Positions 1 through 64,000 of a stretch of DNA of 64,000 nucleotides are shown here, in pieces. The stretch's first letter is position 1. Every line of letters starts with the position of its first letter. Source of the DNA: Prostheceraeus crozeri (taxonomy: Eukaryota > Platyhelminthes > Polycladida > Euryleptidae). The notes below the pieces were generated by a model. It was not told the DNA's origin. It was given only the letters and a program-made list of their open reading frames with translations, and did not search any database. The stretch covers positions 310,001 through 374,000 of the forward strand of contig CAJQUW010003146.1 of NCBI GenBank assembly GCA_907163375.1, written 5' to 3'. The translations under genes were made by a program, and so were the position numbers.

Positions 1-135
1 GAGTGGGAGTACATCGACAAAGTGAGGCTCGCGGTAGAAGAACGATTGAAGCAAGTGAACTGTTTTTGTAATCTGTGTGAAGCCAGACTCTGGGACGATA
101 TTGACGATGAAGACCTTTTGAAATACATGCCATAA
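1..135 (+). CDS. C-terminal fragment of the 150-residue element-B family protein (cut by window edge)
   Basis: The last 44 codons match the end of the intact copy at 12906-13358, with one visible replacement (Asn for Asp in the CFCxLCEAR stretch). The fragment contains a CxCxxC arrangement followed by an acidic tail ending in DEDLLKYMP. Function is unknown. The start lies left of the window. Confidence 0.75.
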   Translation, partial: EWEYIDKVRLAVEERLKQVNCFCNLCEARLWDDIDDEDLLKYMP

Positions 136-728
136 TAAATTTTTATTTCGTATTATCTTTGCTTTCATACTGACTTACTTGAATGGGGCTTCAGTGGATG
201 ATTTAACCATGTATACTTTTTCATTTGGAAATAGTAGCACACTTAGTCTAACTTGTAAATCTTATAACATTTCATATGGGCGATGATGGTAGATGAAATA
301 GTGTTAAATAAAATTAAGATAGCTTACACTTCTGATACAGGGATAGCAATCGACTGCGATCCATGTGTAAAGAGCTTGTTAGACTACGGAAGAGAGAAGT
401 GTGTTATGTTGCGTGTGGCGCGTGAGTGTCCTCCCATTTGATTCCATTCATCAATTCGTCTCATTGATAGAGACAGGTAGAACTCATGGTTCTCATAACG
501 TATGCAATGGAAAGTTTTAGGCAACCTTCGACAGTTGGCTAAATGTCGCCCTGGCGCGAATGCATACTACGTTGAGACAGAGGCAATCACTTGCAAACAT
601 GACGCAGAGAGGTTAAAGAAGATTGACCATTGCCGAATGTCCCTTGCGGTATACATAGCTACGGGTTTCACCGCCGCCCTTTACAGGAACGCCCGTCGAA
701 AGGAAGTATTACACCGAACTTCATTTGC
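136..728. other. Conserved non-coding or decayed segment of family A/B
   Basis: This stretch is nearly identical to 44335-44930 and to the reverse complement of 12310-12905. A reading frame over 550-715 stays open in all three copies, but this may only reflect high nucleotide identity. The segment near 230-270 resembles the minisatellite unit found around the palindrome centre of B. Homology to B stops near 718. Confidence 0.5.
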
Positions 729-867
729 AACGTTCAAGTTGACTGATAGCAGATTCAACTTAATGATAGTATTCGCCAGTCCGAAGACTGCCCAGGGCAA
801 ACCGCGTGGAGGTTCTATCATGTCTTGCCCCATGGTGGCCCTTAAGAGAGCCGGTGGTTCGTTCTCG
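729..867. repeat. 139-bp direct repeat, copy 1
   Basis: Almost identical to 1210-1348 in the same orientation, with a few single-base differences. The pair brackets the small gene at 887-1153. On the minus strand copy 2 is preceded by a good 3' splice site (polypyrimidine plus CAG near 1358), so the repeat may be a duplicated terminal exon. Confidence 0.85.
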
Positions 868-886
868 GGAGTCGTCATCAGCAATC

Positions 887-1153
887 TTACTCCATACCAA
901 TTCTGCTGAGAGAGAGTCGAAACCGTTCAACCTCAGCAGTGTCGACTTCAATGCTAGTTGGTATGTGAGTGGAGGGTGGAATGTAGCGCCATTCCATTGG
1001 ATTGGCAACACTTGCTGTCATCGCATTGCCAATCTGAGCAAGATTGTTGTGGACTCTGTCTTGCTCCTCTATTCTAGCAAATTCATTAAATAAATTTCGC
1101 GGTCTTAACTGCGGTCCGCGAGGAGAGTTGACTGCAGCGTTTGGTGTCTCCAT
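887..1153 (-). CDS. Small 88-residue protein of unknown function
   Basis: The ATG at 1153 is followed by 88 codons. A TATA box (TATATAAA, minus strand 1193-1186) sits about 30 bp upstream of the start, which favours this as a real gene with a very short leader. The protein is hydrophilic with a mid-region of alternating charges; no known domain was recognised. A GTATGG or GTAAGA donor near the 3' end could splice it to the 139-bp repeat exon. It is present in copy A only, in the segment missing from both arms of B. Confidence 0.5.
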   Translation of the reverse strand: METPNAAVNSPRGPQLRPRNLFNEFARIEEQDRVHNNLAQIGNAMTASVANPMEWRYIPPSTHIPTSIEVDTAEVERFRLSLSRIGME

Positions 1154-1185
1154 GATTGAAATGAAATGAAATGAGAGGTAGTGGT

Positions 1186-1193
1186 TTATATAC
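1186..1193 (-). promoter_or_regulatory. TATA box for the 88-residue gene
   Basis: The plus strand reads TTTATATA, i.e. TATATAAA on the minus strand, about 33 bp before the ATG at 1153. The spacing is typical of a core promoter with a short 5' leader. Confidence 0.6.
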
Positions 1194-1209
1194 CCCTCTA
1201 ATGTGATGT

Positions 1210-1348
1210 AACGTTCAAGTTGACTGATAGCAGATTCAACTTAATGATAGTATTCGCCAGTCTGAAGACTGCCCAGGGCAAACCGCGTGGAGGTTCTATC
1301 ATATCTTGCCCCATGGTGGCCCTTAAGAGAGCCGTTGGTTCGTTCTCG
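1210..1348. repeat. 139-bp direct repeat, copy 2
   Basis: Second copy of the repeat at 729-867. On the minus strand a GTAAGT donor near 1419 and a TTTTCAG acceptor near 1358 would define an intron of about 60 bp just before it, similar in size to the introns of the polymerase gene of B. Confidence 0.8.
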
Positions 1349-1428
1349 TCGTATCTGAAAATAGAAGGAAAAATAGATGAAAATATATTCAAGTGATAGA
1401 GATGATATTAACTTACCATAAGAGAAAT

Positions 1429-2580
1429 TTAGCCGGTTCGCGACCCCTTCGATGGTGATGGTTGAGGTAAGTACTTGGCCGGCAGTTTTCGCTTCCGGTG
1501 GCGCAGCTCCTTTATTTCGCCATCATGCTTGATGGAGACATGGAGACAGCGCATCTCCGCCATTGCTCCCTCGTAGCACTCGAATGTGGCATCCAAGTCC
1601 TCACTCTCAAGGATGACGCTGTCGACGATTCTGCTCTTGATGATGGGAATGTGGAGCGTTGTTCGTCTCTCTTCTTTCTTCTGACTCTCAGTCAGGCTAG
1701 TCTTTAGTTGCTCAATTTTTAAATTTGACACCTCTTCCTGAGCTTTTAGTGATTTTATGTAAGTCGCCTGCTCTTCAACTCGTTTTTCGCTGGCAAGCGC
1801 CCTTTCGCGGAAAGGTTCTATGTTAATTACTTGGGTCTTGAGGGCCCGAATCTCGGCTACCTGACCCTTCAGGTGGAAATTGTCATCCCTAAGGGCCGAA
1901 CATTCGTTTTTGTAACGAGTGAGCTCATCTTTTAATTTCGTGAGTGCATATTCCTGGCTCACCTTTGCGATCTGCTCATCCTTATTCCAGCTGTTCATCT
2001 GCTGCTTAATCCCCTTCTTTACTGGGGAAGGTGCGATCACTTTCTTTTTCGGGGAAGACTGATTTGTCGGTTTTCCTATCTCTTCCGCGTTTTTAGTGAT
2101 GACGGCCTCCTCAGAATCGGAGTCATCTGAGCAGTCCAAATCGCTTAGTGGGGCCTTCTCTTCTGCTGTCGATGAGGTAGTGACCGAAGCAACAGGTTCC
2201 AAAATTGTTGCAATAGCCTCTTGTAGTGCTGCGTCTAGATCGACTGTTTCTTCGTTGAAGAAGGGCGCGATCACTTTGCCGATGTCTGATGTTATATAAT
2301 TGTTAGCCTTTTTGAGCGGACATTCGGCGTGGGCGATGTAAAATTCCTCATGCTCCTTGCCTTTTAAAAATTTCAGGCAATGTGTACAGCCGGAAATAAC
2401 GGCTCTTTCCTCGTGAAAGTGAGGAGTATTCTTATATTTGTTAATGTGGCGTTTGAATTCGCCACCTCTCTTTATTTCTCCGCAAGAGCACTTTTTAAAT
2501 AAAAATTTTGAGTTGTCTCCCATTTTGTAACTTATGTATCTGTAAAGGAAGGATGAAATAGAATTACTAACAGGCGACAT
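1429..2580 (-). CDS. 383-residue Cys/His-rich coiled-coil protein, element A specific
   Basis: Visible layout: an N-terminal Cys/His cluster (CSC near residue 32, then CTHC, AHAEC near residues 67-89) that looks like a zinc-binding module; an acidic serine-rich linker around residues 125-165; a basic linker; a predicted coiled coil around residues 205-300 rich in E, K, L and Q; and a basic C-terminal tail (KRKLPAKYLPQPSPSKGSRTG, shortened here to its character: Lys/Arg/Pro-rich). The order suggests a nucleic-acid-binding oligomer, but no family was recognised. The gene is absent from both arms of Polinton B. The first Met is used; a second Met 20 codons in (MGDNSK) is also possible. Confidence 0.6.
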   Translation of the reverse strand: MSPVSNSISSFLYRYISYKMGDNSKFLFKKCSCGEIKRGGEFKRHINKYKNTPHFHEERAVISGCTHCLKFLKGKEHEEFYIAHAECPLKKANNYITSDIGKVIAPFFNEETVDLDAALQEAIATILEPVASVTTSSTAEEKAPLSDLDCSDDSDSEEAVITKNAEEIGKPTNQSSPKKKVIAPSPVKKGIKQQMNSWNKDEQIAKVSQEYALTKLKDELTRYKNECSALRDDNFHLKGQVAEIRALKTQVINIEPFRERALASEKRVEEQATYIKSLKAQEEVSNLKIEQLKTSLTESQKKEERRTTLHIPIIKSRIVDSVILESEDLDATFECYEGAMAEMRCLHVSIKHDGEIKELRHRKRKLPAKYLPQPSPSKGSRTG

Positions 2581-3359
2581 TGGCAGTCATTTTTATAATC
2601 ATACAGCTAAATTGTGAGATTGGTGGAAAGTGTCGAACCTTTGAATCCGTTACAGGCATTACTCAGAGGGGATCTTATCCCAACTCCAAGGCCTCGGCCC
2701 ACAAATCCAACCTCCCGCGGACAGAGCGTGCGTCATATCACTGTGTTGGTATCCGGACCCCGATTTTGACATGAAAATCAGTGGATTGTTTACAAAGGTT
2801 GCAAATTCCAAGCCGAAGCTCGCCTCCCACAACTTTATAAATGTCTTAGTTGAATTCAGCAGGGTCGAAAACCCCAGAAAACCTCCAAAACTAGTGAATT
2901 TAAATTTTTCAACTTTTTAGCACTACTTATGAAATTTTATAGGTAATCTATCACTTAGGGCAGGTCAAAAGCGACCGAACCTTTTTTGAATCAAGTCAAA
3001 CGGACTTGTAGAAGCAAAGTTACAAGCCTTTAAAGTTTTGGAGTCTTTTATGGCCTGGAGACGAAGGCCATCTCCTGGCTAACCTCTAAGTCTGACGGCT
3101 TAGCTGATATCAGCAATGAAATTTTCTAAGTCGGTTTCTTACAGAAAACCGGAATTTGGAATGTCCGAAGCTATCATCGGAGCTCAGAGAGACGACTTAC
3201 CGTTGACAATCTCTCGTATTAATGTCAAGTCTCTGTCGGTTCCCAGCTTATATAGTGTGTGGCGATCAGCTGATGACGTAATACCCATCATCCAAACAAT
3301 AAAAACCCGTCTATCTCCGGTTCTAGTGCTCCGATTGAGCTGGAAATACACCATTGCCA
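2581..3359. other. Intergenic segment; homology to B resumes at about 2856
   Basis: 2581-2855 is unique in the window and no gene was recognised. From 2856 on the sequence parallels 45356 onward and the reverse complement of about 11870, including a conserved block at 3050-3300 that also occurs at 11470-11700 and 45540-45800. Confidence 0.5.
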
Positions 3360-4290
3360 TGTAGAATTTGACGCTGAATCCGAATCTGGCCTCCGTTTTC
3401 CCATCCGATGCTTCGTTTTGGCTCTACAGCCCACAGCCATCGCAAAAATTCTAACTCGAAAAAATGTTTCTCTCCGATTGACTTGAAACTCTCCGATTGA
3501 CTTGAAACTCACCATACAGATAGAGAATTTGACGCTGATTCCAAATCTGAAATCCGTTTTCCAATCCGATGCTTCGTTTTGAAGCTACAGCCCAAAACGT
3601 CCCAAATTCTAACTCTGTCGTTTTTCGCCAATGTCCCAAAATCTTAAATGGCGTCTCACATCTAAACGAAGACAGATAGGAACAAGCCGATTCTTTCAGT
3701 GAATTTGTCTCACTCTTAGCTTTCAAACGAGCTATGGCACGACAAAATCCGTCCACTAGAAGCCAATATCGAAGCGAGCTGTCCAGAGGGGGGGGACGTC
3801 AGCGAAAATTTTTTCTCTCCGATTGCGTTCAAATTCACCATACCGATGCAGAATTTCACGCTGAATCCGAATCTGGCCTCCGTTTTCCCATCCGATGCTT
3901 CGTTTGGGCGCTACAGACCAAAACGTCCCAAATTCTAACTCTGTCGTTTTTCGAAAAATGTTGAAAATTTTTTCTCGCCGATTGACTTGAAACTCACCAT
4001 ACCGATGCAGAATTTCACGCTGATTCCGAATCTGGCCTCCGTTTTCCCATCCGATGCTTCGTTTTGAAGCTACAGCCCAAAACGTCCCAAATTCTAACTC
4101 TGTCGTTTTCTCGAAAATCATCACAGACTATAGCCTCAAGTCAAAACCTGGCGGTCGCCCAAGTCCACCACGACACTCTGTCGTTCCAGAGGGGGGGAGG
4201 GAGTCAGCGAACATTTTGTGAACGTGGACCAACCTGGCCGGCCGACCACGACACTGTCGTTCCAGAGGGGGGGGGGTGCCGGTCGGGTGT
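3360..4290. repeat. Terminal repeat array of element A
   Basis: Tandem and staggered copies of a unit containing the phrase ATCCGATGCTTCGTTTTG and the phrase AACTCTGTCGTTTT, with runs of 7-10 G residues (for example near 3787, 4192 and 4266). The same array closes both arms of B. Long open frames across it arise from the repeat structure and are not treated as genes. Confidence 0.8.
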
Positions 4291-4337
4291 TCGCCGTTTT
4301 CTTACTACTAGGGCTTGTCTTCTCTGCCAAATCACCG

Positions 4338-4795
4338 AGTGAAAAGACAATCCTTGGTACTTCTATTCTTCCCCCCCACATTTTTGAAGTTTCTCAAAAT
4401 CATCAAATTTCGCCAAAGTTAATCACATTGGGTTTAGGATAGACTTCATCTGTCACTGAGTGACACTACAACACGACTGAGAAGTCTTACTTGAACCCTG
4501 GGATGAAGGATTGGTCCCTTGGATACTCAGTTAGAATACAAGGTACAGCTGTGATCATGAACTTCGTAGGGTTGTTGTCTACAGACAAATGACAAGCAGT
4601 TGTCTAATTCTGAGGCTTTAAATGTTCTACAAGTCAGATAAGAGGAGTTTTACACACTCAATCCTATGCGACGTTAGTGAGACTGCCCGTAGTAGCGAGA
4701 GAAGATCGTTGACGATGCAACACTTCCGGGTGTCAACAGCAGAAATGTGGGGGGGGGGAAGAATAGAAGTACCCAATCCTTTTTTCACTATCACG
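4338..4795. mobile_element. MITE-like unit with ~45-bp imperfect inverted ends
   Basis: The phrase GGTACTTCTATTCTTCCCCC at about 4352 returns in reverse complement at about 4752-4776, and the similarity extends outward on both sides (GTGAAAAGACAATCC versus GTGAAAAAAGGATTG). The ~360 bp between carry no gene. A clear target duplication was not found. Confidence 0.5.
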
Positions 4796-4942
4796 GTTCA
4801 TTCCCTAAACTATTACAAGATCTGTATGCAGTGTTATCTCTGTACTTTTGTTTGACGGAGAAAGTTGATATCAAGACAGTGGCAGCTATGTGCGAGAATA
4901 GATACTCGTACTTTGTTTGCATTATATTTCGGGTCTAGTTAT

Positions 4943-5011
4943 AGGCCGGAGTCCTATCATTTGATAGGACTCCGACTCCGACTCCAGCAAAAATGATAGG
5001 ACTCCGGGACT
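4943..5011. repeat. GGAGTC-rich simple repeat with a small palindrome
   Basis: Repeated GACTCC units and the palindromic phrase AGTCCTATCATTTGATAGGACT-like arrangement, then a second copy of ATGATAGGACTCC. Looks like a short satellite or the end of a small element. Confidence 0.4.
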
Positions 5012-5023
5012 CCGCATCCCTGT

Positions 5024-5830
5024 GACTTCGACCAACGCCTTGAAACGTGTGATGTGATCCTTCGAAAGATGGACGAAGACGTTAATTTAGTAGACAAGAT
5101 CATCTGGTCTGACGAGTCTAAATTCACTTTAAATGGCTGTGTTAATCATCGTAATTGTTTAATGTGGTCTCCTGACAACATAGAAATTGACAACAAAAAA
5201 AACCACTAGAATGGAAATTAAGCATCATGCAATGCACAATAACGGCACATAAATCGCTCTTCATGCCCCAACTTAGTTCCCTCGGATGTGCAGCCACCTT
5301 GAGTCAATTTCCATTCTAGCGAACTTCAGATAAACAGTTTATTTCTATGCCTGACAACCTTCACTTCACTGTTCAGCGTTTAAATGACTCTCATGGAGTT
5401 ACGGTTTGGGCTGGTCTCTCTTCTCACGGAATTATCGGTCCAGTATTCTTCAATCAAAATGAAAGCTTCAACGCTTCAAATGACTTGCAAGTCCTAAAGG
5501 ATTATGTTTTCCCTATGAATGATGGCGTGAAATGGCTTATGCAAGATGGTGATCCAGCACACTGCGCGTTGAGCGTGCGAAGTGCTCTTGATGGCAATTT
5601 TACAGACAGGTGGATCGGAAGAAGAGGTTCCATTGAATGGAGTCCAAGATCCCCAGATTTCACACCCTGTGACTTCTTTTTATGGGGATTCTTGAACGCA
5701 AGGAACGCGAGATCATAGTCCAGCTTCGTCATTTCATAAGTGAAGAATGTTCAAACTTGACCGATTATCTTTGCGAAAACTGTCTGTCGAGGTGTGCCAA
5801 AAAGTTTGCGAGAATGTATTGCCAATGAGG
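5024..5830 (+). pseudogene. Mariner/Tc1-superfamily transposase relic
   Basis: Fragments in the plus direction read as a DDE transposase of the mariner superfamily: IIWSDESKF (5102 region, first catalytic Asp), VTVWAGLSSHGIIGP, WLMQDGDPAHCA (second Asp, near 5545), and RWIGRRGSIEW followed by SPRSPDFTPCDFFLWG (third acidic position, near 5655). The frame is broken by the MITE at 5180-5349 and by later frameshifts after 5718, so it is inactive. Terminal inverted repeats of the mariner were not identified. The family call is secure from the linear order of motifs; the subfamily is not assigned. Confidence 0.85.
5180..5349. mobile_element. 170-bp MITE inside the mariner relic, 9-bp target duplication
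   Basis: CCTGACAAC occurs at 5171-5179 and again at 5350-5358, exactly at the point where the transposase reading breaks. The insert starts ATAGAAAT and ends ATTTCTAT (inverted ends), with a second internal inverted pair ACTAGAATGGAAATT / AATTTCCATTCTAG. The 9-bp duplication fits Mutator-like or related DDE elements, but the terminal motif is too short to name a family. Confidence 0.75.
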
Positions 5831-6467
5831 GAGCGAATATATGAGATAAAAGTAAGTTACTATGTCCAGTATTGATCATTATGCAAAACAATATTCTTTC
5901 TTAAACTCTTGTTGATAAAGAACCAATATTAAGAGTTAATCAAAATCGGTCAAGGTTTCTGGGCCACTCTGTAGATTCTTATTCCAAACAGATGGTTCAT
6001 TTCTTGATATAATCAAAAGGCGGCAGGATTTGCACTTTTTTGTTCTCAATAAACGCTTATCCATTTATTCCTATTTGAATTTTTGTAAGTTACAAGTAAG
6101 TAAGGAAATATAGTATATTTCAAAATACTGAAAATCACATTGTGTAATAGTAAGTTGCAAGCATCAATTGTGACAAAAGGTGTAAAGAAGAAGAAGAAAA
6201 GCTATGTGCGGTTTCATTCATAGGAGCTGTAATGAACGGGATGAAAAAGTTCAAATGCCTAGTCATAGAAGAGAAAGGCTACAAAAATCTGTGAGATCTA
6301 CTGGATTTTGGTGGAATAGTATCATTGAGAATGTGGTTCTCGTCATATCCAGCAGAGACAAACAGTTTCGTAGCCGCAACTTTTTGCCTCGTCGACAGAT
6401 CAGAAAAGCGACCACAATTACAATGGCTTCTAAACGGTACACTACAGATGATCCGATGACATATTTT
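5831..6467. other. No gene recognised
   Basis: AT-rich unique sequence with short open frames only. Nothing that could be supported as a feature. Confidence 0.4.
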
Positions 6468-6840
6468 CTAAAGTCTATCAAGCTCCGAGCTTAGATGTGT
6501 GGGCAGCACTACAAACGCTGACGAGGCATAATCCAAAACCAGCCGAATGATAGCGTTGTAAACGACGAGAAGTTGATCTGATGACATGATTGGCTTTAAA
6601 AGTCGCAAGACGCACAATCGGCGTGAAGCATTTCTACACACAGTTTGGATATGCGAGGACCAGGTAAGTTTGTTGTTTAGAAGCATTCCAAGAAAACGCA
6701 GTTCATCTACGCATTCAGCATTAGGAAGACATACAATAATGATGGGATCAGACTTTGAATAACAAATTGACCTGCATTTTTTCAGGTTCATCTTTAGGCC
6801 GCTAGACCTTCTGACCATTGAAGTATGTTCTGATGCTCAG
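6468..6840 (-). pseudogene. LINE reverse-transcriptase C-terminal fragment
   Basis: The minus-strand translation (6818 to 6468) reads SGLKMNLKKC, then ELRFLGMLLNNKLTWSSHI, then ICVLRLLKPIMS-like and a C-terminal helix, which is the typical stretch after the YADD motif in non-LTR retrotransposon reverse transcriptases (FLGV..D..L.W..HI). The YADD part is missing, so it is a truncated relic. Confidence 0.75.
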
Positions 6841-6866
6841 TGGTAACATGATGATTATTAGAAGTC

Positions 6867-6867
<1 letters not shown>

Positions 6868-6901
<34 letters not shown>

Positions 6902-6902
6902 G
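6868..6902. repeat. (AAT)n microsatellite
   Basis: About eleven consecutive AAT triplets, the common tail or neighbour of LINE insertions. Confidence 0.9.
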
Positions 6903-7072
6903 TTTATTGAAGAATAATGAAAATCATGAATACATTATACACTTTCTGACACATGCACATACATAGCATAAAGTAACCATAAAAGGAAGATACACTGGCA
7001 TATCTATCATACTCATGTCAAGTTAACAAGCTAATAGCAAATATAAAATATTCAAATAAGGAAGAGTAGAAA

Positions 7073-8020
7073 TTACAAGAAATCACCGTTACTTAACATA
7101 CATGCCCAATAGAAAAAAGAATCGAGCCGTCTTGATGTTGAACAGTAAGGCAAAAAATACCGTCCTGAACGAGACATGATTGGTGGAACCCGATCATGAA
7201 GGGGGTGGGCAGGATCTTTACACTTCTGCAAGAATTTACAGGCTAGTTGATTACGCGACTGAGCAAAGTCAGGAATCGCATCGCATGTACAGCATTCCCC
7301 GCAAATGATGCGGTGAGTTCTGCTCCTTAATCTGTCAACCTTATGTACAACAGAGCTTGAGAGCTTACCAAAAACTGGAGATGCGTACAAAATTACAGAC
7401 AAAATGCAGGCATTGAAAACTTCAAATAATTGTTTCTTGTTCACGTAAGGCTTCAAAGACCGGAGAACATGCAAACGTCGAGAAGCACAGAGTGCAACAA
7501 AAAAAATGACAGTTCCATTTCAAATTGTTATCAATTGTTACCCCTAAGATGTTCACGGAGGAAGGCAGTTGAATGTCATCATAAGGAACAAAGGAAAAAT
7601 TCCTAGAACGATGGAAAAAAAATTGCCTGCATTTACTGTGATTTAAATACATGTGGTTTTCTTCAGACCAAGTCAGCACTATCAAGAGATTTGAAGGATT
7701 CGGTTCTTGATTGCAGCACGACTCAACAAGGGTCAGGTCATCTGCATACTTGATCAATCGAGCATTAGGACTGTCAATTTTCAGTTCAGCGATAAACAGC
7801 GCGAACAGATACGGGCCCAAAACGGAGCCTTGGGGCACCCCCGAAGTGGCCACGAACGTCGGTCCAACTTTGCCATCCAAACTTACTCTGAGATGACGGT
7901 CGACAAGATAAGAATGCAACCATAGAAGGAACCCCTTGTTGAAATCCATAAACAGAGGGATGCATAGGTCGTCGACATATTGAATTATTTGAGGGCCACG
8001 ACTGACCGGAGTTAGTGTAC
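7073..8020 (-). pseudogene. LINE reverse-transcriptase fragment with catalytic YADD
   Basis: On the minus strand the order SGVPQGSVLGPYLF (about 7830), then LIKYADDLTLV (about 7755), then VNILGVTIDNNLKWNCH (about 7530), then LRSLKPYVNKKQL (about 7450) is the canonical order of palm motifs in non-LTR reverse transcriptases. A frameshift near 7475 separates the palm from the thumb part. No endonuclease domain is present. The copy differs in sequence from the LINE relic at 8714-9530. Confidence 0.85.
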
Positions 8021-8042
8021 TAACGACTGTACAAAAAAAACA

Positions 8043-8713
8043 CCGGACCCATAGAGTAAGTATGCTAGGTAGAGTGGTAACTCCGCATTTATTAAATCCC
8101 CAGTGTGTATGCACTTTCGATTTTATTAAATGAACTCAAGGGAGATACAGTCGGAACTGTTTCCAAATGTGAGATATACACATTTATGCAGTTTTGAAGA
8201 AATTACAACGGGATTGACTGATCTTGATAGCAAAGCAGAATGAAATGATATTATTTTACAGATTGTCCGTGTCATGACAGCCTTGGAGAGGTAATATTTG
8301 TTAATTTGGCAACTCGATGACCTGTTATTGCTTTCATGAATTAGAAATATGAAATTTCAGCCAAGAATGCACAATAAGATGTCGACTTTTTCATGAAGAC
8401 CTCCATTGTAAAACGGGTCATGAAATTCCCTTGATAATCAGCTTAATTTCCGCTTAGTTAGGATGCTTATTAGCAAATATTCATTCCTTTTGATATCCAG
8501 CTTGTTACATACTACTTATATAGGAGAGTCATCTCGGTAGTATATAATTTGTCAAATTTTGACTTTTTTCAAAACTGCTCAAATAATATTTTGGACCACG
8601 GGAACGTAATCTCCGCAAAAAACTGAATCTTTTCATATGAAAATTTTCACTGTATACAGATACTTTTTTGAGTCGACACTCCTCTACCTATATATCCCTA
8701 CTCTATGACCGGA
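8043..8713. mobile_element. ~670-bp inverted-repeat element (MITE-like)
   Basis: The left end CCGGACCCATAGAGTAAG (8044 onward) and the right end, whose reverse complement reads CCGGTCATAGAGTAGGGATA, are imperfect inverted repeats of about 35 bp, both continuing into TAGGTAGAG. The interior is AT-rich and non-coding. It sits exactly between two LINE fragments. Confidence 0.6.
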
Positions 8714-9530
8714 CCTAAAACCGAGCCTTGCGTTGCACCTGAGAGAACGTTAGTTGATGTGCTCACTGAACAGTCTACGCGTGCTGTCTGAGTTCGTCCA
8801 TACAAATACCTTTGTGCCCACTGTATGAAATCCTGTGGAAAATTGAATTGAGCCAGCCTCCAAAGTATAGGCTCATGTGATAAAATGTCGAAAGCTTTGG
8901 ATAGATCATGCGCGATAATTTTGAGACCGGAAATGTCAGATGACTCTAAAGAAAATAACGCGTGATTAAGAAGACTGATGATCGCACATGCTGTTCAGCT
9001 TGCTAGCCGGGAACCGAACTGGTGACCACCGATGTTATTCATGATTTTTTTGATGAGCTGACTGCACCACCAGTCTCTCAAAAATTGTTGAGGGAACCTG
9101 AAGCAATGATCTGGGTCTCAAATTGTCAATATCAGTACCTGATGTGTTTGGAAATGGAAAGATGTGTGCCATCTTCCACCTTCTCGGACATCGCCTTTCT
9201 GAAAGTGAAATGCTAAAAATGTGAGCCAAGGAACCAGCTAAAGCTTCAGCAGAAATATTGTACAACAAAGAAGGTATATCATCACTGCCCTTTGCTCTAT
9301 CTTTGCCCTTGCTTTTAACTTTCGCAGTTCTTCTTCAGTTTCAGATACGGTGATATCTGCATTCCAAGGATTATCATTTCCAACAGATAGCAGATTGTTT
9401 GCATCAAATGCTCTATCGATAGGCTGGAGAAACACAAACATAAAATTCTCATTTATTGAGTTCAACCACTGCTTCAGCAGAAACAAACTGATTGATAATT
9501 TGTGTGACCAAGAAGTAGTAGGCTTAAGCC
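8714..9530 (-). pseudogene. LINE reverse-transcriptase N-terminal and palm fragment
   Basis: Minus-strand reading gives, in order, a helical linker (about 9486-9290), SERRCPRRWKMAHIFPF with the following LRPRSLLQVPSTIFERL (about 9200-9050, RT domains 1-2), then HDLSKAFDILSHEP (about 8900, the first catalytic Asp) and LSGATQGSVLGP (about 8725). The copy then stops at the inverted-repeat element 8043-8713. Several frame changes are needed, so it is dead. Confidence 0.8.
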
Positions 9531-9913
9531 ACTTTGAGTTAGAATTTAGAAAAAAGTGTTTGAATCGTGTTGCATAAACATCATTAGTTTTACAATTTCA
9601 CATATAGAATGTCACAATCATCAGAACAGCATCATGATCAGAACAGAAACGTATAGGCCTGAACGATAAAATAATTGTTTATGGACCGAAATAATGTCAA
9701 TACTTACTCACTTGTATCTGAATCATTATCACTTTTAGCTTAGAATGCATAAATTAGGCCTATTTGATTGCAGCGCTTTATTGCTGCTTATTGTTAATAA
9801 TTTCTACTTTACTGCTGCTGATAAAAGCGTGGTTATTGATCAAATTTTTATTTGAATGTGTTTTGATTCCATTTTTCTTGAATATAGGGAACAAAAGCAT
9901 ATGGCTTATCCAC
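9531..9913. other. No gene recognised
   Basis: Unique AT-rich sequence left of Polinton B. Only short open frames. Confidence 0.4.
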
Positions 9914-9919
9914 CACATA
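9914..9919. repeat. Target site duplication CACATA, left of Polinton B
   Basis: CACATA directly precedes the terminal AGTAGTAAG and is repeated at 47350-47355 directly after the mirror terminus CTTACTACT. A 6-bp duplication is the known signature of Polinton integration. Confidence 0.9.
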
Positions 9920-9949
9920 AGTAGTAAGTAAAACTCCACTTCTGGATAG

Positions 9950-11420
9950 CGCAAGATGGCCGCCATCGAAAAATGGTCGCTGACGTCCCCCCTCTGGAAC
10001 CACAGAGGTTGTGGTCTGTCGTGGTGTGCCGGCCAGGTTGGTCCACGTGAACAAAATGTTCGCTGACGTCCCCCCCTCGATAAAACGACAGAGTGTCGTG
10101 GTGGACTTGGGCGACCGCCAGGTTTTGTCTTGAGGCTATAGTGTGTGATGATTTTCGTGAAATCTGTTGGGTTGAAAATGGGATGTTTCGAGTGGAAGCA
10201 GTGCTCGGATGGGAAAACGGAGGCCAGATTCGGATTCAGCGTGAAATTCTGCATCTTTATGGCGAATTTGAAAGCGATCGGAGAGAAAAATTTTCGCTGA
10301 CGTCCCCCCCGGCACCGACCTTCCAACTTTGCTTCTAGTGGACGGATTTTGTCGCGCAATAGCTCGTTTGAAAGCTAAGAGTGAGACAAATTCACTGAAA
10401 GAAAGGGCTTGTTCATATCTGTCTTCGTTTAGATGTGAGACGCCATTTAAGATTTTGGGAGATTGGCGAAAAACGACAGAGTTAGAATTTTGGACGTTTT
10501 GGGCTCTAGCGTCAAAACGAAGCATCGGATGGGAAAACGGATTTCAGATTTAGAATCAGCATGAAATTCTCTATCAACATGGTGAGTTTCAAGTCAATCG
10601 GAGAGAAAAAATTTTCAACATTTTTCGAAAAAACGACAGAGTTAGAATTTTGGACGTTTTGGGCTGTAGAGCCAAAACGAAGCATCGGATGAGAAAACGG
10701 AGGCCAGATTCGGATTCAGCGTGAAATTCTGCATCGGTATGGTGAATTTGAACGCCATCGGAGAGAAAAATTTTCGCTGACGTCTCCCCCCTCTGGACAG
10801 CTCGCTTCGATTTTGGCTTCCAGTGGACGGATTTTGTCGTGCCATAGCTCGTTTGAAAGCTAAGAGTGAGACAAATTCACTGAAAGAATCGGCTTGTTCA
10901 TATGTGTCTTCGTTTAGATGTGAGACGCCATTTAAGATTTTGGGAGATTGGCGAAAAACGACAGAGTTAGAATTTTGGACGTTTTGGGCTGTAGCGCCAA
11001 AACGAAGCATCGGATGGGAAAACGGATTTCAGATTCGGATTCAGCGTCAAATTCTCTATCAACATGGTGAGTTTCAAGTCAATCGGAGAGAAAAAATTTT
11101 CAACATTTTTCGAAAAAACGACAGTTAGAATTTTTGCGATGGCTGTGGGCTGTAGAGCCAAAACGAAGCATCGGATGGGAAAACGGATTTCAGATTTGGA
11201 ATCAGCGTCAAATTCTCTATCAACATGGTGAGTTTCAAGTCAATCGGAGAGAAAAAATTTTCAACATTTTTCGAAAAAACGACAGTTAGAATTTTTGCGA
11301 TGGCTGTGGGCTGTAGAGCCAAAACGAAGCATCGGATGGGAAAATGGACGCCAGATTCGGATTCAGCGTCAAATTCTACATGGAATTGGGGTATTTCCAG
11401 CTCAATCGGAGCACCAGAAC
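9950..11420. repeat. Left terminal repeat array of B
   Basis: Reverse complement of the array at 45830-47330. Units share the phrase CAAAACGAAGCATCGGATGG, the phrase GGAGAGAAAAATTTTCGCTG and runs of C (G on the other strand). The left array has fewer full ~324-bp units than the right one, so the two inverted termini differ in repeat number. Open frames over this region are repeat artefacts. Confidence 0.85.
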
Positions 11421-12905
11421 CGGAGATAGACGGATTTAAAGATTTGGATGATGGGTATTACGTCATCAGCTGATCGCCACATACTATATAAGCTGGGAAC
11501 CGACAGAGACTTGTCATTAATACGAGAGATTGTCAAAGGTAGGTCGTCTCTCTGAGCTCCGATGATGGCTTCGGACATTCCAAATTCCGGGTTTCTGTAA
11601 GAAACCGACTTAGAAAATTTCATTGCTGATATCAGCTAAGCCGTCAGACTTAGAGGTTAGCCAGGAGATGGCCTTCGTCTCCAGGCCATAAAAGACTCCA
11701 AAACTTTAAAGACTTGTAACTTTGCTTCTACAAGTCCGTTTGACTTGATTCAAAAAAGGTTCGGTCGCTTTTGACCTACCCTAAGTGATAGACTACTTAT
11801 AAAATTTCATAAGTAGCGCTAAAAAGTTGATAAATTTAAATTCACTAGTTTTGGAGGTTTTCTGGGGTTTTCGACCCTGCTGAAGTCAATGAAAGCATTT
11901 TTAATGATGTCTGAGCCAGTCTTCTCATGGTATAAGCGGCTTTTCACTGAAAGCGAGCAAGACACGGAGAGTTTTGCTGTAATATTCCACTGACAGGGTG
12001 TTCCTTCGGAGCGGCGGACGATGCCGTAGTGATAAGTGTGGCAAGGGAATGTATCATAGTTTAGACCGAAACCGCTGGGGCAACTCATGTCTCATGTTTG
12101 GCATTTGACACAGTTCTCAACGTAGCACTTTGAACGCCAATCGGTTGAGTCTTAGCCATCTTGTCATGGGTGGCCTCTAAACATCTCCATTGCAAAACGC
12201 TGGTGAATCAAGCTCTCTACGGCTTGCTATCAAGCTGCTCAAAGTCTGTCAACCTCTTACCAACTCTACAGGTTTTCATGTCTGGCGATCAAGTCATGGA
12301 CGGTGCAAGTCACGGAGATTTTCGGTGTGATACTTCCTTTCGACGGGCGTTCCTGTAAAGGGCGGCGGTGAAACCCGTAGCTATGTATACCGCAAGGGAC
12401 ATTCGGCAATGGTCAATCTTGTTAAACCTCTCTGCGTCATGTTTGCAAGTGATTGCCTCTGTCTCAACGTAGTATGCATTCGCGCCAGGGCGACATTTAG
12501 CCAACTGTCGAAGGTTGCCTTATAAACTTTCCATTGCATACGTTATGAGAACCATGAGTTCTACCTGTCTCTATCAATGAGACGAATTGATTAATGGAAT
12601 GAAATGGGAGGACACTCACGCGCCACACGCAACATAACACACTTCTATCTTCCGTAGTCTAACAAGCTCTTTACACATGGATTGCAGTCGATTGCTATCC
12701 CTGTATCAGAAGTGTAAGCTATCTTAATTTTATTTAACACTATTTCAACTACCATCATCGCCCATATGAAATGTTTTAAGATTTACAAGTTAGACTAAGC
12801 GTGCTACTATTTCCAAATGAAAAAGTATACATGGTTAAATCATCCACTGAAGCCCCATTCAAGTAAGTCAGTATGAAAGCAAAGATAATACGAAATAAAA
12901 ATTTA
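11421..12905. other. Subterminal segment of B, left arm, no supported gene
   Basis: Mirror of 44335-45830. It contains a conserved 170-bp block (11470-11700), and two related sub-segments around 11930-12080 and 12320-12500 that share a phrase built around CTCCGTG(A/T)CTTGC. Short open frames exist (for example minus strand 12504-12310) and are preserved in the three copies, but no family was recognised and nucleotide identity alone can explain this. Confidence 0.4.
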
Positions 12906-13358
12906 TTATGGCATGTATTTCAAAAGGTCTTCATCGTCAATATCGTCCCAGAGTCTGGCTTCACACAGATCACAAAAACAGTTCACTTGCTTCAATCGTT
13001 CTTCTACCGCGAGCCTCACTTTGTCGATGTACTCCCACTCCGCCATAGTTCGTGGCTGGGAGTTAGGGGTGTACCATTCCCATAATTGATGGAGGAATTT
13101 GATGCTGGTGATCTCCATCACATCATCAGTATCGTACTGCAGATGCTTCCATCGTATGCCTGTTAGGTCGGGACACTCCTTCTCACATACACTCTCTTCG
13201 TCATCCGCTGGTAATAACAACTTTCTAATGTTGTCGAGTCGGTATAATTTCTCCACCTTCCCCTTCGTTGTAGCGTTTGGTGCAACGAGCGCCTTTGGCG
13301 ATGAGCATGGAGAAGAGAACTCCAATTTTGTGTTCGATGTTTTTGGAGGGCTTGTCAT
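12906..13358 (-). CDS. 150-residue protein of unknown function (intact copy, left arm)
   Basis: ATG at 13358, TAA at 12906. The N-terminal third is Ser/Pro/Lys-rich and likely disordered; around residues 55-65 an acidic stretch is followed by SVCEKECPDLTGIRWKHLQ; the C-terminal half is helical and carries a CFCDLCEARLW motif and an acidic end. The paired Cys may bind metal. It diverges from the polymerase gene across a 277-bp shared upstream region. The right-arm copy has a premature stop and copy A retains only the C-terminus in the window. It could be an early regulatory protein by position, but that is inference. Confidence 0.6.
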   Translation of the reverse strand: MTSPPKTSNTKLEFSSPCSSPKALVAPNATTKGKVEKLYRLDNIRKLLLPADDEESVCEKECPDLTGIRWKHLQYDTDDVMEITSIKFLHQLWEWYTPNSQPRTMAEWEYIDKVRLAVEERLKQVNCFCDLCEARLWDDIDDEDLLKYMP

Positions 13359-13635
13359 GTTGACTGTGAATAATGACTTTGAAATGTTTTCTAATTCTTA
13401 AGTATAAACAAGCAACCAATCAGAATGAATAGCCAATGAATGATGAATATGAAAGTATATATGCAAAGTGACATTCGTGTCATTTCACTCTGTCTTTGAG
13501 ACGTATAAGTGAAGTGTTCTCTAGCGAATTCTGTTATTATTTGAGGCGTACAAGTGAACTGCTCTCTCGTGAATTCCAAATTGAGTGAAGTCTCTATCTT
13601 GTTGAAGTATCAACCTTAAACTTGATTTCGTTGAA
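13359..13635. promoter_or_regulatory. Divergent promoter region between the 150-residue gene and polB (left arm)
   Basis: Holds a TATATA sequence at 13456-13461 oriented for the polymerase, CCAAT sequences near 13415 and 13432, and two near-copies of a phrase built on GTACAAGTGAA / GTATAAGTGAA with GAATTC (13500-13575). The mirror region is 43587-43878. Confidence 0.45.
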
Positions 13636-16296
13636 ATGGTAAGTTGAAAATTTCTTCACTCATCTCCCTCAAACGTGTGGCTAATAGCATCTTCCTCAAT
13701 TTCAGGCATCAACTTCATCACCAACGCCCTCCCTTCTCGAGGAAAGTTTAGAGTTGTTGAGTCAAGGTAGGTTGTAACAATACACTGAGACTTGAACAGA
13801 GATGATAGAATGATTTCTCTTTCAGGTGATGTGAGTTCCAGCTCAGGACTCTCGCGACAAGGCAACGAGTGGGAATGTGCCGACTGCGGACATATGTTTA
13901 CAAGGAAGCACAGTCTCCTTCGACACATCAAACAACGTGTGTGTCAACGCAAAGCGGCATCAATCTCCGGATGTGAAGTTGATTCTGACGATGACATCTC
14001 CTTTCCTTGCGATTTGTGCCCTCTTTCTTTTGATAGTCACTTTCAGCGATCTTCGCACAGACTTCAACACACGCATGCAAATGATCACTACACCAACGGT
14101 ACCTCTACCATCTCCCTCATTAATGTTTCACATAATAATTTAGTACGCGACTACTGCATGGAGTCCAATACTCAAATAGTAGATTTTCCTGAGTGGCTCC
14201 TTCAAAATTCTAACATTATCGAAGCGCTCTTCAACAATTTAGACAATTTTAGAATGAAGGCGCTCATCTACCTTAAACTAAAATATATTAAGATAGATTT
14301 TCAAACGGGTCAAGTGACGGAGAGAATACAGTTTCATGTTCCTTCCTCTTCCGCAACCGAAGTTGTAGACTGCGAGTCTAGGCTAAATTTTCACATTCAA
14401 TGTTTAAAATCAAATGTAGATAAATTCAATCAACGCGACAGCGCTCTCATTTTTGATGGTGTGGACTCAGCCATATTCAAAATTTCCCTATTAGAAAGTC
14501 ATGCAGCTCGAGGCACATTTAAACTACCAAAAACGTTGTATAATAAGAAAGCTGTCATCAATGTTGATTGTAAATCACAGTGTTTCAAATATGCAGTCCT
14601 GTCCATCCTTCACTATAATGATATCAACGCGAATCGAAATCATACTTATAGCTATAGACAGTGGGAGGATGAACTAGACTTTGAAGGTTGTGATAGTGAC
14701 AACATGAAAATCAAAGATGTAGAAACGTTCGAAAAACATAATAAGATTAAAATTGTCGTTCACGTGTGGGAGAAGGGGTTGAAGGGTGCCCGCTATAATT
14801 CACGTTCAACTTGTTATGAACGTGTAGTCAACCTCTTATTAGTAAAACAAGATGATAGCGAGGAATGGCACTACTGTGGTATTCCCAAAATCTCTCGCTT
14901 GTACACTCACTTGGGGCACTCTAAAAGAGGTGAACATTTTGTATGCGACCGCTGCATCCGCTCCTTTTGGAGAAAAGATAAATTTGAAACTCACTATGAA
15001 TGGTGCAAGCGAGGTAAATTACAAATGGAACGCATGCCCAAAGATAAAATATTTTCACATAGGGATAATGGCGACGAATTAAGTCCCCTGCGTGTCATTT
15101 ACGCAGACATAGAATGCTACATTGATGATATCATCCACAAGCCAGCAGCCATATCCTGCTATGAAGTATGGCATGACCATTTTAGAAATAGGCAAAACAA
15201 AATGCATACTTGGCAAGGTGAAGATTGTATTTCAAAATTTCTAGAATTTCTCGATAAAGCTGCTAAATTTCAACAATCATATGATTCCCAATTGCAGTGT
15301 AAGTCACTACATATGTCAGATGAAGACAAACAGAAATTTGAAAGTTGCACATCGTGCCCTAAATGTCATAAAACGTTTGATGACGATAAAATTAAGAAAG
15401 TGCGTGATCATGATCACATTACTGGTAAATTTAGAAACGCACTCTGCTCCAAATGTAACTTTTCACTTAGGTTGAGACGTCGTGTACTACCCGTCATTTT
15501 TCATAACTTTAAGGGCTATGACAGTCATATGCTCATAAAAGGAGGGTTGAGCCAGATGAAATCGTGGCAGTTTAATGTAATAGCGAAAACGAGGGAAAAA
15601 TTCATGGCAATGACAGCAAAAGTAGCAGTAGATAAAACTAAAGAAAATAAGACAGTCTTCTTCGAAATAAAATTTTTAGATTCATTTTAATTCATGTCAG
15701 CGTCACTAGCTTCTCTCGTTCGTAATCTCAAGTTTCTTCCCCATAGTCAAACTTTGAAGAAACACTATCCAAACTTAACGGATGAAATAATCACTCGCAA
15801 AGGAGTCTTTCGCTATGCGTATTTTAGCTCAATGTCTAAACTAGATGAAACAACCTTTCCTTCCATTGACAAATTCCAAAACGATTTGACGGGTCAAGAT
15901 TGTCCAGTAGAGGACTATGAACATGCTCAAGAGGCATGGTTAAAATTTGATTGTAAAACGTTTGGCAATTATATGATCGCTTACTTAGAATTTGATGTCA
16001 TTTTGCTGGCTGATGTCTTTCAGGAATTTCGACGAGTGGCATTAGAAGAAGACAAATTAGATCCTGTCCACTTTGTCAGTCTACCAGCCATGTCCTTTAA
16101 ATCAGCCTTTAAAATGACTGGTGAGACCATCCATCTCTTACAAGACCCGGAGATGTATAACATATTTGAGCGCGGAATACGCGATGGTCTCACATTTGTG
16201 AATAAACATCACATAAAATCTAAAACAGTAGGTATGATCATATCCACCTAAAATACTATGACCAAAATAATTTATATGGCAATTCACTGTCTAAAC
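13636..16296 (+). pseudogene. polB: Protein-primed type DNA polymerase B, left-arm copy, 5' part (split by element C)
   Basis: The coding sequence starts with a one-codon exon (ATG 13636-13638), intron 13639-13705 (GTAAGT...TTTCAG), a 61-nt exon 13706-13766, intron 13767-13825 (GTAGGT...TTTCAG), then the long exon. Domains: a C2H2-like finger (CADCGHMFTRKHSLLRHIK, about residue 45), a second Cys/His finger, a large N-terminal region of the Polinton type, exonuclease motifs YADIEC, FHNFKGYDSH and YLEFDVILLADVF. Breaks relative to the right-arm copy: a stop at 15688-15690 (TAA where the other arm has CAA), a single-base loss near 16233, and the insertion of element C at 16297. The rest of the gene continues at 33654. 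Role in the family: copies linear element DNA using a terminal protein as primer. Confidence 0.85.
16291..16296. repeat. Target site duplication CTAAAC, left of element C
   Basis: CTAAAC occurs here and at 33648-33653; the uninterrupted right-arm copy has a single CTAAAC (reverse complement at 40922-40927). This proves the insertion point to the base. Confidence 0.97.
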
Positions 16297-16932
16297 AGTA
16301 ATGGGCAAAAGACCGTTCCAGGACACCATAAAATTCAAAAAATAGTATCTTTAAAAACGACATAAATTCATGAATTTAGACCCTTTTTCAGATTTTTAAG
16401 ACCTAAATTCATGAATTTAGACCGTTCCAGGACACCATAAAATTCAAAAAAATAGTATCTTTAAAAACGACATAAATTCATGAATTTAGTCGTTTTTAAA
16501 GATACCGATTTTTCAAAAAAATGGTACTTTTTAAATGGTCTAAATTCATGAATTTTGGTCATTTTTCAGGTTATGAAGACCTAAATTCATAAATTTAGGC
16601 GTTTTTAAAAATACCCAATTTTCAAATTTTTCAAAATCTCAAATTTGTGAATTACAATTTTTACCTTGAAAATCATGACCGTTCCAGGACACCGAAAATC
16701 ATAAAAGTTAAGAATCTGAAAATTTGAGAATTACAATTTTTACCTTGAAAATCATGACCGTTCCAGGACACCGAAAATCATAAAAGTTAAGATTTTCAAA
16801 TTCATGAATTTTATCCATCTTTCAGGTTTTTGAAATATATCATGTGACTAAAAATATTTCTTTAAAAATGGAAGAAACAAAAGTGGATGAAACAAAAGTG
16901 GAAGAAACCGCAAGAATATATCCTTCGTTATC
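16297..16932. repeat. Left terminal inverted repeat of element C
   Basis: Pairs with 33049-33647. It is built from iterated units: the palindrome AAATTCATGAATTT occurs about five times with variants, and the phrase GACCGTTCCAGGACACC occurs at least four times. The repeat runs into the first ~22 codons of the gene starting at 16868. Iterons at the ends of a protein-primed replicon are a plausible origin/terminal-protein recognition region. Confidence 0.9.
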
Positions 16933-17539
16933 ATATGAACGTAGTTCTACTTTAATGGACATTGAAAAGATAAACATCGAAAAGATGAATAAAGAAAAAC
17001 ATAAAGACAGAGTTAGGTATATGAAAGATAAAGAATCTCAATTATTATTAAGATTAGAGCATTATAAAAAATTAAGAAAGAGATGGACTAAAGTTAAGAA
17101 TGTAACACAAGGAATTGGCATATTCTTAACAATAAGTTTAGGTGCTTTAACAATTGTTATATCTTCAGGTGTTTTAGTAATTCCAGTAGTTGCTACAGCT
17201 TTAACAGGTACGGGTGTTTTTGCAACTTCACTTGTTACAATGTTAGATAAATCTTTAATAACTAAGAAACGAAAATCATTAAAAACTAAGCATTTACATA
17301 TTAAAGAAGTCTATGATAAACTACACTACTACTTTCAAAGAGTATGTGATGATAATGTTATTACGTTAGATGAGATTGAAAAATTTGATCAAATAGCTAA
17401 TGAAGTAAATCAAATATCATTTCAATTACAGTCAGAAAAAGTTGATGATAAGAATAAACAGGATGGCAAAATTTCTAGTGATGGTAAAACTTTTACTGAT
17501 GGTAAAATTGCTAATGAAGAAAATGATAAATTTTTTTAG
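16868..17539 (+). CDS. Membrane-hairpin protein, ~223 residues
   Basis: The ATG at 16868 (in an AAAAATG context typical of this element) is preferred to an in-frame GTG at 16844. The protein has a charged coiled N-terminal half, two adjacent hydrophobic segments (about residues 85-105 and 108-130, IGIFLTISLGALTIVIS and VLVIPVVATALTG) and a C-terminal repeat of the type DGKI/DGKT. The T7 run at the end suggests a frameshift: a related frame continues to about 17650 with coiled-coil character, while an overlapping frame from 17525 encodes a very basic peptide. The start of the gene lies in the terminal repeat. Function is unknown; a membrane protein is inferred. Confidence 0.65.
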   Translation: MEETKVDETKVEETARIYPSLSYERSSTLMDIEKINIEKMNKEKHKDRVRYMKDKESQLLLRLEHYKKLRKRWTKVKNVTQGIGIFLTISLGALTIVISSGVLVIPVVATALTGTGVFATSLVTMLDKSLITKKRKSLKTKHLHIKEVYDKLHYYFQRVCDDNVITLDEIEKFDQIANEVNQISFQLQSEKVDDKNKQDGKISSDGKTFTDGKIANEENDKFF

Positions 17540-17716
17540 AAGAGCTAAAAACTTTAAGCGAAAATTTAAGCAAAACTTTATTAAACAAAACTTAAAACGA
17601 GAAAACTTTAAACGAAAAGATGTCAGACAACAAAGCAATAAAAAAATAATTTGTTCAGTAAAATGTTTTTGTTGTATTCCAATGTTACCACAAAATTCAA
17701 ATATTATATTTTAAAA

Positions 17717-18472
17717 ATGGATAAAATTAAAGCTGATAATTTTAAAAGAATAAAACAATTAGAAGAGTTAATAAAACAAAGAAATATTATGAAAGAAAAT
17801 CATCTTCAACATAGAATGATAAAAGCTGGTATTCAATCTGATATGTTTGAAAAAATGCAGCAAACCGAACAAGTAAAAACTGATTTTAAAAAAACTATGA
17901 AACCATTTAAAACTCTTGAAAAAGAACTTACAAATAATGATAAACAAATTGATATAACAGATCCAGAGCACAAAACTATATTAGATGACTATGGATTACT
18001 AGAATCAAACATTAATAAGAAATTACCAAAATCTATGCAATTTGAACATTCTATTTCATTTATAGATGGAAAAACAATACCTAGATTTTATCTCGGACTA
18101 AAAGAAATATTTCCACAACCTTTTCGAGGTTTAATTTTTTCACCAGATAAATCTCCTTTTAATTTAGATAGAAATTTTGTTGATCTTTTAAGAGGAGCAG
18201 ATTTAAATAATTATGCTGTAGAAGATCTCATAAAATATAAAGCTATGTTAGATAGAGTTGGTGCAGTAAAATCTCTTAGACGTTATAAACAATTAGAAAA
18301 TTTATTATCAACGGGAGTTAAAGTAGGAAAAGGTTTTAAAACTGAAACAACTGTATTTTTACCAGATGATCCACAAGAATTACTAAATAGATTAAATATT
18401 TTAATATCTGCAATAAAAGAAGGTCATAATTCTAGTTTCAATGAAATTCATGCCATATTAAAAGACTGTTAG
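17717..18472 (+). CDS. Conserved-looking 251-residue protein, unknown function
   Basis: ATG at 17717 in the AAAAATG context; an earlier in-frame start at 17651 is less likely. The N-terminal 75 residues are a lysine-rich coiled coil; the middle contains IPRFYLGLKEIFPQPFRG, then SPDKSPFNLDRNFVDLLRGADL, then an RRYKQLENLLSTG helix. The layout resembles unnamed conserved proteins of Polinton-like elements that sit next to penton and ATPase genes, but I do not know an activity. Confidence 0.65.
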   Translation: MDKIKADNFKRIKQLEELIKQRNIMKENHLQHRMIKAGIQSDMFEKMQQTEQVKTDFKKTMKPFKTLEKELTNNDKQIDITDPEHKTILDDYGLLESNINKKLPKSMQFEHSISFIDGKTIPRFYLGLKEIFPQPFRGLIFSPDKSPFNLDRNFVDLLRGADLNNYAVEDLIKYKAMLDRVGAVKSLRRYKQLENLLSTGVKVGKGFKTETTVFLPDDPQELLNRLNILISAIKEGHNSSFNEIHAILKDC

Positions 18473-18514
18473 AAAAGAAGATTCTAAATGAAGAGGATTA
18501 CAAAAGTATAACGA

Positions 18515-18540
18515 ACCGATGGTTCTAGGGCTTCGCCCGT
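18515..18540. repeat. GC-rich mini-hairpin repeat, intergenic copy
   Basis: ACCGATGGTTCTAGGGCTTC followed by GCCCG. The second half is a GGGC-GAA-GCCC hairpin (GCGAAGC core on the minus strand). It stands out as a GC island in an AT-rich spacer. Related copies are at 23017-23042 and 25837-25865. Confidence 0.75.
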
Positions 18541-18622
18541 AGCTGAAATATGTTGCTGTTTTTAATTTTTTATAAAAAAAATATTTCATAAAAAAATATT
18601 TATTCAAAATTTTAACTAAAAA

Positions 18623-19411
18623 ATGTGTTCAGCAGATTTAGACAAAATTAATAATCATTTAGAAAATTTGACAGAAATTTTGGGTTCATCAAAATTTAGT
18701 ACGACGTTAAAAATTATAACAACTACTTCATCACACACTTGTAATTTAGAACCCATTCTTCATTTAGAACAGAATAAAAATTATCAAATTGCATTGACTA
18801 GTTTCTCCACATTTAACACTATTCAAAACGTTATCAAAGATGTGAATGATCAATTTAGATATTCTACTGATAAAGGCAAAACGTGGAAAGTACTAACTTT
18901 TCTTCCTGGTTCTTACGAAGTTGATTCAATATCAAATGAAATTAAGAGACATTTAGGTATAGCATTCAAAGATAAGAAACAATTACATTTTGCAGTTGAA
19001 CCGGCAGTTAATAAATTTTCTCTTACTTTAGACGAAAATCATCAAGTTGATTTTAATCATGATAGATCATTGTCAAAGCTATTAGGATTTAATAAACAAA
19101 CCTATAGTCAAGGTTATCATTTAGGTGAGAAGATTCCAAAAATAACTGAAATAAATTCAATTGTTGTACATTGTGACATTATTGAAGGAGGATATATAAA
19201 TGGTAAATTATCAAATTTAATATTCAGTTTTCCAGCTTTTACTGTACCCATTGGTTATAGACTAAATGTAATTCCACAAATATTAATATATTTCCCTATT
19301 ACAAGAAAAACTATTAACAACATTAACATGAGAATCACTGATGAGAAAGGACAAGAAATAAATTTTGGAGGTGAAGAGATTATGATAGATCTTTTGGTTC
19401 GGGAGGTATAA
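18623..19411 (+). CDS. Penton-type minor capsid protein
   Basis: 262 residues with the landmarks of the Polinton/adintovirus penton (single jelly roll): NKNYQIALTSFSTFNTI near residue 50, a W-containing turn, LPGSYEVDSISNEIKRHLG near residue 95, a LLGFNKQTY stretch near 155, the IVVHCDIIEGGYINGKLSN strand near 180, and an ITDEKGQEINFGGEEIMIDL ending. This is the usual order in the family and the length is normal. It lies just upstream of the packaging ATPase. The last codons and stop are formed by a GC-rich repeat (19395-19450), so the original C-terminus may have been altered by that insertion. Confidence 0.88.
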   Translation: MCSADLDKINNHLENLTEILGSSKFSTTLKIITTTSSHTCNLEPILHLEQNKNYQIALTSFSTFNTIQNVIKDVNDQFRYSTDKGKTWKVLTFLPGSYEVDSISNEIKRHLGIAFKDKKQLHFAVEPAVNKFSLTLDENHQVDFNHDRSLSKLLGFNKQTYSQGYHLGEKIPKITEINSIVVHCDIIEGGYINGKLSNLIFSFPAFTVPIGYRLNVIPQILIYFPITRKTINNINMRITDEKGQEINFGGEEIMIDLLVREV

Positions 19412-19450
19412 ACTCCCGTTCGAGAGGTATAAACTCCCACGCGAAGCTAG
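19395..19450. repeat. GC-rich repeat at the 3' end of the penton gene
   Basis: Two copies of GAGGTATAAACTCCC in tandem, each a small hairpin (GGGAG...CTCCC), followed by ACGCGAAGCTAG with the GCGAAGC core. It overlaps the penton stop codon. Confidence 0.7.
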
Positions 19451-19551
19451 AGAAGTTTAATTTTCTTCTTCTTATTATTATTCTTCTTATTCTTCTTCTT
19501 TAGAAACAAAAATTAAAAATAAAATTAAAAATAAAATTTTTTTATTAAAAA

Positions 19552-20357
19552 ATGAGTGAAGTACTACCATTAAATAAAAAAAAACTTAAATTTTATCATC
19601 ATCTAAATTTATCTAATAAAGTTTTGTCAGTTATTTGTGGAAGATCAGGATGTGGAAAAACGTACCTATTATTTAAAATTTTAACGACTCCACATTTTTT
19701 GGATTATAACAATCTTATAATTTATACAACAACAGCAGAACAACCCGTCTATCAATTTTTAAAATATGGATTTGAAAATAATCTTAAAAAAACAGCAATT
19801 GCTTCATTATTCAAAGAATATGAAAAATCTGAAGATGAAGAAGAAATAAGTTCGTGGTGTGAAGAAGCAGCAAAAAATAATCAGTTAGTTGAATCCAATA
19901 AAAATAAGCATATAAAGATACAATTAATAGATGATAGTGGTAATATGCAAGATCCTAGTAAACTAGATAAAACAATGAAACATTGTGTAATTTTTGATGA
20001 TTGTGTTAATGATAGAAATCAGTCAGTTCAGAGAAATTATTTCACAAGAGGCAGACATAATAACTGTAGTGTTTTTATTTAACACAAAGTATGTATTCAT
20101 TAGACGGAAGTGTTATTAGAAAGAATGCAAACATATTTATACTATTTGAAATAAATGCAAGAAACTTAAGTGATTTGTTAAGAGATTTATGTGTAAGAAA
20201 TAAAGATGAATTTAAACAATCGTGTAACAATGCTTGGTCAAAAGATTATGGCTTCATTACAATTAATATTGATAAAAAAATTCATGAAAGAGTTATCGAA
20301 CAAGAAAGTCGATATAAGATATTGTTTGCCGGAGTGATAAAAGATATACAAATATAG
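19552..20357 (+). pseudogene. FtsK/HerA-type DNA-packaging ATPase (A32-like), frameshifted
   Basis: ATG at 19552. Walker A is GRSGCGKT (about residue 35), Walker B is HCVIFDD (about residue 145), and after a single-base frame change near 20065-20080 (a T-rich run) the frame continues at 20091 with the sensor/arginine-finger part (YSLDGSVIRKNANIFILF) to the stop at 20357. The combined length of about 265 codons fits the family. In related viruses this enzyme pumps genomic DNA into the capsid. The frame change may be a sequencing error. Confidence 0.88.
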
Positions 20358-21552
20358 TGTTATAATATTTTTTTTATTTTATGTATATATCAAATTTGTC
20401 TATCTTAGAAATTAGAAAATTAAAAAGGTGAAGTAGTTATTCCATCAGGTAAAATTTTTCTTTTATCATCAAATGGATCTAATGCTAATTTATGTTCTTC
20501 TTTTAAATACATTTTATGTTTCTTTGAATTAAGTCTATAATTACATGCTGTTTTTATTTCATTATTAAATAATACATTCTTATAATCTTGAAATGTTATT
20601 TGATTAGCCACTGATGCCTTTGAAATTCCTTTTAATGTTTTATGTGTTTTAATATTATTAGTTGTATCATAACAATAACATTTAGATTTTGAAAATATAG
20701 CTTCTGTTATGAAATTTTCATTTCCTTCTAATTCATCTTTTACTTTACATAAATCAGAAGGATGAATGATATCTTTTATTTTATTAATTTCTTCATCAAG
20801 TGAAGAATTATACGGTATTGTTAATTCTAAGAAAACAGAATCGGTATCTGTAAAGTGTAATTTATAGTTTTTGCCATAAGCAGGTGCTAAATAATCATAT
20901 ATAAATTTATACATAAATAGTTTAGCTAATTCTAATATAGTGAATCCAATAAAATTAAACTTATCATGTTTTACGCTAATTCGACGTAAATGTACAGCAC
21001 ATAGTTCATCACTAAATCTAGTAGTTCTTTTATATGTAGGTTTCCTTGTTAAATTTTGAAACCTATCTTTATCATAAACTATTTCGATATTTTGTCTATT
21101 ACGCACATTTTCTAAAGTCTTACCATAAAATGCATTATTCATTAATTTGAAGAACACGTTTCCAAAATCATCTTTATTTCTTTTAGCTATTTTACGTTTT
21201 TCAATATTGAACTCTATATAATTTTTTAACCATTTAGATTTTTGATAAAATAGTTTTCGATGTATTTTGGTGAGAATCATTCGATGTTCTAAATACCAAT
21301 CTAGCATTCTTTCTTCAACAACATACTTTCCTTTATTACTTTGTGTTAACATAAGTTTTTTTGTTGGTCTGTATTTTTTAGGAATTATAGATTTTTGATA
21401 ATCTGAAAAATCTTCTATATTGGGAATTTTGTTTTCGGGACAGAAAGGAAAATATTTTGTTTTATCTTTTATTTCATCAGGATATACTAAATCAACTTCA
21501 TATATATAACCATGATTATAATTTCCATCATATGTTTTTTGATAATCTAGAA

Positions 21553-21585
21553 CGGGCGAAGCCCTAGTAGACATCTCTGATGACG
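21553..21585. repeat. In-frame GC-rich mini-hairpin repeat (polB)
   Basis: GGGCGAAGCCCTAGTAGACA and following bases; the minus-strand gene reads it as SSEMSTRASP. Same unit, strand and reading frame as at 23072, 24648 and 24805. Confidence 0.85.
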
Positions 21586-22660
21586 TACGAATATTACACC
21601 ATGACCTTTCACCTGTTGGTAATTCTTGTATCATGCAAGAAGAATATAAGCTATTAAAATCATAATATAACAAATAGTTTTCTCTCATGATTTCATCAAC
21701 TGCTGCTTGACTCTCTTCATTTGATATAAGTCCTTCTATATTTTGATTAAACAATTTTATAAACTGATCACTTTCTTCTGGAGATAAAGGTTTCATTATT
21801 CCATAATCATCAGGATTTACTTTTTTATTGTAACACTGTACATAACGATTCCCTAAAACTGATGAAACTCCACCTCTAAATTCCAGATTCAAAAAATAAT
21901 AATTTATCATATGTATTTTCTTTATAATGTTTAAGTTTAACATTTGTATGTTTTAATCCTGCTAACCATGTTAAACCTGGTGTAGAATAACAATAACATG
22001 GATCTATTCTGTAATATTCTAAACACATGTCACGAAAGTTTTCGAAAATATCAGCTAGTATTAATACATCTATCTGAAGATATTTCATTGTATAATCATA
22101 CATTGTTTTACAATTTAACTCTCTCCAATTCTTTTCAGCTTCTGCATAGTCTTCGTCAGATAATTGTGATTGTTTTAATGTTGATTTAAATTTATTTATT
22201 GGAGGAAGTTGTTTTTCTTCCATAATTTTATTCACAGAATTAAAATCAGTCTTCGACTGTGAACCACAGGTTTTATCTCCAGTTATGTACTCATACGGAA
22301 ATATTCCTTTCAAAGGTTTTAAATTATATTTATTTAATATTTTACATTGTTCAGGTTTCAAAGTTTTTCCCATAACATCTAATGAATAAGGAGTAAAAAA
22401 TCTAAATGCATCTAAAATTCTAATACAACCTAATTGCATTGAAAAATATTCTTCTTCTGTTTTACATAGTACATTTATTTGTTGTAGTTGTAATTTTTCA
22501 GATGAAAATAAATCTTTCATTACTAGATGGAAATCATAGTTAGAACCATTATAGAAATATAGAGGAACAAAGTTATATTTGAATTTATTAGCATTAAGAT
22601 TACAAGAATTATGTGCTGCACCTCTATATAATCCATTTAGATGATCATGATCTTTTACTT

Positions 22661-22692
22661 TGACGGCAGAGCCGTCGCTTCGCTTGTCAAGA
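22661..22692. repeat. GC-rich double-hairpin repeat inside polB
   Basis: TGACGGCAGAGCCGTCGCTTCGCTTGTCA: a GACGGC...GCCGTC hairpin next to a GCGAAGC core on the minus strand. It codes for an RSDGSAV-type insertion, in frame, between the finger region and the exonuclease. Confidence 0.7.
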
Positions 22693-23071
22693 TATCTACC
22701 TTTGCCAGTTTTATAATTATTTGTAAAACCTTTTCCACAGTAATAACAATTTGTTTCATTAACAAAATTAATTTTTTCTTCATCCGTTAATGGAAGCATT
22801 GGTATATTTGTTTCAAGCAATTGTGAAAAACGTCCTTGTAATTCTTCTACTTTTTTTGTAAACATTTCTGAACTATCTTCACCATAGTATTGATAATATT
22901 CTGATTTAAATAATTCAGGATAATTTGAATGAATGTACATTCCCCAACATAATGGTTTTTGTTCAAATAAATATTTTTCTTTACTTTGTTCAGATGCACT
23001 TTTTTCATATTTATAAACCGAAGGTTCTAGGGCTTGGCCCGTACCATTTTCAGAATTATCATTTTCAGAAT

Positions 23072-23106
23072 CGGGCGAAGCCCTGGAATACATTTCCGAT
23101 GTCCCG
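23072..23106. repeat. In-frame GC-rich mini-hairpin repeat (polB)
   Basis: GGGCGAAGCCCTGGAATACA then TTTCCGATGTCCC; read on the minus strand as TSEMYSRASP. A second repeat type (23017-23042) lies 30 bp away in the opposite orientation. Confidence 0.85.
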
Positions 23107-23648
23107 TGATTTTGTGTCATATTAACATTATATGCTTCGAAATCACAATAAATAGTAAAGGGTACTTTATTTTTAAAATACCATTTATTATATTCTAAAT
23201 AATCATCTTTTGGAAATGTGTTTCTGACTGCTTCATTTTGTTGGCAATTCTCCAAATGTCTATTCATTTCTTCTTTAGTTCTAAAACTTGTCATACATTG
23301 AAGACAAGGAAAATTAGCATTATCTGAAGTTTTTGTAAATATAGAAACATCTTTACACAATATAAAATGACCCTGATAATATAATATATTCGCTTGTGCT
23401 GGTTGTTTTGTTTGTTCTAGTTTTTCAAATTTATCTTTATATATTTCATGTGTTTCATCAATTTCTTTTGTAAGATTAAATGTATTTCGATGAAAATTTT
23501 GATTTAATATTTGTAGCTGGTAAATATATTCTTTATTATATTGTTCTTTATATTGTTGTAGACATTTTTTTAAAGATTCATTCATTTTTTGATTGGTTTC
23601 ATTTTCTTCATTATTTAATTCTTTATTGTCTTCATTATTTTCTTCATT

Positions 23649-25094
23649 TTATTTTTGAATCGTTTCTATCTTATTTTGATATTTATGGCCATATTCTTGT
23701 ACTATTATTTTTGTTTGTTGTTGATAATCTGTTTTACAATTTTGTAAAATTTTATTTAAATTTTGTAATTTTTGTTGATATTCTAAAGATAAAGATAAAT
23801 AATCGGTATCATAATCATAATTATAATTGCGTCCTTTATAATTATTATGATTAATCATTATTGGTGATAATGTTTTATCAATTTGAAATTTTTCAGTACA
23901 TATTATATTTCCTTGGTAAAAAATATTATGATGCATGTAATTTCCTCTATCATTATATACTATTTCTGATTGACATAAAATTTTATTATTCAAATAAAAT
24001 TTTTTTGAATCTGAGTAAAGTGGAGTAATTTTACCAATAGAAACATAATTCACATTTAATTCAAAAACATTTACTTCTATTAAATTTTTATTCTTTTTAT
24101 GAAACTTTATTAACCTATTATAATCATATGGAAATTCATCTAAGCCATCAGAGAGAACAAATTCCTTTATATATTCTTCTTTATTATAATGACTTAGTCT
24201 TTCTTTATGATATTCTGCAGGATGTAAATGTGCTATAATACTCCACAGAAAACAATAATCATCTTCATTTTTTATGTTGATTATTTGTGGTGAACTGAAA
24301 GGTAAAGGAACATAACTACCACCAGTATTATTTTTATATTTATCAATTACTATTTTCTTAGATAGTATTTTAACAAATCTCCAACCAGATTCACGTAACT
24401 GGGCTTCAATTATACAATTTTCTAATTTAAGTATCATCGATTCAAATATGGGTTGTATATCATTTACATTATGAATTTCTTGTGAATTTGTAAAATGTCC
24501 TTGTATTATTTCTTCAGGAATTCCATCAGGTCCATTTTTTGTATAAAGTACTTCTACATTCATATAACATTTGAAAGATTTCTTAAATATATTATAAAAG
24601 TTGGATAGAATATCAGAAAAAGTTTTATCGGTTTCATTATGTTCAACGGGCGAAGCCCTGGAAGACATCTTTGATGTCAAGTGCACAGATTCATTAAATA
24701 AATATTTCATATCTGTTACGGCTTCATCGGTTTTTTTAGTTTCATCAAATTCATCTATTTCGTTGAATTCATCAGTATCGCTAAATGAATATCTTCCATC
24801 TGGTGCGAGCGAAGCCCTGGAAGACATCTCCGATGTCCCATGTACATTTTCATCTTCACTATTAAAAACTTTTTTATATTCTGAATGTGAATAATCATCA
24901 AACATTTTTTTATTTTTTATATCAGTAGGTAATGTTTCTAGATAGTTTATATAATTATTTAATTTTAATATATTTCCTTCATCAACTCGATCTACATTTT
25001 GTAAATGCAATTTACTATTTAAATGAGATTGATAACTTCTTTTTGTTTGCAACTTTTTTTTACATAAGTTACAATAAAACTTGGTATTTTCCAT
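23649..25094 (-). CDS. N-terminal part of the PolB polyprotein or separate C2H2 protein, 481 residues
   Basis: ATG at 25094 (MENTKFYCNLCKKKLQTKRS) opens with a C2H2 finger (C-x2-C ... H-x4-H), followed by an acidic linker and a globular region with YVPLPFSSPQIINIKNEDDYCFLWSII, a signature of the N-terminal region of large Polinton polymerases. A TAA (23651-23649) ends it, but the same frame stays open for a Asn/Glu-rich linker straight into the ATG at 23585 of the polymerase. So it is either a separate upstream gene or the amino half of a single ~1550-residue product cut by one nonsense codon. Two GC-rich repeats (24648, 24805) are inserted in frame. Confidence 0.75.
   Translation of the reverse strand: MENTKFYCNLCKKKLQTKRSYQSHLNSKLHLQNVDRVDEGNILKLNNYINYLETLPTDIKNKKMFDDYSHSEYKKVFNSEDENVHGTSEMSSRASLAPDGRYSFSDTDEFNEIDEFDETKKTDEAVTDMKYLFNESVHLTSKMSSRASPVEHNETDKTFSDILSNFYNIFKKSFKCYMNVEVLYTKNGPDGIPEEIIQGHFTNSQEIHNVNDIQPIFESMILKLENCIIEAQLRESGWRFVKILSKKIVIDKYKNNTGGSYVPLPFSSPQIINIKNEDDYCFLWSIIAHLHPAEYHKERLSHYNKEEYIKEFVLSDGLDEFPYDYNRLIKFHKKNKNLIEVNVFELNVNYVSIGKITPLYSDSKKFYLNNKILCQSEIVYNDRGNYMHHNIFYQGNIICTEKFQIDKTLSPIMINHNNYKGRNYNYDYDTDYLSLSLEYQQKLQNLNKILQNCKTDYQQQTKIIVQEYGHKYQNKIETIQK
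24648..24680. repeat. In-frame GC-rich mini-hairpin repeat
   Basis: GGGCGAAGCCCTGGAAGACA then TCTTTGATGTC; read as LTSKMSSRASPV in the gene. Confidence 0.85.
24805..24840. repeat. In-frame GC-rich mini-hairpin repeat
   Basis: GCGAGCGAAGCCCTGGAAGA then CATCTCCGATGTCCC; read as GTSEMSSRASLA in the gene. Confidence 0.85.
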
Positions 25095-25238
25095 TTTTTT
25101 ATTTTTTAAAGAAAAAATTGTGTTTTAATTTTAGATATAAACATTCTAATATCAAGGACTTGAGAGTTATCATATATTATTATACATTTCACGTTCTTTA
25201 GTTATTTTATTTTCTTTATCATATTAAGTTTTATCTAA

Positions 25239-26582
25239 TTAAGTTTGATCAAAAGATAATTTAAATTTTTTTTCACTTACTATTGATTCTTCATCATCAT
25301 CATCAATTGATTCTTCAACATCATAAATTACACTTTTTGGTATAGGATGCCATTCCCTGATAGGATACCATTCTCTTATTGGAATATCTAACTCTAAATT
25401 ACATTTTTTATCTGATAATAATATAATAGAGAAAAATATTGGTCTTTGATCTCTTTTGGAAAATTTAATAACACCACCATAATCTGAATCACTTTTAGTT
25501 TTTATTAAAGATGATAAAATTTTAAATTGATTAGATGTAAATCCTAATTTAAATTTTGTAGACCCGACACATAGTTGTCTAACAGTATCTTCAACTATAC
25601 CATCATTATTATTTTCAATTGTAAGAAAATGAAATTTAGATAAATTTTGATTATATGTAGTATTAATATCATGTACATCAGTATGAGATATAAATTTTTC
25701 TTCACTTAAATTTTTATAATTACTAATATTTTTATAATCTTTTTTACCATTTACACCTTTTTCAGATGTTTCAGAATCATCATTTATATTATCATCATCT
25801 ATATTATTATCATTATTATTATAAGATTCTTTAAGATCGGGCAAAGCCCTAGAACCTTCGGTTCGTTTATTATGATTATGGTCATTGTTAATAGTATAAG
25901 GTGTTGTCCACATATAAATTTTCTCTTGTTGAGCTAAACCATTTATATAAGATTTTAACAAATTAATATTTAAGTTTGAATATAATCCTATATAAGTATC
26001 ATCATCATATCTTTGGGGCATTTCTAATGTTTCTTGTTTATAAATTGTGTCTCTATAATAAACTTGACATAATAATTCTTCATTATGTTTTTTACTCTCT
26101 GTATGAGTATTATATTGATTTTGTTCATCAACAAATAATCTAATTTTTTCCTTTGAAAACGATTTTAATTTTTTAACTAATTCTTTAATATTGATATAAT
26201 TAATAATTTTAGTTTGTATCCATTCAGTATTACTAATTGGTAAAACTGCTCTAATAAAACCGTAAACGTTATTATGACCTATTATAACCATATTTTCTTT
26301 ATTTAATTCAACATAAGCTACATCATTATATTTACTTACTATATCCATAAATTTTATAAATGGATCACCTGGAAAAATACAATAATTGGTTTCTATAGAA
26401 GGTAAACCTTTAGTCTGTTCTCTAAATATTTCGGCTTGTAATTCAAATAAAATATTAACATCTATACATGGATTATTATTATTATTATCAAAACATTTAT
26501 TTTCAAATCCCGTTGATCTCGTCGAATAAGAAGAACAGGATGATGCGGACGAATATAATTTTTTTAAATTTGGTTTTTCCAT
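25239..26582 (-). CDS. 447-residue protein of unknown function (possible sliding-clamp-like fold)
   Basis: ATG at 26582 in the AAAAAATGG context, TAA at 25239. The N-terminus is Ser/Asn-rich. Residues ~65-150 (FIKFMDIVSKYNDVAYVELNKENMVI and following) and the region near residue 390 (RPIFFSIILLSDKKCNLELDIPI) have the alternating strand pattern seen in DNA clamp proteins, and a clamp beside PolB would make sense, but the similarity is weak and only by eye. A low-complexity Asn/Asp linker separates the halves and contains an in-frame GC-rich repeat (25837-25865). Confidence 0.55.
   Translation of the reverse strand: MEKPNLKKLYSSASSCSSYSTRSTGFENKCFDNNNNNPCIDVNILFELQAEIFREQTKGLPSIETNYCIFPGDPFIKFMDIVSKYNDVAYVELNKENMVIIGHNNVYGFIRAVLPISNTEWIQTKIINYINIKELVKKLKSFSKEKIRLFVDEQNQYNTHTESKKHNEELLCQVYYRDTIYKQETLEMPQRYDDDTYIGLYSNLNINLLKSYINGLAQQEKIYMWTTPYTINNDHNHNKRTEGSRALPDLKESYNNNDNNIDDDNINDDSETSEKGVNGKKDYKNISNYKNLSEEKFISHTDVHDINTTYNQNLSKFHFLTIENNNDGIVEDTVRQLCVGSTKFKLGFTSNQFKILSSLIKTKSDSDYGGVIKFSKRDQRPIFFSIILLSDKKCNLELDIPIREWYPIREWHPIPKSVIYDVEESIDDDDEESIVSEKKFKLSFDQT
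25837..25865. repeat. In-frame GC-rich mini-hairpin repeat
   Basis: TCGGGCAAAGCCCTAGAACC then TTCGGTTCG; read as RTEGSRALPDL. Same unit as 18515 and 23017, with the GGGC...GCCC stem kept although the loop base has changed. Confidence 0.75.
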
Positions 26583-26713
26583 TTTTTTATTTTTATTAGA
26601 AAAAATTTTATTTTTTTATTTTTATTAGAAAAAATTTTTTTCTTATTTTTATTAGAAAAAAATTTTATTTTTTTCTCATTATATAAAAAAATTACTTTTT
26701 TATTGTTTTAAAA
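26583..26713. promoter_or_regulatory. Divergent AT-rich promoter region with tandem motif
   Basis: Between the start codons at 26582 (minus) and 26714 (plus). Three copies of the phrase TTTTTATTTTTATTAGAAAA. The element has similar TTTTATTAAAAATG phrases before several genes (19552, 29859), suggesting an AT-rich promoter class. Confidence 0.5.
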
Positions 26714-27601
26714 ATGATGTTACCAAATGTTGGTGGAGGTGCATATATCCCGAATAATCGTGAATTAGAAATAGAGATAGAAAATTATATCATGAAAACT
26801 GGAGACGTTTTATCTGGTCCATTGCATCTTTCTATTCTCCCGCAACAAAATACAGAGTTGACAAATAAACAATATGTTGATACACAAATCAATGACTTAA
26901 AAGAAAAATATATAAACGATGTTTTGGTTCCACTGATGAATGAATTAAAGTTGCTTGAACTTAATGACAAATCATTAAACGAAAAATTATTAAAACTTGA
27001 TAAAAAGGATAGAGAGCTAGAAGCAGGTATAGCAAAACTTTTTAAAAAGATTTCTGAACAATCAAAAATTTTAATATTACTTTCTATAAAGTTAAAATCT
27101 GCAGTCATTAAAAATAAACATCAGATACAACTATTGAAAGAACAATTAGAAGATGAAATAGAAAAACTACCTGAAAGAATTAAATAAAAATTAAAGCAGT
27201 TACAAACTACATTCCAAAAAAGTGTTGATGAATTGAGTTCTAAAATTACTCAACAAATGAAAAAGATGAATAGAATAATAAATGAAGTAAACTCACTTAA
27301 TCAAAAAGTTGATAAAATGAAAACTCTTAAAATCAATTTAGAAAATGAATTAAAGAAAAATTTACAAGAAAACTCTAAAGAAAATAAAGAACAGTTAGAT
27401 TCTGTTAAAAGACAACTAGATGTTCTTAAAATTAAGTTAAATGCTCTTAAAACGGCGTTGAAGATGAATCAGGAGAAAATGCAAGTTAATAGAAAAGAAA
27501 TTAAAGTACATCACACGCTACTTGACGCAATAGATAAAGTGCAACAGACAATTAATAAAGTTATTACGAAGTTGTTCGACATTCACAAACGTAAATCTTA
27601 A
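26714..27601 (+). pseudogene. Long coiled-coil protein with a phage tail-fibre-like motif, in-frame stop
   Basis: ATG at 26714. Residues 30-60 read MKTGDVLSGPLHLS...ELTNKQYVDTQIN, closely resembling the 'TGDLxLxGxP...A..KxYVD' repeat motif of bacteriophage tail fibres. The remainder is heptad-rich coiled coil. A TAA at 27185-27187 interrupts the frame, which stays open to 27601 with the same coiled-coil character, giving about 295 codons in total. A trimeric fibre or spike is a reasonable inference. Confidence 0.7.
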
Positions 27602-27635
27602 TCGGAGCGAAGCTCCTCGAGGCTTTAGCCGATCG
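27602..27635. repeat. GC-rich mini-hairpin repeat, intergenic
   Basis: TCGGAGCGAAGCTCCTCGAGGCTTTAGCCGA: GGAGC-GAA-GCTCC hairpin nested in a TCGG...CCGA pair, directly after the fibre-like gene. Confidence 0.75.
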
Positions 27636-27673
27636 TAAATATTTTTCCTAAAAGTCAAATTTATTCCTAAAAA

Positions 27674-28240
27674 ATGCCTATAATTTATAAACACAATCTT
27701 AAACATTTTGCTTCAAATCAAAGAATTGCTCATGAACCACGTATGAATCCTGTTTATCATTATGATAATAGAGAAACAGTCGGAACACAAAAGTTCCTAG
27801 GCACCGCAGGTGCCGTTCACACGGAAGGAGCTGGCATCTTTTCTGGTATTGGAAGTATCGTTAACTTAATTAAAAATAATAAAGATTTGATTACATCTGC
27901 TGCAAGAGGAGCAGCTGCTATAGGTAGTACAGCTAGTGCAATATCAAATGCTGTCAAGTCTCAAAACTAATTAAAACAACTAGAAGCTATTCGTAAACTT
28001 AGGAATGATTCTGAAGAACTAAAAAATTTAAAAAAACTTTCAGAGGAAACAAAAAACAAAATTGCTAACATAGCTGTGGGGGAAACCTTGAGGAGCGGAG
28101 CTCCGTCTGATAGTAAACATAAGAAGAAATCAGGCGTAGCCATAAAACGTTCAATTGAAGAAATAAGAGGTAATGGCGTGAGCAGCAACCTTCGGTCTAA
28201 CCAGCAAAGCTGTAGCGGAGCTGGTCTAGCAAAATTCTAA
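27674..28240 (+). pseudogene. Small virion-type protein with Gly/Ala helix, in-frame stop
   Basis: ATG at 27674. The first 98 codons end in a glycine/alanine-rich amphipathic stretch (GIFSGIGSIVNLI, then SAARGAAAIGSTASAISNAV); a TAA at 27968-27970 is followed by an open frame to 28240 (189 codons in total). The second half holds three GC-rich repeat inserts (28091-28110, 28170-28190, 28200-28230). Position beside fibre and hexon genes and composition fit a minor virion or membrane-lytic protein; this is inference. Confidence 0.6.
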
Positions 28241-28376
28241 AATATATTTTTTAGCAAAATTTTTTTAGTAAAATTATTTTAGCAAAATTTTTTAGTAAAC
28301 TTTTTTAGTAAAATTATTTTAGTAAAATTTTTTCTGTGTGTGAGAAAAACAAAAAGTCAAATTATTTTTTATAAAA
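28241..28376. repeat. AT-rich iterated spacer before the capsid gene
   Basis: Repeated phrases of the type AGCAAAATTTTTTTAGTAAA, about six units. Probably promoter/spacer sequence of the capsid gene. Confidence 0.5.
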
Positions 28377-29710
28377 ATGTCTTCGCTAATTGAAAATAAA
28401 TTGAATTAGATAAACCACCAGGTGTTAGTTATAATCAAAAAAAGAATGACTATATAAGAATTGCTATGAATCCCGGATCTCCCAGTAGAGTAAATACTGG
28501 AGGAGATTTAATTTTTGTAGTTGATAATCAACAAAGTTATATATATCTACCTGATTCCTTTTTACACTGTGAATATTCTTTATATGGTGATGCTAATTTT
28601 ACAACACCATTACCAGAAACCGATAATATTGCATTAGAGAATAATTTCTTTCCAAAATTATTTACACAAATGCGTTTAGATGTTGCAACTCAAAATATAG
28701 AAACAATAAGTGATTCTCCAGGTGTAATTGATACAATGCTTAGATTTGTAACAATTGGTGAAAATAATAAAAAGTATGAAATCGAAGGTTGGTTTCCTGA
28801 TACTAATGATGGTATAATTGTTGATGATTTAACTCACGCTGGAACAGATGCCGCAGGAATTGCGAAAGATGTAGAAAATATTGCAAAACATTTAAATAAA
28901 ACAAATAATGATGCATATAAAGAAAGACGTGAATTTAACAAGAAAAGTAAACAGAGAGTTAATTGGTCATTGTCTCCATTATTCGGATATTTAGATTATG
29001 ATAAAATATCATATCAATTAGAATTTAAATTAATAATTCATCGCACAGCAAATAATGAATTAATCTTTTTTGGTAAGACTGGAAAAAAAGCATATTTAAA
29101 AATTGATAGACTTGAATGGTGGATCAAGCATATTACTCCTAGTTTAGAGGTTGAAACAGCTATTGCAAAAAGATTAAATACTAACAAACCAATTCCAGTT
29201 AATTTTCTAAAGCGTACTGCTAGTTCAGTAACTTTTTCCGAACAAAGATTTAACTGGCATTTTACTAGAACTGCGAATACTCCAAGATATTTATTACTAA
29301 CTTTTCAAAGAAATAATTCTCCAAGTTTTGATAAGAACAATAATCTCTTCCATATTAATACAATTCGAAGTCTACAAGTTTCATTAAATCAAACCCGATA
29401 TCCAATTGATCCATTAAGATTCGATGATACCAATAATCAATTTATGGAAGGATATGATTCTTATCGAAATCTTTGTATAGAATTTGGAGTTGAACCACAA
29501 TTAACTCCTGGAGATTGGAGACATTTATATCCTGTTTTCTGTTTCGATTTAAGTGCACAATCTGAAGATATTATCAAGACTGGTTGTGATGTAACAATTA
29601 ATATTGAAAAGAAAGATTCCACAACATCATTGATGGCTTATGGTTTATTGCTAGAAGATGTAAAATATTCTATTGAAATTCTTAATGGAAAGGTGGCTAG
29701 GATAAGTTAA
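28377..29710 (+). pseudogene. Hexon-type (double jelly-roll) major capsid protein, 5' frameshift
   Basis: The long frame is 28466-29710 (414 codons). The true start is probably the ATG at 28377 (TATAAAAATG context), one frame change before 28420. Landmarks of adintovirus/Polinton hexons: NPGSPSRVNTGGDLIFVVDN near the start, LENNFFPKLFTQMRLDV, the WSLSPLFGYLDYDKISYQLEFKLIIHR block, WWIKHITPSLEVETA, RYLLLTFQR, and SYRNLCIEFGVEP before PVFCFDLSAQ. Length and order are normal for the family. It would form the trimeric shell capsomers. Confidence 0.9.
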
Positions 29711-29858
29711 TTAAATTCTTAGATTAAAATTTTTTTTTAGTAATTAGTAATAAAATTTTTTTGTAACTAGAATAGATTAAAAATTTTTGATAACTTAAAA
29801 TTTATTCATAAGTAGAATAGATTAAAATTTTTCGTAACTTAAAATTTTTTTATTAAAA

Positions 29859-30342
29859 ATGTCGCAAGCGAAAAGTAATAATAATAAAACTGTTGAATTA
29901 AAATTACGTAATATTGTTGACAAAAATACCCCTAAAACTATTACGATTAACAAGAAAAAGTATTACATAAGTAATACCAATGATAGAGAATATTCAATTA
30001 CAAGAAGAAAAGAATGGTGGAATTCTCCCATTAATTCCACTAATAATAGGAGGCATAGCAGCTGCAGGAAGTGTTGCAGGTGGGACAGCTGGTATTGTCC
30101 AAGCAGTAAATAAAAATAAATCAGAGAAGGCAGCATTAGAAGAACAAAAACGTCATAATAGAGAGTTAGAGAAAGTTGCTAGGGGTGACGGAATAGTAGA
30201 TAATTTTATTAGTAAATTAAAATTAGTTGATGAAGGAAAACGAGTTCTTAAAAACATTCTCCACAATGTTGATGATTTAATTGAAATTAAAGAAACTAAA
30301 GATGGTTCTGGAATATATCTAAGTCCTAGTATGATAAGGTAA
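29859..30342 (+). pseudogene. pX-like membrane-active core protein, frameshifted
   Basis: ATG at 29859. After about 45 codons the frame changes near 29995-30015 and continues to 30342. The hallmark is GGILPLIPLIIGGIAAAGSV followed by AGGTAGIV, a Gly/Ala-rich hydrophobic segment like that of adenovirus precursor pX and its adintovirus counterparts. The protein at 54134-54406 in element D has the same GGILP motif. The C-terminal half is charged and helical. Confidence 0.75.
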
Positions 30343-30364
30343 AACATTTATTTTATCTTTTAAA

Positions 30365-31605
30365 ATGAATTCTACAAATTCCGAAAATTTAATTAAATCA
30401 AAAATTGCTAATTTAGATTTATTAAATTATCTATTAAACAAAAATAAAAACTTTCCTGGATTTATTTGGAGTAAATTTTCGAAAGAAAAACATCTTCCTG
30501 GTCATTCATATACTAGTCCAGGAACTCGATTAGATATAAGACTAGATGAGAATAATAATCCGAAACCAGGTGAAGAACCAATAAATAGAGTAGATGCCGC
30601 CGCTTACAGGCATGATTTAGCTTATCGAAATCATGACCTAAGTTCTCGACATGCAGCTGATAAGAAGATGATTCAAGAATTAGATAGTATTCAGAATCCT
30701 ACATTTAGAGAAAGAATTGAAAGAATGTTTGTTAAGAAAGCTTTACAAGCTAAAATATTATTCGGTCAGGGGATAGATGAAACGACAGCAAAGCTGTTTG
30801 AGAGCAACGCTCGAACCTACGCCTCCGAAATTCATAAAGAATACAGAAGGCCTAAATATTTATTGAAAGTAGAAGTATTTAACAAAGATGATATTTGGAG
30901 TGCTGATCTTATTCATATGCCGAATGAAAGGGACTACAAATACGCATTGACCGTTATAGATTTATATACACGATACGCTTGGGTAAAGCCTTTAAAAAAT
31001 AAAAGTGGTCTATCAGTTAAATATGCGTTTGAAGAAATCTTTAAAGAAAGTAAGAGAAAGCCAAAAAATTGTTTGTAGATAAAGGGTCGGAATTTTATAA
31101 CAGAAACGTTCAGCCACTATTTGAAACTGTTTATTCAACTGAAAACGCTGGAAAAGCTGTAGTGATAGAAAGATTCAATCGGACGTTAAAAAATAAATTA
31201 TTCAAGAAATTTACTGAGCAAAGAAATCAGAAATGGTTGAAGATATTACCAGGAGTTGTAGAAGAGTACAATAATAAAGTTCATTCTGGTATTGAAGAAA
31301 CTCCAAAGAATGCTTCTGACGACCCTGCTTTGATAAGAAAAAAAATATTCGAGAATAATTATTCGAATGAGAGTAATCCGAATTTGCAGAAATTTAAGCC
31401 GAAATTTAAAATTGGTGATAGAGTTAGAATATTTAAGTATAAGAATAAATTTGAAAAAGGCTTCGTCGGATACTGGACGAAAGAGATATTTGAAGTTTGT
31501 AAAATAAATCAAACTTATCCGATTACTTACGAAATCAAAGATTTAGATGATGAAGATATCAGAGGCCGATTTTATCAAAATGAATTACAACGAAGTGATT
31601 TTTAA
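30365..31605 (+). pseudogene. Phospholipase A2-like domain fused to retroviral-type integrase, frameshifted
   Basis: One frame from ATG 30365 first encodes a PLA2-like module as in parvovirus VP1 and Polinton proteins: LPGHSYTSPGTRLDIRL, then the catalytic HD in AAYRHDLAYRNHDL. With no stop it runs into ASEIHKEYRRPKYL and the integrase core WSADLIHM (first Asp). A frame change at about 31070 leads to KGSEFY (second Asp), VVIERFNRTLKNKLF (Glu) and an SH3-like C-terminal domain (FKIGDRVRIFKYKN). Integrase inserts the linear DNA; PLA2 would breach membranes at entry. The zinc-binding integrase N-terminus seen in element D is absent. Confidence 0.85.
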
Positions 31606-32089
31606 TTTTTGGAACTAACGTTTCGGGAATGAAATTCCCTTGTTAGGCGTAGCCATAGAACCCACGGTTCGTTCAATTCTAACATAATATCAAGAAATGG
31701 TACTCCTTTTTGTAATTTAAATAAAACATAAAGACATAATTGGCCACAATAAGTAGTTCCTGTTTTTTGAATTTGAAATGTATTATAAGTTCCATTTTCA
31801 AGTAATTTTTTAACTTCGTTTGTAGGTGGAAGTCCGTATGAGTCAAAATAGTAATTATCTCCATTTTTATTAGACATACCTGCAGACCAATGTACACCTT
31901 TTTCATCTGACGTATGAAGATTTGTTATGAAATTTATAGTTATTGTTGGCTTATTTTTGATCAATTGTAATTCGTCTCTCATTAGAACATGAAAATTCTT
32001 TATTCCTAATTGATTTGCAATTTTCTTTAGATCAAAATTTGTAGTTGTTTGCGTTCCATATAATTTAAAAACTCATTTATGTTGCTCAT
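31602..32089 (-). pseudogene. Adenain-type cysteine protease, 5' frameshift
   Basis: Convergent with the integrase (ends overlap by 4 bp). The long frame 31982-31602 shows GVHWSAGM (catalytic His), YYFDSYGLPP (Asp region) and YCGQLCLYVLF (catalytic Cys), in the order of adenovirus-like proteases of Polintons. The ATG at 32089 is probably the original start, with one frame change near 32050. The protease matures capsid proteins in related viruses. A GC-rich repeat lies at the C-terminal coding end (31645-31672). Confidence 0.85.
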
Positions 32090-32136
32090 TTTATAATAAA
32101 AAAATTTCTTAAGGGACCCCTAGAAGTCAGAAGGGA

Positions 32137-32288
32137 GGGGGTATTGATTTAAAACTGTTCTCTAATGATGACTTTCCTTACTACTTGGGGGGTATTGATT
32201 TAAAACTGTTCTCTAATGATGTCTTTCCTTACTACTTGGGGGGTATTGATTTAAAACTGTTCTCTAATGATGACTTTCCTTACTACTT
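32137..32288. repeat. Three tandem copies of a ~51-bp unit
   Basis: Each starts GGGGGTATTGATTTAAAACT and ends CCTTACTACTT, with only one or two differences. The repeats lie between the adenain gene and its truncated duplicate. Confidence 0.95.
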
Positions 32289-32329
32289 ATTCGATTTTGA
32301 AATGATTTAATTTAATCTAAATTAAAACG

Positions 32330-32516
32330 TTACATTTGTAAGGACAGAGTTGATTAGCAGAGTTAGTGTTTCGTACATCTTTTATCAATAGTAATTCATC
32401 CCTCATCAATATGTGAAAATTCTTCATTCCCAATTGATTAGCAATCTCATTTAAATCGAAATTTGACGTGGTTTTGTTTGCCGTATATTTTTAGAAAGTC
32501 TCTAATGTTACTCATT
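32330..32516 (-). pseudogene. Truncated second copy of the adenain 5' end
   Basis: From the CAT at 32514-32516 (ATG on the minus strand) the sequence parallels the first ~60 codons of the protease gene: the stretches IANQLGMKNFHILMRDE (this copy) and IANQLGIKNFHVLMRDE (main gene) correspond. It then stops. It is divergent rather than identical, so it is an old duplicate or a recombined piece from a related element. Confidence 0.75.
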
Positions 32517-33048
32517 TTAAATGAAATAAAATCTATTTCAGAAATTTCTCAAAAGAATTGCCGTGTAGCAGCTGCTAAAATTGTGTCAGCTGATACGAGT
32601 GAAGGAAATCACAGACAATAGCTCATGATACGGGTTGTGAAATCTCATTCACACTATGAGAACAAAAGAACAAATACAATCTAAACACAATAGACATATG
32701 AGAGAGAAGAGAAATGAATGAGCATTTCTCTTCATTTTGGTTTCCATAACAATCATTCATGCGACATTATTTTGAATGGAAAAATACACCGACTCTCGAA
32801 CCATGTCGGCACTTTTATCGGCAGCCATATCGACACATTTTCCGGCTCCCAGAACAATTTTGGTGTAAATTTCCATTAGCGTTCAAGGTCATTCTATTAA
32901 AAGCATACGGGAATTATTCTCATTGAAGACAAGCAATTGTTTTAAAGAATGCATGGTATTGTGAATACAACATTCCTGTAACAGACAGGATCGAGAGAGA
33001 GAGAGACAGAAAGAAAGAAGTCACGCTGCTCCGTAAAAGTTTAATTGA
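32517..33048. other. Non-coding segment of different composition
   Basis: No gene recognised. Unlike the rest of element C this piece has balanced base composition, and includes a GA-rich run (32993-33025) and a TCGGCA/TCGACA-rich stretch. It may be captured host or other-element DNA next to the right terminal repeat. Confidence 0.45.
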
Positions 33049-33647
33049 GATAACGAAGGATATATTCTTGCGGTTTCTTCCACTTTTGTTTCATCCACTT
33101 TTGTTTCTTCCATTTTTAAAGAAATATTTTTAGTCACATGATATATTTTAAAAACCTGAAAGATGGATAAAATTCATGAATTTGAAAATCTTAACTTTTA
33201 TGATTTTCGGTGTCCTGGAACGGTCATGATTTTCAAGGTAAAAATTGTAATTCACAAATTTGAGATTTTGAAAAATTTGAAAATTGGGTATTTTTAAAAA
33301 CGCCTAAATTTATGAATTTAGGTCTTCATAACCTGAAAAATGACCAAAATTCATGAATTTAGGCCATTTAAAAAGCACCATTTTTTTTGAAAAATCGTTA
33401 TCTTTAAAAACGACTAAATTCATGAATTTAGGTCTTAAAAACCTGAAAAAGGGTCTAAATTCATGAATTTATGTCGTTTTTAAAGTTACTATTTTTTTGA
33501 ATTTTAGGGTGTCCTGGAACGGTCTAAATTCATGAATTTAGGTCTTAAAAACCTGAAAAAGGGTCTAAATTCAAGAATTTATGTCGTTTTTAAAGATACT
33601 ATTTTTTGAATTTTATGGTGTCCTGGAACGGTCTTTTGCCCATTACT
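33049..33647. repeat. Right terminal inverted repeat of element C
   Basis: Mirror of 16297-16932 with the same AAATTCATGAATTT and GGTGTCCTGGAACGGTC iterons; the inner end contains the mirrored first codons of the 16868 gene. Iteron numbers differ between the two ends. Confidence 0.9.
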
Positions 33648-33653
33648 CTAAAC
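33648..33653. repeat. Target site duplication CTAAAC, right of element C
   Basis: Second copy of the 6-bp duplication; the polymerase gene of B resumes at 33654 (CACTACCTCATTCCGAG). Confidence 0.97.
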
Positions 33654-34775
33654 CACTACCTCATTCCGAGTTTAGTTGTTTAAATCAAGATGAGCTTGCG
33701 TATTACGACACCAACCCCACATCCAACTCATCCTTATCAATTTTCACAACAAAATCCTATTCAAATCAAACACCCACTCAACCCCACCCCATATCAAACC
33801 ATCCATCCAATTATCCTATCATCCTCACATAAAACCAACATACCCAAACACCACCAACCCTCTATATTCCTCCTTACCCCCATTCCCCAAAACACCCCAC
33901 ATCACCTCCCCCAACAATACCAAATCACACCCCAAACAAACTCCCATTTCATAAACCCTACTAACTCAACACCCAAACTCCTCCCTAAACCCACCACTCA
34001 CTACCCTACCCCCTATCCACTCCCCACCAAAATCCCCTTCAAAAACACCACACCTCCACCCTAACAAATTCCCTCCATTCTTCATAACTCCCCTACATCC
34101 ACCCCACTACTAATCATCCCCCCACACCCCAATCACACCAAAAACAATCACTCTCCACACTCATCTTCAAATACTTATAACCCATCACCCCACTCCTAAT
34201 CTAAATAACCAACACTTCTTTCACTCAACAAACTAAATCCATTACCCCAAAAACTACCCAACACACTATACAATACCCTCAAAAATAAATTTAAATAACT
34301 CACTAAAAAACTTAAAACCCACCATCCCACCCCAAACCTCCTACTAACCTTACAAATCCACAAACTCACTCTACCCACACCCACACCCACACAAGCCAAC
34401 ATTCAACACCCCGCACAAAATAATAAAATTCATCCCCCCTCCTACCAACTCATCATGCAACACCACTTCACACTCCATATCAACATCCCTAACCACCGCA
34501 TATACATACAAACCTATCAACCCCACACACCACGCACAACCCATCACCATTATTACACACCTAACCAACCGCCCAAACACACCTAAAACTACAACTGACA
34601 AAACCCACACACATACAAAATCATAAAGTTCAACCAAACACCCACACCTCCAACAACCAGTCCATTTCCACACCCTCATTTAACACCATCCACTATTCTT
34701 CCACATGGACATCCTGACACAAACATACCTCCACCCAAAAGAATAAAACTCACGCTACCACATCAGGAGATGTAT
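33654..34775 (+). pseudogene. polB: 3' part of the left-arm polB of B, mostly replaced by G-free sequence
   Basis: 33654-33705 matches the right-arm polymerase (LPHSEFS..NQDELAYY), and 34690-34775 matches its C-terminus and flank (CTTCCACATGGACATCCT, CTACCACATCAGGAGATG). Between them about 1 kb bears little base-by-base similarity and is nearly devoid of G. Catalytic motifs A and B of the polymerase cannot be read in this arm. Confidence 0.7.
33706..34690. other. ~985-bp tract almost without G on the plus strand
   Basis: The plus strand consists of A, C and T with only a handful of G, dominated by CA and CC dinucleotides. The expected sequence (mirror of about 39690-40880) has ordinary composition. 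Short matches to the expected sequence are visible near the right end (TGACAA, CATAC, AAGTTCAA), consistent with a corrupted copy. The open frames here encode Pro/Thr/His-rich nonsense and are not genes. Confidence 0.85.
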
Positions 34776-35290
34776 TGACATAATCAACTTTAACTCAGTA
34801 TTTTGATGTTGCTTTTTGTAGATATACATGGTTGTTTTATGTATCGCATGAGATCGTTTCTTCCTTGTGACTACATGCCTACAGTCAGCCCATTCCCCTA
34901 TATCTGTGAAAAGACTTTTTCATACACATATTTTTATTTCAATAAACATATCACAATGACTTCACTTTGTTTTCCGAAACACTAAAGTTACGAGGGATTT
35001 AGTATCTTTCACATGGATGCACTCTTGTAAACCATTGGTAATTTTGATAGCAATAGAGGGTATAGTTTGTTTGACGACGGGGTGATAGAAAATAGATTCA
35101 AACATCTCGACTATTCCATATGAAGCGTCTTTATCATGAATGAAATCACGTAAAATGTATTATTTTTTCTCACCAACGGAAATAGGTAGAATCAAATCAC
35201 TTTGGGGCGATCATATCTTTTTCAAATGACTGTGGAACATTGATTTACATGATGAAGATTTAAACAGTTAGATTCGATGACGAACAAGAT
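34776..35290. pseudogene. Left-arm mirror of decayed coding fragments
   Basis: Mirror of 39110-39600, see there. On the minus strand this carries the degenerate finger fragment (about 34900-34830) and the fragment at about 35260-34985. Confidence 0.5.
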
Positions 35291-37500
35291 TTACTAGTTT
35301 GCAAGTTAGACTAAGCGTTCTACTATTTGTAAATGAAAGATATAGTTTCAACAGTTTACAGATTACAAAATAAAGTTTCAATAGTGTTTATGTCAAAAAT
35401 AAAGTTTAAGCTGTTTGTATGTTAGAAATAGAATAGAGTTTCAACAGTTTGTCGATTAAAAATAAAGTTTCAACAGTGTGTACGTTAGAAAGAAAGTTTT
35501 ATCTGTTTGTAAAATGAGATTGTAGGATTTACTAGTTTGCAAGTTAGACTAAGCGTTCTACTATTTGTAAACTAAAGATATAGTTTCAACAGTTTACAGA
35601 TTAAAAATAAAGTTTCAACAGTGTGTACGTTAGAAATAAAGTTTTAGTCGTTTGTGCGTTAGAAATAAAATAAAGTTTCAACCGTTTACAAGTTAAAAAT
35701 GAAGTTTCAATAGTGTGTATGTTAAGAATAAAGTTCTATCTGTTTATATGTTAGAAATAAAAATGAAGGTTCACCAGTTTACAAGTTAAGAATAAAGTTT
35801 TATCTGCTTGTATGTCAGAAATGAAATAAAGTTTCACCAGTTTAAAAGTTAAAAATAAAGTTTCAATAATGTGTACGTTAGAAACAAAGTTTCAACCGTT
35901 TACAAGTTAAAATTAAAGTTTCAATAGTTTACAAGTTAAGAATAAAGTTCTATCTGTTTATATGTTAGAAATAAAAATGAAGGTTCACCCGTTTACAAGT
36001 TAAGAATAAAGTTTTATCAGCTTGTATGTCAGAAATGAAATAAAGTTTCACCAGTTTAAAAGTTAAAAATAAAGTTTCAATAATGTGTACGTTAGAAACA
36101 AAGTTTCAACCGTTTACAAGTTAAAATTAAAGTTTCAATAGTTTACAAGTTAAGAATAAAGTTTCAATAGTGTGTATGTTAAGAATAAAGTTCTATCTGT
36201 TTATATGTTAGAAATAAAAATGAAGGTTCACCAGTTTACAAGTTAAGAATAAATTTTATCTGCTTGTATGCTAGAAATAAAACAAAGTTTCGACCGTTAA
36301 CAAGTTAAAAATAAAGCTCAATAGTTTGCAAGTTAAAACTAATGTTTCAATAGTGCGTATGTTAAGAATAAAGTTTTATCTGTTTGTATGTTAGAAATAA
36401 AACAAAGTTTCAACCGTTTACAAGTTAAAAATAAAGTTTCAATAGTGTGTTCTTGAAGGAATAAAGTTCTATTGTCTGTATGTTAGAATAAAAAAAAGTG
36501 CTCACGTTAACACGTTAAAAATAAAGTTTCAATAGTGTATATGTTAAGAATAAAGTTCTATCTGTTTGTATGTTAGAAATAAAATGAAGTTTCATCAGTT
36601 TACAAGTTAAGAATAAAGTTTTATCTGTTTGTATGTTAGAAACAAAACAAAGTTTCGACCGTTAACAAGTTAAAAATAAAGTTTCAATAGTTTGCAAGTT
36701 AAAACTAATGTTTCAATAGGGCGTATGTTAAGAATAAAGTTCTATCTGTTTGTATGTTAGAAATAAAATTAAGTTTCACCAGTTTACAAATTAAAAATAA
36801 AGTTTCAATAGTGTGTACGTTAGAAATAAAGTTTCAACCGTTTACAAGTTAAAAATAAAGTTTCAACAGTGTCTACGTTAGAAATAAAGTTTTATCTGTT
36901 TGTAAAGTACGATCGTAGGATTTACTAGTTTGCAAGTTAGACTCAGCATTCTACTAGTTGTAAATGAAAAATATAGTTTCAACAGTTTACAACAGTTTTC
37001 AATAGTGTGTATGATGGAAATAAAGTTTAAGCGCTTTGTGCGTTAGAAATAAAGTTTCAGCCGTTTACAAGTTAAAAATAAAGTTTCAACAGTGTGTACG
37101 TTAGAAATAAAGTTTTAGCTTTTTATATGTTAGAAACAAAATAAAGTTTCAAGAGGTTACAAGTTGAAAAACAAAGTTTCAACAGTGTGTACGTTAGAAA
37201 TAAATGAAAGTAGGAACTTCAACGTATGAGTATTCAAAGCATGTTTTGTAAATCAAATGTGTGTAGTCCTGACATGATAGAATCGCGTTAGAAATAAAGT
37301 TTCAGCCCTTTACAAGTTAAAAATAGAGTTTCAACAGTGTGTACGTTAGAAATAAAGTTTTAGCTGTTTATATGTTAGAAACAAAATAAAGTTTCAACAG
37401 TTTACAAGTTGAAAAACAAAGTTTCAACAGTGTGTGCGTTAGAAATAAATGAAAGTAAGATCTTCATCGTATAAGTATTCAAAGCATGTTTTGTAAATCA
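35291..37500. repeat. AT-rich minisatellite, left of the palindrome centre
   Basis: Dozens of ~28-30-bp units alternating types such as AATAAAGTTTCAACAGTGTG + TACGTTAG and AATAAAGTTTCAACCGTTTA + CAAGTTAA. Higher-order repeats of 95-190 bp occur (for example 35700-35940 and 35940-36180). Nearly every unit contains AATAAA. The mirror array is 37580-39110 and is about 600 bp shorter. Confidence 0.9.
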
Positions 37501-37532
37501 AATGTGTGTAGTCCTGACATGATAGAATCAAA

Positions 37533-37548
37533 GCGTTTGTCAAGTTCA
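37533..37548. other. Centre (loop) of the giant palindrome
   Basis: The 16 bases GCGTTTGTCAAGTTCA separate the perfect mirror halves ...GATAGAATCAAA and TTTGATTCTATC.... The inner several hundred bases of the arms are almost identical. Confidence 0.9.
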
Positions 37549-37579
37549 TTTGATTCTATCATGTCAGGACTACACACAT

Positions 37580-39110
37580 TTGATTTACAAAACATGCTTT
37601 GAATACTTATACGATGAAGTTCTTACTTTCATTTATTTCTAACGCACACACTGTTGAAACTTTATTTTTCAACTTGTAAACTGTTGAAACTTTATTTTGT
37701 TTCTAACATATAAACAGCTAAAACTTTATTTCTAACGTACACACTGTTGAAACTTTATTTTTAACTTGTAAACGGCTGAAACTTTATTTCTAACACACAA
37801 AGCGCTTAAACTTTATTTCCATCATACACACTATTGAAACTTTATTTTAATCTGTAAACTGTTGAAACGATATTTTTCATTTACAACTAGTAGAATGCTG
37901 CGTCTAACTTGCAAACTAGTAAATCCTACGATCGTACTTTACAAACAGATAAAACTTTATTTCTAACGTAGACACTGTTGAAACTTTATTTTTAACGTAC
38001 ACACTATTGAAACTTTATTTTTAACTTGTTAACGGTCGAAACTTTGTTTTGTTTCTAACATACAAACAGATAAAACTTTATTCTTAACTTGTAAACTGAT
38101 GAAACTTCATTTTATTTCTAACATACAAACAGATAGAACTTTATTCTTAACATACACACTATTGAAACTTTATTTTTAACTTGTAAACGGTTGAAATTTT
38201 GTTTTGTTTCTAACATACAAACAGATAAAACTTTATTCTTAACTTGCCAACTGGTGAAACTTCATTTTATTTCTAACATACAAACAGATAAAACTTTATT
38301 CTTAACATGCACACTATTGAAACTTTATTTCTAACGTACACACTATTGAAACTTTATTTTTAACTTGTAAACTGGTGAACCTTCATTTTTATTTCTAACA
38401 TACAAACAGATAAAACTTTATTCTTGACATACGCACTATTGAAACTTTATTCTTAACTTCTAAACTATTGAAACTTTAATTTTAACTTGTAAACGGTTGA
38501 AACTTTGTTTCTAACGTACACATTATTGAAACTTTATTTTTAACTTTTAAACTGGTGAAACTTTATTTCATTTCTGACATACAAGCAGATAAAACTTTAT
38601 TCTTAACTTGTAAACTGGTGAACCTTCATTTTTATTTCTAACATATAAACAGATAGAACTTTATTCTTAACTTGTAAACTATTGAAACTTTAATTTTAAC
38701 TTGTAAACGGTTGAAATTTATTTTATTTCTAACGCACAAACGACTAAAACTTTATTTCTAACGTACACACTGTTGAAACTTTATTTTTAATCTGTAAACT
38801 GTTGAAACTATATCTTTCGTTTACAAATAGTAGAACGCTTAGTCTAACTTGCAAACTAGTAAATCCTACAATCTCATTTTACAAACAGATAAAACTTTCT
38901 TTCTAACGTACACACTGTTGAAACTTTATTTTTAATCGACAAACTGTTGAAACTCTATTCTATTTCTAACATACAAACAGCTTAAACTTTATTTTTGACA
39001 TAAACACTATTGAAACTTTATTTTGTAATCTGTAAACTGTTGAAACTATATCTTTCATTTACAAATAGTAGAACGCTTAGTCTAACTTGCAATCTAGTAA
39101 ATCTTGTTCG
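37580..39110. repeat. AT-rich minisatellite, right of the palindrome centre
   Basis: Reverse complement of the left array with the same unit types but fewer higher-order repeats. Unit order near the centre is the same in both arms and drifts apart outward. Confidence 0.9.
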
Positions 39111-39132
39111 TCATCGAATCTAACTGTTTAAA

Positions 39133-39420
39133 TCTTCATCATGGAAATCAATGTTCCACAGTCATTTGAAAAAGATATGATCGCCCCAAAGTGATTTGAT
39201 TCTACCTATTTCCGTTGGTGAGAAAAAATAATACATTTTACGTGATTTCATTCATGATAAAGACGCTTCATATGGAATAGTCGAGATGTTTGAATCTATT
39301 TTCTATCACCCCGTCGTCAAACAAACTATACCCTCTATTGCTATCAAAATTACCAATGGTTTACAAGAGTGCATCCATGTGAAAGATACTAAATCCCTCG
39401 TAACTTTATTGTTTCGGAAA
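39133..39420 (+). pseudogene. Decayed coding fragment near the palindrome centre
   Basis: Read on the plus strand with frame changes, the region yields protein-like stretches such as SYGIVEMFESIFYHPVVKQT and ITNGLQECIHVKDTKSLVTL. No family was recognised. It is mirrored at 34985-35260 in the left arm. Confidence 0.4.
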
Positions 39421-39484
39421 ACAAAGTGAAGTCATTGTGATATGTTTATTGAAATAAAAATATGTGTATGAAAAAGTCTTTTCA

Positions 39485-39570
39485 CAGATATAGGGGAATG
39501 GGCTGACTGTAGGCATATATTCACAAGGAAGAAACGATCTCATGCGATACATAAAACAACCATGTATATC
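39485..39570 (+). pseudogene. Decayed copy of the polB N-terminal zinc-finger exon
   Basis: GGGCTGACTGTAGGCATATA and ATTCACAAGGAAG align over ~75 bp with the finger-coding part of polB at 13872-13945 (TGCCGACTGCGGACATATGT and TTACAAGGAAG). It lies opposite in orientation to the right-arm polymerase, just beyond that gene's 3' end. Confidence 0.65.
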
Positions 39571-39607
39571 TACAAAAAGCAACATCAAAATACTGAGTTA
39601 AAGTTGA

Positions 39608-42600
39608 TTATGTCAATACATCTCCTGAATGTGGTAGCGTGAGTTTTATTCTTTTGGGTGGAGGTATGTTTGTGTGAGGATGTCCATGTGGAAGAGATGT
39701 GTTATGTCCTATCCAACACCTCTTATCCTCCCCTGCTGAAAGCGCTCGTTTCTTGAACTTGTGCGTTTTCACAGTATGAACTTGAGATTTTAAGATTGTC
39801 ATATTGACAAACGTTATAGTTTTATTTTTATAGGCCTTTTTATAGGACCGATGTTTCATTTTGTGAACAATGGATTTTGATATACCTTTTAGCACGCTTA
39901 ATACTATCTGCACATTCTTTTAATTTCATGGAATACATTTTAGGACGGAGGAGAATCATTTCATCTATTTCCTTTCCTGCTGTTTCATCCTTAAAACAAC
40001 CAAGTTTGGCTTTATTCTGTATAGAATAGAGTGGATGAGTGGGATTGTAGTTAGATGTGTCGAAATATTTTTCTAATGACTTAGCTACTTCATTAAAATT
40101 TAAATCTTTTTGAGTGGTAATACCTAGGAAGAAACTATCTGTATTACCACCCAACAAACGAACCTCTTTTACGAGAGGACATGGTTTTAGTATTTTATAA
40201 AAGAGTTGGTACATTTCAAGCTTAGAGTAATCTAGTACAGCTTGGCCAATATAGATGGGCTTGCACAACTCAACTTCAGATTTTATCATTTTAACACCTA
40301 CAAGGTCCTCATCGATAATGTCTCTATCAATGAAAAGAGGTGATGAGGTCAATTTGTGATATTTTTAATCATCAATGACTAGTTTGTAGTTCATGCGTTT
40401 TCTAACATCCTCCATCGTCTTACCAAATAGACTATTATTCTTATACTTATAAAAATCTTTTTCAAAATTATTTTGGGCTGGTGCACGTTTCTGGCTGTTA
40501 CTATCAATATATGGTTTGAGGAAGGCTTTCTGTCTAAATTTAATGATGCGGTGAACTGACTTTAGAAGCATGCCCATTTCTAAATAGAGTTTTAGTATGC
40601 AGAAGTGTACGAGATAATTTTTCTTATCATATTGGGTGAGTACAAGTTTGCGGCATGGTTTGTACCTTGGCTGTCCACACTCTGTTAAGTTATTATGAAA
40701 TTGTGACATGAATGGTGAAAACATATCTTCAGTCACTTCACCAGATTCAGGTGCGAGTGGGAAATCAGCAGTTTTATTTTTAATACTATTTGGATAAATC
40801 AAATCCACTTCAAAATAATATCCCCAATCACCTGCATCTGGAATCTTCAGAATGTTTGAAGGGTTGGAGTAATACGCAAGCTCATCTTGATTTAACCAAC
40901 TAAACTCGGAATGAGGTAGTGGTTTAGACAGTGAACTGCCATATAAATTATTTTGGTCATAGTATTTTAGGTGGATATGATCATTACCTACTGTTTTAGA
41001 TTTTATGTGATGTTTATTTACAAATGTGAGACCACCGCGTATTCCGCGCTCAAATATGTTATACATCTCCGGGTCTTGTAAGAGATGGATGGTCTTACCA
41101 GTCATTTTAAAGGCTGATTTAAAGGACATGGCTGGTAGACTGACAAAGTGGACAGGATCTAATTTGTCTTCTTCTAATGCCACTCGTCGAAATTCCTGAA
41201 AGACATCAGCCAGCAAAATGACATCTAATTCTAAGTAAGTGATCATATAATCGCCAAACGTTTTACAATCAAATTTTAACCATGCCTCTTGAGCATGTTC
41301 GTAGTCCTCTACTGGACAATCTTGACCCGTCAAATCGTTTTGGAATTTGTCAATGGAAGGAAGGGTTGTTTCATCTAGTTTAGACATTGAGCTAAAATAC
41401 GCATAGCGAAAGACTCCTTTGCGAGTGATTATTTCATCCGTTAAGTTTGGATAGTGTTTCTTCAAAGTTTGACTATGGGGAAGAAACTTGAGATTACGAA
41501 CGAGAGAAGCTAGTGACGCTGACATGAATTGGAATGAATCTAAAAATTTTATTTCGAAGAAGACTGTCTTATTTTCTTTAGTTTTATCTACTGCTACTTT
41601 TGCTGTCATTGCCATGAATTTTTCCCTCGTTTGCGCTATTACATTAAACTGCCACGATTTCATCTGGCTCAACCCTCCTTTTATGAGCATATGACTGTCA
41701 TAGCCCTTAAAGTTATGAAAAATGACGGGTAGTACACGACGTCTCAACCTAAGTGAAAAGTTACATTTGGACCAGAGTGCGTTTCTAAATTTACCAGTAA
41801 TGTGATCATGATTACGCACTTTCTTAATTTTATCGTCATCAAACGTTTTATGACATTTAGGGCACGATGTGCAACTTTCAAATTTCTGTTTGTCTTCATC
41901 TGACATATGTAGTGACTTACGCTGCAATTGGGAATCATATGATTGTTGAAATTTAGCAGCTTTATCGAGAAATTCTAGAAATTTTGAAATACAATCTTCA
42001 CCTTGCCAAGTATGCATTTTGTTTTGCCTATTTCTAAAATGGTCATGCCATACTTCATAGCAGGATATGGCTGCTGGCTTGTGGATGATATCATCAATAT
42101 AGCATTCTATGTCTGCGTAAATGACACGCAGGGGACTTAATTCGTCGCCATTATCCCTATGTGAAAATATTTTATCTTTGGGCATGCGTTCCATTTGTAA
42201 TTTACCTCGCTTGCACCATTCATAGTGAGTTTCAAATTTATCTTTACTCCAAAAGGAGCGGATGCAGCGGTCGCATACAAAATGTTCACCTCTTTTAGAG
42301 TGCCCCAATTGAGTGTACAAGCGAGAGATTTTGGGAATACCACAGTAGTGCCATTCCTCGCTATCATCTTGTTTTACTAATAAGAGGTTGACTACACGTT
42401 CATAACAAGTTGAACGTGAATTATAGCGGGCACCCTTCAACCCCTTCTCCCACACGTGAACGACAATTTTAATCTTATTATGTTTTTCGAACGTTTCTAC
42501 ATCTTTGATTTTCATGTTGTCACTATCACAACCTTCAAAGTATAGTTCATCCTCCTACTGTCTATAGCTATAGGTATGATTTCGATTCGCGTTGATATCA

Positions 42601-43586
42601 TTATAGTGAAGGATGGATAGTACTGCCAATTTGAAACACTGTGATTTACAATCGACATTGATGACAGCTTTCTTATTATACTACAACGTTTTTGGTAGTT
42701 TAAATGTGCCTCGAGCTGCATGACTTTCTAATAGGGAAATTTTGAATATGGCTGAGTCCACACCATCAAAAATGAGAGCGCTGTCGCGTTGATTGAATTT
42801 ATCTACATTTGATTTTAAACATTGAATGTGAAAATTTAGCCTAGACTCGCAGTCTACAACTTCAGTTGCGGAAGAGGAAGGAACATGAAACTGTATTCTC
42901 TCCGTCACTTGACCCGTTTGAAAATCTATCTTAATATATTTTAGTTTAAGGTAGATGAGCGCCTTCATTCTAAAATTGTCTAAATTGTTGAAGAGCGCTT
43001 CGATAATGTTAGAATTTTGAAGGAGCCACTCAGGAAAATCTACTATTTGAGTATTGGACTCCATGCAGTAGTCGCGTACTAAATTATTATGTGAAACATT
43101 AATGAGGGAGATGGTAGAGGTACCGTTGGTGTAGTGATCATTTGCATGCGTGTGTTGAAGTCTGTGCGAAGATCGCTGAAAGTGACTATCAAAAGAAAGA
43201 GGGCACAAATCGCAAGGAAAGGAGATGTCATCGTCAGAATCAACTTCACATCCGGAGATTGATGCCGCTTTGCGTTGACACACACGTTGTTTGATGTGTC
43301 GAAGGAGACTGTGCTTCCTTGTAAACATATGTCCGCAGTCGGCACATTCCCACTCGTTGCCTTGTCGCGAGAGTCCTGAGCTGGAACTCACATCACCTGA
43401 AAGAGAAGTCATTCTATCATCTCTGTTCAAGTCTCAGTGTATTGTTACAACCTACCTTGACTCAACCACTCTAAACTTTCCTCGAGAAGGGAGGGCGTTG
43501 GTGATAAAGTTGATGTCTGAAATTGAGGAAGATGCTATTAGCCACACGTTTGAGGGAGATGAGTGAAGAAATTTTCAACTTACCAT
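39608..43586 (-). pseudogene. polB: Protein-primed type DNA polymerase B, right-arm copy (uninterrupted, with point breaks)
   Basis: Start ATG 43586-43584; introns 43583-43517 and 43455-43397 mirror those of the left copy; the end is the TGA at 39608. Breaks: a TAG at about 42683 (a 3-bp insertion), a TAG at about 42556 (TGG in the left copy), and frame changes near 40358 and 39880. Motifs: N-terminal finger, exonuclease YADIEC, FHNFKGYDSH, YLELDVILLADVF; polymerase A YDQNNLYGSSLSK, B KNNSLFGKTMEDVRKRMN, C LLGGNTDSFFLG. Motif C has Asn in place of the first Asp of the usual DTD. The C-terminus is basic and His/Pro-rich. Length about 1280 codons, normal for Polintons. Confidence 0.88.
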
Positions 43587-43878
43587 TTCAACGAAATCAA
43601 GTTTAAGGTTGATACTTCAACAAGATAGAGACTTCACTCAAATAATACGTTTCAAATTTGGAATTCACGAGAGAGCAGTTCACTTGTACGCCTCAAATAA
43701 TAACAGAATTCGCTAGAGAACACTTCACTTATACGTCTCAAAGACAGAGTGAAATGACACGAATGTCACTTTGCATATATACTTTCATATTCATCATTCA
43801 TTGGCTGTTCATTCTGATTGGTTGCTTGTTTATACTTAAGAATTAGAAAACATTTCAAAGTCATCATTCACAGTCAAC
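43587..43878. promoter_or_regulatory. Divergent promoter region, right arm
   Basis: Mirror of 13359-13635, with the same TATATA (about 43776-43782), CCAAT-type and GAATTC-linked repeats. Confidence 0.45.
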
Positions 43879-44334
43879 ATGACAAGCCCTCCAAAAACAT
43901 CGAACACAAAATTGGAGTTCTCTTCTCCATGCTCATCGCCAAAGGCGCTCGTTGCACCAAACGCTCCAACGAAGGGGAAGGTGGAGAAATTATACCGACT
44001 CGACAACATTAGAAAGTTGTCATTACCAGCGGATGACGAAGAGGAGAGTGTATGTGAGAAGGAGTGTCCCGACCTAACAGGCATACGATGGAAGTATCTG
44101 CAGTGAGATAGTGATGATGTGATGGAGATCACCAGCATCAAATTCCTCCATCAATTATGGGAATGGTACACCCTTAACTCCCAGCCACGAACTATGGCGG
44201 AGTGGGAGTACATCGACAAAGTGAGGCTCGCAGTAGAAGAACGATTGAAGCAAGTGAACTGTTTTTGTGATCTGTGTGAAGCCAGACTCTGGGACGATAT
44301 TGACGATGAAGACCTTTTGAAATACATGCCATAA
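43879..44334 (+). pseudogene. 150-residue family protein, right-arm copy with premature stop
   Basis: Parallel to 13358-12906. A TGA at 44104-44106 (TGCAG-TGA where the left arm has TGCAG-TAC) ends the frame at 75 codons; the frame then reads to the normal end at 44334. One extra codon lies in the Glu run near 44040. Confidence 0.7.
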
Positions 44335-45829
44335 TAAATTTTTATTTCGTATTATCTTTGCTTTCATACTGACTTACTTGAATGGGGCTTCAGTGGATGA
44401 TTTAACCATGTATACTTTTTCATTTGGAAATAGTAGCACGCTTAGTTTAACTTGTAAATCTTATAACATTTCATATTGGTGATGATGGTAGATGAAATAG
44501 TGTCAAATAAAATTAAGACAGCTTACACTTCTGATACAGGGATAGCAATCGACTGCAATCCATGTGTAAAGAGCTTGTTAGACTACGGAAGAGAGAAGTG
44601 TGTTATGTTGCGTGTGGCGCGTGAGTGTCCTCCCATTTAATTCCATTAATCAATTCGTCTCATTGATAGAGACAGGTAGAACTCATGGTTCTCATAACGT
44701 ATGCAATGGAAAGTTTATAAGGCAACCTTCGACAGTTGGCTAAATGTCGCCCTGGCGCGAATGCATACTACGTTGAGACAGAGGCAATCACTTGCAAACA
44801 TGACGCAGAGAGGTTAAAGAAGATTGACCATTGCCGAATGTCCCTTGCGGTATACAATGCTACGGGTTTCACCGCCGCCCTTTACAGGAACGCCCGTCGA
44901 AAGGAAGTATCACACCGAAAATCTCCGTGACTTGCACCGTCCATGACTTGATCGCCAGACATGAAAACCTGTAGAGATTGTAAGAAGTTGACAGACTTTG
45001 AGCAGCTTGATAGCAAGCCGTAGAGAGTTTGATTCACCAGCGTTTTGCAATGGAGATGTTTAGAGGCCACCCATGACAAGATGGCTAAGACTCAACCGAT
45101 TGGCGTTCAAAGTGCTACGTTGAGAACTGTGTCAAATGCCCAACATGAGACATGAGTTGACCCAGCGGTTTCGGTCTAAAATGTGACACACTCCCTTGCC
45201 ACACTTATCACTACGGCATCATCCGCCGTCCCGAAGGAACACCCTGTCAGTGGAATATTACAGCAAAACTCTCCGTGTCTTGCTCGCTTTCAGTGAAAAG
45301 CCGCTTATAGCATGAGAAGACTGGCTCAGACATCATTAAAAATGCTTTCATTGACTTCAGCAGGGTCGAAAACCCCAGAAAACCTCCAAAAATGATGAAT
45401 TTAAATTTTTCAGCATTTAGCACTATTTATAAAATTTTATAAGTAGTCTTTCACTATAGGTCTGGTCAATAGCGATCGACTCTTTTTTTAATCAAGTCAA
45501 AAGGAGTTGTAGAAGCAAAGTTACAAGCCTTTAAAGTTTTGGAGTCTTTTATGGCCTGGAGACGAAGGCCATCTCCTGGCGAACCTCTAAGTCTGACGGC
45601 TTAGCTGATATCAGCAATGAAATTTTCTAAGTCGGTTTCTTACAGAAACTTGGAATTTGGAATGTCCGAAGCTATCATCGGAGCTCAGAGAGACGACCTA
45701 CCTCTGACAATCGCTCTCGTCTGAATGACAAGTCTCTCTCGGTTCACAGCTTATTATATAATGTGTGGCGATCAGCTGATGACGTAATACCCATCATCCA
45801 AACACTAAAAACCCGTCTATCTCCGGTTC
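44335..45829. other. Subterminal segment of B, right arm
   Basis: Mirror of 11421-12905. No supported gene. Contains the same short conserved frame (44736-44930) and the 170-bp block at 45540-45800. Confidence 0.4.
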
Positions 45830-47330
45830 TAGTGCTCCGATTGAGCTGGAAATACACCATTGCCATGTAGAATTTGACGCTGAATCCGAATCTGGCCTCC
45901 GTTTTCCCATCCGATGCTTCGTTTTGGCTCTACAGCCCACAGCCATCGCAAAAATTCTAACTCGAAAAATGTTGAAATGTCGTTTTTTCGAAAAATGTTG
46001 AAAATTTTTTCTCTCCGATTGACTTGAAATTCACCATGTTGATAGAGAATTTGACGCTGATTCCAAATCTGAAATCCGTTTTCCCATCCGATGCTTCGTT
46101 TTGACGCTAGAGCCCAATACGTCCAAAATTCTAACTCTGTCGTTTTTCGCCAATCTCCCAAAATCTTAAATGGCGTCTCACATCTAAACGAAGACAGATA
46201 TGCACAAGCCCTTTCTTTCAGTGAATTTGTCTCACTCTTAGCTTTCAAACGAGCTATTGCACGACAAAATCCGTCCACTAGAAGCAAAGTTGGAAGGTCG
46301 ATGCCGGGGGGGGGACGTCAGCGAAAATTTTTCTCTCCGATTGCTTTCAAATTCACCATACAGATGCAGAATTTCACGCTGAATCCGAATCTGGCCTCCG
46401 TTTTCCCATCCGATGCTTCGTTTTGACGCTAGAGCCCAAAACGTCCAAAATTCTAACTCTGTCGTTTTTCGACAATCTCCCAAAATCTTAAATGGCGTCT
46501 CACATCTAAACGAAGGCAGATATGAACAAGCCCTTTCTTTCAGTGAATTTGTCTCACTCTTAGCTTTCAAACGAGCTATTGCACGACAAAATCCGTCCAC
46601 TAGAAGCAAAGTTGGAAGATCGGTGCCGGGGGGGGGGGACGTCAGCGAAAATTTTTCTCTCCGATTGCTTTCAAATTCACCATACAGATGCAGAATTTCA
46701 CGCTGAATCCGAATCTGGCCTCCGTTTTCCCATCCGATGCTTCGTTTTGACGCTAGAGCCCAAAACGTCCAAAATTCTAACTCTGTCGTTTTTCGACAAT
46801 CTCCCAAAATCTTAAATGGCGTCTCACATCTAAACGAAGACAGATATGAACAAGCCGTTTCTTTCAATGAATTTGTCTCACTCTTAGCTTTCAAACGAGC
46901 TATGGCACGACAAAATCCGTCCACTAGAAGCAAAGTTGGAAGATCGGTGCCGGGGGGGGGGGGACGTCAGCGAAAATTTTTCTCTCCGATTGCTTTCAAA
47001 TTCACCATACAGATGCAGAATTTCACGCTGATTCCAAATCTGGCCTCCGTTTTCCCATCCGAGCACTGCTTCCACTCGAAACATCCCATTTTCAACCCAA
47101 CAGATTTCACGAAAATCATCACACACTATAGCCTCAAGACAAAACCTGGCGGTCGCCCAAGTCCACCACGACACTCTGTCGTTTTATCGAGGGGGGGGAC
47201 GTCAGCGAACATTTTGTTCACGTGGACCAACCTGGCCGGCACACCACGACAGACCACAACCTCTATGGTTCCAGAGGGGGGGACGTCAGCGACCATTTTT
47301 CGATGGCGGCCATCTTGCGCTATCCAGAAG
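45830..47330. repeat. Right terminal repeat array of B
   Basis: Three successive ~324-bp units start at about 46090, 46413 and 46737, each ending in a G run of 8-12 followed by GACGTCAGCGAAAATTTTTC. Units differ by few substitutions. Long open frames on both strands (231 codons) are produced by the repeat and are not called as genes. Confidence 0.88.
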
Positions 47331-47349
47331 TGGAGTTTTACTTACTACT

Positions 47350-47355
47350 CACATA
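47350..47355. repeat. Target site duplication CACATA, right of Polinton B
   Basis: Identical to 9914-9919, directly outside the terminal CTTACTACT. Confidence 0.9.
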
Positions 47356-49819
47356 GTGCAGAGGATTCAAATAAAAGTGAACAAATCAATTTATTCTTTC
47401 ATTTCAGAGACACAAACAAGCGCAATAAGTGACTCTGGTTGATCGGTTGAAGCTCATTCTTTAGCTAGAACCTTGAAACCATTTTATCAAAAACATGCGA
47501 GGGATTCCATTCTCGAACCTCTATTCAGAGACACATTGACCTGCGACCATATAATGTACCTATTTGTTATTTGAATGACATAAATACAAATACAATCAAG
47601 AGAGTTTATTTGTTAAGCAACTTGCGAGTCAACTCAAGCAAACATTAATGAAAAATCAAATTTATGCGGCAATTTGGAACATAATGAAATAGTTTCATAT
47701 TCTCAATCTAATAAGGACCGCACAAAATTAATTATCATTTCATGCATTGAATCGTTAAAACGCGTAATTGATTGGTTAATAATTGATGCGGTCATCCAAA
47801 TTGAAATAACAGCAAATAAAATTCGGCCGTTATTAGTATTCGTGTTTTTGTCTATGTCCGGTCCCAGTTGAGCAATGTTACCAGAAAAATAATTCCAGAT
47901 GAAGTATTTTGGACGTGGGAATAAGAAAGGGAGAGGATAGATACGAAAATTGTAGAAAGTCATTTAAGGTGAGGAACATAAAATGAGCGATATTGAATGA
48001 AATCCTTGCTTTGAGCGTCATTTGTTATAAACAAATGGGCCAACTCGAATGTAATTTGCAAAAACAAATATTTAATGGTGTTCAGAAAATTGATAATTTC
48101 TGATTCTGTCTTTTAACTTGCTATAATTAAAAATATCGAAGAAATGACTTTACCTCATTTTAGCTTGATCAGCGAAAGTAACAGATGCTGGGAATGATTC
48201 ACAATTCATTTGTCTGATCTACAAGATTAAAAAGTGTAGAAATATTATTAAATTCCGTCTTCAGTCATGCAACAGTTGTCAAAAGAGACAATCTAATAAA
48301 TTTCATAACATTTTCTTCTCATCTAGGAGTTCTTAATTACGATAATTCCATTAGACACGCACTGGTCTTAATCTGTCCTCAAAAATTTACTTTCTACAAC
48401 AGAAAGATAATCATCTGCCGCAGCATCTTTTATTTCATTAATCAACAAGATGCTGCAAGCATGCCACATAGGTGCCGCTGGACATGTATAGCAATGATTA
48501 GAAATGGCAGCGATTAAAAGTAGCACCATTCTAGAAAATTTGACAACTTTAATAGCTGCATCATTCCTTTCTGTGGCAGAACTGTTACTATACTATTGTT
48601 CCAGTTTTACTTCGAAGTCCCTTAAAATATCTCGAGCTTTTTTCAAGTACTTAGCTAATTTAATAATAAAGCCAATTCTACACAGAAACTGTGCTTAACT
48701 GTGCATGTCTACAACTGACATTCATATCTTTTACTCATATGTATGACTGCTAAAATTGCCTTATGCAATCGATCGCTGATCGCTCACTCACCATCCATCT
48801 TCCAAATACTGACAATGATTGCCGAATGATGTCGGCTGAATATTCAATTAATCTTATTTTCAATTCCTACGGTCACATCAGTCAAGATTTTGGGAGTTAT
48901 TTTTTTCATCCGACTTATCATGGAACTTACATTGACAAAAAATGTTATAGGCGTTTCTTCATCCTCCGAACATTGAACTATTGTCGCAATCTAGATCTGT
49001 ACGACTCATTTATGTAGGAATTGCAACCCGGCTAAACCGAGCCATGTCGCCTTTTTTCATTTAAAACCTATCATGGATTACTCGCGCTATCTATATGCAA
49101 CTCGGGGAACCCGTGAAATTCGTATTTGCTGCATTATTTAAGTCGATGTTCTTATTTGGTTTATCGGTTCCTTTCATTTTAATTTCATTAATTTCGTCAA
49201 CAAAATTCCGAAGAACGAATGAATTATTCAAAAACTGCAAAATAAAAATCGCTCTCACAAAATGCATAGCACAGCACACTTGTTTACACAAAGATGAAAT
49301 TCTATTTGAACTGCGCTCTTTTCTTCTACGAAGAATGCGACTGTAAGAAAATTGTCAAGAATGTTGAATCTGATGGACTCGTTGAGACGCCAACATTTTT
49401 AAACTTACAAAACAAATACCGACATCCATCAGTAAGTCAGAAGCGATATCTATAAAGAATGATGTCACACTTTGTTTGTTTGTTGCATCATTATTCCATC
49501 ATCATGCATTCTCATGTCTGTGTATAATTCACGAATTCTTGTTCCTTCCTATAGTCAATGATGATAGTAGGCCTACGCGTAACGTGCTGACATCAGTATG
49601 AGGAGGATTAATGATCATTTTCTTGTAAACGTGCATTTAAAAATTCGGAACCATGATGTTTGACAGAGTATATTCATGTACATGTGCATTGTGCAAGTAT
49701 TCGTTGGATGCTCCTTTGATTATCGCCTATACATTCATACATTCGTAAATTTGGGATGCAAATCATTCATTATACAAGTTTTATTAAATAGAATATCGTT
49801 TAAATGATATTAAATAACC
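47356..49819. other. Unique flanking sequence, no gene recognised
   Basis: About 2.5 kb of AT-rich sequence with only short open frames and no recognisable element. Possibly ordinary host intergenic DNA. Confidence 0.45.
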
Positions 49820-50450
49820 ATGTCGTTTACCGTTACTTGTCCTGAGAGTGTTTGTAGCAACACTCAGTACATAGGTTATACGACTAATATTTTGAAAACA
49901 CGCATGAAACAGCATGAATACAATGGATCCATCAGAGCTCATTTCTACGAATCTCACAGTAAGAAGCCAAAGAACCTCCTCCCGTCAACTGATGTCTTAT
50001 GGAAAAATCACGATATCAACAAATTACAGATAGCTGAGTCAATAGTCATCAAAGAGAAGTGTCCATCTATGAACAAGTAGGATAAGGGACTCACAGGAAA
50101 TCTCAATATCATGTAATGCTAGCAGTGACATTCTATGGTGCAGTTGCACCAAATATTTGATGTTCTATCATGTTACCGCCATTCTCATAGCTAGTTTGTT
50201 TATAACTTAATGCTGATCTTTCCACAACTTTTGAATTTAAACTTTTTGGCATTTTTATCTTCATTATATTTCTTGATAATGGACCTTGTATGTGTGTCCG
50301 AAATGTCGAAATTTTTTATAATAAAATGTTATTCAAAGATTGTTTTTAAGCATCTCACCACAAAAGGAAAAGATCTATATAAAAAAACCGAAAGAAGTTT
50401 ACAGAAATGCTTAAAATTGCAAAACGATATTCTATTTAATCATTAGTATT
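49820..50450 (+). pseudogene. Penelope-like element fragment: GIY-YIG endonuclease and 3' flank
   Basis: The plus frame reads CPESVCSNTQYIGYTTNILK (GIY-YIG-type motif), then TRMKQHEYNGSIRAHF and LQIAESIVIKEKCPSMNK, the order of the PLE C-terminal endonuclease. A TAG at 50078-50080 is followed in frame by the remaining family C-terminus (KGLTGNLNIM). The 3' part (50280-50440) resembles the flank of the minus-strand PLE at 51090-51240. Confidence 0.85.
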
Positions 50451-50873
50451 AGTCACTAACTTATCATCTTCAGTCAGAGGGAAGCAGCAGTCGTTTTGAA
50501 AATGTCTTAATCTTGAATAAATTTGTGAAATGCATAGAGTCATCCATCTCCTGGACATCCACATACACAGAATTTCGCTCTCTTAGCAGGGATAAGTATC
50601 CTGTTTTGAACTCGGAAACCTTTTGGGATAAAATATCTCCTTTTGCATTCGCGAAGAAGCACTAAATGAGAAAGTAAGGATATGATTTTCATCTCAACGT
50701 TTGTGAATGAAAGGCAGCTGAAAAGTTTTTTATTGAATCTCGTAAACCTCAAATAAACATTGCACATAATTGATTTTTTTTCTATAGGCCCTTCATCCAT
50801 CTAGTCCATATAACCAAGAAATTTTTTCATAGTATATTTTTTTCTTAGTAACTATTTCCTCTGATCGTATAGG

Positions 50874-50876
<3 letters not shown>

Positions 50877-50941
<65 letters not shown>
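50877..50941. repeat. (TA)n microsatellite
   Basis: About 32 uninterrupted TA units. Confidence 0.97.
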
Positions 50942-50945
<4 letters not shown>

Positions 50946-50949
50946 TTGT

Positions 50950-52457
50950 TATTCTTGATTTCGAGGTCTACAAGACCTGACTGATACCTTTCGTTTAACT
51001 TCTGTTGCTTTTTTCCTTCTTGATGTTGATCTTTTCTACTGATCTTTGTACAATTTGGTAGCAATTGATTTTCTTTGCATATTAAATTAAATTGAATGTC
51101 TTTATCTAATTTCACACATTTGTGTAGAGTCTTTTCTGTTTTTCTAAATTCATGCTTTTCCGTTGTTGTCAGTGTTTTTAGAATTATGAACGAATACCAT
51201 TTTATTGCAAAGATTTTATTTAGCGACGTTTCGGTCTCTTTTACACGGACCATTTTCAAGCTTACATTATGAAAAGTGAGCTACAGTAATATTGAAATTT
51301 CAAAATTATCTCAACTATTAAACACTTGTATAAAAGGCTCAAAGATATGTACACAGATAGTTTAAAAAGGGAAATGGAAATAGAAATCAAGAAATGATAT
51401 TCAGATGCCTTGTCAATCCTTTATCGTGTTGATTCAATTTAGGTGCAATCTCTTTGATCAATATAGCCTCAGCTATCTGCAATGAATTCGTATCTGCATA
51501 GCGAGCTAAAATTTCAGTATTTGTTATTAAATTTCTTGGTTTTTGTTGATGTACATTTATGTGATGAGATTTAATAGAACCATTGTTCTCATGTTGTTTC
51601 ATCCTCACGTTCATTAAATTTGTTGTATATCCTATATAATGAGCATTATTACACATGCTCTCATTGCAAGAATATTGATACACAACATTGTGGTTTGAAT
51701 GAAACGAGTCCATTTTCGTTTTGATTGCATTCGCCAACTTGTAATTTTTGTAGTAGACTCTTACGTTAACATCAAATGATTCAAATTTTCCTTTTACATT
51801 GTCTTTCACAATTTTTTGGATTCTTTTTTCCTCCACTCGGTAATTTGATGTCAATTGACCTTTATAATAAAAAATGACATTCGTTTTTTCTACTTTTTCT
51901 TCGGGTTTGAAATATTTTTTCAGAATCATTTTTGTTTGTTCACCAATTATGCTCATGGGATAATGGCTGCTGGTAAGCATCCTTTTAGCCATTTCTATCT
52001 TCTCTTGAAAAGATGTCCAGTCTGAACTTATATGTAGAGCTCTATGGAGATAACTTTTGATGACTGAAATTTTATATCGTTTTGTTGTAAAGGAAGTGAA
52101 GTCCAGACAAGTATTTGTTGCTGTTTCTTTACGATATATAGAAAAAGTCAAAGTATTACTACGCTTGACGAACACATCCAGAAAAGAAATAGTTTTATTT
52201 GTTTCAATTTCGTACGTAAAGTCTAAAGTAGAATTTGTTTTGAATCGATCAATAAGTTCTTGAAGCTGTTTCTCATTTTGTACAATAGCAAACGTATCAT
52301 CAAACGTAACGGTAATAGGCAACTGGCTTAGCTGTCTCTGATTTATTCAAAACTCGATTTTCTATTTCACTCATGTAAATATTGGCGTATGGAAATTTCA
52401 ATATTACTGTAGCTCACTTTTCATAATGTAAGCTTGAAAATGGTCCGTGTAAAAGTA
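50950..52457 (-). mobile_element. Penelope-like element, minus strand, 5' truncated, with inverted terminal copies
   Basis: Contains the RT/endonuclease frame at 51387-52322, a 3' flank (51300-50950), and a ~64-bp sequence at 51238-51303 that returns in inverted orientation at 52392-52455 (GCTCACTTTTCATAATGTAA and neighbours). PLEs often carry such pLTR copies in direct or inverted arrangement. Confidence 0.8.
51387..52390 (-). pseudogene. PLE reverse transcriptase (C-terminal palm/thumb) plus GIY-YIG endonuclease
   Basis: From 52322 the frame reads FDDTFAIVQNEKQLQELI (the RT active-site region of PLEs), TISFLDVFVKR, RKETATNTCLDFTS, then a linker and CNESMCNNAHYIGYTTNLMN with RMKQHENNGSIKSHH (GIY-YIG), ending LTRHLNIIS. 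Upstream of 52322 a further piece (52390-52325) continues the RT in another frame (MSEIENRVLNKSE), so there is a frameshift and 5' truncation. PLE reverse transcriptases prime at nicks made by the endonuclease. Confidence 0.88.
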
Positions 52458-52504
52458 GGATAGTCTAGCCACTTTCTACCGCATTTGCACTAAAGTACAT
52501 GCCC

Positions 52505-52646
52505 TGCTCTGTCATCGGAGCACACGCCCACGCATCAGAGCACGGAGCACACGCCCACGCATCGGCGCACTTGGGGTAAGAGCACGGAGCACCAATCGGA
52601 GCACGCGGCGCCGAGCACGTGTGATGAGTCACAGCAAGGTATATAA
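52505..52646 (+). promoter_or_regulatory. Promoter with GGAGCAC boxes and TATA box
   Basis: At least five GGAGCAC or AGAGCAC boxes between 52516 and 52612, two with the phrase ACACGCCCACGCATC, then a TGAGTCA (AP-1-like) at 52625 and TATATAA at 52639-52645, about 36 bp before the ATG at 52681. Confidence 0.7.
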
Positions 52647-52680
52647 GGAAGGCGCTGCCAGAGAAAATCATTCTCATCAT

Positions 52681-53100
52681 ATGTCGACAACATTAACGTT
52701 ACGCCCTCTGGCTGCGACACGTCATCCCAAGGAGGAGATATCCTATACACCTTATTCATCGAAAGACTTTATTGTGGAACGAGACTGTAATACACTGTAT
52801 ATTATTCCGACAAAGGAGAAGAGTGTGTCGTTAGAGAAGATTATTGCAGAGCTTCGTATTCAGTTGCTGAATGTAATACTGTATGGACCACGCTTCTTGT
52901 TTGATATTCGAACATCTGCAAAGTTCCCCAAAGGTGCACTGGACGTGTCCTATCGCTATTTGAACATTGGTGACGATTGGGACGTGGAAGAACTGATTGA
53001 TTCATTGCAGAAGAAGTTACGTTCTCAACTGGAGTGTCGTTATTTTGGGGGAATCTTGTGTATACAGATTGACATTGGGTTTGGTTCATTGTTTACGTAA
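52681..53100 (+). CDS. 139-residue protein, unknown, first gene of element D
   Basis: ATG at 52681 lies ~36 bp after a TATA box; the upstream in-frame ATG at 52621 precedes the TATA box and is rejected. The protein has NTLYIIPTKEKSVSLEKII near residue 40 and DVEELIDSLQKKL near residue 105, ending in a strand-rich CIQIDIGFGS. These two blocks also occur in the 131-residue protein at 56619-57014 (IIYPKTT...LEKVI and DVEEVDDYL), so the two look like paralogues. Function unknown; position and promoter suggest early expression. Confidence 0.65.
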   Translation: MSTTLTLRPLAATRHPKEEISYTPYSSKDFIVERDCNTLYIIPTKEKSVSLEKIIAELRIQLLNVILYGPRFLFDIRTSAKFPKGALDVSYRYLNIGDDWDVEELIDSLQKKLRSQLECRYFGGILCIQIDIGFGSLFT

Positions 53101-53125
53101 GATACATTATCTGAACCACGATATA

Positions 53126-54053
53126 ATGGAGCCACCAACAAAGAAGAGGCGAACCACAGTCCGTCCCCGCCCTCAACCCTATTATGAGTGCGAGTTTTGC
53201 AATAAACGCTTCCGACTGTTTTCACAATGTACGCACAATTTTCTCCTGTCATGGACGCAAGGAGATAGGGAAGGAGTATTGCGATCGTTGTGGGAAATGG
53301 TGGACTACCGATCATCAGTGCTCTCTGGATAGGGGATACTGGGACGACAAGGAGAGTGAGTTCACCTGCCTGCTTTGCAAACAAGACTATAATATGGAAG
53401 CTTACTATAAACATCCATGTGTCGGTCGGTGCAGGTACTGTGATGAGAAGATTCAGGAGGAGGAGAATGAATGGAATGAACATTTATGTCCCTATTTGAG
53501 TATGTATATGTCCACCGAACCCTTGGACCCGAATCGCCCAGTGGAGTCGGAGAGTACGAATTCATATCCGTACGACTTGTCAAAAGTGAAGTTGGCACGC
53601 TGTCCCTGGTGTCATAACATGTACCAAGCATTCTTCTTATGGGAACATGTTTGCAAAAAACATAAGGAGGTGCGTGGAAGCAATCCGACGCGGAGCAAGA
53701 CGAATGAGGCATGCGACAACTTTGTCTATATGTGTGTCTGTGGTGAGATGCTGCACCGTGACGTGGAGGAAGAGAAGGTCCGTCAATTTGTCTCGCTGCA
53801 TAAGGAGCATATGGCCAAGAAAATATGGAAAAATCAGCGCGAAAAGTTGAAACGGATATATGAGAGTCAACCGAATCCACCCAAGGAAGTGAATAGTGTC
53901 CCCCAAGCCTCGCTTCGACCAGAGAATAGAAATCGGGACCCACGCAAATATTCATTTGACTTTAGTAAGAAACGAGGGAGACCTCTGAATCCCATTGTTT
54001 TTAAGAACCAATTGAATTGGTTCACGTATAATGTAGATTTGGATGATGAATAA
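53126..54053 (+). pseudogene. Multi-zinc-finger protein, 5' frameshift
   Basis: ATG at 53126 (MEPPTKKRRTTVRPRPQP, a nuclear-localisation-like basic start) leads into CEFCNKRF; a frame change near 53225-53240 is needed to reach the long frame (53184-54053). That frame shows EYCDRCGKWWTTDHQC, FTCLLCKQDYN, CRYCDEKIQ, CPWCHNMYQ...HVCKKH and a CVCGEML...FVSLHKEHM module, then a basic C-terminus. At least five zinc-binding units are visible. The CxCGE...H...H module recurs in the protein at 57721-58431. A DNA- or RNA-binding regulator is likely. Confidence 0.7.
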
Positions 54054-54099
54054 ATGTAGTGATCAATCTCCTATTTTTGTGACTATGGGAAGTGTCAGA

Positions 54100-54106
54100 A
54101 CTAAGT
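54100..54106 (+). promoter_or_regulatory. ACTAAGT motif upstream of the pX-like gene
   Basis: 27 nt separate the motif from the ATG at 54134. The same motif lies 28 nt before the ATGs at 59054 and 59480. Confidence 0.5.
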
Positions 54107-54133
54107 AAGGACATCTAGCCTATCACGGTAATC

Positions 54134-54406
54134 ATGCAACGTGGAGGTATTTATCGCGGAAGCCGTCGTCAAAAAGGGGGAATTTACCGTGGGAGTCGAA
54201 GACAAAAGGGTGGAATCTACCGCGGGAGTCGTAAACAAAGAGGAGGTATCCTCCCATTTTTACTCCCCCTCGTCCCTGCACTTATTGCCGCAGGGAAAGC
54301 TGCAGCGTTGGGAGCAGCGGGTGCAGCCGGTGCCGCAGGCGTAAGTGCTATAGCGAATAAAATATCAGGAGGAGGAAAACGTCGAAGGAGACATCATAAT
54401 CGCTAA
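54134..54406 (+). CDS. pX-like basic core/membrane protein
   Basis: 90 residues: an N-terminal triple repeat of (R)GGIYRGSR(R/K)Q, then GGILPFLLPLVPALIAAGKA and a Gly/Ala-rich hydrophobic stretch, ending in a basic tail (GGGKRRRRHHNR). This is the architecture of adenovirus precursor pX and adintovirus equivalents: Arg/Gly-rich DNA-binding part plus membrane-active helix. Its counterpart in element C is at 29859-30342. Preceded by an ACTAAGT motif. Confidence 0.8.
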   Translation: MQRGGIYRGSRRQKGGIYRGSRRQKGGIYRGSRKQRGGILPFLLPLVPALIAAGKAAALGAAGAAGAAGVSAIANKISGGGKRRRRHHNR

Positions 54407-54436
54407 ACCAATCATGTGGTACACCAACCTAGGGAC

Positions 54437-54446
54437 GGGTATATAA
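54437..54446 (+). promoter_or_regulatory. TATA box of the exonuclease-like gene
   Basis: GGGTATATAAGTC; about 32 bp before the ATG at 54479. Confidence 0.65.
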
Positions 54447-54478
54447 GTCGAGACACACAAGGTGAGATTCATTTCACG

Positions 54479-55484
54479 ATGCGTCGGATTCAGCATTTGG
54501 GCGAGCTCATGCAAGGTTCTTATACCATTACATTTGATCATCCTAAAGTACAACAATGGTGGGTGGAGCAGAAGAAACCGGTGCGCAATTTCATCGTATT
54601 TGATACGGAAGGAGATCCCATGCAGGAAGTCGCTGCCATTTGGTGTCATTATACGCCCAGAGACGATAAACCGACCGGATATGTGACTATTACATCGCGC
54701 TTCCATGACTTTATCAAACATGAAACATCGGGATGTGATGTTTTTGCCACTCAGTTTATTCATGGTCTCAACCCACGTGTGATTGGGAAATGTGGTGCAG
54801 AAGAGAGTGTGATTATTCACCGTTTTAATTGCTGGGTTCATGAAATGACACGCGAGTATGGAGACGTGGAACTGATTGTAGGGAATGGATTATCGGAGAT
54901 GGAAAGAGCTTGGTTTAAAAGCATAAAACTCTTGGAAAAAGTGACCATGGATAGTATTTCTCTCCCCGAATGGTCTCAACGCATTGACTCTCATTGGAAT
55001 ATATTCACCTCATGTATGCGGGATAGTGAAGTGTATAGGATTGGCTACAAGGAACATATGCGTCGCGGATGTCACTGGTTGAATCATTCCCCAGTATGAA
55101 GGGAAAGAAGCGTACCGTCGAACCCTGTTACATTTACGCCGAGGGAAAGCACTCACAGAAACGCAAACTGCCAAGGTACAGTATGGGTACCACTGTGCGC
55201 TGTCAGATGTGGTCGAGATTCTTCTTCATTATTGCTTTGAACTACACTATCGACTTTATGTGCATACGCTGTATTTAAATTATGATTCCTGTGAAGCTGC
55301 ATGGGCCTGGACCAAGATTGATCACATCACTGTGATGCATGAATCAACCACGGTGGACAATGGACAACTCCATAAGTCTTACATTGTTCATTATTGTAAC
55401 TTCAGTGACTATGCCGAACATCGTACCTTGTGCAAGAATAATGCATGTTGTGAAATGACTCAAGAAAGTGCATCTCTAGAATAA
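54479..55484 (+). pseudogene. DnaQ-like (DEDD) exonuclease-type protein, frameshifted
   Basis: ATG 54479 follows a TATA box. RNFIVFDTEGDPMQEVAAIW (about residue 40) resembles the DxE exonuclease motif of the DnaQ/RNase H fold; IHGLNPRVIG and VELIVGNGLSEMERAWF could be the next two motifs. The frame ends at 55099, but another frame continues without a stop from about 55085 to 55484, so one base change in a CCCC run near 55089 probably splits the gene (about 335 codons). The continuation contains two Cys/His clusters near its end. A replication or nucleic-acid-processing role is inferred. Confidence 0.6.
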
Positions 55485-55763
55485 ATGTTATTCCAATCAC
55501 CTGTTATTTTTGATAATCATTGACTTGGGAATATAGCACTTGTCAATTGTATGAACCAGTTTTCAACATTAAAAATAATGCTAACTTGTAAATTTTTTGA
55601 ACGATTTCCAATCTTAAAATTCAATCTTTAGCATTCATTTTAACTTCTATTCTATCATGATATGTCCTATAACCCATTACTATCCCAAGAATAAAATAGT
55701 CATAGCTTACCATGTATGTTTATTGAGAAGAAATCAAGATAGAAAGAATGATTACACATACAT
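55485..55763. other. Intergenic region between convergent genes, no gene seen
   Basis: AT-rich spacer between genes ending at 55484 (plus) and 55764 (minus), with AATAAA sequences at 55483 and near 55690 in the orientation of the plus-strand gene. Confidence 0.5.
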
Positions 55764-56357
55764 TTAAAAAACCCAGTCACTGACTTCACTTATAAAGTCC
55801 ACACTATCCAAGTTGGCGATGGCTTCGTTGATGTTATCCAATTCAGTGCGACGGTTCAAATAAGCACTAAGGTTCGTCAATGGTTCGCGAAAGGGACGGC
55901 GAGTGGGTCGAAGATCGAGTTCAGGATAGTCATCGGAGCTAGGTGGCGTATTCTCCTTCTCGTCGTCTAGAAAGTCAAGTTCCCGATTCTCGCTGATCAG
56001 ACTTGGTGGTCCGGGATCGGTGACGGAGGGTGACGGTGGGATGGGAAATGGTCCATCGATGGTGGGTGGCGTCGGAGGGAGGGAATATGGTCCGTCCAGA
56101 TCGGGAATAGAGCCCCAGTGGGATGGGAGATCCGTTGGGAAATCATCTTCTGAACCGGCTGCTAATGAAGGTAGTGGGCTGGCTGGTGAGGAAGGTAGCG
56201 GACTTGGACTTCCTGGGGTCGGTGGTGGAGTGTCTGGGACCACAATCAGCATTTCCCCTTCACTATCCATATCGTGTTGGTGTTGAAAATTACTTCGTTG
56301 TAGTATGTTAGTAGGATCCACTTGCCGGAATTGAAGTTGATAGCGTTGATAAATCAT
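55764..56357 (-). CDS. Proline-rich acidic protein, unknown
   Basis: The only minus-strand gene in element D. ATG at 56357 (or the internal Met at ~56270, MDSEGEMLIVVPDTPPPTPG). Residues 45-130 are Pro/Ser-rich with repeated P(F/Y)(S/P)(L/I)PP(T/S)P phrases; the rest is acidic and ends in a helical segment (DSVDFISEVSDWVF). A CTATAAAG sequence (minus strand near 56440) lies ~80 bp upstream. Its disordered, acidic, Pro-rich nature suggests an interaction hub or transcriptional regulator, but no homologue was recognised. Confidence 0.6.
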   Translation of the reverse strand: MIYQRYQLQFRQVDPTNILQRSNFQHQHDMDSEGEMLIVVPDTPPPTPGSPSPLPSSPASPLPSLAAGSEDDFPTDLPSHWGSIPDLDGPYSLPPTPPTIDGPFPIPPSPSVTDPGPPSLISENRELDFLDDEKENTPPSSDDYPELDLRPTRRPFREPLTNLSAYLNRRTELDNINEAIANLDSVDFISEVSDWVF

Positions 56358-56432
56358 GTCTTTGAAAAACTTTAGTGAAATCTTCTTGAATGTTCACGAG
56401 TGTTATTAAGGTGGAACATTTTCGACTTGGCT

Positions 56433-56570
56433 TTATAGTTTTGCAATTGTCCCATCCCCTGCTCCGAGCATTAGACGTTCCCCATTCCATGCTCGGAGCA
56501 CAGAACGGAGCATTGTGTGTGCCCCATTCCATATCGGAGCACAGAACGGAGCATGTCATATCGGAGCACC
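56433..56570. promoter_or_regulatory. Divergent promoter with CGGAGCA boxes
   Basis: CGGAGCA or CCGAGCA sequences at about 56462, 56494, 56513, 56536, 56553 and 56564, twice in the phrase CGGAGCACAGAACGGAGCA. They lie between the minus-strand Pro-rich gene and the plus-strand 131-residue gene. The same boxes occur at 52516-52612 and near 60123. Confidence 0.6.
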
Positions 56571-56618
56571 TATCGATTGGAAAACTAGGTAAAATAGAGA
56601 AACGTTCAAGACACATAC

Positions 56619-57014
56619 ATGATGGAAGACTTTCACGTGTACACCTATCCAAATCAGCTCATTATTTATCCGAAAACAACATGTCAACCGCACGCGATGT
56701 TGGAGAAAGTGATTCCCTATGTGAAGGAGAAGATCAAAGTGAAGCCTGAATGTGAACTCTCCATGGATACATTCACGATTTATGAATACAAAATAAATGG
56801 TTCTCTACCATTGATGGGTGCCAGTGAACGTTATTATGAAAGTGACGTCGAAGAAGTGGATGACTATTTAGCCTCACTGAAGAACGTATGGGACTATGAA
56901 TTTATGGACAGTGATAACAAAGAGATTTTTGGTGTCTATTGTATAACGTTTAATTTTGAATATATCTCTGTTGGATGGACATCAGAAGAAGAATATGTAA
57001 GCGATACAGACTAA
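56619..57014 (+). CDS. 131-residue protein, paralogue of the first gene of D
   Basis: Two Met codons in tandem (56619 and 56622). The NQLIIYPKTT...LEKVIPYVKEK and DVEEVDDYLASLKN blocks parallel the 139-residue protein at 52681. Both have the pattern helix, strands, acidic helix, two strands. The stop codon is embedded in an ACTAAGT motif (57010-57016). Function unknown. Confidence 0.6.
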   Translation: MMEDFHVYTYPNQLIIYPKTTCQPHAMLEKVIPYVKEKIKVKPECELSMDTFTIYEYKINGSLPLMGASERYYESDVEEVDDYLASLKNVWDYEFMDSDNKEIFGVYCITFNFEYISVGWTSEEEYVSDTD

Positions 57015-57177
57015 GTATGAATAAAGAAAATGTCGTCGTATGAATCATGTTGCTTTTCCATATTATAAGTATTCTGCTATTGGGGTTGATAGATTTGGAA
57101 AAACATGCTACTTGTACTCCTTTTTCTTCTGAGAGAGATTGTACGCATACTCACCGCGATGAGTGACTATTTAAGTT

Positions 57178-57345
57178 ATGGAATCTCACGCTCTCTCAAA
57201 TAAGATCATGTTACTTCTGCCCTATTATCGAAAAAGACGACATCGCCCTATTCGGACCAAACACCCTCGAAAAAGACGACCACGTGGAAGATGGACATCA
57301 CGCCCACAGAAAGTTCGACATCTCCTTCTCACCAAGCGCGGATGA
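57178..57345 (+). CDS. Short arginine-rich (protamine-like) protein
   Basis: An ATG at 57178 opens a 55-codon frame; an internal ATG at 57208 is the better start if the TTTAAGT at 57170-57176 is the ACTAAGT-type motif. The product begins MLLLPYYRKRRHRPIRTKH and is about 40% Arg/Lys/His, like adenovirus core proteins. It overlaps the next gene by 55 bp in another frame. A role in compacting DNA in the particle is inferred. Confidence 0.5.
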   Translation: MESHALSNKIMLLLPYYRKRRHRPIRTKHPRKRRPRGRWTSRPQKVRHLLLTKRG

Positions 57346-57740
57346 AGATCCTTATTGATTTTTGGTTCGATGAACGCATCCGAGGCAATGATATCCCCAC
57401 ATTAGAAGAGTTTACCGACACGTCCACCGTCTATTTGAATCAATTGGTACTGAATGACCACTATTCCATCGTGGGACGTGTATATTTACTCATGGCTATT
57501 TTTGAGGATGATGTTTTGTATGAGGAAACACTATGGAGCTTTATGAATGAGAAACATTTGAACTATTTACAAGAGCTGTATCATAAACGTGTGATTTCAG
57601 CAGCAAGTCTTATTTATATCAAAGAGACATTGAATCGTATCTGGGCTCATTTCAGTGTTTTGTTTCAACGGCCAACGATTGTATTTAAGCATGCACAGGA
57701 ACACACAACAAAAATCAACCATGAAGGGAGGAGTGCGTGA
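57291..57740 (+). CDS. 149-residue helical protein, unknown
   Basis: ATG at 57291, stop at 57740. Mostly helical with aromatic/hydrophobic positions (FWFDERIRG, LNQLVLNDHYSIVGRVYLLM, WSFMNEKHLNYLQELYHKR). It overlaps the Arg-rich frame upstream and the zinc-finger gene downstream (20 bp), typical of compact viral gene packing. No family recognised. Confidence 0.55.
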   Translation: MDITPTESSTSPSHQARMKILIDFWFDERIRGNDIPTLEEFTDTSTVYLNQLVLNDHYSIVGRVYLLMAIFEDDVLYEETLWSFMNEKHLNYLQELYHKRVISAASLIYIKETLNRIWAHFSVLFQRPTIVFKHAQEHTTKINHEGRSA

Positions 57741-58431
57741 AAGTGAAGAGACATTGACGTTGCGAAAATTGAGAATAACCCGATGTCTTATCTGTAAATT
57801 GCCTTATCAAAAAGATCGTCTGAGAAGGCATATTTTTAATTCACACAATCTAAAATATAAAACAAAAGAAGAGATAAAAGCAAGTGAAGAGTTCATCTAT
57901 GCATGCCTATGCGGGGAAACACTCGATGGAACGGTGGATAGGAAGACAGCTCAACAATTTGCGCGTCAACATACCCATATTTTAAACGAGCGAATGGAGG
58001 GAGAAAATGTGAGCAAACTCAACTATATTATTCAACAGCATGTTCCGAGATCCTCTTTGAAGGTGTCCTCTACGTTGACAGGACAAGATCGTCAATTATC
58101 ACCCACCTCACGTCGTGCAACTCCCTTGCGACCCCCTCAACCTATGAATACAGATTTGGATGCAGACGATAGTCTAGAAGCACTCATTCGACCCTCTCCA
58201 GCGGATCATCGCGCCTTAGCAACACCTGATCCGTCTCACACTATGCTGCAAGCTGTCGTGAAAAGTATGGTTGACGATCGAGCCAGAGTGGATGCTCCCC
58301 CGGATCCCACCCATACGGTCCATCAAATACAAGAAGAATTGAATCGATTGCCGCCCGATGTTTTAGCCATGGCTGCGAATGAGATTGATATGAGTCCTCT
58401 ATCGTTACAGAGAATATTCAACCTACACTAA
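57721..58431 (+). CDS. C2H2-type zinc-binding protein, paralogous module
   Basis: ATG 57721 preferred over 57655. Residues 20-45 carry CLICKLPYQKDRLRRHIFNSH (C2H2), followed by FIYACLCGETLDG...QFARQHTHIL, a module shared with 53700-53820 of the zinc-finger protein in D. The C-terminal half is Pro/Asp-rich with repeated ATPDPSHTM / APPDPTHTV phrases. The stop lies in an ACTAAGT motif. A DNA-binding regulator is likely. Confidence 0.65.
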   Translation: MKGGVRESEETLTLRKLRITRCLICKLPYQKDRLRRHIFNSHNLKYKTKEEIKASEEFIYACLCGETLDGTVDRKTAQQFARQHTHILNERMEGENVSKLNYIIQQHVPRSSLKVSSTLTGQDRQLSPTSRRATPLRPPQPMNTDLDADDSLEALIRPSPADHRALATPDPSHTMLQAVVKSMVDDRARVDAPPDPTHTVHQIQEELNRLPPDVLAMAANEIDMSPLSLQRIFNLH

Positions 58432-58433
58432 GT
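58427..58433 (+). promoter_or_regulatory. ACTAAGT motif
   Basis: Overlaps the stop codon of the upstream gene; 60 nt before the ATG at 58494. Confidence 0.4.
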
Positions 58434-58493
58434 CATGTGACATTTGATAACTACCCAGGTCCTGTCAATGATCACAACAGTTATATCCAAGCC

Positions 58494-59018
58494 ATGTCAA
58501 ACACAGTGGGAAATCCAGAGGTACAAGAATCAAGAGAACCTCGCCAACAACACTCGGTGGGGGTAGGAACCCCTCAACATCAACACTCGGTGGAGGTAGG
58601 AACCCCTCAACAACAACACTCAGTGGGGGTAGGAACCCCTCAACAACCCATGGACACACACCCCGTGGAGGAAAGAATGTTTTACCCAGTCAATTCACCT
58701 GTCATTGACAACTCCCACGAATACATTATTCAACTGAACAATTTGAAAAACAGCGCCATTGTTCAACTGTTGAACGATTCTATTCGTCTCCATGAACGTC
58801 ATTTAAATGCTCGCAAACGCATCTTGCACGTGTTGGAAGATGCATTTAATCAACACATTCATGAACCCAATCGTACAGATGGCAATGGAGACTATTTGGA
58901 TGAGACATTGGAAAGCATGCGTGACTTGCTGACTCAAAAGGAAGAGTTTATTGCCCACTTAACCAACCAAAATGCAGACGTCCACGCACGCTACATGAAT
59001 TTGGTGAACGCCATGTAA
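58494..59018 (+). CDS. 174-residue protein with 16-residue tandem repeats, possible fibre-like protein
   Basis: ATG 58494. Residues 18-60 contain about three repeats of QHSVGVGTPQ(Q/H), encoded by near-identical 48-bp units (58540-58650), followed by a helical region with coiled-coil character (IVQLLNDSIRLHERHL, LTQKEEFIAHLTNQ). Repeats plus coiled coil suggest a structural or fibre protein, without firm support. Confidence 0.55.
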   Translation: MSNTVGNPEVQESREPRQQHSVGVGTPQHQHSVEVGTPQQQHSVGVGTPQQPMDTHPVEERMFYPVNSPVIDNSHEYIIQLNNLKNSAIVQLLNDSIRLHERHLNARKRILHVLEDAFNQHIHEPNRTDGNGDYLDETLESMRDLLTQKEEFIAHLTNQNADVHARYMNLVNAM

Positions 59019-59025
59019 ACTAAGT
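59019..59025 (+). promoter_or_regulatory. ACTAAGT motif
   Basis: 28 nt before the ATG at 59054, directly after a TAA stop. Confidence 0.5.
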
Positions 59026-59053
59026 TATGTGGGATAGAGGATGATAGACAAGA

Positions 59054-59449
59054 ATGACGTGTCAGTGTGAATCATGTTCAAGTCGACGTCAGGACTTTAC
59101 CAATGTACTGAAATCCCTAAGTTCAGGGATAGGATGCTCGAAAAAGAAAATTAACCGTCATGTCGATCAATTGCCTGAGGAATATGTCAAGGATATGCAA
59201 GCACTCATGAGCAGAATGCGAGAGAATCCAGGGAAATTAACACCTTTACAGCACGAGTTTATTCAATCTTACAAAGGAATTCTCCGCAAATTTGTGAAAC
59301 CACCCCCTCAAACTCGCAAATACTTGGGTCAAAAACGGAAATTTAACAAGAAACAAATCCCCTTCGCACAAGCCTATGCCATGGCATATCACGATAATCC
59401 AGCAGCTTTCAAACAAGCCTTACATGCATCGATCGGCTCCAAACACTAA
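59054..59449 (+). CDS. 131-residue basic protein, unknown
   Basis: Starts MTCQCESCSSRRQDF with a CxCxxC cluster, then a helical middle and a basic Lys/Pro-rich segment (KPPPQTRKYLGQKRKFNKKQ). It ends in a helix AYAMAYHDNPAAFKQAL. Preceded by ACTAAGT. Probably a small virion or DNA-associated protein by context. Confidence 0.55.
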   Translation: MTCQCESCSSRRQDFTNVLKSLSSGIGCSKKKINRHVDQLPEEYVKDMQALMSRMRENPGKLTPLQHEFIQSYKGILRKFVKPPPQTRKYLGQKRKFNKKQIPFAQAYAMAYHDNPAAFKQALHASIGSKH

Positions 59450-59451
59450 GT
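59445..59451 (+). promoter_or_regulatory. ACTAAGT motif
   Basis: Overlaps the stop of the upstream gene and lies 28 nt before the ATG at 59480. Confidence 0.5.
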
Positions 59452-59479
59452 AAACCATACCCACGTCATCAATATCATC

Positions 59480-59842
59480 ATGGACAATGTTCAATCCATA
59501 GTGAACACACTTTCAACAGCCAACGGAGGAGATTTAAAATGTTCACTCATTGGTTCATTCAAAGAAACCCTATCACAATTCTTTACACTCGTCATATTCA
59601 TTTTGGTTACCCTCTTATCTGGTCGAAAAATGATAAGAGATATCAAAAAACGTAAAGATAGTAGAAAACCCTTACTCGATATGGAAGTCGTCAACTATGA
59701 TATATCCAAAACGCCTATACTCAACCCCACCAAACCGCACAATGAAATTCCCATGAAATCGAACGATTTACCGAAGAGTGTGAATAAGTCACGTTCACAC
59801 AGTAAAATTCCTATAAAATCAAACGATATACCGAAGATTTAA
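59480..59842 (+). CDS. Single-span membrane protein, 120 residues
   Basis: One hydrophobic segment (FFTLVIFILVTLLSG, residues ~33-48) followed by basic residues (RKMIRDIKKRKDSRK), i.e. N-out/C-in by charge. The tail has two repeats of IP(M/I)KSND(L/I)PK. Decayed copies of the same DNA repeat continue downstream. Confidence 0.6.
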   Translation: MDNVQSIVNTLSTANGGDLKCSLIGSFKETLSQFFTLVIFILVTLLSGRKMIRDIKKRKDSRKPLLDMEVVNYDISKTPILNPTKPHNEIPMKSNDLPKSVNKSRSHSKIPIKSNDIPKI

Positions 59843-60125
59843 AGGTTGATTTTCCCATGACATCGTTAAAAATACTACGGATTGATGTGTTATTTTTCCA
59901 TGATATCAATCGATTCACTGTGACTTTGAAGAACACACTCTGTTACAAATCCTCGTAAAATCAGGTGATTTATCGAGAATTCTGAGGTACTTTTCCACAC
60001 CAAATCGACTGATGTTATCGTAAAATGACTCAGCAAATTCCCATGAAATCAAGCGATATCTCGTGAATTTGACCTACAAAAAGGGACAAGCCCCGTACGC
60101 CACCAAAAATGAATGATTCATCGTG
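59740..60125. repeat. Decaying tandem repeats from the end of the membrane-protein gene into the next promoter
   Basis: ATTCCCATGAAATCGAACGA (59747), TCCTATAAAATCAAACGATA (59806), CCTCGTAAAATCAGGTGATT (about 59952) and TTCCCATGAAATCAAGCGAT (60037) recur at irregular spacing, most followed by TA(C/T)CGA or TCGTGAATTTGA. Confidence 0.65.
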
Positions 60126-60211
60126 AATTTGACGGAGCACCAATCAGAGCACTTGTATGCGTGGGCGTCAACCAATGAGAAGAAATTTTCCCACGCTCAA
60201 CTCTATATAAA
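60123..60211 (+). promoter_or_regulatory. Promoter with GGAGCAC box, CCAAT boxes and TATA box
   Basis: CGGAGCACCAATCAGAGCAC at 60132 onward, a second CCAATGAG near 60173, and CTATATAAAC at about 60203-60212, ~30 bp before the ATG at 60242. The phrase GGAGCACCAATC also occurs in the promoter at 52585. Confidence 0.7.
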
Positions 60212-60241
60212 CTGAGCCATTTCAATCATTTTCATTCAGTC

Positions 60242-61771
60242 ATGGGTAAACGTACGAACACGTTGGAAGCTCCTCTCGCGAAGAAGGCGAAAGTCACGTA
60301 TTCGTCAGATACACCGACATCGAAGTCAGTCTTTGTTGAAGCGACGGAAGCCTATTTCCATACGAATGGGAAAGCCGAGAAGAACTACCTTACCAAGGCA
60401 CATCCACAGTTGGAGCCTCTGCCCATCACACGTCTGGTATTGTGCAAACAATGGGGTAACACTGGATATTATCCCATTCGCGGAGAGAATGCGACGATGA
60501 ATGCGATGGATTGGCAATCACGACGAAACATCTCAAAGCTTGTGTTTGCCACAGGATTTTATGAATGGTGTGGAAAAATGTACTTTCACCCTTGGCACGG
60601 TACTGATCTACTCTCCCCCCTCTTCACCATTTCTCAAGCCGTCTCACGCGATTTGAAGACGTTGGAAGATGCGATACAATCCCTCTACAAACAAGTCCAA
60701 CCCGAATCTACCTACAACTTCCTCTCCTGTCTCGGTTATGTACACAAGAAATCGGTCTACGACAATGTCTTTATGAAGATGAAGCAGGACACGCCCATCT
60801 TCCTAATGAAGGAGAATGGAAAGAACAAGAAGGTTAGTGTGGACAGTATGGATTATCTTCTTGGCAATCTCAAGGTGAATACCTTCCTTCAAGCAAATAC
60901 CATCTTCCGCGCCACAGGCATATACTGTAATCCACAGACAAAGACTGTGAAACTGTGTTTTACTGTGGATCAAATCCAAATCCGTATCAAACAGGTGGAG
61001 GAATGTCAGAGCACAGCGGTGGAGGAAAAGAAGAAGAAAAAGAAGACAAAGCTGACACTCGATATAAAGAAGGCACACATTCCCTCCAGTGGTTTATTTA
61101 ATCTGATACACATGGTGCAACCTAAACAGGACATTGATTGGGAGGAACTCAAACACTTTATAGATGATCTCGATCAGTTATCCCAATCAGAGGATAGCAC
61201 TGTACTTATGAAACAAAAGGAGGATGAGATGACAAACATGCTTTCTCAAAGGTGGAGTGCTCAACCTACGGAGGAGGAGGATTGGAGGAGGATGCGGACG
61301 GATTATACCAAGGCGCAAGCACTCGGTGTGTACAATCGCATCCGGGAAGAGTCACACGCGCTGCATATCTTTGACGGTGATCAAATACAAGCCGAGAAAT
61401 GGATCAATCGATTCCTCGAAATGTTCAAGGATATGGTGGAACACAAACAGGAGAGTCAGTGGTATGTGTCATCCTCATAGTACAAAGCATGACAGTGTGT
61501 CAATGAGAAGTGGTCTGTGTTGAACTATATTGAACATTATTTCATTGTGCGTAGTGCCTACGAAATCCATCGTCGCGCCTTTCCCAACATGTTGAAGGAA
61601 GCATTTGCACGGTACAATATGAATCCTCTTACCAATGACATGGAAAGGACATTGATGAGTGAAATGGAGACTGCTCTTGAAAACTCACTCTTTAAGACAT
61701 GTACACGTGGACGTTTTATTCCACCTCTTCTTTATTCTGGAAATGATTCTATGTTCTGGAAACAATTTTAA
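60242..61771 (+). CDS. ~500-residue protein of unknown function, possibly with a 33-nt intron
   Basis: ATG 60242 follows a strong TATA promoter. The first frame ends at 61480 (412 codons). Two in-frame stops (61478, 61490) separate it from an open continuation in the same frame to 61771. A GTATGT donor at 61462 and an ACAG acceptor at 61494 would remove both stops as a 33-nt intron and keep the frame; alternatively these are two genes. The N-terminus is basic (NLS-like LAKKAKV); the middle has LCKQWGNTGYYPIRGEN and FYEWCGKMYFHPWHG; a Lys run lies near residue 265. No family recognised. Size and promoter suggest an early, possibly replication-related protein. Confidence 0.6.
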
Positions 61772-61827
61772 GTTATGTTTAATACATGATGCATGGAATA
61801 TATGTCTGACTTTTATGATTCGACAAG

Positions 61828-63018
61828 ATGGATTTCCGTTTAGAGAATGACTCATCCATGATTGTCTCGGGTCCTAGTAAATCGGGAAAGTCCACGTTTG
61901 TGGTGAATATGATCAAGAACCGTCATACTTTATTTAAAAAGCCCATTCGTAAAGTTTGGTGGTATTATGGGATAGAAAGTCCATTTCATAAAGAGTTACA
62001 AGAGGTGATCTTGAAAATGGGTGTCCCTACCCAAGATGATTTTGATCAATTGCCAGAAAATGATTTAATTATTCTCGATGATTTACAACAGGAATCTCAA
62101 AACAATGAAACTGTGACGGGATTATTTTTAAGAGGATCTCATCATAAACGGTTTTTCGCAGTGCAAATCACACAGTATTTGTATGGTGATAAAGAACAAC
62201 GTATTCGTAATGGCAATGTCCATTATTTGGTCGCGTTCAATAATCCGAGAAATCAACAACAATTGGCTCAATTCATGGGGAAAATGCTCCCAAAAGGCAA
62301 TATGAGCGTCGTACATGATACTTTAACGACATTGGTTCAAAAGTATGGGAATTATGCCTACCTCTTTATTGATTTCACTACAAATTGTCCGTTTGAGTAC
62401 CGATTTCGCACCAACTTATTTAATCCACCTATGATTGTGTTTAAGTTAAGCAAAAGACCCAATAAAACGAAAATGGACTTTAGTGAATTAGTGGTGGTTC
62501 CCAAATCTGACATGAATGAACACACCGGTGGCAGACAGCAAATGGGCGGCGGTGGTGACAGTACCCAACTGATGTCGACCATGTTGCAACGTCAAGCGGA
62601 AGATCAGAGGGTGAGAACCATGATGATGACTCCTCAACAAGCCCATCTTGACCGTATTGCACGAGAGATTGTGCGTCACCGTCCTACCGCCAATGATATC
62701 GCTGCATGGAACGCCCGGTTGTATTTGTTCGATAAAGTTCGTCGCCAATTTTTCAATTTGGACGATGATCGTGGGAAGCGATTGGAAAAACCACTGCTCA
62801 CGCACGCCGCAAAACCTCCGCTCACGCACACCGCAAAACCTCCGCTCACTCACGTCGCAGATCCACCCGTCCTCAAGCGATCTAAAGGGAAAGTCGTCAA
62901 ACCTTCGGTTGTCACCTCTCCCAAGACGAAGCGTTCTCCCTTGAAATCATCCATCAATACTCGTTTAAGTAAAAAAGGAGTTCTTGAATTGGGATCCTAT
63001 GGCTCACCATTCAGGTAA
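61828..63018 (+). CDS. FtsK/HerA-type DNA-packaging ATPase (A32-like)
   Basis: 396 residues. Walker A GPSKSGKS (about residue 13), Walker B DLIILDD (about residue 88), then GLFLRGSHHKRFFAVQITQY, the sensor region typical of Polinton/adintovirus packaging ATPases. The C-terminal ~150 residues are an extension with a Gln/Met-rich helix, and a tandem KPPLTH(T/V)A repeat. Intact, unlike the copy in element C. The stop overlaps the next ATG (TAATG at 63016-63020). Confidence 0.9.
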   Translation: MDFRLENDSSMIVSGPSKSGKSTFVVNMIKNRHTLFKKPIRKVWWYYGIESPFHKELQEVILKMGVPTQDDFDQLPENDLIILDDLQQESQNNETVTGLFLRGSHHKRFFAVQITQYLYGDKEQRIRNGNVHYLVAFNNPRNQQQLAQFMGKMLPKGNMSVVHDTLTTLVQKYGNYAYLFIDFTTNCPFEYRFRTNLFNPPMIVFKLSKRPNKTKMDFSELVVVPKSDMNEHTGGRQQMGGGGDSTQLMSTMLQRQAEDQRVRTMMMTPQQAHLDRIAREIVRHRPTANDIAAWNARLYLFDKVRRQFFNLDDDRGKRLEKPLLTHAAKPPLTHTAKPPLTHVADPPVLKRSKGKVVKPSVVTSPKTKRSPLKSSINTRLSKKGVLELGSYGSPFR

Positions 63019-63139
63019 TGGCAACGGCAGCCGCGCCAATTGCCTCCTCATTCTTATCGCGTATCTTTGGACGTTGTTGCGGCCAAGGCAACGCAGAAGA
63101 CAGCGCAGAGACACAGTACACCATCACGGCGAGCTTTAA
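62999..63139 (+). CDS. Possible 46-residue membrane/Arg-rich micro-protein
   Basis: ATG at 62999 opens a frame with a hydrophobic helix (NCLLILIAYLWTLL) followed by RPRQRRRQRR. It overlaps the ATPase end and two other open frames in this spot. Could be chance; low support. Confidence 0.25.
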   Translation: MAHHSGNGNGSRANCLLILIAYLWTLLRPRQRRRQRRDTVHHHGEL

Positions 63140-63371
63140 TTGTTGTTCCAACGGGAATACCGCCTATCTTCAACCCCCACGTCAATACCAAGCAGATTGT
63201 GTCGATGGAGGACGTGTTGCACAAGATTTATTACAATCCCAAACATCCCGCTGGCTACGGAAGCGTCAATGCACTTGCTGCTGCTTCACATTATTCAAAA
63301 ACAAAATTCAAACAATGGTTAATGCGTCAACCGACCTACACCCTTCACAAATCTCGATTGCATCGTATTAA
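63018..63371 (+). CDS. Overlapping 117-codon frame starting at the ATPase stop
   Basis: ATG at 63018 shares a base with the ATPase stop. It begins MATAAAPIASSFLSRIFGRC, then is Cys/Gln-rich. Overlaps the integrase frame for over 160 bp. Either the original integrase N-terminus (with a frame change) or a shadow. Low support. Confidence 0.3.
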   Translation: MATAAAPIASSFLSRIFGRCCGQGNAEDSAETQYTITASFNCCSNGNTAYLQPPRQYQADCVDGGRVAQDLLQSQTSRWLRKRQCTCCCFTLFKNKIQTMVNASTDLHPSQISIASY

Positions 63372-64000
63372 GCCCTTGCACCCGTATCGTGTACGCGGTC
63401 CGCAAATTCAATTTCAAGCGGATATTGTCGATTATCAAAAGTATGCACAGCATAATCGTGGCTACAAGTATATTCTCATGGTCATGGACATCTTTACACG
63501 CAAAGCCTGGGCATTCCCTCTCAAGACCAAGAGTGCCAAAGAAGTGTCGGGGGTTTTAGAAGCCATTTTCGCAACCATTCCCACCCCGCAACGACTACAA
63601 ACGGATCAAGGCCGTGAATTTTATAACCGACCGGTGAAAGACGTCTTGGACAAGCACGCTATTGAATTGTTTTCCATCTACAGTCCCTATAAATGTGCTC
63701 ATGTCGAACGATTGAACCGTACTGTCAAGAATAAATTGGAACGTATCTTTACAGCCACCAATGACAAGAATTGGGTGGATTATATCGCAGATGTCATGTA
63801 TGCATACAATCACAGCACCCATTCATCCACAGGTTTCACCCCGATGGATGTGAATGCCTCCAATGCCGAGGAAGTGAAACGAAACAATGCGAAACGTCTC
63901 CGACAAAACTATAAAAAGTTTGCAGTCCCGGGGAAGACTATCCCTGTGGGAGCACGGGTACGTATTTCACGTGATAAAGGAACGTTTGGACGAGGGTATG
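63205..64000 (+). CDS. Retroviral/Polinton-type integrase (cut by window end)
   Basis: The frame is open from 63019 and the first Met is at 63205. It reads VLHKIYYNPKHPAGYGSVN, the zinc-domain-like N-terminus of this family, then IQFQADIVDYQKY (first Asp), LQTDQGREFYN (second Asp), HVERLNRTVKNKL (Glu), and the start of the C-terminal SH3-like domain (VPVGARVRI-type). The catalytic DDE triad is complete. The upstream open stretch 63019-63204 also looks coding (VPTGIPPIFNPHV), so the true start may be further left or joined by splicing. It joins element ends to target DNA with a 6-bp stagger. Confidence 0.9.
   Translation, partial: MEDVLHKIYYNPKHPAGYGSVNALAAASHYSKTKFKQWLMRQPTYTLHKSRLHRIKPLHPYRVRGPQIQFQADIVDYQKYAQHNRGYKYILMVMDIFTRKAWAFPLKTKSAKEVSGVLEAIFATIPTPQRLQTDQGREFYNRPVKDVLDKHAIELFSIYSPYKCAHVERLNRTVKNKLERIFTATNDKNWVDYIADVMYAYNHSTHSSTGFTPMDVNASNAEEVKRNNAKRLRQNYKKFAVPGKTIPVGARVRISRDKGTFGRGY

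Follow-up and report, generated by a model that had tools for sequence, protein, structure and literature searches.

In adenovirus and other protein-primed linear viruses, fold-back (snap-back) defective genomes are palindromes of one genome end, with the same origin at both ends. To our knowledge, replication of Polintons (Mavericks) outside the chromosome has largely gone unobserved. The first copies of Galileo to be found consisted of long inverted repeats only, and Galileo has a P-superfamily transposase (PMC3573991). Teratorn (herpesvirus-piggyBac), likewise integrated and virus-like, is 41-182 kb in length and has long inverted repeats next to a unique region, as well as its own transposase with 18-bp ends; unlike the element described here, it is not presented there as a palindrome of a polB end (PMC6431247). 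No palindromic Polinton family was among the literature matches listed.

The window analysed here, 64,000 nucleotides of contig CAJQUW010003146.1 from Prostheceraeus crozeri, contains element A (9920-47349), which consists of two mirrored arms. Like Polintons, A has tips reading AGTAGTAAG..., a 6-bp duplication and polB, but integrase, capsid, protease and ATPase were not detected in its arms, and one end is mirrored around a hairpin. It resembles foldback-like elements (FB, Galileo) in being mostly long, internally repetitive inverted repeats, whereas its tips and presumed enzyme are those of a Polinton and its arms carry polB. With snap-back genomes it shares the palindrome in which the same end occurs twice; however, the kind to which A belongs is fixed in the assembled genome at high copy number, its members having a hairpin centre in common and target duplications. 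The features of the window are as follows.

1..4309, minus strand: right arm, outer part, of another palindrome (type 2); its hairpin centre is located upstream of the window, at about 305.8 kb of the contig
9914..9919, plus strand: target duplication CACATA, left copy
9920..16296, plus strand: left arm of A, outer part, with terminal repeat, tandem repeats (10205-11381), 150-aa gene and 5' part of polB
12906..13358, minus strand: 150-aa gene, left arm
13792..16251, plus strand: polB, left arm, with a weak zinc finger and an endonuclease VII domain; one stop, then interrupted by element C
16297..33647, unstranded: nested Polinton C, with polB, ATPase-like, double jelly-roll capsid and PLA2 + rve genes
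~33708..34690, unstranded: G-depleted stretch, left arm of A
35204..37532, plus strand: centre module, left half, a minisatellite of 29/63-bp units
37533..37548, unstranded: 16-nt loop of the central hairpin
37549..39186, minus strand: centre module, right half
39187..47349, minus strand: right arm outside the centre module, with polB, 150-aa gene, tandem repeats and terminal repeat
39840..43430, minus strand: polB, right arm, in three open pieces
43879..44331, plus strand: 150-aa gene, right arm; identity with the left-arm gene 95%
47350..47355, plus strand: target duplication CACATA, right copy

As a preliminary description of this DNA had stated, A has the same sequence in inverted orientation at its two ends, 9920 and 47349 (AGTAGTAAGTAAAAC...), with CACATA adjoining each, and the one target duplication bears out its proposal that an integrated palindrome with the polB half was inserted as a single unit. 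A genome search for an empty site, using the joined flanks, matched A's two flanks only. The mirror symmetry claimed for A holds in that the arms are paired around the loop, but the left arm is unreadable in the G-depleted stretch and the minisatellite halves are unequal in length, the left one containing a 245-bp tandem duplication (37040-37529) that ends at the centre. The arms are 0.4-10% diverged, varying by region. BLAST of arm against arm gave 94.9% identity for 9920-10614 versus 47349-46648, 96.9% over 5196 columns for 11146-16296 versus 46116-40922, and 98.7% over 1254 columns for 34697-35949 versus 39695-38443. The divergence is 0.4% in the outer 250 bp, 4-8% at 11.4-12.2 kb and about 1% in polB, while some of the tandem repeats reach about 9%, a pattern that whole-arm copying alone would not produce.

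The product of the 150-aa gene had no Pfam match and two homologues among 5.8 billion proteins searched. Both polB copies of A are broken, and their pieces, which look like ordinary damage, matched endonuclease VII and zinc finger models but no polymerase model at E 0.01; PF03175 was found in some more distant homologues. The gene had been read as spliced, but 54 of the 62 matches scored genome-wide lie within one open frame of at least 1204 aa, and to judge from these frames polB is probably not spliced. No integrase was seen by eye in the list of arm ORFs of A or by scanning five of them, and the same five contained no protease, packaging ATPase or capsid gene. A is a derivative and not an autonomous Polinton. 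The nested element C has its own inverted ends and the duplication CTAAAC (with one extra A on the left); it is present in the left arm only, the right arm has the uninterrupted site, and C was inserted into A's left arm later.

Rather than the single dimer that had been supposed, A is one of 69 palindromic places in a host genome of 2.05 Gb; 40 of them, A included, were counted by the centre, 28 by facing gene pairs only, and one was read in half. All 40 places scored with the centre (the best 40 of 921 candidates, including A) match it end to end on both strands. Only the best-matching candidates were scored for each probe, so the fractions of paired matches are valid for relatives of that probe. 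The 3' end of A's polB had 26 of 40 scored matches in 13 facing pairs and none the opposite way, the 150-aa gene of A 18 of 40 in nine facing pairs, besides one tandem pair, and a 176-aa ORF of C4832 20 of 40 in ten facing pairs. For an ordinary copy, the 3' part of polB as a DNA probe had four of 40 scored matches in two facing pairs and 36 unpaired, and integrase DNA two of 40 in one inverted pair, besides one tandem pair; the integrase protein had four of 102 in two inverted pairs, and the polB protein one close pair (C9220) among 62. This contrast between palindrome probes, mostly paired, and polB and integrase probes from the ordinary copy, rarely paired, argues that the palindromes are distinct lineages and not general assembly noise. 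Pairing belongs to certain subfamilies. The comparison gives no support for end-specific pairing, as the polB and integrase probes of the ordinary copy pair about equally rarely. In the C9220 pair each arm contains a long open polB frame; the hairpin is absent from the 1.25 kb fetched between them, where the minisatellite occurs in one orientation. Relatives at one locus in IMG/VR and nine in prokaryote bins were rejected as palindromic homologues for want of any long inverted repeat, though these relatives are distant (26-36%) and short.

The palindromes fall into two types. Type 1, the family of A, consists of the left end with polB; type 2 has right-end genes under a left-end cap, around the hairpin also found in type 1. 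A and C4832, both read whole, each contain Polinton-end sequence twice, in mirror image, joined at the minisatellite hairpin, with target duplications CACATA and CACATG, respectively; C12695, with GACGAC, was read by its tips, and its arms are shown by an inverted pair of the 150-aa gene. An ordinary copy, with genes for an rve+chromo integrase, a C48-type protease and polB and an ATPase-like ORF, has the same tip and the target duplication CTCTAA, so that palindromic and ordinary elements are alike in tips and 6-bp duplications. Six tip pairs were checked, among which C12695 and C9824 are the only known palindromes; the 6-bp duplication is perfect in four, has one mismatch in C5039 and extra bases in C9824. 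That the palindrome is a lone assembly error was rejected on the other loci, the target duplications and the rare pairing of ordinary-copy genes. The possibility that the assembly had been collapsed or doubled there, against which the preliminary description had cautioned, is answered by the other loci and their target duplications rather than by reads.

The centres read in type 1 and type 2 are the same minisatellite hairpin. In A, 71 bp per arm pair without mismatch around the loop, which is 10 bp shorter than the loops of most other scored copies. Folding of the hairpin gave a z of -13.6. The loop is asymmetric, and both orientations occur among the centre copies compared. The outer boundary of the right half (the 39186 side) is common to A and the two type-2 palindromes read.

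Comparison of arms between copies showed that at least one palindrome, in which the two arms differ, was copied whole to four places. L043, L044, L048 and L052 have a common left arm (0.00%) and nearly a common right arm (about 0.1-0.8%), although left and right are 7-8% apart with 254-256 gap columns; it is for this one group that copying as a unit is shown. The right arm type of the group makes up both arms of L053, and its left arm type is one arm of L042. In L039 and L050 the two arms are identical at 1592 of 1592 bases. Gene conversion in the chromosome is another way in which arms could become equal. Across 19 loci the arm distance has a mean of 6.1% and a median of 6.8% within copies, against 8.6% and 7.8% between copies; L054-L056 are 16-17% apart.

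The mirror-image copies around the hairpin suggest that these elements spread as self-complementary satellites of a complete element. We estimate a probability of about 60% that A is a member of a group of high-copy, non-autonomous palindromic Polintons that were copied as palindromic units and integrated in trans, and whose arms were re-copied by hairpin turn-around. An extrachromosomal linear form would replicate from its two identical ends, using the protein-primed DNA polymerase of the Polinton family. The hairpin centre would fold back displaced or nascent strands, so that one arm could be copied into the other to give homopalindromes, faithful copying would preserve two-arm forms, and the integrase of ordinary Polintons would insert the product. 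An integrase acting in trans, as supposed earlier, is available, since 99 of the 102 scored integrase matches are without a stop. We infer both this replication step and a snap-back origin of A. A broader picture is offered tentatively, at odds somewhat short of even: each Polinton end may have given rise to a self-complementary satellite lineage, in which a shared hairpin turn-around re-copies the arms and the integrase is parasitised from ordinary Polintons. The palindromes would then be defective genomes of an integrating DNA virus, fixed in the germline at high copy number, and their arms would reassort between copies.

Arms that record rounds of copying, whether by being identical, by persisting in two-arm forms or by a flipped loop between them, are testable sequence evidence for fold-back replication, and the same record also allows trans-mobilisation by a Polinton integrase to be tested. 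A palindrome family of this kind would preserve, as a fossil record, the defective and satellite-like genomes that a virus-like element produced, and large palindromes at such copy number bear on genome stability and assembly.

Unequal divergence along A and within-copy arm distances that on average lie a little below those between copies would also fit an expansion of terminal repeats in the chromosome, in which double-strand repair copies increasingly long stretches of one Polinton end onto the other until the unique middle is lost and the palindromes then transpose passively (compare end1-F1-F1-end2 of Galileo). Such expansion is proposed for Galileo in a paper according to which inverted-repeat expansion has been reported for Polintons (PMC3573991); type-2 arms, moreover, resemble a right end with a left-end cap, including a cut 150-aa gene. 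We nevertheless regard this origin as unlikely, because two different Polinton regions are linked to one and the same hairpin centre, with an identical outer boundary, and expansion alone supplies no hairpin: none was found in the three ordinary Polintons compared, whose homology stops at the module boundary. Letter-identical arms at some loci beside two-arm forms are better explained by replication.

The module ends at an identical base in both contexts, GATATGATC followed by G or A, then CCC, and its 29/63-bp repeats in inverted orientation are like those of foldback elements. It might accordingly have been an independent foldback-type minisatellite transposon that inserted into Polintons, where the hairpin broke and inverted-duplicated the end of its carrier, once per family. 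We consider this quite improbable, given that all 12 arms reaching the boundary (at 10 of 20 centre loci) run into polB-side sequence and that no free-standing module was seen in the centre search, which favours A-like copies. A foldback-transposon origin of the module is compatible with replication of the palindromes by hairpin turn-around, and both could be true together.

False palindromes from fold-back reads with missed adapters are very improbable, for although the base-depleted stretches of A and C10082 (as uncorrected raw reads in the assembly), the four of 40 centres less than 2 kb from a contig start and the perfect arms of L039 and L050 would be in keeping with them, the outer ends have matching 6-bp duplications between unlike flanks, the arms are diverged with a nested element in one only, the same asymmetric palindrome stands at four places, and ordinary-copy polB and integrase are seldom paired.

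The G-depleted stretch of A includes a 687-nt G-free run, the next longest in the window being 77 nt. Against the other arm it scores 326, compared with 262 +/- 12 for shuffles and up to 316 for unrelated pieces of the window, and it is probably raw read sequence that went uncorrected after the loss of a base channel. G-to-A hypermutation was rejected because the fraction of C rises, reaching about 0.43, and because a base-for-base alignment with the other arm is not obtained. A 1094-nt stretch without C, with 872 G and 207 T, occurs in C10082.

The preliminary description had taken 9920 and 47349 to be inverted copies of one end, both flanked by CACATA, with the arms mirrored about a 16-nt loop, and this reading of the palindromic Polinton, element A, held up. 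Its parts are as follows (window coordinates).

9920..47349, element A, inverted-copy ends with CACATA on each flank
9920-16296 and 33648-37532, left arm of A
37549-47349, right arm of A

The arms meet at the loop with 71 matching bases per side. Identity between them is 94.9% for the terminal parts, 96.9% for a 5.2-kb stretch and 98.7% for 1.25 kb close to the centre, with substitutions ranging from 0 to about 9% per 250-bp step. A second Polinton, element C (16297..33647), lies in the left arm only and is bounded by inverted ends of its own and the duplication CTAAAC. Because the right arm keeps the unoccupied C site, C was inserted after the palindrome had formed. No empty-site allele of A itself was found by a search with its joined flanks, which matched those flanks only. 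One ORF of C (30365-31605) carries a PLA2-like domain followed by an rve integrase domain. Another C-type copy (L030-L032), on the partly read contig C3434, lies within the polB of a different A-type element or next to it.

The left arm is less well supported because of a stretch at 33708-34394 that lacks G entirely, the surrounding kilobase having ten. Compared with the other arm, the stretch is of about the right length, albeit of weak likeness, and unrelated pieces of the window scored nearly as high. We interpret it as raw-read sequence left unpolished, with one base channel lost; it lies 2.8 kb away from the centre. Another locus, L029 (C10082:6000-12138), holds raw-read noise as well: close to where this 12-kb contig ends, 1094 nt consist almost purely of G and T and lack C.

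The window corresponds to C2611:310001-374000 in the 2.05-Gb host assembly, where A has many relatives. A probe from the centre of A gave 921 candidates; the best 40, A included, were scored, and each matched the whole probe (202 bases) on both strands with 89-100% identity, the loop in most being ten bases longer than in A. With the 3' end of A's polB as the probe, 26 of the 40 matches scored (the best of 1224 candidates) formed 13 facing pairs, 2.4-7.3 kb apart, and no pair had the opposite arrangement. The 150-aa gene gave nine facing pairs and one tandem pair among the best 40 of 2618 candidates. Loci found by both of these probes show that arms can be symmetrical: on C12861 the two distances from polB to the 150-aa gene are 4691 and 4690 bases. 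Pooling the probes resulted in 69 distinct palindromic places: the centre probe located 40, facing pairs alone another 28, and one, upstream of the window, was half-read.

Palindromes like A, with the left end and polB, are termed type 1, and a second family, type 2, carries right-end genes under a left-end cap. The following type-2 palindrome is complete.

C4832:42892-60698, type-2 palindrome with the duplication CACATG

Its arms share 99.0% identity along 4.8 kb and 98.0% along 1.2 kb, the right arm having an additional stretch of about 3 kb. They lack most of polB; the cap consists of the terminal repeat, a 297-aa ORF and residues 80-150 of the 150-aa gene, and is followed by the 204-aa and 176-aa ORFs, which in an ordinary, non-palindromic copy are neighbours of the far terminal repeat. 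A second type-2 palindrome, read through its centre and right half, extends into the start of the window. When the 176-aa ORF was used as a probe, 20 of the best 40 of 1575 candidates fell into ten facing pairs, 1.3-4.8 kb apart. A second terminal-repeat subtype, with AAACGGCGAACAC after the tip, was seen in one ordinary copy, on C8600 (L019, L022); the palindrome that runs into the window start carries it on the opposite strand (4230-4320).

In the centres read, the arms of both types meet in a shared module, a minisatellite of 29/63-bp units with a hairpin at the middle. Homology of the type-1 arm with three ordinary copies reaches 39187, where the module starts, within a 516-aa ORF of one of these copies. 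Both type-2 palindromes that were read have the module with the type-1 outer boundary and the hairpin core, joined to sequence past the 176-aa ORF. Among 20 fetched centre loci, ten contributed 12 arms that reach the module boundary, and all 12 run on into polB-side sequence; on C11544 both arms do so, with 99.4% identity over 900 bp. The hairpin of L039 had a folding z of -13.6.

Near the centre, arms were compared at 19 of the 20 loci (L038, missing the exact anchor, was left out). Arms are 0-0.5% apart within seven loci, and those of L039 and L050 are equal at 1592 of 1592 bases. Four loci (L043, L044, L048 and L052) have one left arm exactly in common and one right arm nearly so, with left and right differing by 7-8% and 254-256 gap columns. 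The presence of one unlike-armed palindrome at four loci demonstrates that it was copied as a unit. The right-arm type of this group makes up both arms of L053, and the left-arm type is one arm of L042; arms thus recur across copies in identical and mixed combinations. The other eight loci have arms 5-17% apart, and over the 19 loci arms differ on average by 6.1% within a copy and by 8.6% from copy to copy. The asymmetric loop was seen in both orientations.

Differences per site in polB, given as synonymous and nonsynonymous, were 7/372 and 10/1521 between the two arms of A, and for the right arm 31/415 and 20/1730 against C2611, 10/290 and 18/1207 against C9582, and 173/323 and 142/1312 against C8600. 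These comparisons suggest that polB is under constraint.

One ordinary copy was read whole.

C2611:262391-289892, ordinary Polinton with tips as in A and the duplication CTCTAA

It encodes an integrase (rve and chromodomain), a C48-type protease scoring slightly under the curated cut-off, a polB into which a LINE-like sequence has inserted, and an ORF that had no Pfam match and was named ATPase-like from its P-loop by eye. The ordinary copies on C9582 and C8600 have polB on one side only and end in a short repeat on the other. Probes from the copy read whole rarely paired: the polB 3' probe had 4 of 40 matches (best 40 of 92) in two facing pairs (C5409, C11544), and the integrase DNA probe had 2 of 40 (best 40 of 1399) in one inverted pair (C3469), besides one tandem pair (C6772). 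At the protein level, the best 102 of 27346 integrase candidates were 98-100% identical and 99 of them free of stops; four, counted by eye, lay in two inverted pairs (C3469, C7333). The best 62 polB protein matches included one close pair, on C9220, whose frames stay open for 1255 and 1274 aa. Most of the intact polB genes scored therefore lie in copies that are not paired; pairing is a feature of certain subfamilies, not of one gene or of the assembly in general. Fisher values were also calculated, but they set probes of unlike origin against each other and carry no weight here. The close inverted integrase pairs, C3469:60327-64288 and C7333:330496-345850, are possibly a third, rarer palindrome type.

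The Polinton tips and 6-bp duplications show that the palindromes integrate as units. We propose that a free linear form would be replicated from both ends by the family's polymerase, that fold-back at the hairpin would copy one arm into the other, and that an enzyme from ordinary copies would integrate the product. Inverted-repeat transposons and Polintons are each already known; among the papers listed in the literature searches, none was seen to describe two palindromic Polinton families of high copy number that share a hairpin. The chief rival source of the palindromes is chromosomal conversion, proposed for Galileo (PMC3573991); the same paper says that conversion has been reported for Polinton inverted repeats. 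The type-2 cap may be a product of such conversion. The evidence from unit copying, from the target duplications and from the shared hairpin is independent of the integrase comparison, so the controls leave the odds of the explanations unchanged.

Elsewhere in the window, a series of ORFs at 52621-63018, most of them in + orientation, is probably a further, diverged Polinton-type element; two of its ORFs have likenesses to known proteins.

54416-55099, ORF resembling the 176-aa right-end protein, by eye
61828-63018, ATPase-like ORF, weak AAA match

By eye, a fragment at 7073-8114 resembles a LINE reverse transcriptase, and one at 51387-52322, which had no Pfam match, a Penelope-type GIY-YIG ORF.
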